Below the pieces are notes generated by a model. The model was not told where the DNA came from and did not search any database. It saw only the letters and a program-made list of their open reading frames with translations. From Herbaspirillum sp. GW103 (GTDB lineage: Bacteria > Pseudomonadota > Gammaproteobacteria > Burkholderiales > Burkholderiaceae_D), in the NCBI RefSeq assembly GCF_000261365.1, contig NZ_AJVC01000003.1:1116001-1180000 (forward strand): DNA of 64,000 nt. Direction: 5' to 3'. Position numbers and translations under genes: made by a program. Below, in pieces: positions 1 through 64,000 of this stretch. Each line of letters begins with the position of its first letter. Positions within the stretch are counted from its first letter, which is position 1.

Positions 1-393
1 AAGCTTGGCCAAGAATCCGATGGAAAGAGCGTCATCCTGGATGGCGTCACTGAAGGCCAACAAGTTGTCACGTCCGGTCAATTCCTCATCGATTCCGAGG
101 CCAGCCTTAAAGGCGTGCTCGCGCGGCTGAACACTTCACCAGGCGCCGACGCCAAGAGCGCCCAGATGTCACTCAATGAGGCGACCGGGAAAATCGAATC
201 ACTGCGGGACACTGACATCACGCTCTCGCACGGTCCGGTCCCAACACTGGGTTGGGGAGCCATGACAATGTCATTCAAACTGGCGCGGCCTGAGATGGCA
301 ACACGTCTCAAGGCGGGAGATAGCGTGCATTTCGGTTTCCAAGAGAGAAATGGCAATTATGTGATCGAGAAGCTGGATCGGAGCACGCCATGA
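1..393 (+). CDS. cusB: CusB-type efflux periplasmic adaptor, C-terminal part
   Basis: The frame is open from base 1, so the N-terminus lies outside the window. The visible ~130 residues begin with the membrane-proximal end of an RND membrane-fusion protein (motif [14 protein letters not shown]). They continue into a fused CusF-like copper-binding domain with the motif GWGAMTMSF preceded by ITLSHGP, which carries the His/Trp/Met-Met ligand pattern. CusB adaptors link the inner-membrane pump CusA to the outer-membrane channel, and this C-terminal fusion is common in Burkholderiales. The stop overlaps the cusA start (ATGA), indicating translational coupling. Identification rests on the domain pair and the neighbour cusA. 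Confidence 0.88.
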
Positions 394-3300
394 TCGAAAA
401 ACTCATCAAATGGTCGCTTCGCAGCCGCTTCCTGGTCTTGTTTGGCGTGCTTTTTCTGGGGGCCTGGGGGGTATGGGCGCTCAAGACCACCCCTGTGGAC
501 GCGTTGCCCGATCTTTCGGATGTTCAGGTCATCATCCGGACTACCTATGCTGGCCAGGCGCCGCAAATCGTCGAGAACCAGGTAACGTATCCGCTGGCAA
601 CTACCATGCTGTCGGTGCCGGGTGCAAAGACGGTGCGGGGCTACTCGTTCTTCGGGGACTCCTTCGTCTATGTCTTGTTTGAGGACGGCACGGATATGTA
701 TTGGGCACGTTCCCGGGTACTGGAATATCTCAACCAGGTGCAGGGGCGCCTTCCGGCCTCGGCCAAGGCATCACTGGGGCCGGACGCTACCGGCGTCGGC
801 TGGATCTATGAGTACGCGCTGGTCGACAGGAGCGGGCAACACGACCTGGCCCAGTTACGTAGCCTGCAAGACTGGTTCCTGAAATATGAGCTCAAGAGCC
901 TGCCCAATGTCGCCGAAGTCGCAACGGTAGGCGGCATGGTCAAGCAATACCAAGTAGTGCTCGACCCGGTGAAACTGGCGGCCTACAGCATCGGGCAAGA
1001 CAAGGTTGTCGACGCGATCAAAAAGGCCAACCAAGAAACCGGTGGCTCGGTGCTGGAGATGGCGGAAACCGAGTACATGGTGCGGGCTTCCGGCTATTTG
1101 AAGACGCTGGCGGACTTCCGCAACATTCCCTTGGCGACGGGGAAAAACGGCGTACCCGTCAAACTGGGCGATGTAGCGGCCATCCAATTCGGGCCGGAGA
1201 TGCGCCGCGGCATTGCGGAACTCAATGGCGAAGGCGAGTCGGTGGGCGGCGTCATCATCCTGCGCTCAGGCAAGAATGCGCGGGACACCATTGCGGCCGT
1301 CAAGAGCCGACTGGAAGAGCTCAAAAAAAGCCTACCCACCGGTGTTGAGGTCGTACCTGTCTACGACCGCAGCCAGTTGATCGATCGCGCCATCGACAAC
1401 CTGTCGCACAAGCTGCTTGAGGAGTTCATCGTCGTTGCGGTTGTTTGCGGCCTGTTTCTCTGGCATCTGCGTTCCGCACTGGTGGCCATCGTCTCTCTGC
1501 CACTGGGCATCATGATTGCCTTCATCGTCATGCGGTATCAGGGCGTCAACGCCAACATCATGTCCCTAGGAGGGATCGCCATTGCAATTGGTGCTATGGT
1601 CGATGCCGCCGTCGTCATGATCGAGAATGCGCACAAGCATATCGAAGAGTGGAAGCATCGACATCCAGGGCAACCTTTACAGGGGGAAACCCATTGGAGA
1701 GTCATCGGTGAGGCGGCGGCAGAGGTCGGACCAACGCTGTTTTTCTGCTTGCTGATCATTACGCTGTCATTTATCCCGGTATTTACCCTCGAGGCGCAGG
1801 AGGGACGCTTATTCGGGCCATTGGCATTTACCAAGACCTATGCAATGGCCGGTGCCGCCGGACTATCCGTCACACTGATCCCGATCCTGATGGGCTACAT
1901 GATCCGCGGGAAGATCCCCTCGGAGAACAGCAATCCGCTCAATCGCTGGCTGATTCGTTGCTATCGGCCGTTACTGGAAGCCGTCTTGCGCCGCCCTAGG
2001 ACGACACTGGCAATTGCGGCGCTTGCGCTGTTGACGACCTTATGGCCGATCAGCCGTTTGGGCGGTGAGTTCTTGCCGCAGATGGATGAGGGGGATCTAC
2101 TCTATATGCCGTCAGCCTTGCCAGGCTTGTCCGCATCCAAAGCTGCCGAACTGCTGCAACAGACCGATCGCCTGATCAAGACGGTTCCGGAAGTCGCCAG
2201 TGTTTTCGGCAAAGCTGGCCGTGCTGAGAGTGCGACCGATCCAGCCCCCCTGGAGATGTTCGAAACGACCATTCAATTCAAGCCGCGTGATCAATGGCGC
2301 CCCGGCATGACGCCGGCAAAGTTGGTGAATGAGCTTGACCGGGTCGTCAAAGTGCCTGGCCTATCGAACATCTGGGTACCGCCCATTCGTAACAGGCTAG
2401 ACATGCTGGCTACCGGGATAAAAAGCCCGATTGGCGTCAAAGTGTCAGGCACTAGCCTGGTTGATATCGACAAGACGGCGCAACAAATCGAACAGGTTGC
2501 CAAAGAGGTGCCAGGTGTCAGCTCCGCGCTCGCCGAACGTCTCAGTGGCGGACGTTACGTGGATGTCGATATCGACCGGCTGACTGCCGCCAACTACGGT
2601 CTCAATATCGCTGATGTCCAGAGCATCGTCTCGTCGGCCATCGGTGGGGAGAATGTCGGTGAGACGATTGAGGGACTGGCACGTTATCCGATCAGCGTTC
2701 GCTATCCGAGAGAGACTCGCGACTCGCTGGAGCGACTGCGCGATCTGCCGATCCTGACCGCCAGCGGGCAGCAGATCACCTTGGGAACCGTCGCCAAGCT
2801 GAAGATCAGCGATGGCCCGCCCATGCTCAAAAGTGAGAATGCTCGGCCCAGCGGCTGGATCTATGTCGATGTCCGGGATAGGGATCTGTCATCTGTGGTC
2901 GCCGATTTGCGCGCTGCGGTCAGTTCCAAAGTAAAGCTAACGCCCGGACTGAGCATTGCTTACTCGGGGCAATTCGAATACCTGGAGCGGGCAAATGCAC
3001 GTTTAAAGCTAGTGGTGCCGGCGACGCTGATGATCATCTTCGTGCTGCTCTATCTGACGTTCCGACGCTTCGATGAGGCAGCATTGATCATGGCGTCACT
3101 GCCATTTGCTTTGGTCGGCGGCATCTGGTTTCTCTATGCCCAGGGCTACAACCTATCGGTTGCCACCGGTGTCGGTTTCATTGCTCTTGCGGGCGTGTCC
3201 GCTGAATTCGGCGTCGTCATGCTGCTGTACCTGAAGCAGGCGGTCTCTGTCCGTGAACAACAGGTAGGCGCTATCTCGGTCCCCGTACTGGAGGATGCAA

Positions 3301-3530
3301 TCCGCGAAGGTGCCGTGCTCAGGGTACGCCCAAAAGCGATGACCGTGGCCGTCATCCTGGCGGGGCTGATTCCGATTCTGTGGGGAAGCGGTGCCGGCTC
3401 CGAAGTCATGAGCCGGATTGCAGCGCCGATGGTCGGCGGCATGATTACCGCTCCGTTGCTTTCGATGTTCGTCATTCCGGCCGCGTATCGCTTGATGCGT
3501 GGTCGTCAACCCAAAGCCAATCCGGCTTAA
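390..3530 (+). CDS. cusA: CusA/SilA heavy-metal RND efflux pump, complete
   Basis: This 1046-aa protein has the usual length of HME-RND pumps. The N-terminal TM helix is followed by [15 protein letters not shown], characteristic of the CusA/CzcA group, then two large periplasmic loops and twelve predicted TM helices. The first loop is followed by [16 protein letters not shown], and a second TM bundle starts around [18 protein letters not shown]. Proton-relay acidic residues sit in the TM4 block ([14 protein letters not shown]). It should export Cu(I)/Ag(I) from the periplasm or cytoplasm with CusB and CusC. It starts inside the cusB stop, and cusF follows after 28 bp. Bases 1056-3530 are repeated at 34995-37469. 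Specificity (Cu/Ag rather than Zn/Co) is inferred from the CusF neighbours. Confidence 0.93.
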
Positions 3531-4075
3531 TTTATCTTCAAAGTGAAAGGAAGTTGTCATGAAGAACGTGATTTACGCCATGCTTTTTACCGCATCCCTG
3601 GGCAGCATTGCGCCCGTGTTTGCCGCAGATATGCAGGGCATGAAAATGGGCCAGGCTGATGTTGGCGAAATGGTTTCTCATGGAACCGGGGTCATCAAGA
3701 GCCTCGACCCGAAGCAGAAAACCGTTACCTTGGCGCATCAACCCATTAAAGAACTAAACTGGCCAGCGATGACCATGGGCTTCAAAGTATCGGATGAGAA
3801 AATGCTACAAGGACTCAAAGTCGGAGACCAGGTCACATTCGACTTAAAGGGGAGTGGAGCCGCACCTGTCGTGACGGGAATTCGTCCAGCTAAATAAGCC
3901 GGGTACCGTCCGTGATTGCAAATTTCCTATGCGACACGGACGGTTGGATGTGAGCAAGGCATCGATATGCGCGCAATGGCAACCAATCATCTACGAAATA
4001 TGAATAATGGATTATTTCTTAATTACTTTTTCGCTTATGTATGAACATTTGCTTTATCTCGGCTGGCTCCCTACA
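1056..4075 (+). repeat. Direct repeat, copy A (cusA 3' part, cusF, terminus)
   Basis: This 3020-bp stretch matches 34995-38014 in the same orientation with no net length difference. Most differences are silent third-position changes (estimated by eye at about 5%). The right limit is sharp: both copies end in GGCTGGCTCCCTACA, after which the sequences are unrelated. The segment 3898-4075 after cusF holds no gene. It is AT-rich toward its end and looks like the terminus of a larger element rather than gene sequence. Confidence 0.9.
3559..3897 (+). CDS. cusF: CusF-like periplasmic copper chaperone
   Basis: A 112-aa protein with a signal peptide (MKN... to about residue 22, APVFA-A) and a single CusF OB-fold domain. 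The ligand motif is visible as TLAHQPIKELNWPAMTMGF, giving the His, Trp and two Met residues that bind Cu(I)/Ag(I) in CusF. A Met-rich segment (MQGMKMGQ) follows the signal peptide. It lies 28 bp after cusA with a good ribosome site (AAAGGAAG) and should pass periplasmic metal to the efflux complex. A near-identical second copy is at 37498-37836. Confidence 0.9.
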   Translation: MKNVIYAMLFTASLGSIAPVFAADMQGMKMGQADVGEMVSHGTGVIKSLDPKQKTVTLAHQPIKELNWPAMTMGFKVSDEKMLQGLKVGDQVTFDLKGSGAAPVVTGIRPAK

Positions 4076-4215
4076 ATGGCGCTGCCCGCGATCTTAACGT
4101 CAAGGTGGAGAGCTTCCCGTCCAATCTCGTGGCGGGGCAGTTCGGTTTTGCCAAGGCGCCCTATTTCGAGATCGACAACCCGGCCGACCGCGCCGTGCCG
4201 ACCGTTAAGTTCTAA
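4072..4215 (+). pseudogene. lemA: LemA family protein, 3' remnant
   Basis: The frame from 4072 reads YNGAARDLNVKVESFPSN and ends with VPTVKF and a TAA at 4213-4215. This is the conserved C-terminal part of LemA proteins (ESFPSN followed by a GxFGF...PYFE segment). About three quarters of the gene is missing: upstream of 4075 the sequence is the end of the cus repeat. LemA genes usually lie next to DUF2207 genes, and a DUF2207 gene follows here at 5756, so both belong to one transferred chromosomal fragment. Codon style and later repeats point to Rhizobiaceae. Confidence 0.75.
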
Positions 4216-4289
4216 GCACCGGCTCACAAATTCCCGCCGATATTCCGATAGCCCGGCTTTGCGCCGCATACTTTGACAAGACGACGATC

Positions 4290-5567
4290 ATGATCGAACT
4301 GACCATCACCCCGCCCGGCCACCCGCTTTCCGGCAAGGTGGAGCCGCCCGGTTCCAAATCCATTACCAACCGTGCACTTCTGCTGGCCGGGCTCGCCAAG
4401 GGCAAAAGCCGTCTCACGGGCGCGCTGAAAAGCGACGATACGCTTTACATGGCAGAAGCGCTGCGTGAGATGGGTGTCAAGGTAACCGAGCCTGACGCCA
4501 CCACCTTCGTGGTGGAGAGTTCAGGTGTGTTGCATCAGCCGGAAAAGCCGCTTTTCCTCGGCAATGCCGGCACAGCCACCCGCTTTCTCACCGCCGCTGC
4601 CGCCCTTGTGGATGGCGCCGTCATCATCGATGGCGACGAGCATATGCGCAAACGCCCGATCATGCCGCTGGTGGAAGCCCTGCGCTCCCTCGGCGTTGAG
4701 GCGGAGGCGCCGACCGGCTGCCCGCCCGTCACCGTCTGCGGCAAGGGTACGGGTTTCCCGAAGGGCAGCGTCACGATCGACGCCAACCTTTCCAGCCAAT
4801 ATGTGTCCGCACTTCTGATGGCCGCCGCCTGCGGCGACAAGCCTGTCGATATCATCCTCAAGGGCGAGGAAATCGGCGCGAAGGGCTATATCGATCTCAC
4901 CACATCGGCCATGGAAGCATTCGGTGCGAAGGTGGAGCGGGTGAGCAACGCCATCTGGCGCGTGCATCCGACGGGTTACACGGCAACCGATTTCCACATC
5001 GAGCCGGATGCCTCCGCCGCCACCTATCTCTGGGGCGCTGAGCTTTTGACCGGCGGCGCCATCGATATCGGCACGCCGGCCGATAAGTTCACCCAGCCGG
5101 ATGCCAAGGCCCATGAGGTCATGGCGCAGTTTCCCCACCTGCCCGCTGAAATCGACGGTTCGCAGATGCAGGATGCCATTCCCACCATTGCGGTTCTCGC
5201 TGCCTTCAACGAAACACCGGTGCGTTTCGTCGGCATCGCCAATCTGCGCGTCAAGGAATGCGACCGAATCCGCGCCGTCTCACTCGGCCTCAACGAAATC
5301 CGCGATGGTTTGGCGCATGAGGCAGGCGACGACTTGATCGTGCATTCCGATCCCTCGCTTGCGGGCCAGACGGTGAATGCCTCGATCGACACTTTCGCCG
5401 ACCACCGTATCGCCATGAGCTTTGCGCTGGCGGCGCTGAAGATCGGCGGCATTGCCATCCAGAATCCGGCCTGCGTGGGCAAGACCTATCCCGGTTACTG
5501 GAAGGCGCTCGCCTCGCTGGGCGTCGAATACTCGGAAAAGGAAACCGCTGCCGAGCCGCAGCATTAG
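4290..5567 (+). CDS. aroA: 5-enolpyruvylshikimate-3-phosphate synthase (EPSPS)
   Basis: A 425-aa complete EPSPS, which joins shikimate-3-phosphate and PEP in aromatic amino-acid synthesis. Active-site segments are all present: PGSKSITNRALLLAGL (Lys/Ser/Arg), LFLGNAGTATRFL (PEP/glyphosate loop), RKRPIMPLVEAL, SSQYVSALL, QDAIPT (catalytic Asp), VKECDRIRA and KTYPGYWKAL. The residue equivalent to Pro101 of the E. coli enzyme is Phe, while the Gly and Thr of the loop are kept. It is not in the usual alphaproteobacterial aroA-cmk-rpsA order but between lemA and DUF2207 remnants. It may therefore be an extra, possibly glyphosate-tolerant copy; tolerance is only an inference. Confidence 0.93.
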   Translation: MIELTITPPGHPLSGKVEPPGSKSITNRALLLAGLAKGKSRLTGALKSDDTLYMAEALREMGVKVTEPDATTFVVESSGVLHQPEKPLFLGNAGTATRFLTAAAALVDGAVIIDGDEHMRKRPIMPLVEALRSLGVEAEAPTGCPPVTVCGKGTGFPKGSVTIDANLSSQYVSALLMAAACGDKPVDIILKGEEIGAKGYIDLTTSAMEAFGAKVERVSNAIWRVHPTGYTATDFHIEPDASAATYLWGAELLTGGAIDIGTPADKFTQPDAKAHEVMAQFPHLPAEIDGSQMQDAIPTIAVLAAFNETPVRFVGIANLRVKECDRIRAVSLGLNEIRDGLAHEAGDDLIVHSDPSLAGQTVNASIDTFADHRIAMSFALAALKIGGIAIQNPACVGKTYPGYWKALASLGVEYSEKETAAEPQH

Positions 5568-5587
5568 AAGAACGGTATTGGTTTTCC

Positions 5588-5701
5588 GTCATTCCGGCCC
5601 TGAGCCGGAATCCAGTGCGATCAAGTCCTTGATCGCGAAAGACTCTTCAAGCCGCGCAGACGCGCGGCTGCTGGATACCGGGTCTAGCCCGGTATGACGG
5701 C
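5588..5701. repeat. Rhizobial intergenic palindromic repeat (RIME-like)
   Basis: Two imperfect arms, GTCATTCCGGCCCTGAGCC and CTGGATACCGGGTCTAGCC...GTATGACGG, face each other around a centre with its own hairpin (CCGCGCAGACGCGCGG). This arrangement is typical of dispersed palindromic elements between genes of Rhizobiaceae. It lies just after aroA and supports an alphaproteobacterial source for 4.07-6.74 kb. The family name is from memory of the pattern, not a search. Confidence 0.6.
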
Positions 5702-5755
5702 AATGACTGTATTCTGAAACCGGAAACGCTCCATTCCCTTAAGGAGAAATCACCC

Positions 5756-6741
5756 GTGAAGACCATCGCCGCAAGATTTCTCGCGCTGTTCGTCTTCCTG
5801 GGCGCGGCCTTCCCGGCTTTCGCGGAAGAGTTCATCCGTTCGTATCATTCCGTCATCGAGGTTGCGCGAGACGGAAAGCTGACGGTGACGGAGAGCATCA
5901 CCGCCCGCGCCGAAGGCCAGAACATCAAGCGCGGCATTTTCCGCGATTTTCCGCTTTATGCGCTGGATGCGAATAACCGCCGCACCAAGGTGGATTTCAG
6001 CGTCGTTTCGGTGGAGCGCGATGGTGCGCCCGAGAACTGGCGCACCGAAACCATCGATGGCGGCATCCGCATCTATACCGGCAGCGCCGACCGTTTTCTG
6101 CCGACCGGCGAACATATCTTCCAGATCACCTACACCACCGCCCGGCAGATCCGTTATTTCAGCGATTATGACGAGCTGACCTGGAATGTTACCGGCAATG
6201 GCTGGCAATTCCCCATGGGCGAGATTTCCGCTACCATCACGCTGCCACAGGGCGTGAAAGCCACGGATACCGCCGTCTTTACCGGCCCTCTTGGCGCGAA
6301 GGGCAAGGATGCGCGCATTCTCAGCGAAGGCAACGAGGTGTTCTTCGCCTCCACTCGCCCGTTTTCGGTGGGCGAGGGCATGACGGTTGCCGTCAAGCTG
6401 CCCAAGGGTGCGATTGCCGCGCCCGCGAGTTCGCAGGAGACAAGCTGGTGGCTGCGAGATCATATGGCCATCCTGATCTCGGGCGGCGGGCTTCTGGCCG
6501 TTCTCATCTATTACCTGCGGGCATGGTCCGCGGTGGGCCGAGATCCGGCCAAAGGCGTGGTCGTGCCGCGCTGGGATGCGCCGGAAGGGTTGTCGCCGGC
6601 GCTGGTCAATTACGTCGACAATAGGGGCTTTTCGGGCGCCGGCTGGACGGCGCTTTCCGCGTCTGCCCTTGATCTTGCCGTCAAAGGTTACGTCGTTCTG
6701 GAAGACCTGAAAAATTCCATCGCGGATAGGAAATTCAACCG
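5756..6741 (+). pseudogene. DUF2207 membrane protein, C-terminally truncated
   Basis: The gene starts with GTG behind AAGGAG. A signal peptide (LFVFLGAAFPAFAEE) is followed by the DUF2207 extracytoplasmic domain (SYHSVIEVARDGKLTVTESI) and a TM helix (HMAILISGGGLLAVLIYYL) around residue 237. The cytoplasmic start GRDPAKGVVVPRWDAPEGLSPA is typical of the family. Full-length members have ~600 residues, but here family-like sequence stops near LEDLKNSI (about 6720-6740). The frame then runs on into unrelated DNA to a chance stop at 6802. Function in the family is unknown; a partner lemA is usual. Confidence 0.75.
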
Positions 6742-6909
6742 CATGAGGCCAAGTATGGCACGAGTTTTGGGCCTCGAAACACGTTCGGCCAAGGAAGGTT
6801 GAGCGCTCGCTTGCCGCTCAATGGCAAGAGCTTGGGAGGCAGTATGCATTTGGGCCTGGCGCGCGCGCAGCTGCTTCCCCGCAGCGATGGATACCGCCGC
6901 TTCACTGGG
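6742..6909. other. Junction between rhizobial fragment and IS91 gene
   Basis: These 168 bases contain no convincing gene. The left part continues the broken DUF2207 frame and the right part abuts the 3' end of the IS91-family transposase gene. One end of the IS91 element (ori or ter) is expected here, but I could not place it exactly. Confidence 0.4.
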
Positions 6910-8457
6910 TCACCAATTGACGCGCTGGTCTACCTCGTCGGGTTGAGCTGCCAGATCCCAATCCGGCTCGCCTTGCGCACCATCATCCACCGGCGCGTCG
7001 CAGCCCTCCCACAGCGGTGGCCCGCGTGCCGGGGTGATGTGCGGGGGGGCAGACTCCACCCCGATGTGGTTCAGGATGTGGCGGATTTCGGCGCTGTGGG
7101 TGATGAAGGCAATGATGCGCATCTGCCCACCGCACATGGGGCACAGCAGCGGAAATGCCTCGTAGATGCGGGCAATCAGCACCGCCCACAAGTAATGCGC
7201 CGCTCGCTTCGGGCGTGCTTCAGGTTCGGGTGTGGGTGTGGCCGCGTTGCCCGGCGCCGCCACCCCAGGTACGCCCGCGCCAGGTTGTGCAGTCTCCACC
7301 GTGGCTGGTTGCGACGCAGCAGGCTGAGCCAGCGCCGTTACCGCCGCCCTGAGCGGCGAGTTGGGTGCCAGCACACCAAAGTAGCGGTGCCGGTGGGTGC
7401 GTGGCGGTGGCACCAGCGCGGCGATGCGGTCGATCAGTTCCAGCGGTGTGAGGTGCAGCTCATCTGCCTTGGCACCACGCTTGTCACTGGTGGGCTCGCT
7501 GCGCTGTTTGGCACAGCGGTACACCAGTTTGCTTCCCTCTTTGCGTAGGCGCTCCATGGAAAACGGTGGACGCGCGCAATAGCGCAGCAGCCGCTCCAGC
7601 GCAGCGCGGTCGTGGGCTTCGATGCACACCCCCGCATCCACCGAGAAGCCGCTGTGTTTGTAGCCCAGCATGTCTTTGGCGTCACAGTTCTCCAGCAGGC
7701 CCCGAGCAACGAAGGCGCGCAGGATGCGTTTTTGCAGTGTGGTCTGCACTGGGGCCACGGTAGCCGCATCGATGCCGGTGGCCGCGTGAAAGATGACACC
7801 CGGCGATGAGATTCGAGGGGTCGCATCAGCATCGCCCTCGCCCTCCACTTCCTCAAACACCCCGTCCACCACACAAACGTGGAAGTGGACGTGTTCATTG
7901 AGGCTGGAGCCGAATCGGTGAATGAAGGCGATGGCACCGATGTGCAGGCCTGCCTTGTCCATATGGGCCGCACCGGGGCTGTGGGTCTGCAGAGTTTGTG
8001 CGATCACCCGCAGAAAGATGCGCAGCACCATGCTCAGCACCGCTCCGTCGCGCTGCATGAAGTAACGAAGCCGCTTGGGAACCGACAGCACCCACTGGCG
8101 CACCGGCAGGCGGGGGAAAACGTGGTCGTTCAGGTGCGCTGCTGTCTCCACCATGCGCCGGGTGGTGCACGAGGGGCAGACTCCCCGGCCTTTGCAGGAG
8201 AAGGCTACAAAGTAGTCGTGCCCACAGTCGCCGCAGCGAGCGCGGGCAAAGCCATGGGCAAAGATGCCGCACTCAAGATACTTGGCAAACGCTTTGCGCA
8301 CGAAGGGCTTGGGGGTGTGGTGGTCGCCCTGGCCGTCGAACTGACCCGCGCTGGCCAACTCTAGCCAGGTCTCGTAGTGCTCGGCTACCGTTTGGTAGAG
8401 CAGCGTGCGTTCGGGGTGGCGTGGGTTGTAGAGCTTGGGCTTGGAAGTGGCTGACAT
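6910..8457 (-). CDS. tnpA: IS91-family rolling-circle transposase
   Basis: A 515-aa protein from the ATG at 8457; an upstream in-frame start is less likely. It has an N-terminal zinc-binding domain (CGDCGHDYFVAFSCKGRG followed by CPSC), the HUH nuclease motif in SLNEHVHFHVCVVDG, and the helix LERLLRYCARPPFSMERL that contains the Y2-family catalytic region. The C-terminal third has an Ala/Pro-rich linker and another Cys pair (CPMCGG). IS91 elements move by rolling-circle replication without inverted repeats and can carry neighbouring DNA from one side. It lies between the rhizobial fragment and an lpd relic, so it is a candidate for having moved one of them. Confidence 0.9.
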   Translation of the reverse strand: MSATSKPKLYNPRHPERTLLYQTVAEHYETWLELASAGQFDGQGDHHTPKPFVRKAFAKYLECGIFAHGFARARCGDCGHDYFVAFSCKGRGVCPSCTTRRMVETAAHLNDHVFPRLPVRQWVLSVPKRLRYFMQRDGAVLSMVLRIFLRVIAQTLQTHSPGAAHMDKAGLHIGAIAFIHRFGSSLNEHVHFHVCVVDGVFEEVEGEGDADATPRISSPGVIFHAATGIDAATVAPVQTTLQKRILRAFVARGLLENCDAKDMLGYKHSGFSVDAGVCIEAHDRAALERLLRYCARPPFSMERLRKEGSKLVYRCAKQRSEPTSDKRGAKADELHLTPLELIDRIAALVPPPRTHRHRYFGVLAPNSPLRAAVTALAQPAASQPATVETAQPGAGVPGVAAPGNAATPTPEPEARPKRAAHYLWAVLIARIYEAFPLLCPMCGGQMRIIAFITHSAEIRHILNHIGVESAPPHITPARGPPLWEGCDAPVDDGAQGEPDWDLAAQPDEVDQRVNW

Positions 8458-8510
8458 GAATACTGTACAAATGCACAGTATTCTGCGGCGATTGTTTGGG
8501 TACGCAAAGC

Positions 8511-8544
8511 ACAAGGCCCGAACCGTCGCCAGTTCGGGCCTTGT
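8511..8544 (-). terminator. Hairpin terminator of the lpd remnant
   Basis: A 13-bp perfect stem, ACAAGGCCCGAAC paired with GTTCGGGCCTTGT, with an 8-base loop, lies 22 bp after the lpd stop. It is followed on the minus strand by a short T-rich stretch. Confidence 0.65.
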
Positions 8545-8565
8545 CAGGGTAGCTTGGCTGCGGAC

Positions 8566-9160
8566 TTACTTGCGCGCAGGCGGCACATCCGTGCAGCTGC
8601 CATGCGCCACTTCCGCCGCCATGCCGATGCTCTCGCCCAGCGTCGGATGCGGGTGGATGGTCTTGCCGATGTCCACTGCGTCCGCACCCATCTCGATAGC
8701 CAGCGCGATCTCTCCGATCATGTCGCCCGCGTGGGTGCCGACCATGCCACCGCCCAAGATCTTGCCGTGGCCCCGGCCAGCATGGCCGTCTCCTGATCCT
8801 GCTTCGGGGCTGTCGTCGAACAGCAGCTTGGTGACGCCTTCGTCGCGGCCGTTGGCAATGGCGCGGCCCGAGGCCGCCCAGGGGAACAGGCCCTTCTTGA
8901 CCTTGATGCCCTGCTGCTTGGCCTGGTCTTCGGTCAGGCCCACCCAGGCCACTTCGGGGTCGGTGTAGGCCACGCTGGGGATCACGCGGGCGTTGAAGGC
9001 GGCGCTGGCCAGTTCCTTGTTGCCCTGCAGTTCGCCGGCGATGACCTCGGCCGCCACGTGCGCTTCATGCACCGCCTTGTGCGCCAGCATGGGCTGGCCC
9101 ACGATGTCGCCGATGGCGAAGATGTGCGGCACATTGGTGCGCATCTGGATGTCCACGTTG
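8566..9160 (-). pseudogene. lpdA: Dihydrolipoamide dehydrogenase, C-terminal remnant
   Basis: The frame is open up to the edge of IS1071 at 9160 and encodes only the last ~198 residues. It has the FAD-binding end (HIFAIGDIVGQPMLAHKA), part of the interface domain (AYTDPEVAWVGLT) and the active-site base region (HPHPTLGESIGMAAEV). The N-terminal two thirds, with the redox disulfide and NAD domain, are missing, so it cannot be active. Around AGSGDGHAGRGHGK there are about ten more residues than I expect between the DDSPEA and GHGKILGG motifs, suggesting a small in-frame duplication. The C-terminal DVPPARK style fits Burkholderiales. Confidence 0.85.
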
Positions 9161-9270
9161 GGGTCTCCTCGTTTTCAGTGCAATAAGTGACGGTACGAAA
9201 AGCTAGCACTGGCGCGGAGGTGGTGTTGGTAGATCGTTGATTTCATTGACTTTCCTGTTCACTTTCAAAT
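9161..9270 (+). repeat. IS1071 inverted repeat, left
   Basis: About 110 bp matching the reverse complement of 12254-12363 with a few mismatches; the outer ~37 bases are identical. Base 9160 adds a fourth G that has no counterpart at the other end. Confidence 0.85.
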
Positions 9271-9302
9271 CTGCGATTCGTGGCGTCAAACCGTGGTCGG
9301 TT

Positions 9303-12230
9303 TCATCCATTGGTGCCAGTTATCGATGCATTTGGCCGCGAAGGCAGGATTTGGTCAGCATAGCGGTCAACCGGGAAGCGAAACACACCCCGCAAGTTGA
9401 TGCTCTCCAGCCTGGTGGGCGCAATCTTCTCGATCAGTTCCGGTGGAATGACCTGGCGGCGGTTCGACCAGCGATCCAGGACCGCCTGCATCTGTGAGGT
9501 ATTCCACGCCATCACGATGTTGGCCATCAGGCTCAACGCATCGGCCACAGCCTGCATTTCATCGACACGTTTGGCCTGCGCCGGGCTGATCCGGCCGGTA
9601 TAAATGGCGCGCTTGAGGGCGTTAACAGCCTCGCCCCGATTGAGCACCCGGCGCAACTCGTTCCTGAAAGCGTCCTTGACAAAGTAGTCAGCCAAAAACG
9701 CCGTACGCAGCAACCGCCCCAATTGCACGCCAGCCTCATAGATTGGATCGCCCTGGGCGGCAGAACCGAACCGCGCAAGAGCTGCCACCGCACTGGCATG
9801 TCCGCTCATGACCGAGGCTGCCAGGTGCACCAGACTATCCCAATGCTTTTCGATCAAAGCGACGTCGACATTGGCTTCGCACACCGCAGCGATTTCTGCG
9901 GGCACTTTGGTGCCGCGTGGCACAAAGAGGTGGCGCTGTTTGAGTTCCTTCAACCGCGGGCAAAGATCAAAACCAAGCAAACGGGCATGTGACATGGCAA
10001 AGTCGGTGTAGCCATGGGTATCCACAGCAAGCTGGCTGGTCTCCAGCTTTTCTTGGCGGATGACACCTTCAATGGCCACGCCCGCCTGGCGCTCATTGAG
10101 CACAAAGGGCTGCGCATGGAAGATGCCCCACCGGTCTTTTACATGGGAGTAGATTCCAATGGAAGGTGTGTTGCGCCGAGGATCAAGCCGGGCTTGCCAC
10201 ACCCGTTTGGTGGTCTCCATGGTCATCATGTCAGAAGATGCCAAATCGGACCGCCCCCAGGTGGCGGCAATCGGGTGTCGCTGCATGAATTCCAGCACAG
10301 CCTGGCAGGCCTGGCTCAGACGCCGTTCGTCCCGCGCCCAGCGCATGGCCTGGCGAATGCTGGTGGCAGACAATTGCGGAATCATGCGCGCGCATTCGAC
10401 CGCAGTCAGACTGGTGCCGTGGGCCATGATGCCGGCATAGACCATCAGCAGCTCGTCGGTAGAGCGCGGCTCACGTCCGAGCATGATCCAGCTAAAGCGC
10501 ACCTGGGCGTCAACGGCCAGAATCACTTCCGGCAATTGAACCTCACCGATGCGGTGATCCAAAGCCGCGCGCAGCTTGGTCACTTCTGGGTCTTCGTCCT
10601 CTGCGGGCAATGGCGACAAATGGAGTTCATCATCCACGCGCAGTACGCCACTGCGGGCTGCAGCGGCCACCGCATCGACACCGGCAGTTACTCTGGCCAG
10701 CAAAGGCTTCAAGAAAGTGGCAGCCTTGCTGGGTAACGATAGACGGGCATAGTGTTTCTTGGACTCTGCCTGCCAACGCTCGTCCGTGAAGAACAAGCGC
10801 GCACGACCCCGAAAGCTCAGGCTGTGCTCAATCCAGACCGAGCCATTGCGCACCGCGCGGCGCAGGGCAAACAGGGTGGCCACCTCCAACGCCTGAAACG
10901 CCCGTTCCCGGTCTGGGCTGGAGATCGAAACCTGCCAGATCATTCCCAGACTTGGTGCCACCACTTCAACTGGCAGCTTTCTGGATCCTTTGAGATATAA
11001 AGCTTGCAGCTTGGCAAGGTACTCGATGGCAGGATGCTCGCCGGTGGCCTGCCAGGGCAGCTTTGCAATGGCGACGAGCAACGACCGCACGGGGCGAATT
11101 CCATCAATCAATCCCTCGCGGACCAGGGAGGCCCTGCTCGGTGGTTTGCGTTTCTGGGTTTCGGTGATCAAGGCTTCAAGACGGGCACGCAACTCAGCAT
11201 CTGGCACCGCACCTTGCGCGCTCAAGGCAACAAGTTCGCCGAGCAGCGTTTTGTACATTGCGGCCCAATTGACGGTAGCGGGGACATCGGCGGCAGCCTG
11301 ACGCCACAGATCGGCGATCCGGCGCTGCACCATAAGGATCAACTGGTCTGTGGTGGTGAACAGGCAATACCGAAGAAAGCATGCGACCTCCACGGTGCGC
11401 GCTGGCTCTTTGATCTTGGCTCCGGCTGAGGGCGGCCTGGAGACAAGTCGGCGCGCGTAGCGGCGCAAGATGAGATCGGGGATGTCTGCCAGGTGCTTAT
11501 GAACGTCCAGCGTGTAAAGCAGGTCGATGCGCTCCAGTACCTCGCTGATTTGGCGGGTTGAGTGTTTCGCCGGTGCAGCCCATAGCCAACTCTGCTGGGT
11601 TTGTCCATCTGGGCGCAGCTCTGAAACTGAGGCTCGCCAGCGATCAAGTGTTGCTGGATCAACGCTGGCGGCGATGGCGGTGCCTGTTTCAACTTCAAGC
11701 TGGGCAAGTGCCGCCGCAATCAGTGTCCGAATTGCCCGCTCGTGCACGATCACCAGCTTGTTCTTGTACAGCCATTGACGCGCCCGCACGAGTAGCTGAT
11801 CGCGGTCGGCGCAGCGCGCCACTTCGTCGCGCAGTTCACGTACCAGTGAGCGGCGCTGGTGCTCGCTCATCCACTGGAATCCAAGGACCGTGCAGGCTAC
11901 TTGTTGGTGATCGAATAGCGTGCGCCCGCGTTCATACATGGCTCTCAGCGAGGCGACTTCTGGTGCTGCAATGCCAAGCTCGTTGCCAAGGTGGCGCCAC
12001 AAGGCTACTGGAATTACCCGAAAGGCACCGAGCAAACGCCCACTCATGCGCAGGAAACCAATATGGAGCGCCAGACCAAGCTTGTGGGAATCACCTCGGC
12101 GTGCATTGATTGCGTCGCGCTCGGCACCATCGAAGGTGAAAAATGCCTTCATCTCGAAGTCGCTGATATCGCGGGGGAGCCCACGCATCCCCAAAAACGT
12201 TGTGTGCCAACCCTGCATCGTGAACCTCAA
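9303..12230 (-). CDS. tnpA: IS1071 transposase
   Basis: A 975-aa Tn3-family transposase, close to the usual length. The N-terminal DNA-binding part (FEMKAFFTFDGAERDAIN, LALHIGFLRMSGRLL) precedes the C-terminal DDE catalytic domain, where VDTHGYTDFAMSHARLLGF and GFDLCPRLKELKQ are visible. The end (LNRGEAVNALKRAIYTGR) is typical of the family. It acts on the 110-bp ends by replicative transposition. No resolvase is encoded, which is characteristic of IS1071. The open, intact frame suggests it is still active. Confidence 0.93.
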   Translation of the reverse strand: MRFTMQGWHTTFLGMRGLPRDISDFEMKAFFTFDGAERDAINARRGDSHKLGLALHIGFLRMSGRLLGAFRVIPVALWRHLGNELGIAAPEVASLRAMYERGRTLFDHQQVACTVLGFQWMSEHQRRSLVRELRDEVARCADRDQLLVRARQWLYKNKLVIVHERAIRTLIAAALAQLEVETGTAIAASVDPATLDRWRASVSELRPDGQTQQSWLWAAPAKHSTRQISEVLERIDLLYTLDVHKHLADIPDLILRRYARRLVSRPPSAGAKIKEPARTVEVACFLRYCLFTTTDQLILMVQRRIADLWRQAAADVPATVNWAAMYKTLLGELVALSAQGAVPDAELRARLEALITETQKRKPPSRASLVREGLIDGIRPVRSLLVAIAKLPWQATGEHPAIEYLAKLQALYLKGSRKLPVEVVAPSLGMIWQVSISSPDRERAFQALEVATLFALRRAVRNGSVWIEHSLSFRGRARLFFTDERWQAESKKHYARLSLPSKAATFLKPLLARVTAGVDAVAAAARSGVLRVDDELHLSPLPAEDEDPEVTKLRAALDHRIGEVQLPEVILAVDAQVRFSWIMLGREPRSTDELLMVYAGIMAHGTSLTAVECARMIPQLSATSIRQAMRWARDERRLSQACQAVLEFMQRHPIAATWGRSDLASSDMMTMETTKRVWQARLDPRRNTPSIGIYSHVKDRWGIFHAQPFVLNERQAGVAIEGVIRQEKLETSQLAVDTHGYTDFAMSHARLLGFDLCPRLKELKQRHLFVPRGTKVPAEIAAVCEANVDVALIEKHWDSLVHLAASVMSGHASAVAALARFGSAAQGDPIYEAGVQLGRLLRTAFLADYFVKDAFRNELRRVLNRGEAVNALKRAIYTGRISPAQAKRVDEMQAVADALSLMANIVMAWNTSQMQAVLDRWSNRRQVIPPELIEKIAPTRLESINLRGVFRFPVDRYADQILPSRPNASITGTNG

Positions 12231-12253
12231 AAGTGGGAGGCCACCATACCCGT

Positions 12254-12363
12254 TTACAAAGCGAACAGGAAAGTCAATGAAATCAACGGTCTACCCAGAC
12301 CACCCCCGCGCCAGTGCTAGCTTTGCGTACCGTCACTTATTGCACTGAAAACGAGGAGACCCC
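12254..12363 (-). repeat. IS1071 inverted repeat, right
   Basis: Reverse-complement partner of 9161-9270. Its outer ~30 bases also supply the last nine codons of the lysR gene that reads into it. Confidence 0.85.
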
Positions 12364-13244
12364 TTCCCATGCGCACGCACCACCTCCAGGAACATGGCCA
12401 GCACCGGCGACGGATCGCCGCGCCGGTAGAGGCAGCTCAGCTCCAGGTCCTTGAGGTGGCGGCTGCGCAAGGGCACGAACACCACGCCCGGCAGGCGCAG
12501 GCTGGCGGCCGACCGGGTGGCGATGGTCAGCCCGAAGCCACTGGCCACCAGGGCCACGGCCGTCACCACGTCCTCGACGTCCTGCTCGACCGCCAGCCGC
12601 ACGCCTTCCTGGCGGAAGGCCTCGGCCACTTCCTGCGCCAGCCCGTGGATGGCCTCGTTGGGGTAGAGGATCATGGGCAGCCCGTCGAGGTCGGCCATCC
12701 CGACCTGCCTGCGCTGCGCCAGCGGGTGCGCTTCGTGCATCGCCACCAGCAGCGGCTCGCGCAACACCGACTCGACCACCAGGTCCGGCTCGGGCGGGAT
12801 CAGGCGGTTGAAGCCCACGCTGATGCGCCGTTCGCGCAGCGCCTGCAGCTGCTCGGACTTGGTGAGGTTGTGCAGCGCGATGCGCACCTCGGGCCGCTGC
12901 GCGTGGAACTTCGCGAGCACGCGGGGAATGACGTCCAGCACGCCCGAGCCGTAGATGCCCACGTCGAGCTGGCCGGTCAGGCCCTGCGCCGCGCGCCGCG
13001 TGCGCTCGGCCGCGCGCTGCGCCAGGTGCAGCAGGTTGGGCACCTCGTCCAGCAGCGTCTGGCCCGCCTCGGTCAGCTCCACGCCGGCCGGTGTGCGCAG
13101 GAACAGCGGCGCCCCCATCTCGTCTTCCAGCGCCTTGATCTGGCGCGACAGCGGCGGCTGCGCCATGTGCAGGCGCTCGGCCGCGCGGGTGAAGTTGCGC
13201 TCTTCGGCGACCGCCAGAAACTGGCGCATGTCTTTGAGATCCAT
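12333..13244 (-). CDS. LysR-type regulator of the catechol operon, C-terminus replaced by IS1071
   Basis: A 303-aa LysR regulator starting at the ATG at 13244 (AGGAGG seven bases upstream). The winged-helix domain (residues ~1-60, RNFTRAAERLHMAQPPLSRQ) and the effector domain are complete. The closest known type is the CatR/BenM/TfdR-like group. The last nine residues (GSPRFQCNK) are encoded by the IS1071 repeat, so the natural end was lost. Since only the extreme C-terminus is affected it may still work. It is divergent from the ferredoxin gene and should respond to an aromatic intermediate. Confidence 0.85.
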   Translation of the reverse strand: MDLKDMRQFLAVAEERNFTRAAERLHMAQPPLSRQIKALEDEMGAPLFLRTPAGVELTEAGQTLLDEVPNLLHLAQRAAERTRRAAQGLTGQLDVGIYGSGVLDVIPRVLAKFHAQRPEVRIALHNLTKSEQLQALRERRISVGFNRLIPPEPDLVVESVLREPLLVAMHEAHPLAQRRQVGMADLDGLPMILYPNEAIHGLAQEVAEAFRQEGVRLAVEQDVEDVVTAVALVASGFGLTIATRSAASLRLPGVVFVPLRSRHLKDLELSCLYRRGDPSPVLAMFLEVVRAHGKGSPRFQCNK

Positions 13245-13267
13245 GGGGCCTCCTGGTTCGGCTCGCA

Positions 13268-13282
13268 ATACCTCACCAGTAT
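13268..13282. promoter_or_regulatory. LysR-type binding site between divergent genes
   Basis: ATAC-N7-GTAT fits the T-N11-A box of LysR regulators and sits in the 126-bp space between lysR and the ferredoxin gene. A second weaker half-site (ATTCGGTAT) lies 14 bases on. Site assignment is by pattern only. Confidence 0.6.
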
Positions 13283-13370
13283 AGGGTCGCAAAAATTCGG
13301 TATTGGACGGTATGACCGCTCCGCCCTATCTTTGGCAGCTGAAGCTGCTGCGTTGAAGAAGAACTGAGAC

Positions 13371-13742
13371 ATGTCCCTGTTTGATTCCCGCCCCAAGTTC
13401 GCAGTGCACGTGGCCCAGACGGACGAGACCTTTCCCTGCGCCGGCAATGAAAGCCTGCTCACCGGCATGGTCCGCCTGGGCCGCAAGGGCATCCCGGTGG
13501 GTTGCGTCAACGGCGGCTGCGGGGTCTGCAAGGTCCGCATCGTCGAGGGACAGATCAAGGCCCTGGGGCCGATCAGCCGTGCACACGTGACGCTCGACGA
13601 AGAGAACCAGGGCTACACGCTGGCATGCCGCGTGGCACCCCAGACGCCGGTGAACCTCGAAGTGGCCGGCAAGTTGAGCAAACCGTTTTCCAAGGGGCGC
13701 GCAGAGTCTGCGACTGCCAGCCCTTCGATTCAGCAGCAGTAA
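13371..13742 (+). CDS. [2Fe-2S] ferredoxin, XylT/DmpQ-like
   Basis: A 123-aa plant-type ferredoxin with the cluster motif GCVNGGCGVCKVRI and the fourth cysteine in TLACRVAP. Ferredoxins in this position of meta-cleavage operons (XylT, DmpQ) re-reduce the iron of catechol 2,3-dioxygenase after it is oxidised by substituted catechols. It is the first gene of the operon, 21 bp before the dioxygenase gene. The Ser/Gln-rich tail is not conserved. Confidence 0.88.
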   Translation: MSLFDSRPKFAVHVAQTDETFPCAGNESLLTGMVRLGRKGIPVGCVNGGCGVCKVRIVEGQIKALGPISRAHVTLDEENQGYTLACRVAPQTPVNLEVAGKLSKPFSKGRAESATASPSIQQQ

Positions 13743-14708
<966 letters not shown>

Positions 14709-14840
14709 TCACCCCCCTGCGCCACTGACGCGGCTTCCCCCCTCTCTGGCGCGCCTTCGGCGCTTGGAGGGGGGACGGCACCTGAGGCCCGGCGGAGCCG
14801 GTTCCTCGGTGCCCCTCGAACTGGAGTCACCTTTCTCTCG
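14709..14840. repeat. Comamonadaceae-type intergenic palindromic repeat, copy 1
   Basis: CCCCCTGCGCCACTGACGCGG, then CTTCCCCCCTCTCTGG facing GGAGGGGGGA, with a second small hairpin (GGCCCGGCGGAGCCGG). A similar unit follows the next but one gene at 16765-16880. Such units are frequent between genes in Acidovorax/Comamonas-like genomes and mark the source of this operon. Confidence 0.65.
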
Positions 14841-14852
14841 CCGCTTCTTCTT

Positions 14853-15284
14853 ATGACATCCGCTCTCTCTGTTCCATCTTCCGTCATCACCGCATCTGCG
14901 GCTTCGTTGGCCTGTCAGGCGGCGGTGGCGCATGCGGAGGCATCGGGCATTCGCATCAACGTGGCCGTGACCGATGCCTCGGGCACGCTGACCGCGTTTC
15001 TGCGCATGCCCCATGCGTTTCTGCATTCGATCGACATCGCGATCGACAAGGCCTACACCGCGGCCAGCTTTGGCTTCCCCACCTCGCAGTGGGGCGGCGT
15101 GATCGGCGACGACGAGCTGCTGCGCATCGGCCTGAACCAGCGCCAGCGCCTGGTGCTGTTCGGTGGCGGCCTGCCCATCGTGGCCGGTGGCCAGCGCATC
15201 GGCGGCATCGGCGTGTCCGGCGGCTCGGCCGAACAGGACGAAGCCTGTGCCCGCGCCGGCCTGAAGGCCCTGGGCCTCGACTGA
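14853..15284 (+). CDS. GlcG/HbpS family protein
   Basis: A 143-aa protein of the GlcG/HbpS (DUF336) family. It shows the family motifs VAVTDASGTLTAFLRM, AIDKAYTAASF and the glycine-rich end GGLPIVAGGQRIGGIGVSGG. Members occur in many aromatic-degradation operons, for example beside catechol 2,3-dioxygenase, and some bind haem or corrinoids, but no enzymatic role is established. It lies between the repeat and the semialdehyde dehydrogenase gene in the same direction. Confidence 0.82.
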   Translation: MTSALSVPSSVITASAASLACQAAVAHAEASGIRINVAVTDASGTLTAFLRMPHAFLHSIDIAIDKAYTAASFGFPTSQWGGVIGDDELLRIGLNQRQRLVLFGGGLPIVAGGQRIGGIGVSGGSAEQDEACARAGLKALGLD

Positions 15285-15309
15285 CTTTTCTTTTCCTTCC
15301 TCACGCACC

Positions 15310-16764
15310 ATGAAACAGTTCCTGAACTTCATCAACGGCGATTTCGTCGCCACCGCCAAGACCTTCGAAAACCGCAACCCGGCCACCAACGAGGTCGTAG
15401 GTCTGGTGCACGAGGCCGGTCAGGCCGAGGTCGACGCGGCCGTGGCCGCGGGCCGCGCCGCGCTCAAGGGCGAGTGGGGCACGATGAGCGTGGTCAAGCG
15501 CGCCGAACTGCTGCACGCGGTGGCCGACGAGATCAACCGCCGCTTCGACGACTTCCTCGCCGCCGAACTGGCCGACACCGGCAAGCCGCGCTCGCTGGCT
15601 TCGCACATCGACATCCCGCGCGGCGCCGCCAACTTCAAGATCTTTGCGGACATCGTCAAGAACGTGCCGACCGAGAGCTTCCAGATGACCACGCCCGACG
15701 GCGGCACTGCCATCAGCTACGGCCTGCGCACACCCCTGGGCGTGGTCGGCGTGATCTGCCCCTGGAACCTGCCGCTGCTGCTGATGACCTGGAAGGTCGG
15801 CCCGGCCCTGGCCTGCGGCAACACCGTCATCGTCAAACCCTCGGAGGAAACCCCCGCCACCGCGACCCTGCTGGGCGAGGTGATGAACGCGGTCGGCGTG
15901 CCCAAGGGCGTGTACCAGGTGCTGCACGGCTTCGGCCCCGGCTCGGCCGGCGAATTCATCACCAAGCACCCGGGTGTCAACGGCATCACCTTCACCGGCG
16001 AGACCCGCACGGGTGAAGCCATCATGGCCGCCGCCGCCAAGGGTGTGCGCCCGGTGTCGTTCGAACTCGGCGGCAAGAACGCCGGCATCGTGTTCGCCGA
16101 CGCCGACTTCGACAAGGCCATCGCCGGCATCACCCGCAGCGCCTTCGAGAACTGCGGCCAGGTCTGCCTGGGCACCGAACGCGTGTACGTGCAGCGCCCG
16201 ATCTTCGACAAGTTCGTCGCCGCGCTGAAAGAAAAGGCTGAGGGCCTGAAGATCGGCGGCCCCGACATGCCGGGCGTGGGCATCGGCCCGCTGATCTCGG
16301 CCGAACACAAGCAGAAGGTCATGGGCTACTACGCCAAGGCCAGGGCCGAGGGGGCGACCGTCGTCACCGGCGGCGGTGAACCGGCCATGACGGGCGAGTA
16401 CGCCAACGGCCACTTCGTGCAGCCCACTATCTGGACCGGCCTGCCCGAAAGCGCCAGCGTGATCCGCGAGGAGATCTTCGGCCCCTGCTGCCACATCGCC
16501 CCCTTCGACACCGAAGAGGAAGCGATTGCGCTGGCCAACGCCACCGACTACGGCCTGGCGACCACCGTGTGGACGCAGGATCTGGGCAAGGCGCACCGCA
16601 TGGCCGCGGCCATCGAGGTCGGCCTGTGCTGGATCAACAGCTGGTTCCTGCGTGACCTGCGCACCGCCTTCGGCGGCAGCAAGGCCTCGGGCATCGGCCG
16701 CGAAGGCGGCGTGCACTCGCTGGAGTTCTACACGGAACTCCGCAACGTGATGGTGAAGCTGTGA
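15310..16764 (+). CDS. dmpC: 2-hydroxymuconic semialdehyde dehydrogenase
   Basis: A 484-aa aldehyde dehydrogenase with PWNLPLLLMTWKVGPAL (cofactor domain), FELGGKNAGIVF (general-base Glu) and the catalytic Cys in FENCGQVCLGTERVYV. It should oxidise 2-hydroxymuconic semialdehyde with NAD+ to 4-oxalocrotonate, entering the oxalocrotonate branch (then DmpI and DmpH). Length and position match DmpC/XylG. Assignment to this substrate rests on the operon. Confidence 0.92.
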   Translation: MKQFLNFINGDFVATAKTFENRNPATNEVVGLVHEAGQAEVDAAVAAGRAALKGEWGTMSVVKRAELLHAVADEINRRFDDFLAAELADTGKPRSLASHIDIPRGAANFKIFADIVKNVPTESFQMTTPDGGTAISYGLRTPLGVVGVICPWNLPLLLMTWKVGPALACGNTVIVKPSEETPATATLLGEVMNAVGVPKGVYQVLHGFGPGSAGEFITKHPGVNGITFTGETRTGEAIMAAAAKGVRPVSFELGGKNAGIVFADADFDKAIAGITRSAFENCGQVCLGTERVYVQRPIFDKFVAALKEKAEGLKIGGPDMPGVGIGPLISAEHKQKVMGYYAKARAEGATVVTGGGEPAMTGEYANGHFVQPTIWTGLPESASVIREEIFGPCCHIAPFDTEEEAIALANATDYGLATTVWTQDLGKAHRMAAAIEVGLCWINSWFLRDLRTAFGGSKASGIGREGGVHSLEFYTELRNVMVKL

Positions 16765-16880
16765 TCTCCCCCCTGCGCCGCTGCGCGGCTTCCCCCCTCC
16801 GTTGCGCGTCTTCGACGCTTCGAGGGGGACGCCGCCTGTGGCCCGGCATAGCCGGTTCCACGGCTGCCCTGGACGAACGG
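16765..16880. repeat. Comamonadaceae-type intergenic palindromic repeat, copy 2
   Basis: Same architecture as 14709-14840: CCCCCCTGCGCCGCTGCGCGG, CTTCCCCCCTCCGTTGCGC facing CTTCGAGGGGG, then GGCCCGGCATAGCCGG. Confidence 0.65.
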
Positions 16881-16895
16881 CCTCGTGCGCCGACA

Positions 16896-16997
16896 GCGAG
16901 TGGGCCGGGGCGACTGGTGCAGTGAAGTAAAGGAGGAGGCGAGCGCGCAGCGACCGACGGGGGACATGAACGGAACCAGTCGTCCCGGCCCACTCGC
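16896..16997. repeat. 22-bp inverted repeat with 58-bp centre before dmpD
   Basis: The arms 16896-16917 and 16976-16997 (GCGAGTGGGCCGGG...ACTGG and its complement) differ at one base. The stretch 16881-17033 holds no gene. This could be a small mobile (MITE-like) insertion or a long hairpin that affects expression between dmpC and dmpD. Confidence 0.7.
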
Positions 16998-17033
16998 CGC
17001 CCCTTCAAAGCAAAGACCTCAAGGACAAGACAC

Positions 17034-17900
17034 ATGAATGCCCCACACAACCCTGAAATTGCGCTGAGCGTTCGCACAGGCAGCTTCAACACCAACGTGC
17101 ACGACCTCGGCAGCTCCAAGCCGGGACAGCCTCCGGTGCTGTTCATCCACGGCTCCGGTCCGGGTGTAAGCGCCTGGGCCAACTGGCGCCTCGCCATGCC
17201 GGTCATCGCCAAGGATCGGCGAGTCATCGCGCCCGACATGGTGGGCTTCGGCTACACCGACCGCCCCGCCGGCATGACCTACAACATGGACACCTGGGTC
17301 CAGCAGGCGCTGGATGTCATGGACGCGATGGGCGTCGAGAAAGCCGACGTGGTCGGCAACAGCTTTGGCGGCGCGCTCTCGCTGGCGCTGGCGATCCGCG
17401 CGCCGCAGCGCGTGCGCCGCCTGGTGCTCATGGGCTCGGTCGGTGTGCCCTTCCCGATCACGCCGGGCCTGGACGCGGTCTGGGGCTACGAGCCCTCGCT
17501 GGCCACCATGAAGCGCCTGCTGGACATCTTCGCCCACAGCCGCGCGCTGGTCACCGACGAGCTGGCCGAGCTGCGCTACCAGGCCAGCATCCGCCCCGGC
17601 TTCCAGGAATCCTTCTCGGCCATGTTCCCGGCCCCGCGCCAGCGCTGGGTCGACGCCATGGCCAGCCCCGAATCGGCGATCCGCGCGCTGCCGCACGAGA
17701 CGCTCATCGTCCACGGCCGCGAGGACCAGGTGATTCCGCTGCAGACCTCGCTCACGCTGAGCCAGTGGATTCCCAACAGCCAGCTGCACGTGTTCGGCCA
17801 CTGCGGCCACTGGACGCAGATCGAACACGCCGCGCGCTTCGCCCAGCTGGTGTCGAACTTCCTCGCCGAAGCCGACGCGCAGGGCGCCGCGTCCGCCTGA
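17034..17900 (+). CDS. dmpD: 2-hydroxymuconic semialdehyde hydrolase
   Basis: A 288-aa alpha/beta-hydrolase with the oxyanion motif HGSGPGVSAWANW and nucleophile Ser110 in GNSFGG. The acidic member is in HGREDQVIPL and the catalytic His in HCGHWTQIE. It is a C-C bond hydrolase of the DmpD/XylF type, splitting the ring-fission product to formate (or an acid, for methylcatechols) and 2-hydroxypenta-2,4-dienoate. It is the alternative branch to DmpC/DmpI/DmpH. Twenty-three bases separate it from the hydratase gene. Confidence 0.92.
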   Translation: MNAPHNPEIALSVRTGSFNTNVHDLGSSKPGQPPVLFIHGSGPGVSAWANWRLAMPVIAKDRRVIAPDMVGFGYTDRPAGMTYNMDTWVQQALDVMDAMGVEKADVVGNSFGGALSLALAIRAPQRVRRLVLMGSVGVPFPITPGLDAVWGYEPSLATMKRLLDIFAHSRALVTDELAELRYQASIRPGFQESFSAMFPAPRQRWVDAMASPESAIRALPHETLIVHGREDQVIPLQTSLTLSQWIPNSQLHVFGHCGHWTQIEHAARFAQLVSNFLAEADAQGAASA

Positions 17901-17923
17901 CCCCTTTTCCCACACAGAACACC

Positions 17924-18709
17924 ATGGACAACTCCAAGATCCAGCACTACGGCGACGAGCTCTACCAGTCGCTGCTCGACCGCCAACCCGTCGCTCCGCT
18001 GACCGACCGCGAAGCGGACATCACCATCGAGGACGCCTACCAGATCCAGCTGCGCATGATCCAGCGCCGGCTGGACGCGGGCGAGCGCGTGGTGGGCAAG
18101 AAAATAGGCGTGACGAGCAAGGTCGTGATGGACATGCTCAAGGTCAACCAGCCCGACTTCGGCCACCTGCTCTCGGGCATGGTCTACAACGAAGGCCAGC
18201 CCATCCCGGTGAGCAGCATGATCGCGCCCAAGGCCGAGGCAGAGGTCGCCTTCATCCTGGCGCGCGACCTCGAAGGCCCCGGCGTCACCGCGGCCGACGT
18301 GCTGCGCGCCACCGACTGCGTGATGCCGTGCTTCGAGATCGTCGACTCGCGCATCAAGGACTGGAAGATCAAGATCCAGGACACCGTGGCCGACAACGCC
18401 TCCTGCGGCGTGCTCACGCTCGGCGGCCTGCGCAAGAGCCCGCGCGACCTCGACCTCGCGCTGGCCGGCATGGTGCTGGAAAAGAACGGCGAAATCATCA
18501 GCACGTCCTGCGGCGCATCGGTGCAGGGCTCGCCGGTCAACGCGGTGGCCTGGCTGGCCAACACGCTCGGCCGTCTGGGCATCGGCCTCAAGGCCGGCGA
18601 CATCATCCTCTCTGGCTCGCAGTCGCCGCTGGTGCCGGTGGTCGCGGGCGACAGCCTGTATTGCAGCGTCGGCGGCCTGGGCGGCACGTCGGTGCGTTTC
18701 GTCGCCTGA
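17924..18709 (+). CDS. dmpE: 2-oxopent-4-enoate (2-hydroxypentadienoate) hydratase
   Basis: A 261-aa member of the hydratase/decarboxylase family with VGKKIGVTSKVV, the metal-ligand region KAEAEVAFIL, and FEIVDSRIKDWKI followed by DTVADNAS. It adds water to 2-hydroxypenta-2,4-dienoate giving 4-hydroxy-2-oxovalerate. It is a paralogue of the decarboxylase immediately downstream; the order E then H supports the assignment. A second copy-like gene is at 25911. Confidence 0.88.
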   Translation: MDNSKIQHYGDELYQSLLDRQPVAPLTDREADITIEDAYQIQLRMIQRRLDAGERVVGKKIGVTSKVVMDMLKVNQPDFGHLLSGMVYNEGQPIPVSSMIAPKAEAEVAFILARDLEGPGVTAADVLRATDCVMPCFEIVDSRIKDWKIKIQDTVADNASCGVLTLGGLRKSPRDLDLALAGMVLEKNGEIISTSCGASVQGSPVNAVAWLANTLGRLGIGLKAGDIILSGSQSPLVPVVAGDSLYCSVGGLGGTSVRFVA

Positions 18710-18728
18710 GCGGGAAGGAAACAACCAC

Positions 18729-19517
18729 ATGAAACTCGACAAGAACACCCTCGCCCAGCTCGCCGAGCACCTGGAAAACGCCGAGCTGAAGGCGCACGAC
18801 GTCACCAAGATCACCGACGACCACCCGGACATGGACTGGGACGACGCCTACGCGATCCAGGACCTGATCCGCGCGCGCAAGGAAAGCCGTGGCCACAAGA
18901 CGGTGGGCCTCAAGTGCGGCCTGACCTCCTACGCCAAGATGAAGCAGATGGGCGTGGACACGCCGGTCTTCGGCTTCGTCAGCGACTACATGGCCTGCGC
19001 CGAAGGCAGCGACATCAAGACCTCCGAACTCATCCACCCCAAGGTCGAGGCCGAGATCTGCGTCGTCACCAAGGCGCCGCTCAAAGGTCCGGGCTGCCAC
19101 GTCGGCGCCGTGATGGCCGCGATCGACTTCGTGATCCCCGGCGTGGAGATCATCGACAGCCGCTACCGCGACTTCAAGTTCGACCTCAAGAGCGTGATCG
19201 CCGACAACACCTCGGCCTCGCGCTTCGTGATCGGTGGCCGCGCCCGTCGTGTGGAAGACCTGGACCTGCGCACGCTGGGCGTGGTGCTGGAGAAGAACGG
19301 CCAGATCGTGGCCATGGCCGCCGGCGCCGCCGTGATGGGCCACCCGGCCGCCGCCATCGCCGCCCTGGCCAACCACCTGGGCGCGCGCGGTCAGGAGATC
19401 CCGACGGGCAGCTTCATCATGACCGGCGGCGTGACCGAAGCCATTGCGGTGCAGGCCGGCGACAGCGTGAACGTGCGCTTCCAGGACCTGGGCACGGTTG
19501 GCATGCGATTCGTCTGA
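18729..19517 (+). CDS. dmpH: 4-oxalocrotonate decarboxylase
   Basis: A 262-aa protein homologous to the preceding hydratase, with VGLKCGLTSYAKMKQMG, HPKVEAEICVV (metal ligands) and EIIDSRYRDFKFDLKSVIADN, which suit DmpH/XylI. It decarboxylates 2-oxo-3-hexenedioate to 2-hydroxypentadienoate in complex with DmpE. It lies 19 bp downstream of dmpE. Confidence 0.88.
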   Translation: MKLDKNTLAQLAEHLENAELKAHDVTKITDDHPDMDWDDAYAIQDLIRARKESRGHKTVGLKCGLTSYAKMKQMGVDTPVFGFVSDYMACAEGSDIKTSELIHPKVEAEICVVTKAPLKGPGCHVGAVMAAIDFVIPGVEIIDSRYRDFKFDLKSVIADNTSASRFVIGGRARRVEDLDLRTLGVVLEKNGQIVAMAAGAAVMGHPAAAIAALANHLGARGQEIPTGSFIMTGGVTEAIAVQAGDSVNVRFQDLGTVGMRFV

Positions 19518-19542
19518 GCGCCGCCCTGAGCCGCCTGCACCC

Positions 19543-20145
19543 ATGAACGCACCCGCCACCCCGTCGCGCGCCGTGACCGTGCTGGTCACGCGCCGGGTCG
19601 CACCCCAAGGCGTGGCCGGCTTCGAGACGGCCATGGCCGGCATGATCGAGGCAGCGACCCACTTCCCCGGCCACCTGGGCGGCCACCTGGGCGGCCAGCT
19701 GGTGCGCCCTGGCGAGGCCGGCGGCGGCGACGAGCCCCTGCTCTACCACGTGGTCTTCGCCTTCGACAACGAGGCGCACCTGGCCGCCTGGCAGGACTCG
19801 CCCGAGCGGGCCCGCTGGCTCGCGCAAGTCGCACCCCACACCGTCGGTGCGCAGGAGATGCGCCGGGTCAGCGGGCTGGACTACTGGTTCGCGCCGGCGG
19901 GCAGCACCACCAAGGCGCCGCCGCGCTGGAAGGTGGCGATCGTGACTTGGCTGGGCATCTTCCCGACCGTGCTGCTGCTGTTCCTCACCGTGGCGCCGCT
20001 GCTGGCCGACTGGCCGCTGGTGCCGCGCACCATGGTCATCACCGTGCTGGTGGTGGTCCTCATGACCTGGGTGGTGGCGCCGCGCCTGACCCGCTGGCTG
20101 GCCGGCTGGCTGCACGCCCGTCCGCCCGTAGGAGGGCGCCCATGA
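19543..20145 (+). CDS. Monooxygenase-like (ABM fold) membrane protein
   Basis: A 200-aa protein with an N-terminal antibiotic-biosynthesis-monooxygenase-type ferredoxin-like domain ([36 protein letters not shown]). Two TM helices follow ([37 protein letters not shown]). ABM-TM fusions are known but their role is not. The stop overlaps the SDR start (ATGA), so the two are translationally coupled inside the catabolic operon. Confidence 0.75.
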
Positions 20146-20945
20146 GCCCGGCACCACGCCCCCTGGCGGGGCAGACCGCCTTCGTCTCGGGCTCGACCGC
20201 TGGCATCGGCCTGGCCATCGCCCAGGCCCTGCTGGCCGACGGCGCCCATGTGGTGCTCAACGGCCGCGGCGAGGCGTCGGTGCAGCGCGCCCTGCAGACC
20301 CTGCGCCAACAGCACCCGCAGGCCGAGGTGTCGGGCATCGCCGCCGACCTGGGCACCGCCGCCGGCTGCGAGCAGGTGGCGACCCGGCTGGCCGATGTGG
20401 ACATCCTGGTCAACAACCTCGGCATCTTCGAGCCCAAGCCCTTCGAGCAGATCGCCGACGCCGACTGGCAGCACCTGTTCGAGGTCAACGTGATGAGCGG
20501 CGTGCGCCTCGCCCGCGCCGCGCTGCCCGGCATGCTGACGCGCAACCGCGGCCGCATCGTCTTCATCTCCAGCGAGTCGGGCATCTGCCCGCCGGCCGAG
20601 ATGGTGCATTACGGCATGAGCAAGTCGGCCCAGCTGTCCGTGGCACGCGGCCTGGCCGAGTGCTGCGCCGGCACCGCCGTCACGGTCAACAGCGTGCTGC
20701 CCGGCCCCACGCTGACCGAAGGCGCACGCGCTTTCTTCGACACGCTCGCCGCGCAGCAGGGCCTGAGCTTCGACGAAGCCGCGGCCCGCTTCTTCCGCGA
20801 CGCGCGCCCCACCTCGCTGCTGCGCCGCTTCATCCGCCCCGACGAGGTGGCGGCCATGGTGGCCTACGTCTGCAGCCCGCAGGCCAGCGCCACCACCGGC
20901 GCCGCGCTGCGGGTGGACGGTGGCGTGGTGCGCACGCTCACCTGA
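20142..20945 (+). CDS. Short-chain dehydrogenase/reductase
   Basis: A 267-aa classical SDR with cofactor motif [14 protein letters not shown] (TGxxxGxG type), NNLG, catalytic Ser in FISSES and YGMSK (Tyr and Lys). The substrate cannot be read from sequence. Its place before the acetaldehyde dehydrogenase gene suggests an alcohol or diol intermediate of substituted catechol breakdown. It is coupled to the upstream ABM-type gene. Confidence 0.85.
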
Positions 20946-20977
20946 ACCTTTTTTCTTCTTCCCCCAGGAGTCAACCC

Positions 20978-21892
20978 ATGACCAAAAAAATCAAGTGCGC
21001 CCTGATCGGGCCCGGCAACATCGGCACCGACCTGCTGGCCAAGCTGCAGCGCAGCCCCTTGCTCGAACCCGTGTGGATGGTGGGCATCGATCCCAACTCC
21101 GACGGTCTCAAGCGCGCCAAGGAGATGGGCATCAAGACCACCGCCGAGGGTGTGGACGGCCTGATCCCGCACATGAAGGCCGACGGTGTGCAGATCGTGT
21201 TCGACGCCACCAGCGCCTACGTGCACGCCGAGAACTCGCGCAAGGTCAATGAGCAGGGCGCGATGATGATCGACCTCACGCCCGCCGCCATCGGCCCCTA
21301 CTGCGTGCCGCCGGTCAACCTCAAGCAGCACGTCGGCCAGCGCGAGATGAATGTGAACATGGTCACCTGCGGCGGCCAGGCCACCATCCCCATGGTCTAC
21401 GCGGTCAGCCGCGTGCAGCCGGTGAGCTACGGCGAGATCGTCGCCACCGTGTCCAGCAAATCGGTCGGTCCCGGCACGCGCAAGAACATCGACGAGTTCA
21501 CCCGCACCACGGCCGGCGCGGTCGAGAAGGTGGGCGGCGCCAAGAAGGGCAAGGCCATCATCGTGATCAACCCGGCCGAGCCGCCGCTGATCATGCGCGA
21601 CACGGTGCACTGCCTGGTCGAAGGCACGCCCGACGAGGCCGCGATCACGAAGTCGGTGCACGACATGATCAAGGAAGTGCAGAAGTACGTGCCGGGCTAC
21701 AAGCTGGTCAACGGCCCCGTCTTCGACGGCAACCGCGTCTCGGTCTTCATGGAGGTCGAGGGCCTGGGCGACTACCTGCCCAAGTACGCCGGCAACCTGG
21801 ACATCATGACCGCCGCCGCCGCGCGCACCGCCGAGATGTTTGCCGAAGAAATCCTGAAGGGCGAGCTCGTGCTCGAACCCGTCGCCGCCTGA
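20978..21892 (+). CDS. dmpF: Acetaldehyde dehydrogenase (acylating)
   Basis: A 304-aa enzyme with the NAD-binding start [16 protein letters not shown] and the catalytic Cys in [16 protein letters not shown]. With the aldolase DmpG it forms a complex that channels acetaldehyde and makes acetyl-CoA. ATG at 20978 with CAGGAG upstream; 13 bp before dmpG. Confidence 0.94.
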
Positions 21893-21905
21893 TCCGGAGC
21901 ACCCC

Positions 21906-22946
21906 ATGAGCCAGCAAAAAATCACCCTGCACGACATGACCCTGCGCGACGGGATGCACCCCAAGCGCCACCTGATGACGCTCGAACAGATGAAGAGCAT
22001 CGCCTGCGGCCTCGACGCCGCCGGTGTGCCGCTGATCGAGGTCACCCACGGCGACGGCCTGGGCGGCTCCAGCGTCAACTACGGCTTCCCGGCCCACTCC
22101 GACGAGGAGTACCTGGGCACCGTGATCCCGCTGATGAAGCAGGCCAAGGTCTCGGCCCTGCTGCTGCCCGGCATCGGCACCGTCGACCACCTGAAGATGG
22201 CGCACGGCCTGGGCGTGCACACCATCCGCGTGGCCACGCACTGCACCGAAGCCGACGTGAGCGAGCAGCACATCACCTTCGCCCGAAAGCTCGACATGGA
22301 CACCGTGGGCTTCCTGATGATGGCCCACATGAACAGCCCCGAAGGCCTGGTGAAACAGGCCAAGCTGATGGAGGGCTATGGCGCCAACTGCATCTACATC
22401 ACCGACTCGGCCGGCTACATGCTGCCCGCCGACGTGAAGGCCCGCCTGCAGGCCGTGCGCGACGCGCTCAAGCCCGAGACCGAGCTGGGCTTCCACGGCC
22501 ACCACAACCTGGCCATGGGCGTGGCCAACTCGGTCGCCGCCATTGAATGTGGCGCCACCCGCATCGACGCTGCCGCCGCCGGCCTGGGCGCGGGCGCAGG
22601 CAACACGCCGATGGAAGTGCTGGTCGCCGTGCTCGACCGCATGGACGTGCAGACCGGTGTGGACGTCTGGAAGATCCAGGACGTGGCCGAAGACCTGGTC
22701 ACGCCCATCATGGACTTCCCGATCCGCATCGACCGCGACGCGCTCACGCTGGGCTACGCCGGCGTGTACGGCAGCTTCCTGCTGTTCGCCAAACGCGCCG
22801 CCGTCAAGTACGGCCTGTCGGCGCGCGACATCCTGGTCGAACTGGGCCGCAAGAAGATGGTCGGTGGCCAGGAAGACATGATCGAAGACACGGCCATGAC
22901 CATGGCTCGCGCGCGAGATGCGCGCGAGCAGAAAAAAGCGGCCTGA
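21906..22946 (+). CDS. dmpG: 4-hydroxy-2-oxovalerate aldolase
   Basis: A 346-aa class II aldolase of the HMGL-like family. It has [13 protein letters not shown] (metal Asp and Arg), [12 protein letters not shown], and the metal histidines in [11 protein letters not shown]. It splits 4-hydroxy-2-oxovalerate to pyruvate and acetaldehyde, partner of DmpF. Final step of the lower pathway. Confidence 0.95.
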
Positions 22947-22958
22947 GGAACGCACCCT

Positions 22959-23936
22959 ATGCAACGCAGAGATTTCATCGCCTCCGTGGGGGCCGGCCTG
23001 GCCCTGGCACCCGCCGCTGGTTGGTCGCAGGACGCCTACCCCGCCCGTCCCGTCAAGCTCATCGTGCCCTTCCCACCGGGTGGACCCACCGACATCATGG
23101 GCCGCACCGCCGCCAAGGCCATGGGCGACGCGCTGGGCCAGTCCTTCGTGGTCGAGAACAAGGCCGGCGCCGGCGGCAACATCGGCACCGACGCGGTGGC
23201 CAAGGCCGCACCGGACGGCTACACCATCGGGCTGTCGGCCATCAGCAGCCTGGCCATCGCGCCCTACCTCTACGACAAGCTGCCGTTCCAGGTGGAAAAG
23301 GACTTCGCCCCGATCTCGCTGGTGGGCACCACGCCCTGCGTGATCGTCGTGCACCCGAGCGCACCGTTCGCCGACCTCAAGGGTCTGGTGGCCTACGCCA
23401 AGGCCAACCCGGGCAAGCTCGGCTACGCCACGTCCGGCATCGGCACCAGCAACCACCTGGCGGCCGAGCTGCTGCAGTCGGTGGCCGGCATCGAACTCAC
23501 CAACATCCCCTACAAGGGGTCGAGCCAGATCGTGCCGGACCTGCTCTCGGGCACGGTGATCATGAGCATGGAAAGCTCGCTGGCCACCACCTTGCAGCAC
23601 ATCCGCAGCGGCAAGCTCAAGGCGCTGGCCGTCACCTCGCCCACGCGCGCCAAGGCCCTGCCGGACGTACCGACCGTGGCCGAGTCCGGTTACCCCGGCT
23701 TCGCGGTGGAGACCTGGTTCGGCCTGGTCGCCCCCGCCGCCACCCCGGCCGCCGTCGTGCAGAAGCTGCACGACGCCTGGGCCAAAGGCGCCAAGACCGC
23801 CGAGGCCCAGGCCGCGTTCGACAACATCTCCGGCAACCTGCGCGTCACCACGCCCCAGGAGTTCGACGCCTTCATCAAGGCCGAGAACAACCGCTGGGGT
23901 GCCCTGATCCGCAAGCTGGACATCAAAGCCAACTGA
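22959..23936 (+). CDS. Bug/TctC-type periplasmic solute-binding protein
   Basis: A 325-aa protein with a Tat/Sec-like signal (MQRRDFIASVGAGLALAP) and the Bug-family pattern YPARPVKLIVPFPPGGPTD, then NKAGAGGNIGTDAVAKAAPDGYT. Bug proteins bind organic acids and normally deliver them to TctAB, but no membrane partner lies in the window. Such orphan Bug genes are common in Burkholderiales catabolic operons. It lies between dmpG and the tautomerase gene, so uptake or sensing of an aromatic acid or pathway intermediate is likely but unproven. Confidence 0.9.
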   Translation: MQRRDFIASVGAGLALAPAAGWSQDAYPARPVKLIVPFPPGGPTDIMGRTAAKAMGDALGQSFVVENKAGAGGNIGTDAVAKAAPDGYTIGLSAISSLAIAPYLYDKLPFQVEKDFAPISLVGTTPCVIVVHPSAPFADLKGLVAYAKANPGKLGYATSGIGTSNHLAAELLQSVAGIELTNIPYKGSSQIVPDLLSGTVIMSMESSLATTLQHIRSGKLKALAVTSPTRAKALPDVPTVAESGYPGFAVETWFGLVAPAATPAAVVQKLHDAWAKGAKTAEAQAAFDNISGNLRVTTPQEFDAFIKAENNRWGALIRKLDIKAN

Positions 23937-23953
23937 CCCAGGAGACCACCACC

Positions 23954-24145
23954 ATGCCGTTCGCACAGATCTACATACTCGAAGGCCGCACGCCCGAGCA
24001 GAAGAAGGCCGTGATCGAGAAGGTCACCCAGGCGCTGCACGAGGCCATCGACGCGAAGAAGGAAACCATCCGCGTCTGGATCCACGAAATGCCCAAGGAG
24101 AACTGGGGCATCGCGGGCGTCAGCGCCAAAGACCTCGGCCGCTGA
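23954..24145 (+). CDS. dmpI: 4-oxalocrotonate tautomerase
   Basis: A 63-aa protein with the catalytic N-terminal proline right after Met (MPFAQIYILEGRT). It has Arg in ETIRVWIHEMPKENWGIAG and ends in Arg, as in 4-OT/DmpI. It converts the enol form of 4-oxalocrotonate to the keto form for DmpH. It completes the oxalocrotonate branch. Confidence 0.92.
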   Translation: MPFAQIYILEGRTPEQKKAVIEKVTQALHEAIDAKKETIRVWIHEMPKENWGIAGVSAKDLGR

Positions 24146-24436
24146 CCAGGACCGGAATCGCCGCCCAGCGCTACCAGGGGCGCGTGGTGCAGGCGGCCCT
24201 GCAGGCCCATGGCCGCGTCGACGCGTCGGTGCACAACGTGGGCGGCACCATCTGGGTGCGTCTCGCCCGGTGCCATCGACAACGGCCAGCGCATCGTGCC
24301 GCGCAACCCGCAGCCGCTGAGCGAGGCCGAGACCGGCTGGATGAAAGCCATCTACACCCAGTTGCTGCGCGACACGCCGATGAACCGCCTGGGCACACCA
24401 GAAGAGATCGCCGCGGACTTGGCGGCCGGGTGGTGA
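24146..24436 (+). pseudogene. BenD-like cis-diol dehydrogenase remnant
   Basis: The first half in one frame reads AALQAHGRVDASVHNVGGTI, the NAG-region of an SDR of the benzoate cis-diol dehydrogenase (BenD) type. After a frame change near 24262 the second half reads RNPQPLSEAETGWMKAIYTQ and NRLGTPEEIAADLAAGW, which is the C-terminal part. The N-terminus and the catalytic YxxxK segment are deleted. It is a relic of an earlier upstream-pathway gene, suggesting that the operon once included ring-dihydroxylation functions. Confidence 0.7.
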
Positions 24437-24479
24437 CAATGGGACACACCCTGTTCACCACACCCCGAGGAGAAGGCCC

Positions 24480-25868
24480 TTGAACGCTGCCCACCTGTCG
24501 CTGGCCGAGCACGCCGCCCGCCTGCGCCGCCGCGAACTGACGGCGGTGGCCCTGATCGACACCTGCGCGCAACACCACGCGCGCATGGAACCCCGGCTCA
24601 ACGCCTACAAGACCTGGGACGGCGCGCGCGCCCGCAGCGCCGCCGCTGCGGTCGACACCCTGCTGGACCAGGGCCAGGACCTGGGCCCGCTGATGGGCTT
24701 GCCGGTGTCGGTGAAGGACCTGTACGGCGTGCCCGGCCTGCCGGTGTTTGCGGGCAGCGACGAGGCCCTGCCCGAAGCCTGGCAGGCGGCCGGCCCGCTG
24801 GTCGCGCGGCTGCAGCGGCAACTGGGCATCGTGGTCGGCAAGACGCACACGGTCGAGTTCGCGTTCGGGGGTCTTGGCGTCAACGCCCACTGGGGCACGC
24901 CCCGGAACCCCTGGTCACCCCACGAGCACCGCGTGCCAGGCGGGTCCAGCGCGGGCGCGGGCGTCTCGCTGGTGCAGGGCAGCGCCCTGCTGGCGCTGGG
25001 CACCGACACCGCCGGTTCGGTGCGCGTGCCCGCGTCCATGACCGGACAGGTGGGCCTGAAGACCACCGTGGGGCGCTGGCCGGTCGAAGGCATCGTGCCC
25101 CTGTCGTCCTCGCTCGACACCGCGGGCGTGCTCACCCGCACGGTGGAAGACCTGGCCTACGCGTTCGCCGCCCTCGACACAGAGAGCCAGGGCCTGCCCG
25201 CGCCTGCCCCGGTGCGCGTGCAAGGACTGCGCGTCGGCGTGCCGACCAACCACTTCTGGGACGACATCGACCCGAGCATCGCCGCCGCCGTGGAAGCGGC
25301 CGTTCAGCGCCTCGCCCAGGCCGGCGCGCAGGTGGTCCGGTTCCCGCTGCCGCACTGCGAGGAAGCCTTCGACATCTTCCGCCGCGGCGGCCTCGCAGCG
25401 TCCGAACTCGCGGCCTACCTCGACCAGCACTTCCCGCACAAGGTGGAGCGGCTGGACCCGGTGGTGCGCGACCGCGTGCGCTGGGCCGAGCAGGTGTCTT
25501 CCGTCGAGTACCTGCGGCGCAAGGCCGTGCTGCAGCGCTGCGGCGCGGGCGCGGCCCGGTTGTTCGACGACGTCGACGTCCTGCTCACGCCCACCGTGCC
25601 CGCCTCGCCGCCGCGGCTGGCCGACATCGGCACGGTGGAGACCTACGCGCCGGCCAACATGAAGGCCATGCGCAACACCGCCATCAGCAACCTGTTCGGC
25701 TGGTGCGCGCTGACGATGCCCGTGGGCCTCGACGCCAACCGGATGCCGGTGGGCCTGCAGCTGATGGGGCCGCCGCGCGCCGAAGCGCGGCTGATCGGCA
25801 TCGCGCTCGGCATCGAGGCCCTCATCGGCCAGGGCCACGCGCTGCTGGGCGCGCCCGACCTGCCATAG
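24480..25868 (+). CDS. Amidase-signature-family hydrolase
   Basis: A 462-aa amidase with the Ser-cisSer-Lys triad: Lys in LPVSVKDLYGVPG, cis-Ser in PGGSSAGAGVSL and nucleophile Ser in GTDTAGSVRVPAS. The start is TTG at 24480 with GAGGAGAAGG just upstream. The substrate is unknown. In an IS1071-linked catechol operon it may free an aromatic amine or acid from an amide such as an anilide. It is separated by 43 bp from the downstream hydratase gene. Confidence 0.9.
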   Translation: MNAAHLSLAEHAARLRRRELTAVALIDTCAQHHARMEPRLNAYKTWDGARARSAAAAVDTLLDQGQDLGPLMGLPVSVKDLYGVPGLPVFAGSDEALPEAWQAAGPLVARLQRQLGIVVGKTHTVEFAFGGLGVNAHWGTPRNPWSPHEHRVPGGSSAGAGVSLVQGSALLALGTDTAGSVRVPASMTGQVGLKTTVGRWPVEGIVPLSSSLDTAGVLTRTVEDLAYAFAALDTESQGLPAPAPVRVQGLRVGVPTNHFWDDIDPSIAAAVEAAVQRLAQAGAQVVRFPLPHCEEAFDIFRRGGLAASELAAYLDQHFPHKVERLDPVVRDRVRWAEQVSSVEYLRRKAVLQRCGAGAARLFDDVDVLLTPTVPASPPRLADIGTVETYAPANMKAMRNTAISNLFGWCALTMPVGLDANRMPVGLQLMGPPRAEARLIGIALGIEALIGQGHALLGAPDLP

Positions 25869-25910
25869 CCGGCGCGCCCCACCCTCAACCTTTCCAGGCG
25901 GAGCCCCCCC

Positions 25911-26705
25911 ATGACCCAGACGCCCAACCAACTCGCCGAAGCGATCTGGGCCGCCCGCCAGGCCGGTCGGACACTGGACGCCGCAGCCACCATCGGCACG
26001 CCCGACCTCGCCACCGCCTACGCCATCCAGCGCGCGCTGCTCGGCCTGCGCCTGGCCGCCGGCGAGCGCGTGGTCGGGTGGAAGCTGGGTTACACGTCGG
26101 AAGTGATGCGCCGCCAGATGGGCATAGCCCGGCCCAACATCGGGCCGCTGACCGACCGGATGCTGCTGAACTCGGGCGACGCGGTGCACGAGCGCCTGGT
26201 GCAGCCGCGGGTCGAACCCGAGATCGGGCTGCGCCTCCAAACCGCCCTCGACGCGCGGCACGCGCCCGTCGACCGCCACACCGTGGTCGCCGCCGTGGAG
26301 GGCGCCTACGCCTGCCTCGAAGTCGTGCACTCCACCTGGACAGGCTACCGCTTCAACCTCGAACAGAACACCGCCGACAACTCGTCCGCCGGCCAGGTCG
26401 TCGTCGGGCCACGCCTGCCGGTGACCGACCTGATGGCGGCGGGCACCGTGGCGGTGCGCCTGCACGACGGCAGCCACCACACGCTGGGACAGGGCGTGGG
26501 CGCCGATGCCGACGGCCACCCCCTTGACGCGGTGGCGCGGCTGGCGCGGGAGCTGGCCGCGTTTGGTCAGCGGCTGGAGGCGGGTGATCTGGTGATCACG
26601 GGTGGGCTGACAAAGGCTTGTGAGCTGGAGGTGGGGGGGAGGTTGACGGGAGTGTTTTCGTTTGGGGACGCTTGGTCGGTAGATGTGACTGTGCGGCGTC
26701 TGTGA
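25911..26705 (+). CDS. Second 2-oxopent-4-enoate hydratase-like protein
   Basis: A 264-aa paralogue of DmpE/DmpH: VVGWKLGYTSEVMRRQMGI, VEPEIGLRL and the YACLEVVHSTWTGYRF-like region followed by NTADNSSAG. It is divergent from 17924 and 18729, so it was acquired separately rather than duplicated recently. It could serve substituted substrates. It is the last gene before the mer transposon, 56 bp from its inverted repeat. Confidence 0.82.
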   Translation: MTQTPNQLAEAIWAARQAGRTLDAAATIGTPDLATAYAIQRALLGLRLAAGERVVGWKLGYTSEVMRRQMGIARPNIGPLTDRMLLNSGDAVHERLVQPRVEPEIGLRLQTALDARHAPVDRHTVVAAVEGAYACLEVVHSTWTGYRFNLEQNTADNSSAGQVVVGPRLPVTDLMAAGTVAVRLHDGSHHTLGQGVGADADGHPLDAVARLARELAAFGQRLEAGDLVITGGLTKACELEVGGRLTGVFSFGDAWSVDVTVRRL

Positions 26706-26761
26706 AACGACACTTGATAGGTGCGGATCGCCTGCACATCAACCCGGTCAACGAACGGCTC

Positions 26762-26799
26762 GGGGTCGTCTCAGAAAACGGAAAATAAAGCACGCTAAG
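26762..26799 (+). repeat. Terminal inverted repeat, tnpA end
   Basis: 38 bp, exact reverse complement of 34957-34994. The tnpA stop codon (26795-26797) lies inside it. Confidence 0.95.
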
Positions 26800-29764
26800 C
26801 AGGTTGCAACGGCCGCAGCGGCCTGAACTTGCCCGCGCCGATCTTGGCGCTGCTGCGCCAGAGGTAATCGCCGGTCAGGTTGATGTGCTCCCAGCCGAGC
26901 GGCGACAGGTACTGCAACAGCGCGTCATCGACGGCGTGGCCGTTGCCCCGCAGCGCGTGCGCAGCCCGTTCCAGATAGACCGTGTTCCATAGCACGACGG
27001 CCGCCGTCACCAGGTTGAGGCCGCTGGCACGGTAGCGCTGCTGCTCAAAGCTGCGGTCGCGGATTTCACCCAGACGGTTGAAGAACACGGCGCGGGCCAG
27101 CGCATTGCGGGCTTCGCCCTTGTTCAGCCCAGCGTGCACGCGACGGCGCAGCTCCACGCTTTGCAACCAATCCAGGATGAACAGCGTGCGCTCGATACGC
27201 CCCAGCTCGCGCAGGGCCACGGCCAGGCCGTTCTGGCGCGGATAGCTGCCGAGCTTGCGCAGCATCAGCGAAGCCGTCACCGTGCCCTGCTTGATCGACG
27301 TGGCCAGCCGTAGAATTTCATCCCAATGGGCGCGAATAGCCTTGATGTTCAGTCTGTCGCTGCTAATCATCGGCTTGAGCGCGTCGTAGACGGTGTCGCC
27401 CTTGGGGATGAACAGCTTGGTGTCGCCCAGGTCGCGGATGCGCGGCGCAAAGCGGAAGCCCAGCAGGTGCATCAGGCCAAATACATGATCGGTGAATCCT
27501 GCCGTATCGGTGTAGTGCTCCTCGATGCGCAGGTCGGACTCGTGGTACAGCAAGCCGTCGAGCACATAGGTCGAGTCGCGCACGCCGACATTGACCACCT
27601 TGGTGTGGAATGGCGCGTACTGGTCGGAGATGTGGGTGTAGAAAGTCCGCCCAGGACTGCTGCCATATTTCGGGTTGATGTGGCCAGTGCTCTCGGCCTT
27701 GCTGCCGGTTCGGAAATTCTGGCCGTCCGACGATGACGTGGTGCCGTCGCCCCAGTGCTCGGCGAAGGGATGCCGGAACTGCGCATTGACCAGTTCGGCC
27801 AGCGCCGACGAATAGGTTTCGTCGCGGGTATGCCAGGCTTGGAGCCAGGCGAGCTTGGCGTAGGTCGTTCCGGGGCAGGACTCCGCCATCTTGGTCAGAC
27901 CCAGGTTGATGGCGTCGGCCAGGATCGTGGTCAGCAGCAGGTTCTTGTCCTTGGCCAGGTCGCCCGATTTCAGGTGCGCGAAGTGCCGGGTGAAGCCTGT
28001 CCATTCGTCTACCTCCAGCAGCAGTTCGGTGATCTTGACGTGCGGCAGGATCATTGCTGTCTGGTCGATCAGCGCCTGCGCGGTGTCGGGCACCGCCGCA
28101 TCGAGCGGCGTGATCTTCAGGCCCGACTCCGTGATGATGGCGTCCGGCAGCTCGTTGGCCAGCGCCATGCGGTTGACGGTGGCGAGCTGCGTTTCCAGCA
28201 GCGTCAGCCGGTCATGCAGGTACCGGTCGCAGTCGGTGGCCACGGCCAGCGGCAATTCGCTGGCCTGCTTGAGGCTGGCGAATTTCGCGGGCGGCACCAG
28301 GTAGTCCTCGAAGTCCTTGAACTGGCGCGACCCCTGCACCCAGATGTCGCCGGAACGCAACGCGTTCTTCATCTCCGACAGCGCGCACAGCTCGTAGTAG
28401 CGCCGGTCGATGCCGGTGTCGGTCATGACCAGCTTCTGCCAGCGCGGCTTGATGAACTCGGTCGGCGCGTCGGCGGGCACCTTGCGGGCGTTGTCGCTGT
28501 TCATGCCGCGCAGCACCTCGATGGCGTCGAGCACGTCCTTCGCGGCGGGAGCGGCCCGCAGCTTGAGCACGGCAAGGAATTCCGGCGCGTAGCGGCGCAG
28601 CGTGGCGTAGCTTTCGCCGATGCGGTGCAGGAAATCGAAGTCCTCGGGCTGCGCAAGCTTCTGCGCTTCGGTGACGCTCTCGGCGAAGGCATCCCAGGAC
28701 ATGACGGCCTCGATGGCGGCGAACGGATCGCGGCCCGCCTGCTTGGCCTCGATCAGCGCCTGGCCGATGCGGCCGAACAACCGCACCTTGGCGTTGATCG
28801 CCTTGCCGGACGCCTGGAATTGCTGCTGATGCTTGTTCTTGGCGGCGTTGAACAGCTTGCCCAGGATGCGGTCGTGCAGGTCGATGATTTCGTCGGTGAC
28901 GGTGGCCATGCCCTCGATGGCAAGCGCCACCAGGGTGGCATAGCGTCGCTGCGCCTCGAACTTGGCCAGGTCGGCGGGCGTCATCTGGCCACCCTCACGG
29001 GCGATCTTGAGCAGGCGGTTCTGGTGCACCGACCGCTCGATGCCAGAAGGCAGGTCGAGCGCCTGCCACGCTTTGAGGCGTTCGATGTGTTCCAGCATGT
29101 GCCGCGAATTCGGTTTGACGGGCGATTGGCGCAGCCAGGCCAGCCAGGTCGTTTTGCCGTTGTCCCGACGCTTGAGCAGATCGTCGAGGCGGCGGCGATG
29201 CGCGTCCGACAGCGGTTCGGCCAAGGCATCGTAGATGCGCCGGTTGGCGCGGGTGATTGCTTCGGCGCTCGCCCGCTCGACGGCGTTGAGGGCAGGCAGA
29301 ATGACCGACTGCTGCCGCAGGTGCTCGATCAAGGTGCTGGCCAGCACGATGCCCTTGTCGGTCTGCAAGGCCATCTCGGTCAGCAACTGGACGGCCTGCC
29401 GGTAGTGGCCCATGGTAAAGGGCTGGAAGCCGAACACCGTTTGCAGTTCGACCAGGTGCTCGCGCCGGGTCTGCTCCCGCTGCCCGTATTCGTCCCAGCT
29501 TTCGACGCTGACCTTGAGCTGGTCGGCGACCAGTTTCAACAAGGGCGGAAACGGCGGCTCATCGACGCCCAGGATGACACCAGGAAAGCGCAGGTAACAG
29601 AGCTGCACGGCGAAGCCCAGCCGGTTGGCCGGGCCGCGCCGCTGCCGGATGATGGAGAGGTCGGTTTCGCTGAACGTGTAGTGACGGATCAACTCATCCT
29701 TGGTGTCCGGCAACGCCAGCAGGCTTTCGCGCTCGGCGGCGGACAGGATTGAACGACGTGGCAT
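26795..29764 (-). CDS. tnpA: Tn21-subfamily transposase
   Basis: A 989-aa Tn3-family transposase of usual Tn21/Tn501 length, beginning [20 protein letters not shown]. The C-terminal DDE domain includes [19 protein letters not shown] and [18 protein letters not shown], ending with [20 protein letters not shown]. The frame is intact. It is co-directional with tnpR and starts two bases after its stop. It acts on the 38-bp ends. Confidence 0.97.
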
Positions 29765-29766
29765 AT

Positions 29767-30327
29767 TTACTGATCCGTTCTCAAGTATTGATACAGGGTT
29801 TCGCGACTGATTCCGAATTCACGAGCCAGCTTGGTCTTTTGCTCGCCAGCCTCGACACGTTGGCGCAGTTCGGCAATACGCTCAGACGACAGGGATTTCT
29901 TCCTGCCACGGTAGGCCCCGCGCTGCTTGGCGAGCGCGATGCCCTCGCGCTGCCGCTCGCGGATCAAGGCGCGTTCGAACTCGGCGAACGCGCCCATTAC
30001 CGACAGCATCAGGTTCGCCATCGGCGAGTCCTCGCCGGTGAAGGTCAAATGCTCCTTAAGGAACTCGATGCGTACGCCGCGCTGGGTGAGGCCCTGCACC
30101 AGGCGGCGCAGGTCGTCGAGGTTGCGCGCCAGACGATCCATGCTGTGCACCACGACCGTGTCGCCTTCGCGCACGAAGGCGAGCAGCCGTTCCAGTTCGG
30201 GCCGCCGTGTGTCCTTGCCCGACGCCTTGTCGGTGAACACTTTATCCACCTGGATCTGTTCGAGCTGCCGTTCTGGGTTCTGGTCGAAGCTGCTGACGCG
30301 GACGTAACCGATGCGCTGACCGTGCAA
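29767..30327 (-). CDS. tnpR: Tn21-type serine resolvase
   Basis: A 186-aa small serine recombinase: [16 protein letters not shown] (catalytic Ser), [19 protein letters not shown] and [14 protein letters not shown] in the catalytic domain. A C-terminal helix-turn-helix ([18 protein letters not shown]) follows. It resolves cointegrates at the adjacent res site. Confidence 0.96.
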
Positions 30328-30339
30328 GGTATCCTCCTG

Positions 30340-30455
30340 AGGGAAATGTGTCAGGAAGAAATCTATGACCCTTGACGGCGCATGTCAATCAATTCGGAAG
30401 GCAACTCTATTCTGACGATTTAGCGCCGGATGGTCTGACGCCAAGTTAGGGCATG
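30340..30455. promoter_or_regulatory. res recombination site and tnpR promoter region
   Basis: This gene-free ~120 bp lies between tnpR and urf2, in the position of res in Tn21-type elements. It contains repeated half-sites such as GTCAGAAT/TGTCAGG and GATTGACATG. Subsites I-III were not individually mapped. Confidence 0.75.
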
Positions 30456-30457
30456 CC

Positions 30458-31447
30458 TCAATCTGACGGTAGCGAGTCGCAGGCGTTCGGATCGGCATCG
30501 GTTTCGTTCCCTGTCTTGGCACGCGCTTCGAAGCGTTGATAACACTCCAACCCGCAGAAGTGCTCGACGTATTCCGCGCCTTCCGGGGTGAAGGCGGCAT
30601 CGAGCGGGATTTCCTTGCAGCACACGCAGCAACTGGTGGTGGTCGAGTCACTTGCATTCATGGTGGCACCCCTCCATTGACTGACGAAGACGGCGAATGC
30701 CGCCGCCGGCATTGGCTTCGCGAACAGGAAGCCTTGTCCTGTGTCGCAGTCCGCTTGTCGCAATAGATCAAGACTCGCCGATGTTTCCACGCCTTCAGCC
30801 ACCACATCCATGCCCAGCCCGTGCGCAAGCTGAATCACGGTGTGCACGATGGTTTGGTCGCGGCGGTCGTTGGCGAGCCCGGCGACAAACGATTGGTCGA
30901 TCTTGAGCGTGCTGATTGGGCAGCACTTCAGATGTTGCAGACAGGAATACCCCGTCCCGAAGTCATCGGCGGCGAAGCGCACACCGATCTGCCGCAAGGC
31001 GTCCAGGGCGGGGAAGATCGCCGGATCACCAAACGCGACCGATTCGGTCAGCTCGATTTCGAGATACTCGGCGGGCAACTCGGCATCAGCCAGCACGCCC
31101 TTTACCCACCCGTCGAAGTCCGGTCCCACTTGGCTCGCCGAAACATTGACGGCCAGCCGGAACGGTCGCCATGCCAGCATTCGCCAGTCACGCATCTGGC
31201 GGCAGGCTTCGCCCAGCACCCAAGCGCCGATTTCAGGCATCAGGCCGGACGATTCGACCACGGGCAGGAACTGGCCCGGTGGCAATAGTCCAAGCGTCGG
31301 ATGACGCCAGCGCAACAGGGCTTCCGCGCCGACAATCCCACCACTGCGCAGATCGACGACGGGCTGGTAGTGCAGTTCAAGCTGCCCGCGCTCGACCGCT
31401 TGGGCCAGTTCCGGCGTCGTCCATCCATCCGGCCGGAAAGCGCTCAT
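30458..31447 (-). CDS. urf2: EAL-domain protein Urf2 with DUF3330 tail
   Basis: A 329-aa protein starting at 31447, overlapping the merE stop (ATGA). The EAL phosphodiesterase-like domain spans ~10-250 ([64 protein letters not shown]). A Cys-rich DUF3330 tail ([22 protein letters not shown]) follows. The EAL signature is degenerate at the first motif (AEALLRW). It is a standard passenger of Tn501/Tn21-like mer transposons; its function is not established. Confidence 0.9.
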
Positions 31448-31680
31448 TCTCTTTCCCTGAATGCCCGCAACGCCCGCGACAGGGACAGAAGGAACAGGCC
31501 GGTCAAACCGAGCGCCGCGATGACCCAATGCTCGCCGAGGAAAGCACCGGCGGTTGTGCCGGCCAGCACGACAGCGAGGATGGGCAGGTGGCAGGGGCAA
31601 GTCAGCACAGCCAGTCCGCCCCACAGGTAGCCGGTGATCGGTTTGTGCGTCTCGGACGGCAAGCGCTCGGGGTTGTTCAT
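31444..31680 (-). CDS. merE: MerE mercury transport protein
   Basis: A 78-aa inner-membrane protein with two TM helices. The CPCHLP cysteine pair of MerE sits in the first helix ([17 protein letters not shown]). It starts inside the merD stop (ATGA) and is thought to take part in uptake of inorganic and methyl mercury. Confidence 0.95.
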
Positions 31681-32042
31681 GGCAGACTCTCCGCGTGCTG
31701 TGCCGGCTCGGTCGGCAGGGTGGCCAACTGCACTTCCAGATCGGCCAACGCTTCGCGCCGACGCTCGACGAACTGACGCAGCAGGGCAAGCTGCGCGGCC
31801 GCTTCGTCGCCGTCCGCCGCATCCAGCGCCCGGCACAGCCGCGCCAGCGCGTCGAGGCCGATGCCCGCCTCGAAGGCCGCCCGCACGAAGCACAGCCGTT
31901 GCAAGGCGGCGTCATCGAACAAGCCGTAGCCGCCTGGTGTGCACGCCACCGGGCGCAGCAATCCGCGCAGCAGGTAGTCGCGCACGATATGCACGCTCAC
32001 CCCGGCATCAAGAGCCAGCCGGGACACCGTGTAGGCGTTCAT
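31677..32042 (-). CDS. merD: MerD secondary regulator
   Basis: A 121-aa MerR-family protein with the N-terminal winged helix ([20 protein letters not shown]). It lacks the three metal-binding cysteines of MerR, as expected for MerD, which competes at the operator to switch the operon off. The ATG at 32042 is preferred over an upstream in-frame start because the GGAGG motif is suitably spaced. Confidence 0.95.
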
Positions 32043-32059
32043 TGAACACCTCCTTTTTC

Positions 32060-33757
<1,698 letters not shown>

Positions 33758-33816
33758 TTATCGTTTGTGGCGCCAGACAATGACGTCCGTTGTGCTGCGG
33801 TGCCGTTTTCAGTGAC

Positions 33817-34092
33817 TCACTGCTTGACGCTGGACGGATAGCCCGCGTCTGCGGTTGCCTTGGTCAGCTTCTGCACGCTGGTCTTGGCATCGTCGAAGGT
33901 GACGACCGCTTGGCGTGTCTCGAAAGTCACGTCAACTTTGCTGACGCCTTCGACCTTGGAAATCGCCTTCTTGACAGTGATCGGGCAGGCGGAGCAGGTC
34001 ATGCCCGGTACGGACAGCGTGACGGTCTGGGTGGCGGCCCAGACGGGGGCAACAACGGCGGCGAGGGCGAGGGAGGCAAACAGTTTCTTCAT
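33817..34092 (-). CDS. merP: Periplasmic mercury-binding protein MerP
   Basis: A 91-aa protein with a signal peptide ending APVWA-A and the Hg-binding motif VPGMTCSACPITV. It passes Hg(II) to MerT. A 71-bp gap to merA occupies the place where merC is found in Tn21. Confidence 0.97.
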   Translation of the reverse strand: MKKLFASLALAAVVAPVWAATQTVTLSVPGMTCSACPITVKKAISKVEGVSKVDVTFETRQAVVTFDDAKTSVQKLTKATADAGYPSSVKQ

Positions 34093-34104
34093 GGTGAACT
34101 CCGA

Positions 34105-34455
34105 TCAGTAGAAAAATGGCATGACGTAGGGAAATCCGAGCGCGACCAGAACCAGCGCGGCCACGATCCAGAAAATGAGCTTGTAAGTAGCTCGCACTTG
34201 GGGAATCGCGCAGACCTCACCCGGTTTGCAGGCCGCTGCCTGCCGGTAGATGCGCCGCCAGGCGAAGAACAACGCCACCAGCGCCACGCCGATAAAGATG
34301 GGGCGATAGGGTTCCAACACCGCCAAGTTGCCGATCCAAGCGCCGCTGAACCCCAAGGCGATCAGAACCAACGGCCCGAGGCAGCAAGCCGAGGCGAGGA
34401 TGGCGGCAAGCCCTCCAGTGAAGAGCGCGCCGCGCCCGGTTTTTGGTTCAGACAT
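34105..34455 (-). CDS. merT: Mercury transporter MerT
   Basis: A 116-aa membrane protein with three TM helices. The first-helix cysteine pair is in [15 protein letters not shown] and the cytoplasmic-loop pair in [11 protein letters not shown]. First gene of the mer operon. Confidence 0.97.
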
Positions 34456-34490
34456 GCGCTTGTCCTTTCGAATTGAAATTGGATAGCGTA

Positions 34491-34521
34491 ACCTTACTTC
34501 CGTACTCATGTACGGAGTCAA
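34491..34521 (-). promoter_or_regulatory. mer operator/promoter
   Basis: On the minus strand TTGACT (34521-34516) and TAAGGT (34496-34491) are separated by 19 bp, the over-long spacer typical of MerR-controlled promoters. The spacer contains the dyad TCCGTAC-ATGA-GTACGGA. MerR bound here should twist the DNA on binding Hg(II) to activate merT transcription, and it also represses its own divergent gene. Confidence 0.95.
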
Positions 34522-34526
34522 GCGAT

Positions 34527-34961
34527 ATGGAAAACAATTTGGAGAACCTGACCATTGGCGTTTTCGCCAAGGCGGCCGGGGTCAATGTGGAGACCATCCG
34601 TTTCTATCAGCGCAAGGGCTTGTTGCTGGAGCCTGACAAGCCCTATGGCAGCATCCGCCGCTATGGCGAGGCGGATGTAACGCGGGTGCGCTTCGTGAAA
34701 TCAGCCCAGCGGCTGGGCTTCAGCCTGGATGAGATCGCCGAGCTGCTGCGGCTGGAGGATGGCACCCATTGCGAGGAAGCCAGCAGTCTGGCCGAGCACA
34801 AGCTCAAGGACGTGCGCGAGAAAATGGCTGACCTGGCGCGCATGGAGGCCGTGCTGTCTGAGTTGGTGTGCGCCTGCCATGCGCGAAGGGGGAACGTTTC
34901 CTGCCCGCTGATCGCGTCACTACAGGGTGGAGCAAGCTTGGCAGGTTCGGCTATGCCTTAG
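34527..34961 (+). CDS. merR: Mercury-responsive regulator MerR
   Basis: A 144-aa regulator with the winged helix ([20 protein letters not shown]) and three Hg-binding cysteines (Cys in DGTHCEEAS and the [12 protein letters not shown] loop). Divergent from merT. Its stop lies inside the right terminal repeat, as in Tn501-like elements. Confidence 0.97.
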
Positions 34962-34994
34962 CGTGCTTTATTTTCCGTTTTCTGAGACGACCCC
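34957..34994 (-). repeat. Terminal inverted repeat, merR end
   Basis: 38 bp, exact reverse complement of 26762-26799. The next base (34995) is the first base of the truncated cusA copy. Confidence 0.95.
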
Positions 34995-37469
34995 GAGATG
35001 GCGGAAACCGAGTACATGGTGCGGGCTTCCGGCTATTTGAAGGCGCTGGCGGACTTCCGCAACATTCCCTTGGCGACGGGGAAAAACGGCGTACCCGTCA
35101 AACTGGGTGATGTGGCGACCATCCAATTCGGACCGGAGATGCGCCGCGGTATTGCGGAACTCAATGGCGAAGGTGAGTCGGTGGGAGGCGTCATCATCCT
35201 GCGCTCAGGCAAGAACGCGCAGGACACCATTGCGGCCGTCAAGAGCCGACTGGAAGAGCTCAAAAAAAGCCTGCCCGCTGGTGTTGAGGTCGTACCCGTC
35301 TATGACCGGAGCCAGTTGATCGATCGTGCCATCGACAACCTGTCGCACAAGCTGCTTGAGGAGTTCATTGTCGTTGCGGTCGTTTGCGGCCTGTTCCTCT
35401 GGCATCTGCGTTCTGCCCTGGTTGCCATCGTCTCTCTGCCGCTGGGCATCATGATTGCCTTCATCGTGATGCGGTATCAGGGCGTCAATGCCAACATCAT
35501 GTCCCTAGGGGGGATCGCCATTGCAATTGGTGCCATGGTCGATGCCGCCGTTGTCATGATCGAGAATGCGCACAAGCATATTGAAGAGTGGACGCATCGA
35601 CATCCAGGGCAACCTTTGCAGGGGGAAACCCATTGGAGAGTCATTGGTGAGGCGGCCGCAGAGGTCGGACCAACGCTGTTTTTCTGCTTGCTGATCATTA
35701 CCCTGTCGTTTATCCCGGTATTCACGCTGGAGGCGCAGGAGGGACGCTTATTCGGGCCATTGGCATTTACCAAGACCTATGCAATGGCTGGTGCCGCCGG
35801 ATTATCCGTCACGCTGATTCCGATCCTGATGGGCTACATGATCCACGGGAAGATCCCTTCGGAGAACAGCAATCCGCTCAATCGCTGGCTGATTCGTTGC
35901 TATCGGCCGTTACTGGAAGCCGTCTTGCGACGGCCTAGGGCGACACTGGCAATTGCGGCGCTTGCGCTGTTGACGACCTTATGGCCGATCAGCCGTTTGG
36001 GCGGCGAGTTCTTGCCGCAGATGGATGAGGGGGATCTACTCTATATGCCGTCTGCCTTGCCAGGCTTGTCCGCATCCAAAGCTGCCGAACTGCTGCAACA
36101 GACCGATCGCCTGATCAAGACGGTTCCGGAAGTCGCCAGTGTTTTCGGCAAAGCCGGCCGTGCCGAGAGTGCGACCGATCCCGCCCCCTTGGAGATGTTC
36201 GAGACGACCATTCAATTCAAGCCGCGTGATCAATGGCGCCCCGGCATGACGCCGGCGAAGTTGGTGAATGAACTTGACCGGGTCGTCAAAGTGCCTGGCC
36301 TGTCAAATATCTGGGTGCCGCCCATTCGTAACCGGCTAGACATGCTGGCTACCGGGATAAAAAGCCCGATTGGCGTCAAAGTGTCAGGCACCAGCCTGGC
36401 CGATATCGACAAGACGGCGCAAGAAATTGAACAGGTTGCCAAAGCAGTACCGGGCGTCAGCTCCGCGCTCGCCGAACGTCTCAGTGGCGGACGTTACGTG
36501 GATGTCGATATCGACCGGCTGACCGCCGCCAACTACGGTCTCAACATCGCTGATGTCCAGAGCATCGTCTCGTCGGCCATCGGTGGGGAGAACGTCGGTG
36601 AGACGATTGAGGGACTGGCGCGTTATCCGATCAGCGTTCGTTACCCGAGAGAGACTCGGGACTCGCTAGAGCGCCTGCGCGATCTACCGATTCTGACCGG
36701 CGGCGGCCAGCAGATCACCTTGGGAACTGTTGCCACGCTGAAGATCAGCGATGGTCCACCCATGCTCAAAAGTGAGAATGCGCGGCCCAGCGGCTGGATC
36801 TATGTCGATGTCCGGGAGCGGGATCTGTCATCTGTGGTCGCCGACTTGCGCACTGCGGTCAGTTCCAAGGTAAAGCTGATGCCCGGGTTGAGCATTGCCT
36901 ACTCGGGACAATTCGAATACCTGGAGCGAGCAAATGCACGTTTGAAGCTGGTGGTGCCGGCAACGCTAATGATCATCTTCGTGCTGCTCTATTTGACGTT
37001 CCGGCGCTTCGATGAGGCAGCATTGATCATGGCCTCACTGCCATTTGCCTTGGTCGGCGGCATCTGGTTCCTCTATGTTCAAGGCTACAACCTCTCGGTT
37101 GCCACCGGTGTCGGGTTCATCGCTCTGGCTGGCGTGTCCGCTGAATTCGGCGTAGTCATGCTGTTGTACCTGAAACAGGCGGTCTCTGTCCGTGAACAAC
37201 AGGTAGGTGCTATCTCAGTCCCCGTACTGGAGGATGCAATCCGCGAAGGTGCCGTGCTCAGGGTCCGCCCAAAGGCGATGACCGTGGCCGTCATCCTGGC
37301 GGGCCTGATCCCAATTCTGTGGGGAAGCGGCGCCGGCTCCGAAGTCATGAGCCGGATTGCAGCGCCGATGGTCGGCGGCATGATTACCGCTCCATTGCTT
37401 TCGATGTTCGTCATTCCGGCCGCGTATCGTTTGATGCGTGGTCGTCAACCCAAAGCCAATCCGGCTTAA
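34995..37469 (+). pseudogene. cusA: CusA pump, 5'-truncated second copy
   Basis: It matches residues ~223-1046 of the complete CusA at 390, with about a dozen amino-acid changes. The first 222 residues are replaced by the mer transposon end at 34994/34995. The frame is open from an internal ATG at 34998, giving an 823-aa product without the first TM helix and first porter subdomain, so a working pump is unlikely. The mostly silent differences show the two copies diverged under selection before the truncation. Confidence 0.93.
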
Positions 37470-37497
37470 TTTATCCTCAATGTGAAAGGAAGTTGAT

Positions 37498-37836
37498 ATG
37501 AAGAACTTGATGTACGCCATGCTTTTTACCGCATCGCTGGGCAGCAGCGCGCCCGTATTTTCCGCAGACATGCAAGGCATGAAGATGGGCCAAGCCGATG
37601 CTGGCGAAATGATTTCTCATGGGACCGGTGTCATCAAGAGCCTCGACCAGAAGCAAAAAACCGTTACCTTGGCACATCAACCCATCAAAGAACTAAACTG
37701 GCCGGCAATGACCATGGGCTTCAAAGTATCGGATGAGAAAATGCTACAAGGCCTCAAAGTCGGAGACCAGGTGACATTCGAATTGAAGGGGAGTGGAGCC
37801 GCGCCCGTCGTGACGGGAATTCGTCCTGCCAAATAA
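37498..37836 (+). CDS. cusF: CusF-like periplasmic copper chaperone, second copy
   Basis: A 112-aa protein nearly identical to that at 3559, with the same signal peptide and ligand motif (NWPAMTMGF). Differences are few (SSAPVFSA, SLDQKQ, TFELKG). It could still be expressed although its cusA is broken. A ribosome site (AAAGGAAG) precedes the ATG. Confidence 0.88.
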   Translation: MKNLMYAMLFTASLGSSAPVFSADMQGMKMGQADAGEMISHGTGVIKSLDQKQKTVTLAHQPIKELNWPAMTMGFKVSDEKMLQGLKVGDQVTFELKGSGAAPVVTGIRPAK

Positions 37837-38068
37837 GCCTGGCACCGTCCGTGCTTACACGTTCCTAATGCGACACGGACGGTAGGACGTGAGCAAGGCA
37901 TCCATAAGGTCGAAAAGGTAACCAATCATCTATGAAATATGAATGATGGATGATTTCTTAATTACTTTTTCGCTTATGTATGAACATTTGCTTTATCTCG
38001 GCTGGCTCCCTACAGGTGCTGTACCGTAGTGCACAGATTGATCACGGTAATTCGCCAGCTTGCTCACA

Positions 38069-38839
38069 TCATTCGTGCAGACGTCCCAGGAACTGCCGCG
38101 AACGCTCGCTACCCTGAGCACCGAAGAAGAGGGCAGGGGTGGTGTCTTCCAGCACGTGCCCGCCTTCCATGAAGACGATGCGGTCAGCCACTTCCCGGGC
38201 GAAGCGGGTTTCGTGCGTAACGACCAGCATCGTCATGCCTTCGCCCGCCAGTTCGCGCATCACGTTCAACACGTCATCTCTCAGTTCCGGATCCAGTGCC
38301 GAGGTCGGCTCATCGAAGAGGATCACTTCCGGATCCATGGCCAGTGCACGGGCAATGGCTACACGCTGTTTCTGTCCACCGGAGAGCTTGCCCGGATACG
38401 CATCAGCCTTCTCCGCCAGCCCGACCTTGCCCAGCAGCGCAAGACCACGCTCACGGGCCGCTCCCTTGGCAACGCCCTTGACCGAGATCAGTCCTTCAAT
38501 CACGTTCTGCAACGCCGTCATGTGCGGGAACAGGTTGAAGGACTGGAACACCATGGCTGTCTGCTGCCGGATCTGCAGCGTCTTTTGTCGCAGTTCACGC
38601 GCCGGCAATGTCGCAGGATCGCTCAGCCTCACCCCACAGATCTCGATACTGCCGCGGTCCGGCAGTTCCAGCAGATTGAGTGAGCGGATGAACGTGGTCT
38701 TGCCCGAGCCGGACGGGCCCATGATGACCAGCACTTCACCGCGTGCGACTTCGAGATTGATGTCGCACAGCACCTGATTGGCACCGTATGCCTTGGCCAG
38801 TCCACTGACGCGGACGGTGCATTGGGAAGACTGATTCAT
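38069..38839 (-). CDS. Polar amino-acid ABC transporter, ATPase
   Basis: A 256-aa ATPase with Walker A GPSGSGKTTFIRSLNLLE, the signature LSGGQKQRVAIARAL, Walker B VILFDEPTSALDPEL and switch His in VVTHETRFA. These are typical of GlnQ/HisP/ArtP-type importers. It starts within the permease stop (ATGA). The partner binding protein is probably the gene at 42039. Substrate may be a sulfur amino acid, given the neighbouring PLP lyase. Confidence 0.93.
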   Translation of the reverse strand: MNQSSQCTVRVSGLAKAYGANQVLCDINLEVARGEVLVIMGPSGSGKTTFIRSLNLLELPDRGSIEICGVRLSDPATLPARELRQKTLQIRQQTAMVFQSFNLFPHMTALQNVIEGLISVKGVAKGAARERGLALLGKVGLAEKADAYPGKLSGGQKQRVAIARALAMDPEVILFDEPTSALDPELRDDVLNVMRELAGEGMTMLVVTHETRFAREVADRIVFMEGGHVLEDTTPALFFGAQGSERSRQFLGRLHE

Positions 38840-39486
38840 TGATAGCGCCTCGACAGTATCTCTTCCAGCCAGGTTTGCAGGAGAGTGAGCAGTTGGTTGA
38901 TGATCCAGTAGATGGTCCCGACGATGATGAACATGTCCATGTAGCGGAAGGTGGTCGCCCCCAGCTGATCGGCTACGCGTGTCAGTTCCACCACCGTTAC
39001 GGTGGAGGCCAGCGAGGTGTCCTTCATCAGCGCGATCAGGCGGCTGCCCACGGGGGGAATGGCTATGCGCAGGCCTTGCGGCAGTATCACGCGCCACAGC
39101 GTCTTCCAGTAGCCCATGCCCATGGCCCACGCGGCTTCCCATTGACCACGATCTACCGCATTGATGCCGGAGCGGAAGTTCTCGCTCAGGTAGGCTGCCG
39201 AGAAAAGCGTCAGTGCCAGCAGCGCGGCGGGAATGGGATCGATGGTGATGCCATAGTTGGGCAGACCGAAATAGATCAGCAGAATCTGGACCAGCAGCGG
39301 TGTGCCGCGAAACACCGACACGTAGGCGAACGCAAGCCAGCGCAGTGGCCGCGCATCGGAGATCCGTGCCAGCGCAATGAGCATGCCCAGCGCCGAGCCC
39401 AGCACGAACGAGCCTAGTCCCAGCCCGATGGTCACCACCACCGCTTTCTCCAGCAGCGGTAGTGCCCTGACAAACAGATCAATCAT
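38836..39486 (-). CDS. Polar amino-acid ABC transporter, permease
   Basis: A 216-aa HisM/GlnP-type permease with five TM helices, the N-terminal element LLEKAVVVTIGLGLGSFVLG and the EAA loop AAWAMGMGYWKTLWRVILPQ. It is the only permease gene here, so it should act as a homodimer with the ATPase coupled downstream. Confidence 0.93.
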   Translation of the reverse strand: MIDLFVRALPLLEKAVVVTIGLGLGSFVLGSALGMLIALARISDARPLRWLAFAYVSVFRGTPLLVQILLIYFGLPNYGITIDPIPAALLALTLFSAAYLSENFRSGINAVDRGQWEAAWAMGMGYWKTLWRVILPQGLRIAIPPVGSRLIALMKDTSLASTVTVVELTRVADQLGATTFRYMDMFIIVGTIYWIINQLLTLLQTWLEEILSRRYQ

Positions 39487-39549
39487 GGTTCTCCTCCCGG
39501 TTGCCGTGCCTGCATTTGGGCACCGCTTCTGTGGTCATTGACGCGTGCA

Positions 39550-40707
39550 TCATGCCTGCGCTGCAGCGTTTGCATACTGCGCCAGTGCCTGATCCAGATC
39601 GGCGATCAGCAGGGTCGGATCTTCCAGACCGATGGACAGGCGCACCACCGGCTGGTCGGTCGCCGGGAAAGCGCGATTGGCCTGCAAGGCGGCCGGATAA
39701 TACGCCGCCAGGCTGTGCACGCCGCCCCAGCTGGCCCCGATGACGAAGTGCTGCAGGGCGTCGAAGAAACCGTGGAAGGCACTTTCCGGTGCAGGCTTCA
39801 GGATCATCGAAAACAGGCAGCCATGGGTCTTGTAGTCCCGCTTCCAGAGCGCATGACCAGGGTCGGACTCTAGCGGCGGATACATCAGCCGTTCCACCAT
39901 TGGATGGCAGGCCAGATGGTGCGCCACCTGCAGCGTCGATGCACCCTGTGCCTGCACCCGCAACTGCAATGTCTCCAACCCGCGCAGGACCAGGAAGCAG
40001 TCCTCGGGACTGACCTGCTGACCAAGGATGCTCTGGGTCTCACGCAGGATGTCGTAGTGACCGTGGTCATTCATGCTGATGCAGCCCATGAGCACGTCAG
40101 AGTGGCCGCCCAGGAACTTGGTGGCGGCCTGGATACTGAAGTCCACACCGTGGTCCAGACATTTCAGCCCCAGGGGGCTGGCCCAGGTGTTGTCCAGCAT
40201 GGTCAGCACACCGCGTTGGCGCGCAACGGCAGTGATGGCCGGGATGTCCTGCATCTCCATCGTGACCGTGCCTGGCGCTTCCATGCAGATCATGCGCGTG
40301 GTCGGCTTGATCAGCTCGGCAATATCGGCGCCGATATCAGGGCGATACAGCTCCACCTCCACCCCCATGTGCGCCAGCCATTTCTCGGCAAAGGTCTTGA
40401 GGGCACCATAGCAGGCTGCCGAGACCAGCAGATGGTCCCCGCCGCGCACGAACCCCATCACCGTCGTCATCAGGGCTGCTGCGCCGGAGGGGGCGATGAC
40501 ACAGTGGCGGGCGTTTTCCAGAGCAGCCACGCGCTGCTCCAGCAGGCGTGCCGTAGGGGTGCCTGTGACACCATAGCTGAAGCCATCGGGTTGGCGCTGC
40601 TTGCGCTGGACAAAGTCCTCGAAGGTGTCGAACACCACGGTGGAGGCGCGCATCACAGCGGGTGACAGACTGGCGAACGCTTGTTGCGATGAAGTAGGGA
40701 GACTCAT
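39550..40707 (-). CDS. Cys/Met metabolism PLP enzyme (cystathionine beta-lyase-like)
   Basis: A 385-aa fold-type I PLP enzyme. It has RQPDGFSYGVTGTPTARLLE, the cofactor loop SGAAALMTTVMG and the Schiff-base Lys in SIQAATKFLGGHSDVLMG (usual SxTK replaced by AATK). It resembles MetC. With the adjacent amino-acid importer it suggests uptake and cleavage of cystathionine, cystine or a related thioether. It is divergent from the LysR gene. Confidence 0.88.
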   Translation of the reverse strand: MSLPTSSQQAFASLSPAVMRASTVVFDTFEDFVQRKQRQPDGFSYGVTGTPTARLLEQRVAALENARHCVIAPSGAAALMTTVMGFVRGGDHLLVSAACYGALKTFAEKWLAHMGVEVELYRPDIGADIAELIKPTTRMICMEAPGTVTMEMQDIPAITAVARQRGVLTMLDNTWASPLGLKCLDHGVDFSIQAATKFLGGHSDVLMGCISMNDHGHYDILRETQSILGQQVSPEDCFLVLRGLETLQLRVQAQGASTLQVAHHLACHPMVERLMYPPLESDPGHALWKRDYKTHGCLFSMILKPAPESAFHGFFDALQHFVIGASWGGVHSLAAYYPAALQANRAFPATDQPVVRLSIGLEDPTLLIADLDQALAQYANAAAQA

Positions 40708-40807
40708 GCGATTAATTTGTTAATCTAAAAAAGAGAAGCCCAGTATCCGAATTCGCGCTGGCGCCATCAACAGCACATAGGATTAACTCTATAAGTGATA
40801 CTTATAT
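40708..40807. promoter_or_regulatory. Divergent promoter region, PLP lyase / lysR
   Basis: A 100-bp AT-rich spacer between the two diverging genes, with ATAAGTGATACTTAT just before lysR, an inverted ATAAGT/ACTTAT pair that fits a LysR T-N11-A site. Confidence 0.6.
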
Positions 40808-41737
40808 ATGGATATGCGAGACATTCAGGTCTTCCGTGCCGTCATGCGTGCCGGGACCACCAGCAAGGCCGCCGCCTTGCTCAACGTATCCCAGCCGGCG
40901 ATCAGTCAGTCGATCCGCAAGCTGGAAGCGTCTTCCGAGTTACGACTGTTCGAACGAACCCGTGGCCGGCTGGTGCCGACGCAGGAAGCGCTGGCCTTGA
41001 TCGTGGAGGTTGATCGCTGCTTCGCCGGGTTCGAGATGATCGAGCACCGCATCCGCAGCCTGCGGTCGTTCGGACTGGGGCGTCTGGCCATCGCCTCGTT
41101 TCCTGCGCTGGGCAACGGTTTCATGCCACGCGCCATTGCGGCTTTCGGGCTGGGCGAGCGGCGTGTACAGATGTCGTTCCAGATCATGAGTTCGCGCGAG
41201 GTCTACCAGCAGGTCAGCGCGGGGCAGCTGGATTTTGGGCTGATGGCTGATGAACTGTCGGTCTCCGGACTCGAGCATTCGCAATTCACCAGCGTGCCCG
41301 GCGTGATCGTCATGAACGAGCGACACCCATTGGCAGGCAAGCCTTTGATTACCGCTGACGACCTGCTCGAACATCCATTCATCGCCCTCAATCCCGAAGA
41401 CGCCAGCCGTCGCCGCCTGGAGCAGGAGTTGATTCTGCAGGGAAAAGTGTTGCGGCCCATCCTGGAGACGCCGTATTCCAACTCGGTGTGCGAATTCGCC
41501 ATGCGCGGTGTGGGCATGGGTATGGCACATCCTATCCTGGCGCTGGATTACGTCACGCGGGGTCTGCGCTTGAAACCGATGGAAGTGACGGCCAACTTCA
41601 CGGCGCTGCTGGTGTTCCGGCCTGGAGTGCCGATGTCGGAGAATGCCAAGGAGCTGTTGCGGGTGATGCGCATACAGATGGAGTCGGACATGAGTTCGCT
41701 GCGCCAGGTGCTGTACCAGAAACCCGGCGCCTTCTGA
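40808..41737 (+). CDS. LysR-type regulator
   Basis: A 309-aa regulator: winged helix MRAGTTSKAAALLNVSQPAI and a substrate domain with SFQIMSSREVYQQVSAGQLD. It resembles NocR/OccR-like opine and amino-acid regulators. Divergent from the PLP lyase and close to the transporter genes it probably controls. Confidence 0.9.
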   Translation: MDMRDIQVFRAVMRAGTTSKAAALLNVSQPAISQSIRKLEASSELRLFERTRGRLVPTQEALALIVEVDRCFAGFEMIEHRIRSLRSFGLGRLAIASFPALGNGFMPRAIAAFGLGERRVQMSFQIMSSREVYQQVSAGQLDFGLMADELSVSGLEHSQFTSVPGVIVMNERHPLAGKPLITADDLLEHPFIALNPEDASRRRLEQELILQGKVLRPILETPYSNSVCEFAMRGVGMGMAHPILALDYVTRGLRLKPMEVTANFTALLVFRPGVPMSENAKELLRVMRIQMESDMSSLRQVLYQKPGAF

Positions 41738-41832
41738 GGCGTGCGTGAGTTTTCACGGCCATGCACCGGGTTGTGCGCTGCGCACGTGTCTGGTGCAAGG
41801 CGATGTAGGTAGGGAGAGAGGGGCGCCTCAAT

Positions 41833-41876
41833 GAAGGCCGAACGGGGAAGGGCGACAGGCCCTGGCCTTCGTTTTT
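41833..41876 (+). terminator. Probable terminator after lysR
   Basis: GAAGGCC (41833-41839) pairs with GGCCTTC (41864-41870), followed by GTTTTT. The rest of the 300-bp space 41738-42038 has no convincing gene and should hold the promoter of the binding-protein gene. Confidence 0.55.
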
Positions 41877-42038
41877 CTGTGCCGGATTGGTGCAAGATAT
41901 CTAATGGCTTCATCACTTTTAGCACCAAGACTATAAGTTCAGCTTATCAGTCAAGAAACATGCAGGGATTGCTGATCCCCCTGGACTGCCCACAGAATGG
42001 GCTTCCGATTTCATTGATGATCAAGAGGGGATAGCACC

Positions 42039-42869
42039 ATGAAGTTACGTCATTTGATTCCGACCGGCCTGACGGCCATGCTGCTCAGTACCGTAGCGGC
42101 TGCCGTGGGAGCCCAGAACATATCGGCCGACATTCTCGCCAGTGCACGCGCATCGGGTGTGATCCGTATTGCCAACACGCAAAGCAGCCCGCCTTGGAGT
42201 TTGATCGATGATAAGTTGCAACCGGCCGGCTATGACGTCGAGGTCGCCAAGGAAGTGGCAAGGCGCATCGGTGTGGCCAAGGTAGTGTTCGTGGCCGACA
42301 GTTTCAAGAATTTCGTCGAAGGTTTGAAATCCGGCAAGTACGACATGGTGATGAACGACCTGACGCCCACGCCGGAACGGGAGAAGCAGGTGGATTTCGC
42401 CGCGCCGTATGGGGTGGAGGATTTCCGCATCTTCGTACTGGCCAGCAATACCAGCATCAGGGACCAGCCCGATCTCAAGGGCAAGAAGGTCGGCGTGACC
42501 ACCGGCACCACCAACGAAAGCTGGGCGCGCGCCAACCTGAAGGCATCGGATATCCGCGCGTATGACAATGGTGGTTTCGTCTTCAACGATCTGGGCAATG
42601 GGCGCATCGACGCGGTCATCAGTTCACATTTCGGCGGCATGAAATACGCAAACGTGAACAAGTTACCGATCAAGGAAGTTGGACCGGTGCTGATCTACCA
42701 GTTGTCGGCACCGGCCATCGCCAAGGGTCAGCAGCCGTTGAAGGAGGCGGTCAGCAAGGCCATCGGGGACATGACACGCGATGGCACCATCGATCGACTG
42801 GCGCGCCGCTGGGTGGGCGCCGAATTCGATATGGTGGGTGATATCCAGAAGGCGATGCAGCAGCCTTGA
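42039..42869 (+). CDS. Polar amino-acid ABC transporter, periplasmic binding protein
   Basis: A 276-aa family-3 solute-binding protein with a signal peptide (LTAMLLSTVAAAVGAQ). The fold motifs are PAGYDVEVAKEVARRIGV, GLKSGKYDMVMNDLTPTPER and GVTTGTTNESWA. The AGAGG ribosome site precedes the ATG. Likely partner of the permease and ATPase at 38069-39486 although transcribed separately. Confidence 0.93.
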   Translation: MKLRHLIPTGLTAMLLSTVAAAVGAQNISADILASARASGVIRIANTQSSPPWSLIDDKLQPAGYDVEVAKEVARRIGVAKVVFVADSFKNFVEGLKSGKYDMVMNDLTPTPEREKQVDFAAPYGVEDFRIFVLASNTSIRDQPDLKGKKVGVTTGTTNESWARANLKASDIRAYDNGGFVFNDLGNGRIDAVISSHFGGMKYANVNKLPIKEVGPVLIYQLSAPAIAKGQQPLKEAVSKAIGDMTRDGTIDRLARRWVGAEFDMVGDIQKAMQQP

Positions 42870-43048
42870 TAACATTCTGCTGAATTTCCAATTGCCGGGG
42901 TGCTGTCAATACGGATGTGCGACGATGGAAGAGGTCGGCCAGCCTTGCTTGACACGTCCCGCTGCAGTCATAAGGTAAAACTTATGTACATAAAAGAAAT
43001 GAACTGGCAGCGGGTGGAGCGTAAAACCGTTTTTTCGGTTCGTGAATT

Positions 43049-43076
43049 ATTTTACATAATACAAATTATGCGAAAT
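43049..43076 (-). other. dif: XerCD dif site (left prophage junction)
   Basis: On the minus strand: XerC arm ATTTCGCATAA, centre TTTGTA, XerD arm TTATGTAAAAT. Both arms fit the proteobacterial dif consensus. It marks the replication terminus and is the left attachment junction of the prophage. The XerD arm should be chromosomal and the XerC arm phage-derived, because the right junction has the reciprocal pieces. A perfect 12-bp palindrome TTATGTACATAA lies ~55 bp to the left. Confidence 0.88.
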
Positions 43077-43118
43077 TTGTTGTGTTTAGCGGCAGCACGA
43101 AACCTTACAAAACGTCAG

Positions 43119-43144
43119 AAAAGCCACCTAAAACGGTGGCTTTT
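43119..43144. terminator. Bidirectional hairpin terminator near left edge
   Basis: AAAAGCCACC pairs with GGTGGCTTTT around a six-base loop; A-run on one side and T-run on the other make it work both ways. It should isolate the prophage edge from the host gene at 42039. Confidence 0.8.
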
Positions 43145-43212
43145 CCTTTACATGGTTTTACGTCTTATTCGTAAAATCACTGATCCCAAAAATTAATGAA
43201 AAGTCAATAAAA

Positions 43213-43584
43213 ATGAGGATGCCAACCCTTCGGTACGGGGATACCGATGAACTTGTGTTCTATGCCGCTGGTCGCCCCATTAAAGACCTCGCGCGCATGC
43301 TACGTCGTTCTGAACGCTCAGTTCACGACTGGCTGACCGGAAAGCAGAAATGCCCTTGGTGGGTACCCGAACTTCTTCGCCTCCGCGCAATGGAGGCCCG
43401 TGAACGGCATAGGCAAATGGGATTTTCCCCAGCAGTAACTAAACGCCTCGGAATTGTCGTTGGCGATGTCATCCAATTTAATGCAGTACCAACCCACAAG
43501 GAAAAGAAGAATGAAAGTGAAGTTCACAGCAGTAGCATCCCTGGCCCTCATCCTGACCGCTTGCGCATCGACGCAACCGGCTAA
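43213..43584 (+). CDS. Small putative HTH DNA-binding protein
   Basis: A 123-aa protein. Residues ~5-75 look like a DUF3653-type phage helix-turn-helix (AGRPIKDLARMLRRSERSVHDWLTGK) followed by the conserved-looking KCPWWVPELLRLR. The real start may be the ATG at 43219. The last ~25 codons overlap the lipoprotein gene in another frame, so the C-terminus is less certain. A role in phage regulation is inferred from the fold and place. Confidence 0.65.
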   Translation: MRMPTLRYGDTDELVFYAAGRPIKDLARMLRRSERSVHDWLTGKQKCPWWVPELLRLRAMEARERHRQMGFSPAVTKRLGIVVGDVIQFNAVPTHKEKKNESEVHSSSIPGPHPDRLRIDATG

Positions 43585-43870
43585 CGTCCTGCCGCTGGCA
43601 GGCGGCCAATACCGGACTACCGGAATTGCCGAAACTGAGCGTGACGCCCAGGCGGCGGCCATCAAGGCGGCCGATTCCACCTGCAGCAAGCAGAGCAAGC
43701 GCGCCGAGGTTTCGAACAGCGAGACGAAATACAAGGGCGTGGTTAGCGAAGGTACCAACCGCAATATCAACAAAGCAGGCGAGCTCGCAGCAGCAGTCGG
43801 TGTCTGGATGCCCGGACTCAGCGGCGACGATGATTATGAAGTCACCCTCACCTTTGCCTGCGCCGCGTAA
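43511..43870 (+). CDS. Prophage-encoded lipoprotein
   Basis: A 119-aa protein with a lipoprotein signal peptide (VASLALILTAC-A, lipobox LTAC). A small domain with two further cysteines (DSTCSKQS and FACAA) follows, perhaps a disulfide. AAGGAAAAGAAG precedes the ATG. It stands apart from the leftward late genes and is separated from them by a terminator. It could be a lysogenic-conversion or superinfection-exclusion factor. That is an inference; it has no recognised family. Confidence 0.75.
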   Translation: MKVKFTAVASLALILTACASTQPANVLPLAGGQYRTTGIAETERDAQAAAIKAADSTCSKQSKRAEVSNSETKYKGVVSEGTNRNINKAGELAAAVGVWMPGLSGDDDYEVTLTFACAA

Positions 43871-43886
43871 CGCTCCCTCGATCTAC

Positions 43887-43916
43887 GAAAAAGCCCCGGA
43901 AATCTGGGGCTTTTTC
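43887..43916. terminator. Terminator between convergent phage genes
   Basis: GAAAAAGCCCC pairs with GGGGCTTTTTC around GGAAATCT, with T-runs on both strands. It ends the rightward lipoprotein transcript and the leftward late operon. The last codon and stop of the 20-codon gene touch it. Confidence 0.9.
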
Positions 43917-43977
43917 ACTTCTTGCGCTTGCGGAAACGGCCCTTGGCCGTACGCGGTGGCATGCGTCGCTTGGTCAC
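43915..43977 (-). CDS. Tiny basic protein (20 aa)
   Basis: A GTG start behind AGGAG encodes twenty residues, VTKRRMPPRTAKGRFRKRKK, 11 of them Arg or Lys. The start overlaps the stop of the upstream gene (GTGA), so it is coupled to it, and the stop is at the operon terminator. Such peptides resemble the DNA-condensing basic proteins of small phages (for example microvirus protein J); binding of packaged DNA is an inference. Confidence 0.7.
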   Translation of the reverse strand: MTKRRMPPRTAKGRFRKRKK

Positions 43978-44153
43978 GTGCTTCTCCTGTCGAAAATATT
44001 GTTGAGACGTTGGTGCGCCTGATCTGCCGTCCGCTGCGCCCGCTCAATCTCTCGACGCTGTGCGCGAATATCTGCACGGATGCCGCCATAGGCCGCTGCC
44101 GCGCTTGCCAGCATGGTCAATGCCTTCTCGATCAAGTCGGGCGAGACGTCCAT
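43974..44153 (-). CDS. Small coiled-coil phage protein (59 aa)
   Basis: From ATG 44153 (MDVSPDLIEKALTMLASAAA), followed by a charged helix (RADIRAQRREIERAQRTADQ). It lies directly after the 57-aa membrane gene and overlaps the next start. The N-terminal half is Ala-rich and could contact membrane; the C-terminal half is probably a coiled coil. No family recognised. Confidence 0.72.
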   Translation of the reverse strand: MDVSPDLIEKALTMLASAAAAYGGIRADIRAQRREIERAQRTADQAHQRLNNIFDRRST

Positions 44154-44157
44154 TCGC

Positions 44158-44331
44158 TTACTTGCTTTCCGGCAGGAAGATGGCGGCGATGGACAGCAGT
44201 GCGCCAGCAGCTTGGCTTACCGCTTGGATGGTGGTCTGCGGCACACCAAACATGGCGGCGGCGGACAGCAGGCCAGCGATACCGGCTTGCGTGGACGGTT
44301 CTTTCAGGCGCTTGAGGATTGCATCTTTCAT
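44158..44331 (-). CDS. Small phage membrane protein (57 aa)
   Basis: The ATG at 44331 with GGAG eight bases upstream is preferred over an upstream GTG. It has two short hydrophobic stretches (GIAGLLSAAAMFGV and AAGALLSIAAIFLP) separated by PQTTIQAVSQ, and a basic start LKRLKEPSTQ. The pattern recalls small holin-like or virion membrane proteins. Position after the endolysin-side genes makes a lysis role possible. Confidence 0.7.
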   Translation of the reverse strand: MKDAILKRLKEPSTQAGIAGLLSAAAMFGVPQTTIQAVSQAAGALLSIAAIFLPESK

Positions 44332-44346
44332 GGTTATCTCCACGGG

Positions 44347-44520
44347 TTAGAAAAGGACGTTGCCGCTCGGGTCTTTGACCGTCACGGAGTTGTTGCTGAC
44401 GAACGCTTGCAGCTTGGGGAATCGGCTCAGCACGAAGGCGGCCAGGAGGACGCCTGCCAGTACGATTACGCCCTCTCGGAGCATGGCTTCAGGCTTGGGT
44501 ATGATCTCTTTCAGGTTCAT
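44347..44520 (-). CDS. Small phage membrane protein (57 aa)
   Basis: MNLKEIIPKPEAMLREG, then one TM helix (VIVLAGVLLAAFVLSRF) and a short polar end (NNSVTVKDPSGNVLF). The ATG at 44520 follows the upstream stop by two bases. Probably a virion membrane component. Confidence 0.7.
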   Translation of the reverse strand: MNLKEIIPKPEAMLREGVIVLAGVLLAAFVLSRFPKLQAFVSNNSVTVKDPSGNVLF

Positions 44521-44522
44521 TT

Positions 44523-44822
44523 TCAGTTCCACAGGTATTTCAAGAAGTCTCCGGCAGGGCAAGCAAATGAGGCATCCCACGTGCGCCCTTCCCGCTTGGC
44601 GCGCTCGCACTCGGTCTCGTCGGTGCGCGGCAGGCCGATGGAATCGCCAATTCCGTACACCACACCAGAAACAGCGCCGTCAGTAATGCCCCAGGCGATA
44701 CCGCCCACGGCTTCACCCACCGCAGTTGCCACATCCGCAACTACAGCTTTTTTTTTTGCGATGTACAGCAGCACCAGCGCGGCAGCACCAGCGCCCAGCA
44801 GAATAAATTTTGTGTTTTCCAT
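44523..44822 (-). CDS. Phage membrane protein with Cys-pair C-terminal motif
   Basis: A 99-aa protein with an N-terminal TM helix (FILLGAGAAALVLLYIA), a Gly-rich middle, and a C-terminal motif ECERAKREGRTWDASFAC followed by PAGDFLKYLW. The two cysteines may form a disulfide outside the membrane. Its ATG overlaps the preceding stop (TAATG). Likely a virion protein; function unknown. Confidence 0.75.
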   Translation of the reverse strand: MENTKFILLGAGAAALVLLYIAKKKAVVADVATAVGEAVGGIAWGITDGAVSGVVYGIGDSIGLPRTDETECERAKREGRTWDASFACPAGDFLKYLWN

Positions 44823-45193
44823 TACCAGTACGTCCCCGGCTTGAATACAACGCTTCCGTTATCCCTGGCAGTGTTGCCAGAGGAAATATTCCCGTAGTAG
44901 TCCGAGATTGCCTGATTCTTGATGTCGGAAAGCATGGGCACTTCGGTATTGACGCCGCCGTTATAAAACTCGCTGATGGTGCCCTTGATCAGGTCCGCAA
45001 GCGGAATCACCAGCGATGGATCAGCCGGGTTGTAGGCCGCACCGCTGTCCGGAGAAAATGGGTTCCATGTGCTGAAGACAGAGCGACTTCCGCTGCTGCT
45101 GGGCGTCCCCGTGGTGCGCCCGCGCGCCAGCGCATAGACCAGCGCGACGGCAGCGGCCCCTATCGCAACGTTGTAGAGCATGGCCTTTTTCAT
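44822..45193 (-). CDS. Phage membrane-anchored protein (123 aa)
   Basis: An N-terminal TM helix (LYNVAIGAAAVALVYALA), a Ser/Gly-rich linker, and a soluble domain (NPADPSLVIPLADLIKG) without recognised motifs. It overlaps the endolysin stop (ATGA). Candidate internal membrane or vertex protein. Confidence 0.75.
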   Translation of the reverse strand: MKKAMLYNVAIGAAAVALVYALARGRTTGTPSSSGSRSVFSTWNPFSPDSGAAYNPADPSLVIPLADLIKGTISEFYNGGVNTEVPMLSDIKNQAISDYYGNISSGNTARDNGSVVFKPGTYW

Positions 45194-45834
45194 GCCAGCA
45201 CCCCGCCCGCTTGCACGAAGGTGTCACGCAGCACGGCCATGCTTTCCTCTCGCTGTCCATATCCTGCACCCGGCAGGCTGGCCCACACACGGCGCACCTT
45301 GGCGATAGCGCTGTCCATATTTCCGGCGTCGATATCGCTTAATGCGCCCTTCTCGTTCGCCAGCTCCAGCGCGATCGCGTCTTGCGATTCCGGCGAAAAG
45401 TCGGTGATGCCCAACTTGGCCGCAACACGCACGTAGGTGGGCTTGGTGATCTGATACGCGCCGGCCGCCGTGGACACACAGCCAGGTCCGAGACCAGCAC
45501 CTGCACACATGGCGTTCGAAAGCGGCAGACCTCGCCAACCAGCAAGTGCCGGATGCGTCGCATAGCTGTCGAACAGCGCGCCACCCACGAGGGTGCGATA
45601 ACCATCGGGGCCGCTGGTGCCTTCTGGCACACGCAGCATGCTCAAAAAGGCCCCACGGTTTCCGCCGTTGCTCGGTACATTCATCCAGTAATCTCCTGCA
45701 GTGTTCGTTATCTCGTCAAAAATCGAGGGCGCGTTGTCGCTCTCGCTGGTGTCGTTGTCCCTGCTCTCGCCTCGCAGCAGCACATAGGCGCTTGCAGCAA
45801 GTAGCGCGGCGAGCAGTAGCCGCTTGTCTATCAT
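45190..45834 (-). CDS. Membrane-anchored lambda-R-type endolysin (GH104)
   Basis: A 214-aa protein. An N-terminal TM or signal-anchor (LLLAALLAASAYVLLRG) precedes a domain clearly like phage lambda R lytic transglycosylase: FLSMLRVPEGTSG (catalytic Glu ~71), GYRTLVGGALFDSYATHPAL, AAGAYQITKPTY, DFSPESQDAIALELANEKGA, VWASLPGAGYGQ. It cuts peptidoglycan during entry or lysis. A tailless phage using this fold with a TM anchor, in the middle of virion genes, suggests a virion-associated entry enzyme. It overlaps the genes on both sides (ATGA). Confidence 0.9.
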   Translation of the reverse strand: MIDKRLLLAALLAASAYVLLRGESRDNDTSESDNAPSIFDEITNTAGDYWMNVPSNGGNRGAFLSMLRVPEGTSGPDGYRTLVGGALFDSYATHPALAGWRGLPLSNAMCAGAGLGPGCVSTAAGAYQITKPTYVRVAAKLGITDFSPESQDAIALELANEKGALSDIDAGNMDSAIAKVRRVWASLPGAGYGQREESMAVLRDTFVQAGGVLA

Positions 45835-46058
45835 GCTGCGGCTTGTCCAGCGTCCGCAGGATCGACGATTGGCGGAATCTCCTGATACTCCCACGCATCA
45901 CCTCGAAAAACGCGCATGAAGCCTTCCAGCTCATCCGCTGGCTCTTTCGCGGTGGCCGATGCTGGGATCAGCCAATTACCCGAGACCAGCGGATCCGCAT
46001 CCGCCTCACCCTGGCCTAGATAGATTCCCGTCTCCGGGTGGTAGTGATAAATCTTCAT
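45831..46058 (-). CDS. Tail-fibre-assembly (Tfa)-like small protein
   Basis: A 75-aa protein beginning MKIYHYHPETGIYLGQGEAD, with GNWLIPASATAKEP and GDAWEYQEIPP, the pattern of the N-terminal part of tail-fibre assembly/chaperone proteins in tailed phages. It directly follows the collar-domain gene, the usual place of Tfa. It probably helps fold the spike. Confidence 0.8.
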   Translation of the reverse strand: MKIYHYHPETGIYLGQGEADADPLVSGNWLIPASATAKEPADELEGFMRVFRGDAWEYQEIPPIVDPADAGQAAA

Positions 46059-46065
46059 GTTGTTC

Positions 46066-46632
46066 TCAATACTTGATCACGGCCAGCATCGCGACGTTTC
46101 GCGGCCTGGTTTCGGTGCCGAAGCGCGGCGCCCCATACGCTCCCAGAGTCAAGGGGGTATTGACGCTCGCGCCGCCCGGATTGTCTACGTTCGCATTACC
46201 CGTATTGCCTCCGAAACCATACGACGAACCAGTTCCGCCCAGCATGCTTATCGTGTGCGCATGCCCTTGGAACTGATCCAGTTGGCCCGAGCCGTTGACG
46301 CGGGAGGCATCCACGCCTCTCCCATCGTCCCAGCCGCGCAAGAACTCGCCGCGCAGGTCTGGCAGTGCGAACGTGGTCGAACCGTCGCCGACACCATAGG
46401 TGGTGCCGATCTTGGCGAACAGGCCCGCATAGGCAGTGCGCGACACCAGCGCGCCGTTTGCCTTCAGCCAGCCGGGCGGCGCGGTGTTGTAGGCCACGTA
46501 TTTGACCTCGCCCGGCAGAGACGCTCTCACATCCAGCTCTGCTAACGCTGCCTGTACGCTGGTGCTGATCAGCGCCCCTACGGGCTTGAAGGAGATGGCC
46601 GCCGCGATCAAGCTACGGACGATGCGGCTCAT
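46066..46632 (-). CDS. Collar-domain spike / receptor-binding protein
   Basis: A 188-aa protein. Residues ~40-100 form a phage tail-collar domain (APPGWLKANGALVSRTAYAG, GVGDGSTTFALPDLRGEFLR). A Gly/Asn-rich region follows, ending RPRNVAMLAVIKY, the usual end of short tail fibres. It starts inside the stop of the 262-aa gene (ATGA). In a phage without a tail it most likely forms the vertex spike that binds the host. Confidence 0.85.
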   Translation of the reverse strand: MSRIVRSLIAAAISFKPVGALISTSVQAALAELDVRASLPGEVKYVAYNTAPPGWLKANGALVSRTAYAGLFAKIGTTYGVGDGSTTFALPDLRGEFLRGWDDGRGVDASRVNGSGQLDQFQGHAHTISMLGGTGSSYGFGGNTGNANVDNPGGASVNTPLTLGAYGAPRFGTETRPRNVAMLAVIKY

Positions 46633-47417
46633 TTCAGCACCTGCATGTTGACCTGGACATTCGCGGTATCGCTGATGCCGTACCAGGTCGCTCCTGCAGC
46701 GTCATCCTCGAAATGAACGTCACCGGGGCCGAGCAAAATCGTCGCGTTTGCCAACGTCACATTGGTGCTACCAAGCGCCACCATTGCGGTGGCATGGGTG
46801 TTGCGAAAGCGAATTTTCCGGTTCGTCGGATCGCTGCGAAGCTGTGCCTTGGTGTTTGCCGTAGGCATGTTCACCACATATTCCAAGATATTCAGTAGCG
46901 ACTGATTGCGCGTCGGTACCGCTGTATCGTCGGTATTCTTCACTGTCACATCCAACGCAGCACCTGCGGCAGGTGCGACGGTGAAGACCGCACCGGCCTT
47001 CTGCGCCACTGGCACGGCATCGGCGTCAGCATTTGTCACTTTGACGTTGCCGAGTACCGGTTCCACGGTCCCGGAGAACGATACCGGTACCGGAGTAGCG
47101 GCCGTATTGGTGATTGCCACGCCGCCCGGTACCGACACGGATGCACCATCCGCAAAGCCCACCTGCACATCGTCGTTGGACACGATGAATGTCACGGTGG
47201 CATCGACTGCGCTGGTGAATTGCAGGCCATCGAAGTCGGTAATCACCTTGAATCCGGTTTTCCGCCCCGGCAGCAGTGCTGCTGCCGCGCCGCGCTGTAA
47301 GATCGTGACATCGACGGATGCCCCTGCCGGAGATACCGAGTCGATAAGGAAGACGCGGCCGGATGTCGGCAGCGGTACCATCTTTCCTGCCTTGAGTTTT
47401 TCGGTGTAAGTCTGCAT
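46629..47417 (-). CDS. Putative vertex/spike-base structural protein
   Basis: A 262-aa, beta-rich, Val/Ala/Thr-rich protein without TM segments or known motifs. It has repeated short beta patterns such as VPGGVAITNTAATPVPVSFS, and an end with MVALGSTNVTLANATILLGP and WYGISDTANVQVNMQV. It is coupled to the collar-domain gene, so a penton or spike-stalk role is the best guess. Confidence 0.65.
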   Translation of the reverse strand: MQTYTEKLKAGKMVPLPTSGRVFLIDSVSPAGASVDVTILQRGAAAALLPGRKTGFKVITDFDGLQFTSAVDATVTFIVSNDDVQVGFADGASVSVPGGVAITNTAATPVPVSFSGTVEPVLGNVKVTNADADAVPVAQKAGAVFTVAPAAGAALDVTVKNTDDTAVPTRNQSLLNILEYVVNMPTANTKAQLRSDPTNRKIRFRNTHATAMVALGSTNVTLANATILLGPGDVHFEDDAAGATWYGISDTANVQVNMQVLK

Positions 47418-47424
47418 TGCTGCC

Positions 47425-47817
47425 CTATTTGCTCAGAGATTTGATTGCAACAAGGCCGAGCACCGCCACCACTGCGCCGACAAGCACCTTCTGCTCACCG
47501 GCCTTGCTGGTGGTGTAGGCGTCGTCAATCTTGGTGCTGAAGTCGGTGTATGCCTGCTGGACTGCCGCCAGTGCAGAGGTGCTTGCCTTCTGGACAGCAT
47601 CTGTCGAGGCCGCTGCCTGACTGGCGGCATTCTTCGCCAGCGCGGTGGCGAAGTCGAACGCCTTCGACACGGTGCCGAAATCAGTAGTCGTCACGCTCAC
47701 ACTGTTGCCAGATGCCCGGCTCATCACCAGGTTTACCGAATCTTGCGCGGCGGCGATCCGGTTGTCCTGGGCTTCGCTTGTGCTGGTCTGGCTTGCGTCG
47801 CTGCTGCTCTCAGACAT
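47425..47817 (-). CDS. Coiled-coil virion protein with C-terminal TM helix
   Basis: A 130-aa protein. The Ser-rich start is followed by a long Ala-rich helix with heptad character (FDFATALAKNAASQAAASTD) and a C-terminal TM helix (VLVGAVVAVLGLVAIKSL). The topology suggests a fibre or pillar anchored in the virion membrane. Confidence 0.72.
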   Translation of the reverse strand: MSESSSDASQTSTSEAQDNRIAAAQDSVNLVMSRASGNSVSVTTTDFGTVSKAFDFATALAKNAASQAAASTDAVQKASTSALAAVQQAYTDFSTKIDDAYTTSKAGEQKVLVGAVVAVLGLVAIKSLSK

Positions 47818-48238
47818 GAATTTTCTTTCTCATAACGAACGCATCAAGCGTCCAACCTTGTTTGCTCAGCTTTTTCACGAGGCCCCTTCGGCGGGTATTG
47901 ATCACGATGCTATCGACCTCTGCGCACTGCGCCGCAATGACTGGCTCAATGGACTGCACCAGATCGAAGCCCGGCGCATGCCCTGCCGCTGCCACGATGA
48001 AAACTTCTGTGCCGCGCGCTCTGTCCACCTGTTTGAGGGCATAGCGGGCGATGGTCACGCCACCGACCTGCACCTCATACAACTGCGCCTCGCGCAAGCA
48101 CGAGTCCATGTCGCCGAGGCCGCCAGTCGTATCCCGACGCTCGTCGAATGCTCGCGCATACGCCGCGCGGGCCGCGTCGTCGAGCGTTCCGACGACGATG
48201 CGCGCTAGATCTTCTTCTTGGCTTTCAACAGCATCCAT
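47810..48238 (-). CDS. GNAT-like phage protein
   Basis: A 142-aa soluble protein from ATG 48238 (MDAVESQEEDLARIVVGTLD). The C-terminal half (EVDSIVINTRRRGLVKKLSK then GWTLDAFVMRK) resembles the last strands and helix of an acetyltransferase fold, often seen in phage proteins of unknown role. An acetyl-CoA loop is not evident, so activity is doubtful. It overlaps both neighbours. Confidence 0.65.
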   Translation of the reverse strand: MDAVESQEEDLARIVVGTLDDAARAAYARAFDERRDTTGGLGDMDSCLREAQLYEVQVGGVTIARYALKQVDRARGTEVFIVAAAGHAPGFDLVQSIEPVIAAQCAEVDSIVINTRRRGLVKKLSKQGWTLDAFVMRKKIHV

Positions 48239-48429
48239 AGGCCCACGGCAGCAGCCGCCATATACAGGAAGTCGGTAGGAATGCCGCCACCGGCCGCGCT
48301 CCCGCTCCCGTTGTTGATGATCCAATCGCCTTGATTGAGCAGGACGTTTCCGCTTACCCCAAACTCCCCACCCTTAGCAGAGCTGGAAGAAGAGGTCTGC
48401 AACGACATGGACGGCATTGCTGGCGTCAT
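48205..48429 (-). CDS. Small C-terminally anchored phage protein (74 aa)
   Basis: A Ser/Gly-rich N-terminal part and one TM helix (FLYMAAAAVGLWMLLKA) followed by lysines. It could instead start at the second ATG. It overlaps the upstream gene by four bases and the downstream one by 34. Virion membrane protein likely. Confidence 0.7.
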   Translation of the reverse strand: MTPAMPSMSLQTSSSSSAKGGEFGVSGNVLLNQGDWIINNGSGSAAGGGIPTDFLYMAAAAVGLWMLLKAKKKI

Positions 48430-48818
48430 TTGCTAACTACCAGGTAGACGCCAACTGCCACCGCACCCCAGAACAGCAACTGCCGACCGCTCAGCGGCTG
48501 GGTATAGCCGACCGGTACGGCCGTGCCATACGGGTATTGCTGTCGATACAGTGCTGCCGCCTGCAACTGCTGATTTGTCTTCGCAATCTGGCTGTTGTAG
48601 TCCAGCTGGTCGCGCTGCAGCGAGTAATTCAGCGCCTTGTCGAGCGCGCCACCGATCCAACTCAGGCTGGACCAGTCGAAAGACTGCATCTGCGGCGCAC
48701 CGTTGCTGTTGTCAGCGGCAGGCGGGGTCGCGGTATCGATGGTGCCGAGGTCGACACCATCAAAGCCGGTGCCGAGGCCGAAGCCCTGGCCGAAGTCACT
48801 TACGGTTCCCCAAGCCAT
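48426..48818 (-). CDS. C-terminally anchored phage protein (130 aa)
   Basis: It starts MAWGTVSDFGQGFGLGTGFD. The middle is a Gln-rich helix (YNSQIAKTNQQLQAAALYRQ) and the C-terminal helix (LLFWGAVAVGVYLVVS) is hydrophobic. It lies immediately after the capsid gene. The anchor plus outward helix suggests a protein linking capsid and membrane. Confidence 0.72.
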   Translation of the reverse strand: MAWGTVSDFGQGFGLGTGFDGVDLGTIDTATPPAADNSNGAPQMQSFDWSSLSWIGGALDKALNYSLQRDQLDYNSQIAKTNQQLQAAALYRQQYPYGTAVPVGYTQPLSGRQLLFWGAVAVGVYLVVSK

Positions 48819-48827
48819 GCGCCCCCC

Positions 48828-49631
48828 TTATTTAAGCTTGCGGATATCGTCGATGTAATCGATATACGCGGTCACGCTGTCGGCCGCCGAGCAGGTCAGA
48901 CGGAGGAATGCTTCATTGACGCCCTGGGTGTTCAGCATGTTCATCAGGTTGCCGTCGGCCAGGAAGTCCAGCACCAGAACGTTGGTTTGCGGCACGAGGC
49001 GGTTGCGCTTCTGGGTGTAGCCGATGGTGCCCGTGGTCGCGCGGATGCGCGGCGCGCCATTCGTGCGCAGTTCGGCCTTGGTCACGTTGCCGCCGTGGTG
49101 CAACCAGATGCGCTTGATCAGGCCACCGGCCTGCACATCGGCCGGCAGGATCAGGTCGTTCTCTCCGACCAGCGGCAGGGCCACATTGAAGTCCTTGCGG
49201 CGCAGAATGAAGGTATTGGGGGTCGGATCGCGGTATTCCGCGTCGGCGGTCAGGGTGATGGTGTTCGGTGCCGATCCGTCGATGGCGACTTCGAAGGTCA
49301 GCGACTGCAACAGGTTGCGCGGGATCGATGCCAGATACTGCGCCGGTGCGCCGCCACGGCTGTTCACCTCGGTGAAGTCCAGAGACAGGATGGCCGGATC
49401 GAGGAACACGCCCTGATAGGCGTCACGCAGGCCCACACGGGTGCCATCGTCGACGAAGAAAGTCGTCCCGTTCGCCTTGCCCTCGATGCGCTTGATCATG
49501 GCCTTGGTGAGGCCGCCGCCGAGGTTGAAATGGATTTTGTCATACGTGGCGTTGTACGACAGCTTCAGAATGGCAGTTGCGCCCGGTCGGACGTTCTGCA
49601 GGTCGATTTGCTGATCCAGAAATGCGGACAT
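48828..49631 (-). CDS. Major capsid protein, probably double jelly-roll (PM2 P2-like)
   Basis: A 267-aa protein, very close to the 269 residues of PM2 P2. It is beta-rich with no TM helix. Two similar halves can be read: ILKLSYNATYDKIHFNLGG to SIPRNLLQSLTFEVAIDG, and NVALPLVGENDLILPADVQA to LVLDFLADGNLMNMLNTQG, each ending in strand-rich segments such as FLRLTCSAADSVTAYIDYID. A small membrane-protein gene and the packaging ATPase precede it, as in PM2-type genomes. The fold is inferred; structure prediction would decide. Confidence 0.72.
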   Translation of the reverse strand: MSAFLDQQIDLQNVRPGATAILKLSYNATYDKIHFNLGGGLTKAMIKRIEGKANGTTFFVDDGTRVGLRDAYQGVFLDPAILSLDFTEVNSRGGAPAQYLASIPRNLLQSLTFEVAIDGSAPNTITLTADAEYRDPTPNTFILRRKDFNVALPLVGENDLILPADVQAGGLIKRIWLHHGGNVTKAELRTNGAPRIRATTGTIGYTQKRNRLVPQTNVLVLDFLADGNLMNMLNTQGVNEAFLRLTCSAADSVTAYIDYIDDIRKLK

Positions 49632-49664
49632 GGTTTTCCTTGTGGTATCGGTGGTTTGCCCTGA

Positions 49665-49808
49665 TTAGGCGGTGGTCGCAGCAGCGGCCACACCGCCCGG
49701 CAGGTACGCGCCCACGACGGGAATGGCGAAGACGCTGCGCTGCACGAAGGCGACGGCGGCGAAGGTCGCCAGAGCGATCAGGGCAGTGTGCATGGTTGCT
49801 TTGTTCAT
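49665..49808 (-). CDS. Small membrane protein before the capsid gene (47 aa)
   Basis: From ATG 49808 with GAGGAAC upstream. A TM helix (TALIALATFAAVAFVQRSVFA) is followed by a second hydrophobic Ala/Gly stretch (VVGAYLPGGVAAAATTA). Abundant tiny membrane proteins next to the capsid gene are usual in membrane-containing phages. Confidence 0.72.
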   Translation of the reverse strand: MNKATMHTALIALATFAAVAFVQRSVFAIPVVGAYLPGGVAAAATTA

Positions 49809-49895
49809 GTGTTCCTCAGAAGGTGGTTTGTCGGTCAATCGAAAGTGAATCAATCGCAGGCCCAACAATGCCGCCTCCCGCATTCATTGAAAATG

Positions 49896-49926
49896 CCCGG
49901 TAACGGGTACGGATACCGTTACCGGG
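49896..49926. promoter_or_regulatory. Strong inverted repeat at the end of the packaging ATPase gene
   Basis: CCCGGTAACGG and CCGTTACCGGG form an 11-bp perfect stem around nine bases; the right arm overlaps the ATPase stop. No clear T-run follows, so it may be an mRNA processing or stability hairpin, or a protein-binding dyad. GGTAACGG-type words recur at 51325-51345 and 52195-52212. Confidence 0.6.
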
Positions 49927-50611
49927 ATTTGTTCTCCCCGCGACGCACCGAGAGGTCCGGGTTTTTGTGGAAAAAATGGAAATTCGGCAGCGTTCGGAGC
50001 TGCTTTTGTGGTTTCACGGCCACGGCCTGGCCTTGCGGGCCCGGTTCGTATGCCGTCTCCAGCCCGAGAGCATCCGCCATCACCTTGGCGTCGTTGTCAT
50101 AGTTCACGCGGTAACAGCGAATCTCGGTGCAGTTGCCGAAAAAATCCTTGTCGATGTTGGCGGGCCGCTGCGCTACGCCGATCAGGGTCAGCCCCTTATG
50201 GCGGCCTGCCGTGGACAGATTGCGCCACGCGGGCGGCGACCACGATGGCATTGTTACGCGGCTCAATTCTTCTACCAACACAGTCGCACCTTCCATCGTC
50301 CACGCGATCCGGCAGAACTGGTCAAACTGCTTTTTCACCTCCGCATCACTCCCGCGCGGCACATACACCATTGCAGCGGCCGGAGACTTCACGGCCTGCA
50401 CCAGCTCGGTAATCTTCCCGCGGACGACGGTTCCACCGCAGAACCGGCCGTATTCGTCGGTATCTTCCAGCGGGGACCAGATGATCAAGCGGTCATACGA
50501 GCGCAGCAGGTCGCCCTTGATGTAGGAGGATTTGCCGGTACCGGAAGCTCCGATAACGGCGTGAATCTTGGCGGCGTTCGCCGTCCCCTTCCCTTTAGTC
50601 TGGCGCGACAA
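49919..50611 (-). CDS. DNA-packaging ATPase (A32/PRD1-P9/PM2-P9 type)
   Basis: A 230-aa P-loop ATPase with Walker A GASGTGKS (21-28), Walker B TVLVEEL (~110-116) with two acidic residues, and a sensor-like GVAQRPANID. This small FtsK/HerA-superfamily form is the packaging motor of membrane-containing double-jelly-roll viruses. It could be confused with filamentous-phage Zot, but there is no TM helix and the neighbours fit a dsDNA tailless phage. It overlaps the upstream gene by 17 bases. Confidence 0.85.
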   Translation of the reverse strand: MSRQTKGKGTANAAKIHAVIGASGTGKSSYIKGDLLRSYDRLIIWSPLEDTDEYGRFCGGTVVRGKITELVQAVKSPAAAMVYVPRGSDAEVKKQFDQFCRIAWTMEGATVLVEELSRVTMPSWSPPAWRNLSTAGRHKGLTLIGVAQRPANIDKDFFGNCTEIRCYRVNYDNDAKVMADALGLETAYEPGPQGQAVAVKPQKQLRTLPNFHFFHKNPDLSVRRGENKSR

Positions 50612-51146
50612 AGTTGCCTCCTATCGGCAGGCCCGTTTTCGGGTCGATTGGCATGCGGGTATCAACCAGACCGTTATCCGGCCTTGGCGGGGCTGCTGGA
50701 CGCTCCATTGCGGCTTTCTTCCGGCGTTCGCTGATCGCCTTCGCGGTGGGCAGCGCAAGCGGTAGCGTTGCCACCACTAGGGCAATCTCCGGGGCGAATC
50801 GCGATATCGTTTCTCCGGCGTCCCAGCCATACTTGTCGGCCACCTGTGCCATCGCGCCGCCCCACTGCATGCAGGCGGCTTCGGTGTACGCTTCCTTCAG
50901 CTCTGGCATGGCGATTCCCAGCAGGCCGCCGAACATGGCCGGAATCTGCGCCCAGGCGGTGGCCGGGTCGGGCAGGTTCGCCTTCTCCGGGTGCAGCGCC
51001 GCGTCTTCCTTCGCTTCCTGTGCCTGCTCTTCAGCGGCGGCCTCAAGGGCGATGCGGTCGAGGTCGCTCATGCCGCCCTGCTCTACCTGTGGCCCCTCAT
51101 GCTCGCTGCCCGATGGCAGCAGGGATTCTTGATCAGCCACGGCCAC
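50595..51146 (-). CDS. Phage protein with one TM segment (183 aa)
   Basis: An acidic N-terminal half (ALEAAAEEQAQEAKEDAALH), a possible amphipathic region (IPAMFGGLLGIAMPELKEAY), a TM-like helix (FAPEIALVVATLPLALPTA) and a proline-rich end. It lies between the zinc-ribbon gene and the ATPase and overlaps both. Possibly a vertex or packaging accessory protein. Confidence 0.68.
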   Translation of the reverse strand: MAVADQESLLPSGSEHEGPQVEQGGMSDLDRIALEAAAEEQAQEAKEDAALHPEKANLPDPATAWAQIPAMFGGLLGIAMPELKEAYTEAACMQWGGAMAQVADKYGWDAGETISRFAPEIALVVATLPLALPTAKAISERRKKAAMERPAAPPRPDNGLVDTRMPIDPKTGLPIGGNFVAPD

Positions 51147-51513
51147 CCCCTACCGCTAACAGCGGCTGCAACCATCCACCGGCCTTCTTCTCGGGTGCGG
51201 CTGGCGGGTTCTTGATGGGCTTCTTCTCGGCGGGGGCTTGTGCCGTTGCTGGCGCTGGTGCGTTTTCCTGTTTGGGGGCGGTAACGGGCACGGCGGCCGG
51301 TGGCGGCGGTGGGTCTTTCGGTTCCGTTACGGTAACGGTAACGGGACGCATGCGGCGGCGCAGATGGCCGTCGCGGTATTCGTTGCGGGTGAAGGTCTGC
51401 GCTGCGCAGTCAGGGCAGAATATGAAGGCGTGGCCGTTCTTGTCTTCCTTGATTTCCGCGTCCTGGTGCGGGCATACCGGGCAATTGGTATGCCCGATGA
51501 CTTCTTTTTTCAT
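51133..51513 (-). CDS. Zinc-ribbon protein with Pro/Ala-rich tail
   Basis: A 126-aa protein. The N-terminal zinc ribbon shows CPVC and CPDC pairs (HTNCPVCPHQ, FIFCPDCAAQTF), followed by a basic patch (HLRRRMRPVTVTVTEP) and a long Pro/Ala-rich disordered tail. Comparable small zinc-ribbon proteins of phages bind nucleic acid or control late transcription. Confidence 0.75.
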   Translation of the reverse strand: MKKEVIGHTNCPVCPHQDAEIKEDKNGHAFIFCPDCAAQTFTRNEYRDGHLRRRMRPVTVTVTEPKDPPPPPAAVPVTAPKQENAPAPATAQAPAEKKPIKNPPAAPEKKAGGWLQPLLAVGGGRG

Positions 51514-51603
51514 CGTCTGATTCCTTCGGCCGCGCCCCGGTAAGGACGCGGCCTATGGTGCGCCTGCCGCCTTGTGAGCGGCCCCGGCGCTGGTGGGTAA
51601 TGG

Positions 51604-51771
51604 TTACTGCTGTTCCAGCGCTTCGACGCGCTTGGCAACGGCGATGAGGGCTTCTTTCTTGGCCTCGTCGCTGGTCGAGTGCCACGCCTCATCGATCAGC
51701 GCCACGAGGGAGGGTTGATCTTTCTTCGGCTTGGCGGTGGCGGTGGCGGCGGTTTTCTTCGGTGCGGTCAT
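51604..51771 (-). CDS. Small Lys/Ala-rich phage protein (55 aa)
   Basis: MTAPKKTAATATAKPKKDQP, then LVALIDEAWHSTSDEAKKEA and a helical end (LIAVAKRVEALEQQ). Its ATG shares bases with the preceding stop (TAATG). The basic start suggests DNA binding and the helical end dimerisation. The 90 bp between it and the zinc-ribbon gene contain a GGCCGCG/CGCGGCC hairpin (51528-51553). Confidence 0.7.
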   Translation of the reverse strand: MTAPKKTAATATAKPKKDQPSLVALIDEAWHSTSDEAKKEALIAVAKRVEALEQQ

Positions 51772-51917
51772 TACAACATTCCTTTCAGGGTGTTCCAGTT
51801 GAGGGAATCCGCCATCTTCGTCAGGAAGGCCCTGACCGGCGACGGCAGGAAGAAGCCGTATTGCTTGACCAAGGCGCAGGCTTCCTTTTCCAGCGCCGTG
51901 GATTGTTCAGTGTTCAT
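51771..51917 (-). CDS. Small phage protein (48 aa)
   Basis: MNTEQSTALEKEACALVKQY, then FFLPSPVRAFLTKMADSLNW. It begins inside the end of the replication gene and ends on the next start, so it is translated by coupling. Predicted mostly helical; no family recognised. Confidence 0.65.
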   Translation of the reverse strand: MNTEQSTALEKEACALVKQYGFFLPSPVRAFLTKMADSLNWNTLKGML

Positions 51918-53616
51918 ACTCAGTGCCATCCTTGAAGCGGTTTTTCCACTTCTCAATGAGGTTTTCTGTTGCGATGGAATGCCCTTTCAAGGATTCCATC
52001 CCTTCGGCTGTCCGCTTTTTCAGTTCCTCTTGCCACTGACGCGTACAGTTATTTACACGAGTCCAAGGAACGGCAACGGCCACAGCCTCTGCCTTGTCAA
52101 GCCGCTTCCACACGTGACGCACCGACTCATATACAGCCTTTCTATTGCTGGTGTGGTACACGCCGCATGGCTTCTTTTCCTCATACGTGGCGTACCGCCC
52201 CGTTACCGTTACAGGGCGCTTCGCGAGCACGATTGCACCGCTACGACCGACATTCGGGCCGCCCTGCTGGCGCAGGTATGACGCGAACGAGGCGCGGCTA
52301 TCTTCTGTCTTCTGCACTGCGCGCCACGCTTCCTTGAGCGCAGGCGGCGCATGGCGGACGGTCTCTTCCTTGATTCGGCGCAGCTCACGCCACACGCCAA
52401 TGGGAGCGCCGCCGATCTGCTGAAACTGGCGAATACCCCAGGTCTGCGCCCAATAGACGACGCGCTGACTCGGGGTGATTTCTTCATTGCCCAGGAGGTC
52501 CGTGGTAACGGTCCAGCCTTCGGCGGTCTTGTGGTCGCCCACATGAGCGCCATCGATATTCTTTGCGACGTACTTTGCGATGTAGCCCGCCGCCGTGCCT
52601 TTGCCGGCCTCAATGTCCACTAACTTGACGCGGTTCTTATCCGCGCCCGGTTCATCGCCGTCCACGGCCAGGGCATAGGCGCGCAACTCCGCCTTATAGG
52701 TCCCCACCTGATCGGCAGGCAGAAACATCAACATGTGCCAGTGTGGGCATCCGTCGTGATGCGGCTCTGCGATGCGGAAACCGTAGGCGCGAATCCCCTT
52801 ACGGTGTAGGCTGGCACGAATGCAGGACCACACCTTGCACAGGTAGGCTTGTGCCTCGCGCGGCGTCGGGGAGCCGAAGGCGACATAACGCGGGTTTTCC
52901 TGGCCGGACTTGGAAAGGACGGCGTGATACTTGGAAGGGGCTGTGATGGTCGCAAACACGCCCACATGGCGCAGGTCAGCGGCGATTTCTTCGAACCCTC
53001 GAATACGGCTCATGAGTTCGCCGCGCCTGATGGCCGGATTTGCCACACCTAGGGCGGCCAGTTTTTCAAGGCTGTATGTCTGTCCGAGTTCGTTTTCAAC
53101 CTCGATGCTCGCCAGCAGCTTGGCGTTTTGCCGGTTGCGACGGCGCTGGCGCTGCACGGTCTCGTCACTGACGTAGACTCCGGTTTTGTAGGACACAAAA
53201 CCCAGCTGGATCGCCACATGCTCAAAACGGCGCGCATGCGCCTTGCGAATAGACCGAAGCCACCAGCCCCGATCAAGAGCGCGACGGGTGATTTCACCTT
53301 TGGTTTCTCCCTTTGGCAATGGGACTTGCTGGCGACGGCAGATAACGCCGATTGCCAGCATGATCGCGTCCACGGTCTTGACAGTTTCACAAATTCGGAA
53401 GCACTCGCGGGCGCAAGCCTCGGCCACCTGATGCAGGGCGCTATCGCCCGCATCCAGGGGCGGCAGATCGGTTTCGCACCACACCTTATCGATGAGGTCG
53501 ATTTTCCGCTCATGGCGCTCCATCCCCTCGCGCTCGAACAGGCCGCGCAGAACGCGGCCCATGCGGCGAGGTAATCCAGCGATAGGCGCGCTGGTCGAGT
53601 GAAACAGGTGTCTCAT
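51907..53616 (-). CDS. HUH replication initiator (P2 gpA / PM2 P12 type)
   Basis: A 569-aa superfamily-I rolling-circle initiator. The HUH motif is at ~288-296 (GCPHWHMLMFLP) and two catalytic tyrosines are in GYIAKYVAKN (Tyr345, Tyr349). An N-terminal region with conserved RGWWLRSIRKAHARRFEHVA precedes the nuclease. The enzyme nicks the phage origin and stays bound to the 5' end. P2-type A proteins and PM2 P12 share this arrangement. It starts at the overlap with the upstream gene (ATGA). Confidence 0.9.
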   Translation of the reverse strand: MRHLFHSTSAPIAGLPRRMGRVLRGLFEREGMERHERKIDLIDKVWCETDLPPLDAGDSALHQVAEACARECFRICETVKTVDAIMLAIGVICRRQQVPLPKGETKGEITRRALDRGWWLRSIRKAHARRFEHVAIQLGFVSYKTGVYVSDETVQRQRRRNRQNAKLLASIEVENELGQTYSLEKLAALGVANPAIRRGELMSRIRGFEEIAADLRHVGVFATITAPSKYHAVLSKSGQENPRYVAFGSPTPREAQAYLCKVWSCIRASLHRKGIRAYGFRIAEPHHDGCPHWHMLMFLPADQVGTYKAELRAYALAVDGDEPGADKNRVKLVDIEAGKGTAAGYIAKYVAKNIDGAHVGDHKTAEGWTVTTDLLGNEEITPSQRVVYWAQTWGIRQFQQIGGAPIGVWRELRRIKEETVRHAPPALKEAWRAVQKTEDSRASFASYLRQQGGPNVGRSGAIVLAKRPVTVTGRYATYEEKKPCGVYHTSNRKAVYESVRHVWKRLDKAEAVAVAVPWTRVNNCTRQWQEELKKRTAEGMESLKGHSIATENLIEKWKNRFKDGTEYEH

Positions 53617-53933
53617 GCGGCGGCTGGCGCGGGAATGCTGCCTCCCTGCATGCAGCGCATGAGGGTTTCCAGTTCGCGTATCAGCCTATCGGCCGTGCGG
53701 TTCACCTTGCCGCGCTGGAAGGCGTCCAGTTCGCGCAGCGGAAGCGCGCCGCGCTCCGCGCCAATCCCGGCCATGTGGCAGATGTACTTTCGGGTCTGCT
53801 CCGGTAGGCTGTTCCAGTGCGCAGCGCGCACAGCCTCACGGTCCGTCTTGAGCAGGAACAGCGATTGCGCAATCGCCGCGTTGCCAGCAGCGTGAGAGAT
53901 TGCCGACTGTTCGGCAGCGGATGCGGCCACCAT
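53613..53933 (-). CDS. Early phage protein of unknown function (106 aa)
   Basis: It begins MVAASAAEQSAISHAAGNAA. A helical middle (WNSLPEQTRKYICHMAGI, RGALPLRELDAFQRGKVNRT) has the look of a small DNA-binding or replication accessory protein. Coupled to the initiator gene. Confidence 0.68.
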   Translation of the reverse strand: MVAASAAEQSAISHAAGNAAIAQSLFLLKTDREAVRAAHWNSLPEQTRKYICHMAGIGAERGALPLRELDAFQRGKVNRTADRLIRELETLMRCMQGGSIPAPAAA

Positions 53934-53936
53934 GAC

Positions 53937-54035
53937 TTATCCCCGCGTCAGTTCGATGGCACTCAGGATAGTAGCCGAGCACAGCAGGCCGAAGCCCAGG
54001 ACGCACATGGCGGCATCTTTGATTTTTGCGCTCAT
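53937..54035 (-). CDS. Tiny membrane protein (32 aa)
   Basis: MSAKIKDAAMCVLGFGLLCS with one TM helix to about residue 28 (ATILSAIEL). It has GAGGCGACC before the ATG, twelve bases after the previous stop. Possible inner-membrane or superinfection factor; unassigned. Confidence 0.62.
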   Translation of the reverse strand: MSAKIKDAAMCVLGFGLLCSATILSAIELTRG

Positions 54036-54046
54036 GGTCGCCTCGC

Positions 54047-54244
54047 TCAGACGCCGGTCAATTCGTACAGGGCAATTGCGGCGTTCTCGCGCTCGCTCTC
54101 CCAGAAGTGACGCGCACCCGCATCGCTTCCATGCTTCTCGCACTGCACTGCCATGTTTTCGCAGAATTGGATTTTCGATTGAAGCGCCTTGCAGGCTTCC
54201 AGGACGGTTTTGTTCGTCAACTCATGCTGTTGCTTGTTCGACAC
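54047..54244 (-). CDS. First early-operon protein (65 aa)
   Basis: It starts with GTG at 54244, AGGGGG eight bases upstream. Helical protein: TNKTVLEACKALQSKIQFCE, then HFWESERENAAIALYELTGV. First gene under the leftward early promoter, so perhaps an antirepressor or replication helper. No family recognised. Confidence 0.7.
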   Translation of the reverse strand: MSNKQQHELTNKTVLEACKALQSKIQFCENMAVQCEKHGSDAGARHFWESERENAAIALYELTGV

Positions 54245-54249
54245 ATTGA

Positions 54250-54337
54250 CCCCCTAGGTCTTGTCCCCGGCAAATAATCGACCGGGGCGGCGTCAGCCGT
54301 CTTTTGCCTAGGGAGCGATGAGGAGTCCCCGGTCGAT
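54250..54337 (-). promoter_or_regulatory. Structured 5' leader of the early operon
   Basis: On the minus strand ATCGACCGGGG (54337-54327) can pair with CCCCGGTCGAT (54287-54277). The same CCCCGG can also pair with CCGGGG at 54270-54265. Within the loop CCCTAGG (54313-54307) can pair with CCTAGGG (54258-54252), which overlaps the ribosome site. A small CGGC-TGAC-GCCG hairpin lies in the middle. These alternative stems could control translation of the first gene; alternatively the region may contain the nicking origin. Confidence 0.6.
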
Positions 54338-54345
54338 AGGGACGG

Positions 54346-54434
54346 ATCATAGTTGAATGATTCTCTACGCGTCAACTGTTATTCAACGTTGAATGTCAAT
54401 CTTCATTGAACGTTTAGAGACACTTACCTATCAT
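54346..54434. promoter_or_regulatory. Divergent phage promoters with repressor operators
   Basis: Leftward: TTGACG (54375-54370), 18-bp spacer, TATGAT (54351-54346). Rightward: TTGAAC (54406-54411), 17-bp spacer, TATCAT (54429-54434). TTGAA/TTCAA half-sites recur at 54353, 54382-54393 (perfect palindrome TTCAACGTTGAA) and 54406, overlapping both promoters. This fits a repressor switch: the HTH protein at 54482 should shut the leftward operon and control its own promoter. Confidence 0.78.
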
Positions 54435-54481
54435 ACGGCTACACCGCCTACGTCCAGGCGCGTCTAGCCCTAGGAGAGCAT

Positions 54482-54793
54482 ATGCACACGAATGATTATT
54501 TGGAGTTGGTAAAGAGGAAACTCGACCTGCCGTCCGATTACGCGCTAGCAAAGGTGCTAGGCGTGACGCGCAGTGCCATCAGCCACATGAAAATGGGTAA
54601 AAGTGGTATCGGCGACGAGACCGCCGTTAAGGTTGCCGAGTTGACCGGCATTCCGGTTGCTCGTGTTCTTATTGATGTCCATCTTGAGCGCTCGAAGGCT
54701 CCAGAGGTTAAAGCCGCCTGGGCCTCGATGATGGAAAAGTTTTCAGCGTCTTTTGATGCCCTCATGCCACGCCGCAGCCCGCGCCTAGCTTGA
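54482..54793 (+). CDS. Prophage repressor (Cro/C1-type HTH)
   Basis: A 103-aa protein with an N-terminal helix-turn-helix (YALAKVLGVTRSAISHMKMG, then DETAVKVAELTGIPVARVL) and a short C-terminal helix (WASMMEKFSASFDALM). AGGAG five bases before the ATG. It is the only rightward gene at this end and is divergent from the early operon. Confidence 0.83.
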   Translation: MHTNDYLELVKRKLDLPSDYALAKVLGVTRSAISHMKMGKSGIGDETAVKVAELTGIPVARVLIDVHLERSKAPEVKAAWASMMEKFSASFDALMPRRSPRLA

Positions 54794-54826
54794 CTTTCGG
54801 CGCGGTGGCATGAGGTATGTGCTGCC

Positions 54827-54854
54827 GCTTAACACCCTACAAATTATGCGAATT
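54827..54854 (-). other. Right prophage junction (half-dif attachment site)
   Basis: The centre TACAAA and XerC arm TTATGCGAATT are kept, one base different from the left site, while the XerD side is degenerate (GCTTAACACCC). Reading both junctions, the ancestral chromosomal dif was arms ATTTTACATAA and TTATGCGAATT, and the phage site had only a good XerC arm. About 70 bp of host spacer follow before the siderophore exporter gene. Confidence 0.8.
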
Positions 54855-54923
54855 AACGACAACAAGCCCGGCACACCCGTGCAGACGTTGGACGTGCCCC
54901 TCATCACCCCTCATCACGCAAGC

Positions 54924-56576
54924 TCAAAGCGCAAACTCCCCCTGCCGCACTTCAGCCGGAGTGCTCCGGCCTACCGAGGACTTCCGGCTCAATTGCCCAT
55001 TCTCCAACGACAGGAGCACATCGGCCTGGTCGAAGTAGCGGTCGTCATGCGAGATCACCAGCACCGCCTTTCCGCGTGCCTTGAGTTCCGGCAGAATTTC
55101 GCGATAAAAAACGTCCTTGAACAACGGATCCTGATCCGCAGCCCATTCATCAAAGACCATGAAGGGCCGGTCCTCCAGTGTCGCCACTACCAGTGCCAGG
55201 CGCTTGCGCTGGCCCTGTGACAGGGCGCGCGTGGTGAACGCCCCCGCCTTGACCTGCACCACATGCTGCAACTGCAAGCGTTCCAGGAGACGGTTGGCCT
55301 CGGCATCCAGGTCCGGCCGCCCTCCCTCCAGCAACTGATCAAAAAGGTGGAAGTCCGAGAATACCGTCGAGAACAACTGCCGGTAAGCATCGCGGTTGGT
55401 ATCGCCGACTGCCACGCCGTTCCAGACAATCTCCCCATCCTGCGGCACATACAATCCCACCAGCAGCTTGGCCAGCGTGGTCTTGCCACTGCCGTTGCCC
55501 CCCACCAGAAAGCACAGTTCCCCGGGACGGAAGGCAAGCTCGATCGGCCCCAACATGAAGATCCCGTCGCTGCGCTCATGATAGTAGCGGTGCGTGACGC
55601 CGCGCAGGACCAGGCTTTCCAGCTGGCTGCGCTGGCCGGTCGGCGCAAGCACCTCACTGCTGGGCATTTCCTGCGTGACTGCATCAATACGGGCCGCCGC
55701 CACACGGGCCAGATTGGCGCGCGGGATGTTCATCAACAGCACCTCCAGCGGTGTGACAATGTAGACGAACACCAGCGCAAAACCGCTCACCACGGCACGC
55801 TGCCCGGGGGCGTCGCTGACCAGGGCAAACAGGACCACCCCGATGAAGGCGAAGATCAGGAAATTGCCCCAGCCCGCAGAGGCACTGAAGGTACACATGC
55901 CACGCGTGCGAAGGCGCCGCACATTCTCGATGGCGACCTGCAACAAGTCGCGCTCGAAACGCTCGCGCTTGTCGCGATGCAGGCGCAGCTCCTTGGCGCC
56001 ATGGGTCATGCTCTGGAAATGACCGAACATCACATCTTGCTCGCGTGCAGCCTGCTCCAGGTAACGGATGGCCTTCAGATGCGCCAGATGGTAGCCCACC
56101 GACCCCAGCGCCAATACCGCCAACGCGCCAAGAAACACCTGCCAGGACAACAGCACCATGTAGATCAGGCAGCCGATCACCACCACCGAGTTGGTCAGGA
56201 TGGCCGGCATGCCGACAAAGAATTCGGCAACCTTGGCACTGTGCTCAGTCAGGGCGGACTGGATGCGCGGGGCGCCGATTTTTTCGATATGTCGGTAATC
56301 GGCGCCAATGACCCGCGCAGAAATGTAGCGGCGCAAATCGGCCTGGGCACGCTGGTTCAGCCGCTCGAAGGACATGTTGGAAAGCAGGTGAAATACCATC
56401 AGCAACAATACCGTCGCGGCAAATTGCCAGGCGGCCTGGGGACGGCTGGCCGCCTGGCCGGCGATGGCAGCGTTGATCTGAACCACGGTCAGCACGCTGC
56501 AGATGCCACGCAGAACACTGGCGGAAGACGCTAACAGAAGCAGGCGCCAGGATTGGCGTATCAGAAAGTTGAGCAT
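54924..56576 (-). CDS. PvdE/SyrD-type siderophore ABC exporter
   Basis: A 550-aa fused permease-ATPase of the cyclic-peptide exporter family, the length of PvdE. Six TM helices fill the first ~300 residues. The ATPase has Walker A GGNGSGKTTLAKLL, signature LSQGQRKRLALV and Walker B PFMVFDEWAADQDP (DEWAADQDP is typical of this family). ATG at 56576 is preferred to an upstream start. It should export the siderophore or its precursor to the periplasm. It is divergent from the biosynthetic genes. Confidence 0.92.
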   Translation of the reverse strand: MLNFLIRQSWRLLLLASSASVLRGICSVLTVVQINAAIAGQAASRPQAAWQFAATVLLLMVFHLLSNMSFERLNQRAQADLRRYISARVIGADYRHIEKIGAPRIQSALTEHSAKVAEFFVGMPAILTNSVVVIGCLIYMVLLSWQVFLGALAVLALGSVGYHLAHLKAIRYLEQAAREQDVMFGHFQSMTHGAKELRLHRDKRERFERDLLQVAIENVRRLRTRGMCTFSASAGWGNFLIFAFIGVVLFALVSDAPGQRAVVSGFALVFVYIVTPLEVLLMNIPRANLARVAAARIDAVTQEMPSSEVLAPTGQRSQLESLVLRGVTHRYYHERSDGIFMLGPIELAFRPGELCFLVGGNGSGKTTLAKLLVGLYVPQDGEIVWNGVAVGDTNRDAYRQLFSTVFSDFHLFDQLLEGGRPDLDAEANRLLERLQLQHVVQVKAGAFTTRALSQGQRKRLALVVATLEDRPFMVFDEWAADQDPLFKDVFYREILPELKARGKAVLVISHDDRYFDQADVLLSLENGQLSRKSSVGRSTPAEVRQGEFAL

Positions 56577-56758
56577 GCGGTAACGAGGTTGGGATGACGA
56601 GCGAAAAGCAGTGACAAGAAAATCGCGAATGAAAACTTCATATTGACCTGACGATCCAGCTGCCCCGCCATTTACCCCTGCTGACCTGTCGGGATGCCGC
56701 CCCCAACGGCCCATTTCCCCGCTGCAAAAGGCATTGCAGCCCGTTTACCGCCCTCGCC

Positions 56759-56782
56759 TAAATAAAAATACTTCTCATTCGT
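56759..56782 (+). promoter_or_regulatory. Iron-starvation sigma factor promoter
   Basis: TAAAT, exactly 16 bp, then CGT matches the PvdS/FecI-type iron-starvation box. It lies ~120 bp upstream of the acetyltransferase start and points at the siderophore genes. The sigma factor gene itself is not in the window. Confidence 0.68.
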
Positions 56783-56899
56783 CTAGGTAAAGGTGAAGGT
56801 TTTTTGCGATCCGGACAGCAAGGACTTGGCTTTTTGTCATTTTTCTTCAGTTTCCATCGCTGCTGCCTTGCCCCTCTTGCTTACTCGGAGTCCTTGTTG

Positions 56900-57967
56900 A
56901 TGACCTTGCCCCCCTCCTCTGCCGTCACGCCTGTCTGCATCAACGGCTTGTCGCTCCTGGTGTTGCGCCAGGCGCAGCAGCTCGCCGTGACCGATCCTGA
57001 TGGTCAGGTGCGGTCGCGCTGGTCCTGGCAGCGCAGTACCAGCGGCCAGGACTGGGCCATTGCCCAGGAAGGCGGTAGCGACTCCTGCACCGATCTGCTG
57101 GCCATCCTGCAGACGATCTTTGTGCACGTGCCCGAAGCGGGCAAGGTCGTTGTCGAGCTGCCCCAGTCTCAGGCCGCGGCCATGTGCCGCGCCGGTCTGC
57201 TGGTACGCCAGGGCAGCCGGCATGTGGCCCTGGCCGAACTGGTCTGGCAACACGCCGCCGGATGGTTGCCGCAAGAGCGGCCGCCCTTCCCCGTGCAGCA
57301 GGTGATGAGCGAGGGCAAGCGCCACCCCTTGCGGGCGCCCAAACCGGAGGGAGAAGTCTACCGTCGCTACCTGCCCTGGCTGGGACAGACACTGTCACTG
57401 CGCAGTCTGCGTCTGGAAGAGGATCTGCCCCTCTTCAATCGCTGGATGAATGATCCGGTGGTGGTGCAGTTCTGGGATGAGGCCGGCGACCTGGCGCGCC
57501 ATCGCCACTATCTCGATACCATCGCCGCCGATCCGCACATGACCTCGCTCATTGCCAGCTTCGACGACCAACCCTTTGCCTATTTCGAAGTCTACTGGGC
57601 CAAGGAAAACCGCATCGCGCCCTTCTACGACTGTGGCGAATTCGACCGCGGCTGGCATGTGCTGGTGGGCGAGGAAGCCTTCCGTGGCAAGCAGTTCGCG
57701 GTGGCCTGGCTGACCTCGATCTCGCATTACCTCTTCCTCGACGATTGTCGTACCCAGACCGTAGTGGGCGAGCCGCGCGCGGATCACGACAAACAGATCC
57801 GCAATCTCGACAAGAGCGGCTACGCCAAGCTCAAGGAGTTCGATTTCCCGCACAAGCGCGCCATGCTGGTGATGCTCTCGCGTGAACGCTATTTCGGACA
57901 GGGCCTGTGGCAACCCCAGACTCCGCTGGCGCCGCTGGACCCGCCGTTTTTCCCCTGCTCCCCCTGA
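56900..57967 (+). CDS. Siderophore N-acyltransferase (IucB-like GNAT)
   Basis: A 355-aa protein from ATG 56900. The C-terminal ~190 residues form the siderophore acetyltransferase domain (FNRWMNDPVVVQFWDEAGD, FAYFEVYWAKENRIAPFYD, RTQTVVGEPRADHDKQIRNL). The variable N-terminal half is typical of IucB-like enzymes. It should acylate an N-hydroxylated ornithine or lysine made by the next gene. Fourteen bases separate it from that gene. Confidence 0.88.
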   Translation: MTLPPSSAVTPVCINGLSLLVLRQAQQLAVTDPDGQVRSRWSWQRSTSGQDWAIAQEGGSDSCTDLLAILQTIFVHVPEAGKVVVELPQSQAAAMCRAGLLVRQGSRHVALAELVWQHAAGWLPQERPPFPVQQVMSEGKRHPLRAPKPEGEVYRRYLPWLGQTLSLRSLRLEEDLPLFNRWMNDPVVVQFWDEAGDLARHRHYLDTIAADPHMTSLIASFDDQPFAYFEVYWAKENRIAPFYDCGEFDRGWHVLVGEEAFRGKQFAVAWLTSISHYLFLDDCRTQTVVGEPRADHDKQIRNLDKSGYAKLKEFDFPHKRAMLVMLSRERYFGQGLWQPQTPLAPLDPPFFPCSP

Positions 57968-57980
57968 AAGGAGACCCGTC

Positions 57981-59300
57981 TTGAAGATCCATGACCTCAT
58001 CGGCGTCGGCTTCGGCCCGTCCAACCTCGCGCTGGCCATCGCCCTGCAGGAGAACCAGGCACAGGCTGCGCCGATCGATGCCCTGTTCCTGGAAAAGCAG
58101 CCGCACTTCGCCTGGCACGGCGACATGATGCTCGATGGCACCCACATGCAGATTTCCTTCCTCAAGGATCTGGCCACGCTGCGCAATCCGGCCAGCCCCT
58201 ACACCTTCATCAACTACCTGCACCAGAAGCAGCGACTATCGGACTTCATCAATCTCAAGACCTTCTACCCCAGCCGGCTGGAGTTCAACGATTACCTGGC
58301 CTGGGCCGCAGGACATTTCGATCATCAATGTCACTACGGTGAAGAAGTCATCGCCGTGCTGCCCGAGATCAGAGGCAGCGAGGTCAGCATGCTGCGGGTA
58401 GTCTCGCGCGATGCCCACCACCGCACCCATGAGCGCCTCACGCGCAACCTGGTGATGGCGCTGGGTGGCACGCCCAATATCCCGGATTGCCTGGCGCACC
58501 TGCGCGAGGAACCGCGGGTATTCCATTCCAGCAGCTTCCGCAGCGCCTTCGCACGGCTGCCGCCCCCGCGCCGCGTGGCTGTCATCGGTGCCGGCCAGAG
58601 CGCCACCGAGATCTTCCTGGAACTGCAGGGCCATCCGCACCTGTCAGTGGATCTGGTCACGCGCGCGCGCACCATCAAGCCCTCCGACGACAGTCCCTTC
58701 GTCAACGAGATCTTCAATCCCGACTATACCGACTACGTCTACAACACTCCCAACGACAGTCGCGCGGCGCTGCTGGAGGAATTCATGCAGACCAATTACG
58801 CCGCACCCGACATGGCCTTGATCGAGCGCCTCTACGACGTGCTGTATCAGCAGAAAGTACGGGGCCAACAGCGCCATCGTTTCCTGCGCCGCCACGACAC
58901 CGTCGAGGCCTGGAGCGACGATGCCGGCGTGCACCTGGCCCTGAAGAATCTGGAAAGCGGCGAGGTCAATACCGAAACCTACGATGCGGTGATCCTGGGC
59001 ACCGGCTACCAGCGCCAGCAGCATCACGCCCTGCTGGGCGAGCTGCAAGCTTATCTGCCGGGCATGCGCGTCGATCGCCACTACCGCCTGGACAGTACGC
59101 CCAACTTCCGCCCGGCGATCTTCTTGCAAGGTAGTTGCGAAGACTCGCATGGCCTGTCCGACACGCTGCTGTCGATCACGGCGGTTCGCACCGACGAAAT
59201 CCGCATGGCCCTGGCGCACACGCTGCACCAGGGCCATGCAGCACCCTCGGCACTGCAAGCATCAGGGGATGTCCAGCGCCACGGCGCCTTGCAGGCCTGA
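57981..59300 (+). CDS. L-ornithine/L-lysine N-monooxygenase
   Basis: A 439-aa flavin enzyme of the PvdA/IucD/SidA family starting at TTG 57981 (AAAGGAG upstream). It has FAD motif GVGFGPSNLALAIAL, HGDMMLDGTHMQISFLKDLA, NADPH motif VAVIGAGQSATEIF and the C-terminal DAVILGTGYQRQ. It N-hydroxylates the side-chain amine for a hydroxamate siderophore. PvdA-like features suggest ornithine. Confidence 0.93.
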   Translation: MKIHDLIGVGFGPSNLALAIALQENQAQAAPIDALFLEKQPHFAWHGDMMLDGTHMQISFLKDLATLRNPASPYTFINYLHQKQRLSDFINLKTFYPSRLEFNDYLAWAAGHFDHQCHYGEEVIAVLPEIRGSEVSMLRVVSRDAHHRTHERLTRNLVMALGGTPNIPDCLAHLREEPRVFHSSSFRSAFARLPPPRRVAVIGAGQSATEIFLELQGHPHLSVDLVTRARTIKPSDDSPFVNEIFNPDYTDYVYNTPNDSRAALLEEFMQTNYAAPDMALIERLYDVLYQQKVRGQQRHRFLRRHDTVEAWSDDAGVHLALKNLESGEVNTETYDAVILGTGYQRQQHHALLGELQAYLPGMRVDRHYRLDSTPNFRPAIFLQGSCEDSHGLSDTLLSITAVRTDEIRMALAHTLHQGHAAPSALQASGDVQRHGALQA

Positions 59301-59392
59301 CCCGGGGCGCGCCAGCCGCCGCCCGCGCCGCCCCATGTTCAATTCACGTCAACAACATCTACAACAACAGCAATCGAGGAACCCGTTTTACC

Positions 59393-61612
59393 ATGACCAC
59401 ACGAAACTCCCGGCATCACCCTTCCCCGCTGCGCCAGCGCCTGCTGGTCAGCTCCCTTCAGTGCGCCCTGCTGGGCATGTCGGCCTGCGCCAACAGCATG
59501 GCCCAGACCACCAGCACGGATGACAAACTGCCCCAGGTCACCGTCACCGCTGCGGGAGAAGAAGAGAAAGCCACCGGTCCGGTGCATGGTTTCGTGGCCA
59601 AGCGCAGCGCGACTGCCACCAAGACCGATACTCCCATCACCGAGACGCCGACCTCGATCTCGGTGGTGACCGCGGACCAGATCGCCACCCAGCAGGCCCG
59701 CACCGTCTCCGAGGCGCTGAGCTACACCAGTGGCGTGCAGGTCTCCACCGGTGCCTTCGCCATCGTCGATACCGGCTCGCTGCTGCGCGGCTTCGCCCTC
59801 AACAACGGCGGCTCCTTCTATCGCGACGGCATGCTCACTTCCTCCAACGCCAGCTACAGCCGCTATGCGCCCGAGCCCTATGGCCTGGAGCGCATCGAAC
59901 TGCTGCACGGCCCGGCCTCGGTGCTGTTCGGACAAAATTCCCCGGGCGGCCTGATCAACGTGGTCTCCAAGAAGCCCACCACCACACCGCTGCACGAACT
60001 GCAGGTGCAGGTCGGCAGCTTCGACCGCAAGCAGATCGCCGGCGACTTCGGCGGTTCGCTTGATGATGCGGGGGTCTGGTCCTATCGCCTCACCGGCCTG
60101 GCCCGTGAAGCCCGGACCCAGGTCGACAATACCGTCGACAACCGCCTGTTCCTGGCCCCGGCCATCACCTGGCGCCCCGACGACCGCACGGAATGGACCG
60201 GCCGCGTCGAACTGCAACACAGTGAAGGTCTGTCCAACAACCTGTTGCCGGCCGTCGGCACGGTCAGCTACAACCCCAATGGTCGCCTCCCCACCAGCAC
60301 CGCACTGGGCCGCTCGGCCGACAACAACGAGAAATACGACAACGCGTCGATCAGTTCGCAGTTCTCGCACCAGTTCAACGATGTCTGGACCTTCCGTCAG
60401 AACCTGCGCTATACCAAGTACGACGGCACCCGCAACAACCTGCGCTTCGCCGCCTACTATCCGACCACGCAGTTCGCCACTGCGGCTCTGCAACGCTGGC
60501 GCCTGAAGACCAATTCGGACACCCTCACCACAGACAACCAGCTGCAGGCCGACTTCGGAACCGGCATGATCAAGCACAAGGTCCTCATGGGCCTGGACTA
60601 CCATCGCACCACCGGGACCGTGACCGGCTACCTCAGCCCCAACACCCTGGCCGGCTATGTGCTCTCCAACATCTACACCGGCAGCTATGCCAACCTGCCG
60701 GCGGTGGCAGACAACTACAACACCAAGACCGAAGACGAACAGGTCGGCCTGTACCTGCAGGACCAGCTCAAGATCGGCCAGCGCTGGATCGTCTCGGCGG
60801 GCATCCGGCACGACAACTCCGACCAGACCGTCAGCAACTACATCTCCAGAACCCAGACCAAACGCAGCGACAAGGCCAATACCCGCAACCTGGGCACGGT
60901 ATATGAGCTTGACGGCGGCTGGTCGCCCTATGCCAGCTATTCGGAATCCTTCACCCCGACCACGGGTACCAGCTTCGGCGGCGCCATGCTCACGCCGGAG
61001 ACCGCCAAGCAGTATGAAGCCGGTGTCAAGTACGCCCCGGTCAATACCAATGCCTTGTTCACGCTGGCCGTCTTCGACCTGCGTCGCCAGAACATCTCCA
61101 CCGCCGACCTGGCCCACGCCGGTTACTACCTGCAGACTGGTGAGGCCCGCTCGCGCGGCGTCGAACTGGAAGGCAAGATGTCGCTGGCCGATGGCCTGAA
61201 TCTGACTTCCAGCTACAGCTACACCAACACCAAGGTCACCAGCAATACTTCCAGCAGCTCGACCACCAGCACCCTGGGCAAGGCCCTGCCGGGCGCCTCC
61301 AAGCACAATGCTGGCGTGCTGCTGGACTACGGCTTCCAGCGTGGTGCCCTGGCCGGCGCGCACGTCTCGGCGGGCGTGCGCTACATCGGCCGCGCCTATG
61401 GCAATGCGCTCAACACCTTCGAGACCCCCTCGGTCACGCTGCTGGACTTCGGTGCCCGCTTCGACCTGGGCCGCATTTCCAGCGACTGGCGCAACTTCGA
61501 GCTGGCGCTCAAGGTGAACAACGTCACCGACCGTGTCTATGCCTTCTGCTCGGAACTGTGTGAATACGGTGCCCGCCGCACCGGCCTGGTACAGGTGACC
61601 ACACGATGGTAA
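59393..61612 (+). CDS. TonB-dependent siderophore receptor
   Basis: A 739-aa outer-membrane receptor. A signal region, a plug with TETPTSISVVTADQIATQQA and LERIELLHGPASVLFGQNSP, and a 22-strand barrel ending VQVTTRW with terminal aromatic. A TonB box may be LPQVTVTA. Most similar to FpvA/FhuE/FoxA-type receptors. It should take up the ferric form of the siderophore made here. Stop overlaps the next gene. Confidence 0.95.
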   Translation: MTTRNSRHHPSPLRQRLLVSSLQCALLGMSACANSMAQTTSTDDKLPQVTVTAAGEEEKATGPVHGFVAKRSATATKTDTPITETPTSISVVTADQIATQQARTVSEALSYTSGVQVSTGAFAIVDTGSLLRGFALNNGGSFYRDGMLTSSNASYSRYAPEPYGLERIELLHGPASVLFGQNSPGGLINVVSKKPTTTPLHELQVQVGSFDRKQIAGDFGGSLDDAGVWSYRLTGLAREARTQVDNTVDNRLFLAPAITWRPDDRTEWTGRVELQHSEGLSNNLLPAVGTVSYNPNGRLPTSTALGRSADNNEKYDNASISSQFSHQFNDVWTFRQNLRYTKYDGTRNNLRFAAYYPTTQFATAALQRWRLKTNSDTLTTDNQLQADFGTGMIKHKVLMGLDYHRTTGTVTGYLSPNTLAGYVLSNIYTGSYANLPAVADNYNTKTEDEQVGLYLQDQLKIGQRWIVSAGIRHDNSDQTVSNYISRTQTKRSDKANTRNLGTVYELDGGWSPYASYSESFTPTTGTSFGGAMLTPETAKQYEAGVKYAPVNTNALFTLAVFDLRRQNISTADLAHAGYYLQTGEARSRGVELEGKMSLADGLNLTSSYSYTNTKVTSNTSSSSTTSTLGKALPGASKHNAGVLLDYGFQRGALAGAHVSAGVRYIGRAYGNALNTFETPSVTLLDFGARFDLGRISSDWRNFELALKVNNVTDRVYAFCSELCEYGARRTGLVQVTTRW

Positions 61613-62877
61613 AACCCGCCCCGCTACCCTCCGGGCGAACCTGGAGGCCGTGGGTGCCGACACGCCAGACCTTCGTCCTGCTGCATCGCTGGACCGGTCT
61701 GGCGATCGCGTTTTTCCTGGTGGTGGCCAGCCTGACCGGCATCCTGCTGGCCTTCGAGGATGAGCTGGAGGTCTGGCTCGCGCCCGAGCTGCAACTGGCC
61801 CAGCCCGCACCGGGCCAGGCGGCCACGTCCATGCTGGACCCGTACACCCTGCGTGAGCGGGTCCAGCAGCAGTTGGGCGAGCACGTCCAGATCAACCAGC
61901 TGATACTGCATCCGCAGCCCGGTCGCACGGTCTCCTTCATGGCCGACCCCGCCACGGATCCGGCGACCGGTCGCCCGTACCGATTGGCCTACAACGAAAT
62001 CCTGGTCAATCCCTACACCGGCAAGGTGCAAGGGGTGCGCGACCGCGACAAGATCAGCCTGCGCCCACAGAACCTGATGCCGCTGGTCTTCAACATCCAT
62101 CACTCCCTGGCCTTGCCGCGCGTTGCCGGTGCTTTGCTGATGGGGCTGGTCTCGACCTTCTGGACCATCGACTGCTTTGTCGGCGTCTATCTCACCTGGC
62201 CGCGCGGACGTCCCTTCTGGTCCAAGTGGAAACCGGCGTGGATGGTCAAGTGGCAGGCCGGTTTCTACCGCGTCAACCTCGACCTGCACCGGGCCTTCGG
62301 CCTGTGGTGCTGGCTGATGTTGCTGCTGTTCGCCTGGTCCAGCGTGATGTTCAACCTGCGTGACCAGATCTACATGCCGGTGATGACACGCATCCTGCCT
62401 TTCGACAACAGCTGGCGCGCCCAGCCACCACTGCGCGAACCGATGAGCGCACCGCCGATGAGCTGGCCGCAGGCGCATACGATGGCGCGCGAGGCGATGC
62501 AGCGCTTCGCCGCTCAACGGGGGATCCGCACCGACTTCGAGGAAAGACTCAGCTTCGATCGTCGCCGCGGCCTTTATGCCTACATGGTCCACAGTACTGC
62601 CGACCTGCGCAGCAACGTCGGCAACACCGGCATCCTCATCGATGCCCGCACCGGGCAGTTGCGCGGTCACTGGCTGCCTGCGGGCGACCGCAGCGGCAAT
62701 ACCTTCAGCAACTGGATAGGCGCGCTGCACATGGGGCAAGTGTTCGGGCTGCCATGGCGCATCTTCATTTCCTTCATGGGGCTGGTCATCACCCTGCTCT
62801 CGGTGACCGGTATCGTGGTGTGGTGGAAGAAGCGCAAGGGCCGCAAGCTCAGCAAGGACAAGCTGCGCCAGGCCTGA
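61606..62877 (+). CDS. PepSY-type inner-membrane siderophore reductase
   Basis: A 423-aa protein with four TM helices: FVLLHRWTGLAIAFFLVVAS start, FNIHHSLALPRVAGALLMGL, the third near GLWCWLMLLLFAWSSVMFNL, and the end GLVITLLSVTGIVVWWKKRK. Conserved His residues in helices and PepSY-like periplasmic loops fit the PiuB/FoxB/FsrB family, which releases iron from ferric siderophores. It overlaps the receptor gene by seven bases. Confidence 0.9.
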   Translation: MVKPAPLPSGRTWRPWVPTRQTFVLLHRWTGLAIAFFLVVASLTGILLAFEDELEVWLAPELQLAQPAPGQAATSMLDPYTLRERVQQQLGEHVQINQLILHPQPGRTVSFMADPATDPATGRPYRLAYNEILVNPYTGKVQGVRDRDKISLRPQNLMPLVFNIHHSLALPRVAGALLMGLVSTFWTIDCFVGVYLTWPRGRPFWSKWKPAWMVKWQAGFYRVNLDLHRAFGLWCWLMLLLFAWSSVMFNLRDQIYMPVMTRILPFDNSWRAQPPLREPMSAPPMSWPQAHTMAREAMQRFAAQRGIRTDFEERLSFDRRRGLYAYMVHSTADLRSNVGNTGILIDARTGQLRGHWLPAGDRSGNTFSNWIGALHMGQVFGLPWRIFISFMGLVITLLSVTGIVVWWKKRKGRKLSKDKLRQA

Positions 62878-62927
62878 AACCTGCAGCGCCACGACCACTG
62901 CCGTTGCCATGGCAGCGGCCCCTGAAG

Positions 62928-62960
62928 CGCTCTCCCGGATGATTCCGGGAGAGCGTTTTC
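62928..62960. terminator. Terminator between convergent genes
   Basis: CGCTCTCCCGGA pairs with TCCGGGAGAGCG around TGAT, followed by TTTTC. Confidence 0.88.
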
Positions 62961-62980
62961 ACAACGGCGCCCTGCCCGCC

Positions 62981-64000
62981 TCAGACCAGCAATGCACGCA
63001 CACCGGCATGCCAGTGTGCGTCAGAGAGCAGGGACAGATGATCGGCCTGTGCTACCGTGCTCACCGACATGAGCGTGGCGCCATACTGCGCCCAGTCGGT
63101 CGGCACCTGCGCGGCATCACGTCGTCCGGCCTGCCAGACGTGCAGCGGAGCCGACACCTGTACCTGCGCCTGCAGGCCCAGCCGCAGGCAACGGATGCGT
63201 TCCCACAACGCCGCTTCCGCACCGATGGTGCCCGCAGCATCCAGCGGCAGGCGCTCACCCAACCGCCCTACGATCTCCACGAGGAAATACGCCCGCTGCG
63301 CCGCGTTCATCTGGCCCAGCAGCGCATACCACTGTGCGCGCCGCTGTGAAGCCGCCAGCCAGCGTTCCAGCCTGGCCTCGTGGGCCAGCAACATCTCCGC
63401 TGGCGGCATGGGCCACTGCGCGAGCTGCTGACGCAAACCGGCAAAGTCACTACTGTCGGCCAGACCGATCCATTCCACCTGTATCGCGGCCTGCTTGCGT
63501 TCCTGCAACTGCCGCGCCGTTTCCAGCGCCAGCAGACCGCCCACTGACCAACCCAGCAGGCGCAGGCGACGGCCCGGCAGGGATGCGCACAGCGCGGCGG
63601 CATACTGTGCCGCCAGGGCAGCGCCATCCATGCTGCTCCAGCGCCATTGCTCCTGCGGCGGACACAGCAGCTGATACATCGCATGCTCGCCTGCCAGGGC
63701 GGCCGCCAGGGCGTCATACTCATGGGCATTGCCCATGTGCGCAGGGATGCACACCAGCACGGTCTGCCCGTCATCCCCGCCTGCGCGGGCGGACGGATGG
63801 CGCTGCAGTACCGGTGCAGTACCAGTACGGTTGACTGCACACTTGCGCGTACGCTCCTGGCCACCTTGCCGCATCAGGCCAGACAGTTTGTCCTGCCCCG
63901 GCAGCGCCAGCAGCAGCGCGATCAGCCGGTGCGCCAGCTGCACTACCTGCGTCTGCTCCAGCCGTGCGCCGTCGAACTCGAACTGGAAACGCAGCGCCGC
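62981..64000 (-). CDS. NRPS C-terminal end with thioesterase domain, partial
   Basis: The frame is open to the window edge. The first ~40 residues (LRFQFEFDGARLEQTQVVQL, AHRLIALLLAL) look like the end of a condensation-type domain. A thioesterase follows, with nucleophile Ser in LLGWSVGGLLALETARQL and catalytic His near QADHLSLLSD. It should release the assembled peptide siderophore. Its orientation is convergent with the uptake genes. The rest of the synthetase lies beyond 64000. Confidence 0.85.
   Translation of the reverse strand, partial: AALRFQFEFDGARLEQTQVVQLAHRLIALLLALPGQDKLSGLMRQGGQERTRKCAVNRTGTAPVLQRHPSARAGGDDGQTVLVCIPAHMGNAHEYDALAAALAGEHAMYQLLCPPQEQWRWSSMDGAALAAQYAAALCASLPGRRLRLLGWSVGGLLALETARQLQERKQAAIQVEWIGLADSSDFAGLRQQLAQWPMPPAEMLLAHEARLERWLAASQRRAQWYALLGQMNAAQRAYFLVEIVGRLGERLPLDAAGTIGAEAALWERIRCLRLGLQAQVQVSAPLHVWQAGRRDAAQVPTDWAQYGATLMSVSTVAQADHLSLLSDAHWHAGVRALLV

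What the first reader, a model, noticed from the sequence alone, without database searches (positions are those of the whole stretch)
43060..54843. Tailless, membrane-type (PM2-like) prophage in a betaproteobacterial-looking chromosome
About 28 genes in 11.8 kb encode an HUH initiator, A32/P9-type ATPase, ~267-aa capsid candidate and at least nine tiny TM proteins, with no terminase, portal, tail or integrase. The set matches corticovirus-like double-jelly-roll phages, known mainly from marine gammaproteobacteria and metagenomic prophages. Most of its proteins have no family I can name, so it may be a new lineage. Gene set is read directly; the relation to PM2 is from family knowledge of P2, P9 and P12.
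Basis: partly seen in the sequence, partly recalled or inferred. Interest (0 to 1): 0.93.

Follow-up and report, generated by a model that had tools for sequence, protein, structure and literature searches.

The report
Tailless prophage with swappable dif cassette
This stretch is a tailless phage genome of the PM2 kind lying in its bacterial host's chromosome-separation site (dif); it likely entered with the host's own XerC/XerD enzymes, and beside that site it carries a small gene that relatives, including unrelated filamentous phages, also keep there and that is predicted to help the insertion.

Summary
The capsid gene 48828-49631 matches both PM2 P2 Pfam domains, and its model superposes on PM2 P2 (TM 0.90, 1.9 A). 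Profiles of the ATPase and initiator families hit PM2 P9 and P12, not a filamentous-phage Zot. It is not a new lineage by itself: betaproteobacterial PM2-like prophages are in print, and close homologues are in databases.

The element (43049-54854) lies in the chromosome's single dif site. One junction is a full dif, the other a half-site. In the host family, 23 of 24 PM2-like capsid loci sit beside a full dif. Of the 21 with both borders found, 12 keep only the XerC arm at the far border and 9 only the XerD arm. The type changes about six times on the capsid tree. The junction gene changes with it: the window's HTH gene (43213) has homologues in 12 of 12 XerC-type and 0 of 9 XerD-type elements; another family (fB) replaces it in 8 of those 9. 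Filamentous prophages at dif carry the same HTH gene; one is a counter-example to strict arm matching.

I infer a swappable Xer-integration cassette. The cofactor role is untested.

The parts
43049..43076 (+). Left junction: full dif site ATTTTACATAA-TACAAA-TTATGCGAAAT (XerD arm chromosomal, XerC arm phage side)
   Evidence: the only full dif in the host genome within 3 mismatches
54827..54854 (+). Right junction: half-site GCTTAACACCC-TACAAA-TTATGCGAATT (degenerate XerD arm, same central 6 bp, intact XerC arm)
43213..43584 (+). Junction gene fA: 123-aa HTH protein; predicted Xer accessory/regulatory factor
   Evidence: 12/12 XerC-type, 0/9 XerD-type elements; alignment A1; 43 of 51 hits beside dif or a half-site on the XerC side, 31 of 39 without the 12 elements the profile was built from; HTH model
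43511..43870 (+). Small lipoprotein (lipobox LTAC read by eye); possible lysogeny gene
   Evidence: sequence; homologues in W, G059, G196, G026, G116 only among 21 elements; no Pfam hit
44158..45193 (-). Four small membrane proteins at the end of the late operon (44158-44343, 44347-44610, 44523-44822, 44822-45193)
   Evidence: hydropathy; no Pfam hit
45190..45894 (-). Endolysin / lysozyme-like protein
   Evidence: PHROG 90 endolysin 5.4e-37; homologues in 10 of 21 elements counting the window
46066..46632 (-). Tail-collar-domain protein, probable receptor-binding part
   Evidence: PF07484 5.7e-23; homologue only in G099 among 20 other elements
46629..47417 (-). Putative spike (PM2 P1 position)
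   Evidence: position; homologues in G260 and L205
47425..47817 (-). P10-position structural protein with C-terminal TM segment (named by position only)
   Evidence: homologue in L205
47810..48325 (-). Conserved protein at the N-acetyltransferase position of Vinavirales (named by position)
   Evidence: homologues in 17 of 21 elements counting the window; Jorvik gp12 position
48205..48818 (-). Two small proteins downstream of the capsid gene (P3/P8 positions)
   Evidence: homologues in L203, L204
48828..49631 (-). Major capsid protein, PM2 P2 family, double jelly-roll
49665..49883 (-). Small hydrophobic protein between ATPase and capsid (P7 position)
   Evidence: homologues in G247, L203-L206
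49919..50611 (-). Packaging ATPase, PM2 P9 family
   Evidence: 21 of 21 elements; profile hits PM2 P9 1.2e-34
50595..51513 (-). Two proteins between initiator and ATPase; 51133-51513 has a zinc-ribbon-like CxxC motif (weak Lar match), at the P13/P14 position
   Evidence: PF14354 3.8e-5, below cut-off
51907..53616 (-). Rolling-circle initiator, Phage_GPA / PM2 P12 family
   Evidence: 1.4e-77; 20 of 21 elements; PM2 P12 1.4e-110
53613..54244 (-). Small early proteins
54482..54793 (+). HTH repressor-type protein beside the right junction
   Evidence: PF01381 6.2e-7; 21 of 21 elements

Best explanation
This is a PM2-like tailless prophage, with capsid, packaging-ATPase and initiator genes of the PM2 P2, P9 and P12 families, lying in the host's only dif site, and it likely integrated by host XerC/XerD acting on a half-dif attP, with the HTH gene beside that site predicted to serve as an Xer accessory factor. 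Shown: the gene families, the dif junctions, no recognisable integrase among 28 proteins tested, xerC- and xerD-type genes in the host genome, and the gene-to-site linkage across relatives. Inferred: the circular phage DNA carried attP = degenerate XerD arm + dif-identical central region + XerC arm; recombination with dif left a full dif on the fA side (so the host keeps dimer resolution) and a half-site on the other. This is the attP geometry of the V. cholerae satellite TLCphi. The first strand exchange would then be XerD's, set off without FtsK by a phage factor, and fA (or, in XerD-type phages, fB) is my candidate. After induction the P12-type initiator would drive rolling-circle replication, P9 would pump DNA into a membrane-lined P2 capsid, and the lysozyme would open the cell. 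The half-site and its gene behave as a small cassette that PM2-like and filamentous phages share.
For: Capsid, ATPase, initiator. dif: one full site in the own genome; in six same-genus genomes with dif on a chromosome-sized contig it lies at 0.475-0.492 of the contig. An unoccupied same-genus dif (G163, L057) equals the predicted attB at 28 of 28 bases. Right flank starts about 140 bp from dif in G240, which lacks the prophage. Host xerD over the curated cut-off and best xerC match 1 bit under it. 23 of 24 capsid loci from 23 of 392 family genomes lie within about 7 kb of a full dif; the 24th is on a 4.1-kb contig. fA 12/12 against 0/9, fB 8/9 against 0/12. fA genome-wide: 43 of 51 hits have a dif or half-site within 300 bp upstream with the gene on the XerC side (31 of 39 without the 12 profile elements), against 0 sites in 88,676 bp of control; fB 11 of 11 on the XerD side, 8 of them profile elements. 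At least 4 (best tree 6) class changes on the capsid tree. Filamentous prophages share fA. Pseudoduganella namucuonensis has two copies, one with each half-site. The circular relative L205 lacks a recognised half-site, fA and fB.
Against: No experiment. Linkage is a simpler cause: a gene about 100-160 bp from the site would travel with it whatever it does. One filamentous element (G130, L201) has a XerD half-site with fA, so arm matching is not absolute; 7 of 51 fA hits have no site (1 to 2 at contig edges); G208 (XerD type) has a different HTH gene. With 4 supported independent switches a sign test cannot reach 0.05. A PM2-like element in another family (G546) shows no dif in 19.9 kb. G395, of another family, has its dif-like site (2 mismatches) at 0.97 of a chromosome-sized contig, so the mid-contig rule is not general. 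Of 19 further fA regions 11 held neither PM2 nor G2P genes. fA and fB match no Pfam activator family; fA's fold is a plain HTH with no PDB hit at E 0.001 or better, as a repressor would have. dif use and dif rebuilding by tailless and filamentous prophages were reported in Vibrio, where the tailless ones regularly carry integrases (PMC11630473, passages). Integrity and inducibility are unproven.
Confidence: 0.8

Rival explanations
1. fA and fB are immunity or lysis-lysogeny regulators that merely hitchhike with the half-site; XerC/XerD suffice for integration and the gene-to-arm match is plain linkage.
For: fA is an HTH protein. Jorvik's attP-adjacent HTH gp1 is annotated as a lysis-lysogeny factor (passages of PMC10589892). 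In XacF1 the region overlapping attP corresponds to an immunity determinant of phage Cf (passages of PMC5666396). Sites and gene lie only about 20-230 bp apart. G130 breaks the arm match.
Against: The association holds down to 35% protein identity and crosses to filamentous phages. Every one of the 21 elements already has a separate HTH repressor-type gene at the other end. The XacF1 deletion delayed integration and destabilised the prophage, so the two roles are not exclusive.
Confidence: 0.4
2. Degenerate remnant: a dead PM2-like prophage kept only because dif tolerates it.
For: No induction data; small lipoprotein and variable spike region could be cargo decay.
Against: Core genes of the window element are open; both junctions intact; capsid proteins 91% and 87% identical in other data; a complete circular relative in IMG/VR with a 127-bp terminal repeat.
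Confidence: 0.1
3. Filamentous-type or ssDNA double-jelly-roll (FLiP-like) virus rather than PM2-like.
For: A rolling-circle initiator; filamentous phages share the junction gene.
Against: Initiator is P12-like, capsid P2-like, ATPase P9-like and without a hit to the Zot tested.
Confidence: 0.02

Closest known systems
Pseudoalteromonas phage PM2 (Corticoviridae, Vinavirales; AF155037)
   Same: P2, P9 and P12 homologues in the same relative order initiator - ATPase - capsid - small membrane proteins - spike
   Different: Capsid only 17% identical in the structural alignment; the window element is a prophage at dif, has a phage-endolysin-type lysozyme (PHROG 90) where PM2 is said to have the P5/LytD type (PMC9502842, passage), and a tail-collar protein and fA not named in PM2's annotation
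Vinavirales clade D, betaproteobacterial prophages (PMC9502842, passages)
   Same: PM2-like prophages, mainly of Betaproteobacteria, with a T4-lysozyme-like enzyme; likely the home clade
   Different: That paper says the integration mechanism of Vinavirales prophages other than HGV-2 remains unclear; clade placement by tree not run here
Jorvik (Mestraviridae) and NO16 (Asemoviridae)
   Same: dif-like att, no integrase predicted in Jorvik, XerC/XerD proposed for both (PMC10589892, PMC9966536, passages); Jorvik attP lies beside an HTH gene
   Different: Jorvik's dif-like attB lies in the RuBisCO operon and its place varies between hosts (passages); gp1 gives no significant match to fA (6.1 bits); replicase differs
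Tailless and filamentous Vibrio prophages at dif (PMC11630473, passages)
   Same: Both kinds use dif, and several carry a dif-like motif said to preserve it
   Different: The tailless ones regularly carry integrase genes; no half-site types or junction-gene families in the passages I read
TLCphi / gonococcal genomic island type Xer-exploiting elements
   Same: attP with XerC arm and central region like dif, XerD arm divergent (PMC5357621, PMC4246890, passages); reversible dsDNA integration for TLCphi
   Different: Those are a satellite phage and a genomic island; the activator XafT of TLCphi is known to me only from a citation (PMC9765430, passage) and was not compared. The XerD-half-site mirror type has no counterpart in the passages I read
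Filamentous phage XacF1 (PMC5666396, passages)
   Same: Gene at attP whose deletion delays and destabilises dif integration
   Different: attP lies inside the gene; no tblastn match of the window's fA or of one fB protein in the phage collection

Membership tests
Vinavirales (PM2-like tailless phages) | Double jelly-roll capsid protein of P2 type | tested here: met
   P2_N and P2_C over cut-off; 2vvf TM 0.90; profile to P2 3.5e-16
Vinavirales (PM2-like tailless phages) | P9-type packaging ATPase beside the capsid gene | tested here: met
   1.2e-34 to PM2 P9, no hit to one Zot and two secretins; neighbouring genes
Vinavirales (PM2-like tailless phages) | Circular dsDNA genome of about 9-12 kb | tested here: inconclusive
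   11,806 bp between outer att borders; circular relative L205; the element's own free form not seen
Vinavirales (PM2-like tailless phages) | Internal membrane in the virion | not testable with these tools
   only hydrophobic small proteins
Corticoviridae (the family, not the order) | Family-level relation to PM2 by shared signature genes / genome distance | tested here: inconclusive
   P12, P9, P2 met; window small proteins not compared one by one with PM2 P1, P3, P5-P8; no genome-distance tree
Integrative mobile elements exploiting Xer | Sits in the chromosomal dif with dif-like att and no own integrase | tested here: met
   no integrase among 28 proteins
Integrative mobile elements exploiting Xer | Integration depends on XerC and XerD | not testable with these tools
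   host genes present
TLCphi-type attP | XerC arm and central region as dif, XerD arm divergent | tested here: met
   right junction, 15 of 15 central + XerC-arm bases; same in 11 other family elements with up to 2 differences
TLCphi-type attP | XafT-like Xer activation factor | not tested
   XafT sequence not compared; Pfam at E<=5 gave mostly weak HTH-type matches for four fA proteins and none for three fB proteins

The most novel reading that the evidence does not exclude
A swappable Xer-hijack cassette, half a dif site plus its own dedicated cofactor gene, moves between dsDNA membrane phages and ssDNA filamentous phages. It comes in two mirror forms that capture dif from the XerC or from the XerD side, with two new cofactor families (fA, fB). 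PHROG 10187 joins both in one protein profile. The cassette rebuilds the host's dif as it inserts.
Probability: 0.4. Interest if true: 0.82.

Novelty: new variant of a known kind. Interest (0 to 1): 0.6.

Why it matters
A 2022 survey states that the integration mechanism of most Vinavirales prophages is unclear (PMC9502842, passage). Here a site, a geometry and a candidate factor are named, so the question becomes directly testable. If the cassette is real, two phage realms share one portable way to use the host's chromosome-dimer enzymes, a mirror form exists that would ask XerC/XerD to work from the other side, and dif would be a contested, rebuilt hotspot. fA and fB would be small natural regulators of Xer recombination.

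Tried and rejected
Scans with the single capsid sequence found nothing. fA and one fB protein had no tblastn hit in 50,697 phage records. No relative listed has both flanks next to an empty dif: of 34 genus genomes the left flank is near-complete in G264 and G082 and the right flank in G240; in G264 the left flank is about 5.4 kb from dif, and no dif was found in G082's stretch. So the empty site is argued from single flanks and from G163's dif. Reading class A as VGJphi-like was my first idea; it was dropped after PMC5357621 and PMC4246890 showed that a full central match with a divergent XerD arm is the TLCphi form. fA outside the family: 2 weak genomes among 273 others of the class. Elements with fA but not in the capsid list: of 19 usable regions, some cut short by contig ends, 7 held a G2P-type initiator (G130, the counter-example, is one), 1 a capsid fragment (G256), 11 neither; a Pfam pass over 36 proteins of these gave mostly host families among the 25 of 76 families shown. 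The independent-pairs test compared the class label with itself, so only its number of pairs is used. The capsid tree warns of a long branch joining the window and G247, both XerC type. In one search two secretins were mislabelled Zot in the script; the one true Zot there is L060:4611-5681. My notebook says 18 of 21 for the 47810 gene; the table gives 17.
Full report
OBSERVATION. The gene set described is present. A 24-base direct repeat marks the borders. Read as XerC/XerD sites they are attL 43049-43076, ATTTTACATAA-TACAAA-TTATGCGAAAT, and attR 54827-54854, GCTTAACACCC-TACAAA-TTATGCGAATT. The element is 11,806 bp.

PM2-LIKE IDENTITY. The 267-aa capsid protein hits PF18628 (2.2e-20) and PF25513 (1.1e-24), the two domains of PM2 P2. 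The PDB sequence search at E 1 gives one hit, 9t9v, a double jelly-roll capsid (2.1e-7). The AlphaFold model built on 35 sequences has pLDDT 92.5 and pTM 0.88. Its best PDB match is PM2 P2, 2vvf (E 3.8e-23, TM 0.90/0.89, rmsd 1.9, 17% identity), ahead of STIV (1.9e-12). Profiles from the family elements (21 for capsid and ATPase, 20 for the initiator) hit PM2 P9 (1.2e-34), PM2 P2 (3.5e-16) and PM2 P12 (1.4e-110), E-values for 1000 sequences; the ATPase profile did not hit the one Zot or two secretins of local filamentous prophages in the set. Gene order initiator, ATPase, small hydrophobic ORF, capsid, small ORFs, spike resembles PM2. A tail-collar domain lies at 46066-46632.

NOT A NEW LINEAGE ON ITS OWN. 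131 homologous capsid proteins were found, 120 listed; the first is 96% identical (sources not shown, possibly the window's own cluster), then 91% and 87%. PM2-like elements in betaproteobacteria appear in Krupovic and Bamford 2007 (PMC1950889; section 5 read), Jorvik 2023 (PMC10589892; passages) and Yutin 2022 (PMC9502842; passages; clade D). ICTV now has five Vinavirales families; the exemplars of the three new ones are one Rhodobacter, two Vibrio and two Marinomonas phages (PMC12451628; section 40 read). Named close relatives (68% and 67%) sit twice in Pseudoduganella namucuonensis, Oxalobacteraceae. PF18628 is in 23 of 392 family genomes and in 1 of 273 other genomes of the class.

THE SITE IS dif. 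The full 28-mer occurs once in the 5.05-Mb host genome within 3 mismatches, with no control hit. A 23-base core (up to 2 mismatches) occurs once each in 20 of 41 genomes, own included, with no control hit. In six same-genus genomes with dif on a chromosome-sized contig it lies at 0.475-0.492 of the contig, as expected for a terminus if the contig starts at the origin; G395, of another family, has its dif-like site at 0.97. G163's empty dif equals the predicted attB. The host has xerD (371.9 bits, over cut-off) and a best xerC match 1 bit under its cut-off. None of 28 element proteins matches an integrase or resolvase family.

TWO JUNCTION TYPES. 23 of 24 family capsid loci sit within about 7 kb of a full dif; the 24th, G349, is on a 4.1-kb contig. 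In 12 (window, G059, G196, G260, G254, G271, G273, G232, G328, G013, G210, G247) the other border keeps the central region and XerC arm; in 9 (G026, G116, G039 first copy, G250, G237, G388, G099, G208, G387) it keeps the central region and XerD arm. For G115 and the second G039 copy no partner met the rule, though both have fA beside dif. In all 21 one junction is a full dif.

THE JUNCTION GENE FOLLOWS THE SITE. The window's 43213-43584 protein (fA) has homologues inside 12 of 12 XerC-type and 0 of 9 XerD-type elements; none of the other 25 window queries in that table is in all of one type and none of the other. 8 of 9 XerD-type elements have fB there, 0 of 12 XerC-type; G208 has another HTH protein. 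On the capsid tree the type needs 6 changes (at least 4 on well-supported branches; shuffled mean 7.1), on the initiator tree 7 (at least 5). Family-wide, fA is in 49 of 392 genomes, 63 matches listed; in the 50 loci I held, 51 hits were scored (two are pieces of one broken gene in L156): 36 beside a full dif and 7 beside a XerC half-site on the XerC side, 1 on the XerD side, 7 without a site; 88,676 bp of control gave none. Twelve of the 51 are the elements the profile was built from; without them it is 31 of 39. fB is in 11 of 392 genomes, 11 of 11 on the XerD side of a full dif, 8 of them profile elements. Both match PHROG 10187, fA at profile positions 5-72 and fB at 91-142.

SHARING ACROSS PHAGE KINDS. 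In G207 and G026 the fA element on the XerC side of dif is a filamentous prophage with secretin and G2P initiator genes; Zot was scored for the G207 one. Of 19 other fA regions 7 have a G2P-type initiator and 11 have neither that nor PM2 genes. G130 is a filamentous element with a XerD half-site and fA, the one counter-example. P. namucuonensis carries one XerC-type and one XerD-type PM2-like copy; its contigs end before the junction gene. The circular IMG/VR relative L205 has no recognised half-site and neither gene.

MECHANISM. Shown: families, junctions, linkage. Inferred: host XerC/XerD integrate the circle at dif; by analogy with TLCphi (XerC arm and centre like dif, XerD arm degenerate, XerD first, no FtsK; PMC4246890 and PMC5357621, passages), a phage factor would start XerD, and fA is the candidate. 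XacF1's attP gene speeds and stabilises dif integration (PMC5666396, passages), and the variant Jorvik2, altered in and near the attP-adjacent HTH gene, gave no stable lysogen in 20 colonies (PMC10589892, passages). Plain linkage of a regulator remains a serious rival. Use of dif by tailless and filamentous prophages, and dif-like motifs that may preserve it, are already reported in Vibrio (PMC11630473, passages). Paper searches showed me no account of a XerD-half-site element or of fA/fB; most papers were seen only as listings, and Midonet 2014 and 2019 were not read (2019 not held).

Noticed in passing
L055 (G240), L111/L202 (G264) against window 41000-43040 and 54860-56720: In these relatives dif points the other way relative to the shared flanks than in the window, which suggests an inversion of the dif/prophage block or a terminus rearrangement.
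   Followed up: partly
L065, L084, L085 (G039); L203, L204: Two PM2-like prophages flank one dif from opposite sides in G039; P. namucuonensis has one copy of each type.
   Followed up: partly
L050 1184-10423 (G026), L060 966-9605 (G207): Filamentous prophages at dif beside or instead of PM2-like ones; G116 has further fA copies up to about 39 kb from its dif, so dif seems to collect stacks of elements.
   Followed up: partly
window 43511-43870: A small lipoprotein gene next to fA is shared by both junction types within the genus, so the swap point lies between fA and it.
   Followed up: no
window 51133-51513: Zinc-ribbon-like protein with a weak restriction-alleviation (Lar) match, at the place of PM2 P13/P14.
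   Followed up: no
L090 526-867 (G208): A third kind of junction HTH protein in a XerD-type element; no clear family.
   Followed up: no
L205, IMG/VR, 12,796 bp: Apparently complete circular relative with a 91-aa unknown gene where fA/fB would be.
   Followed up: partly
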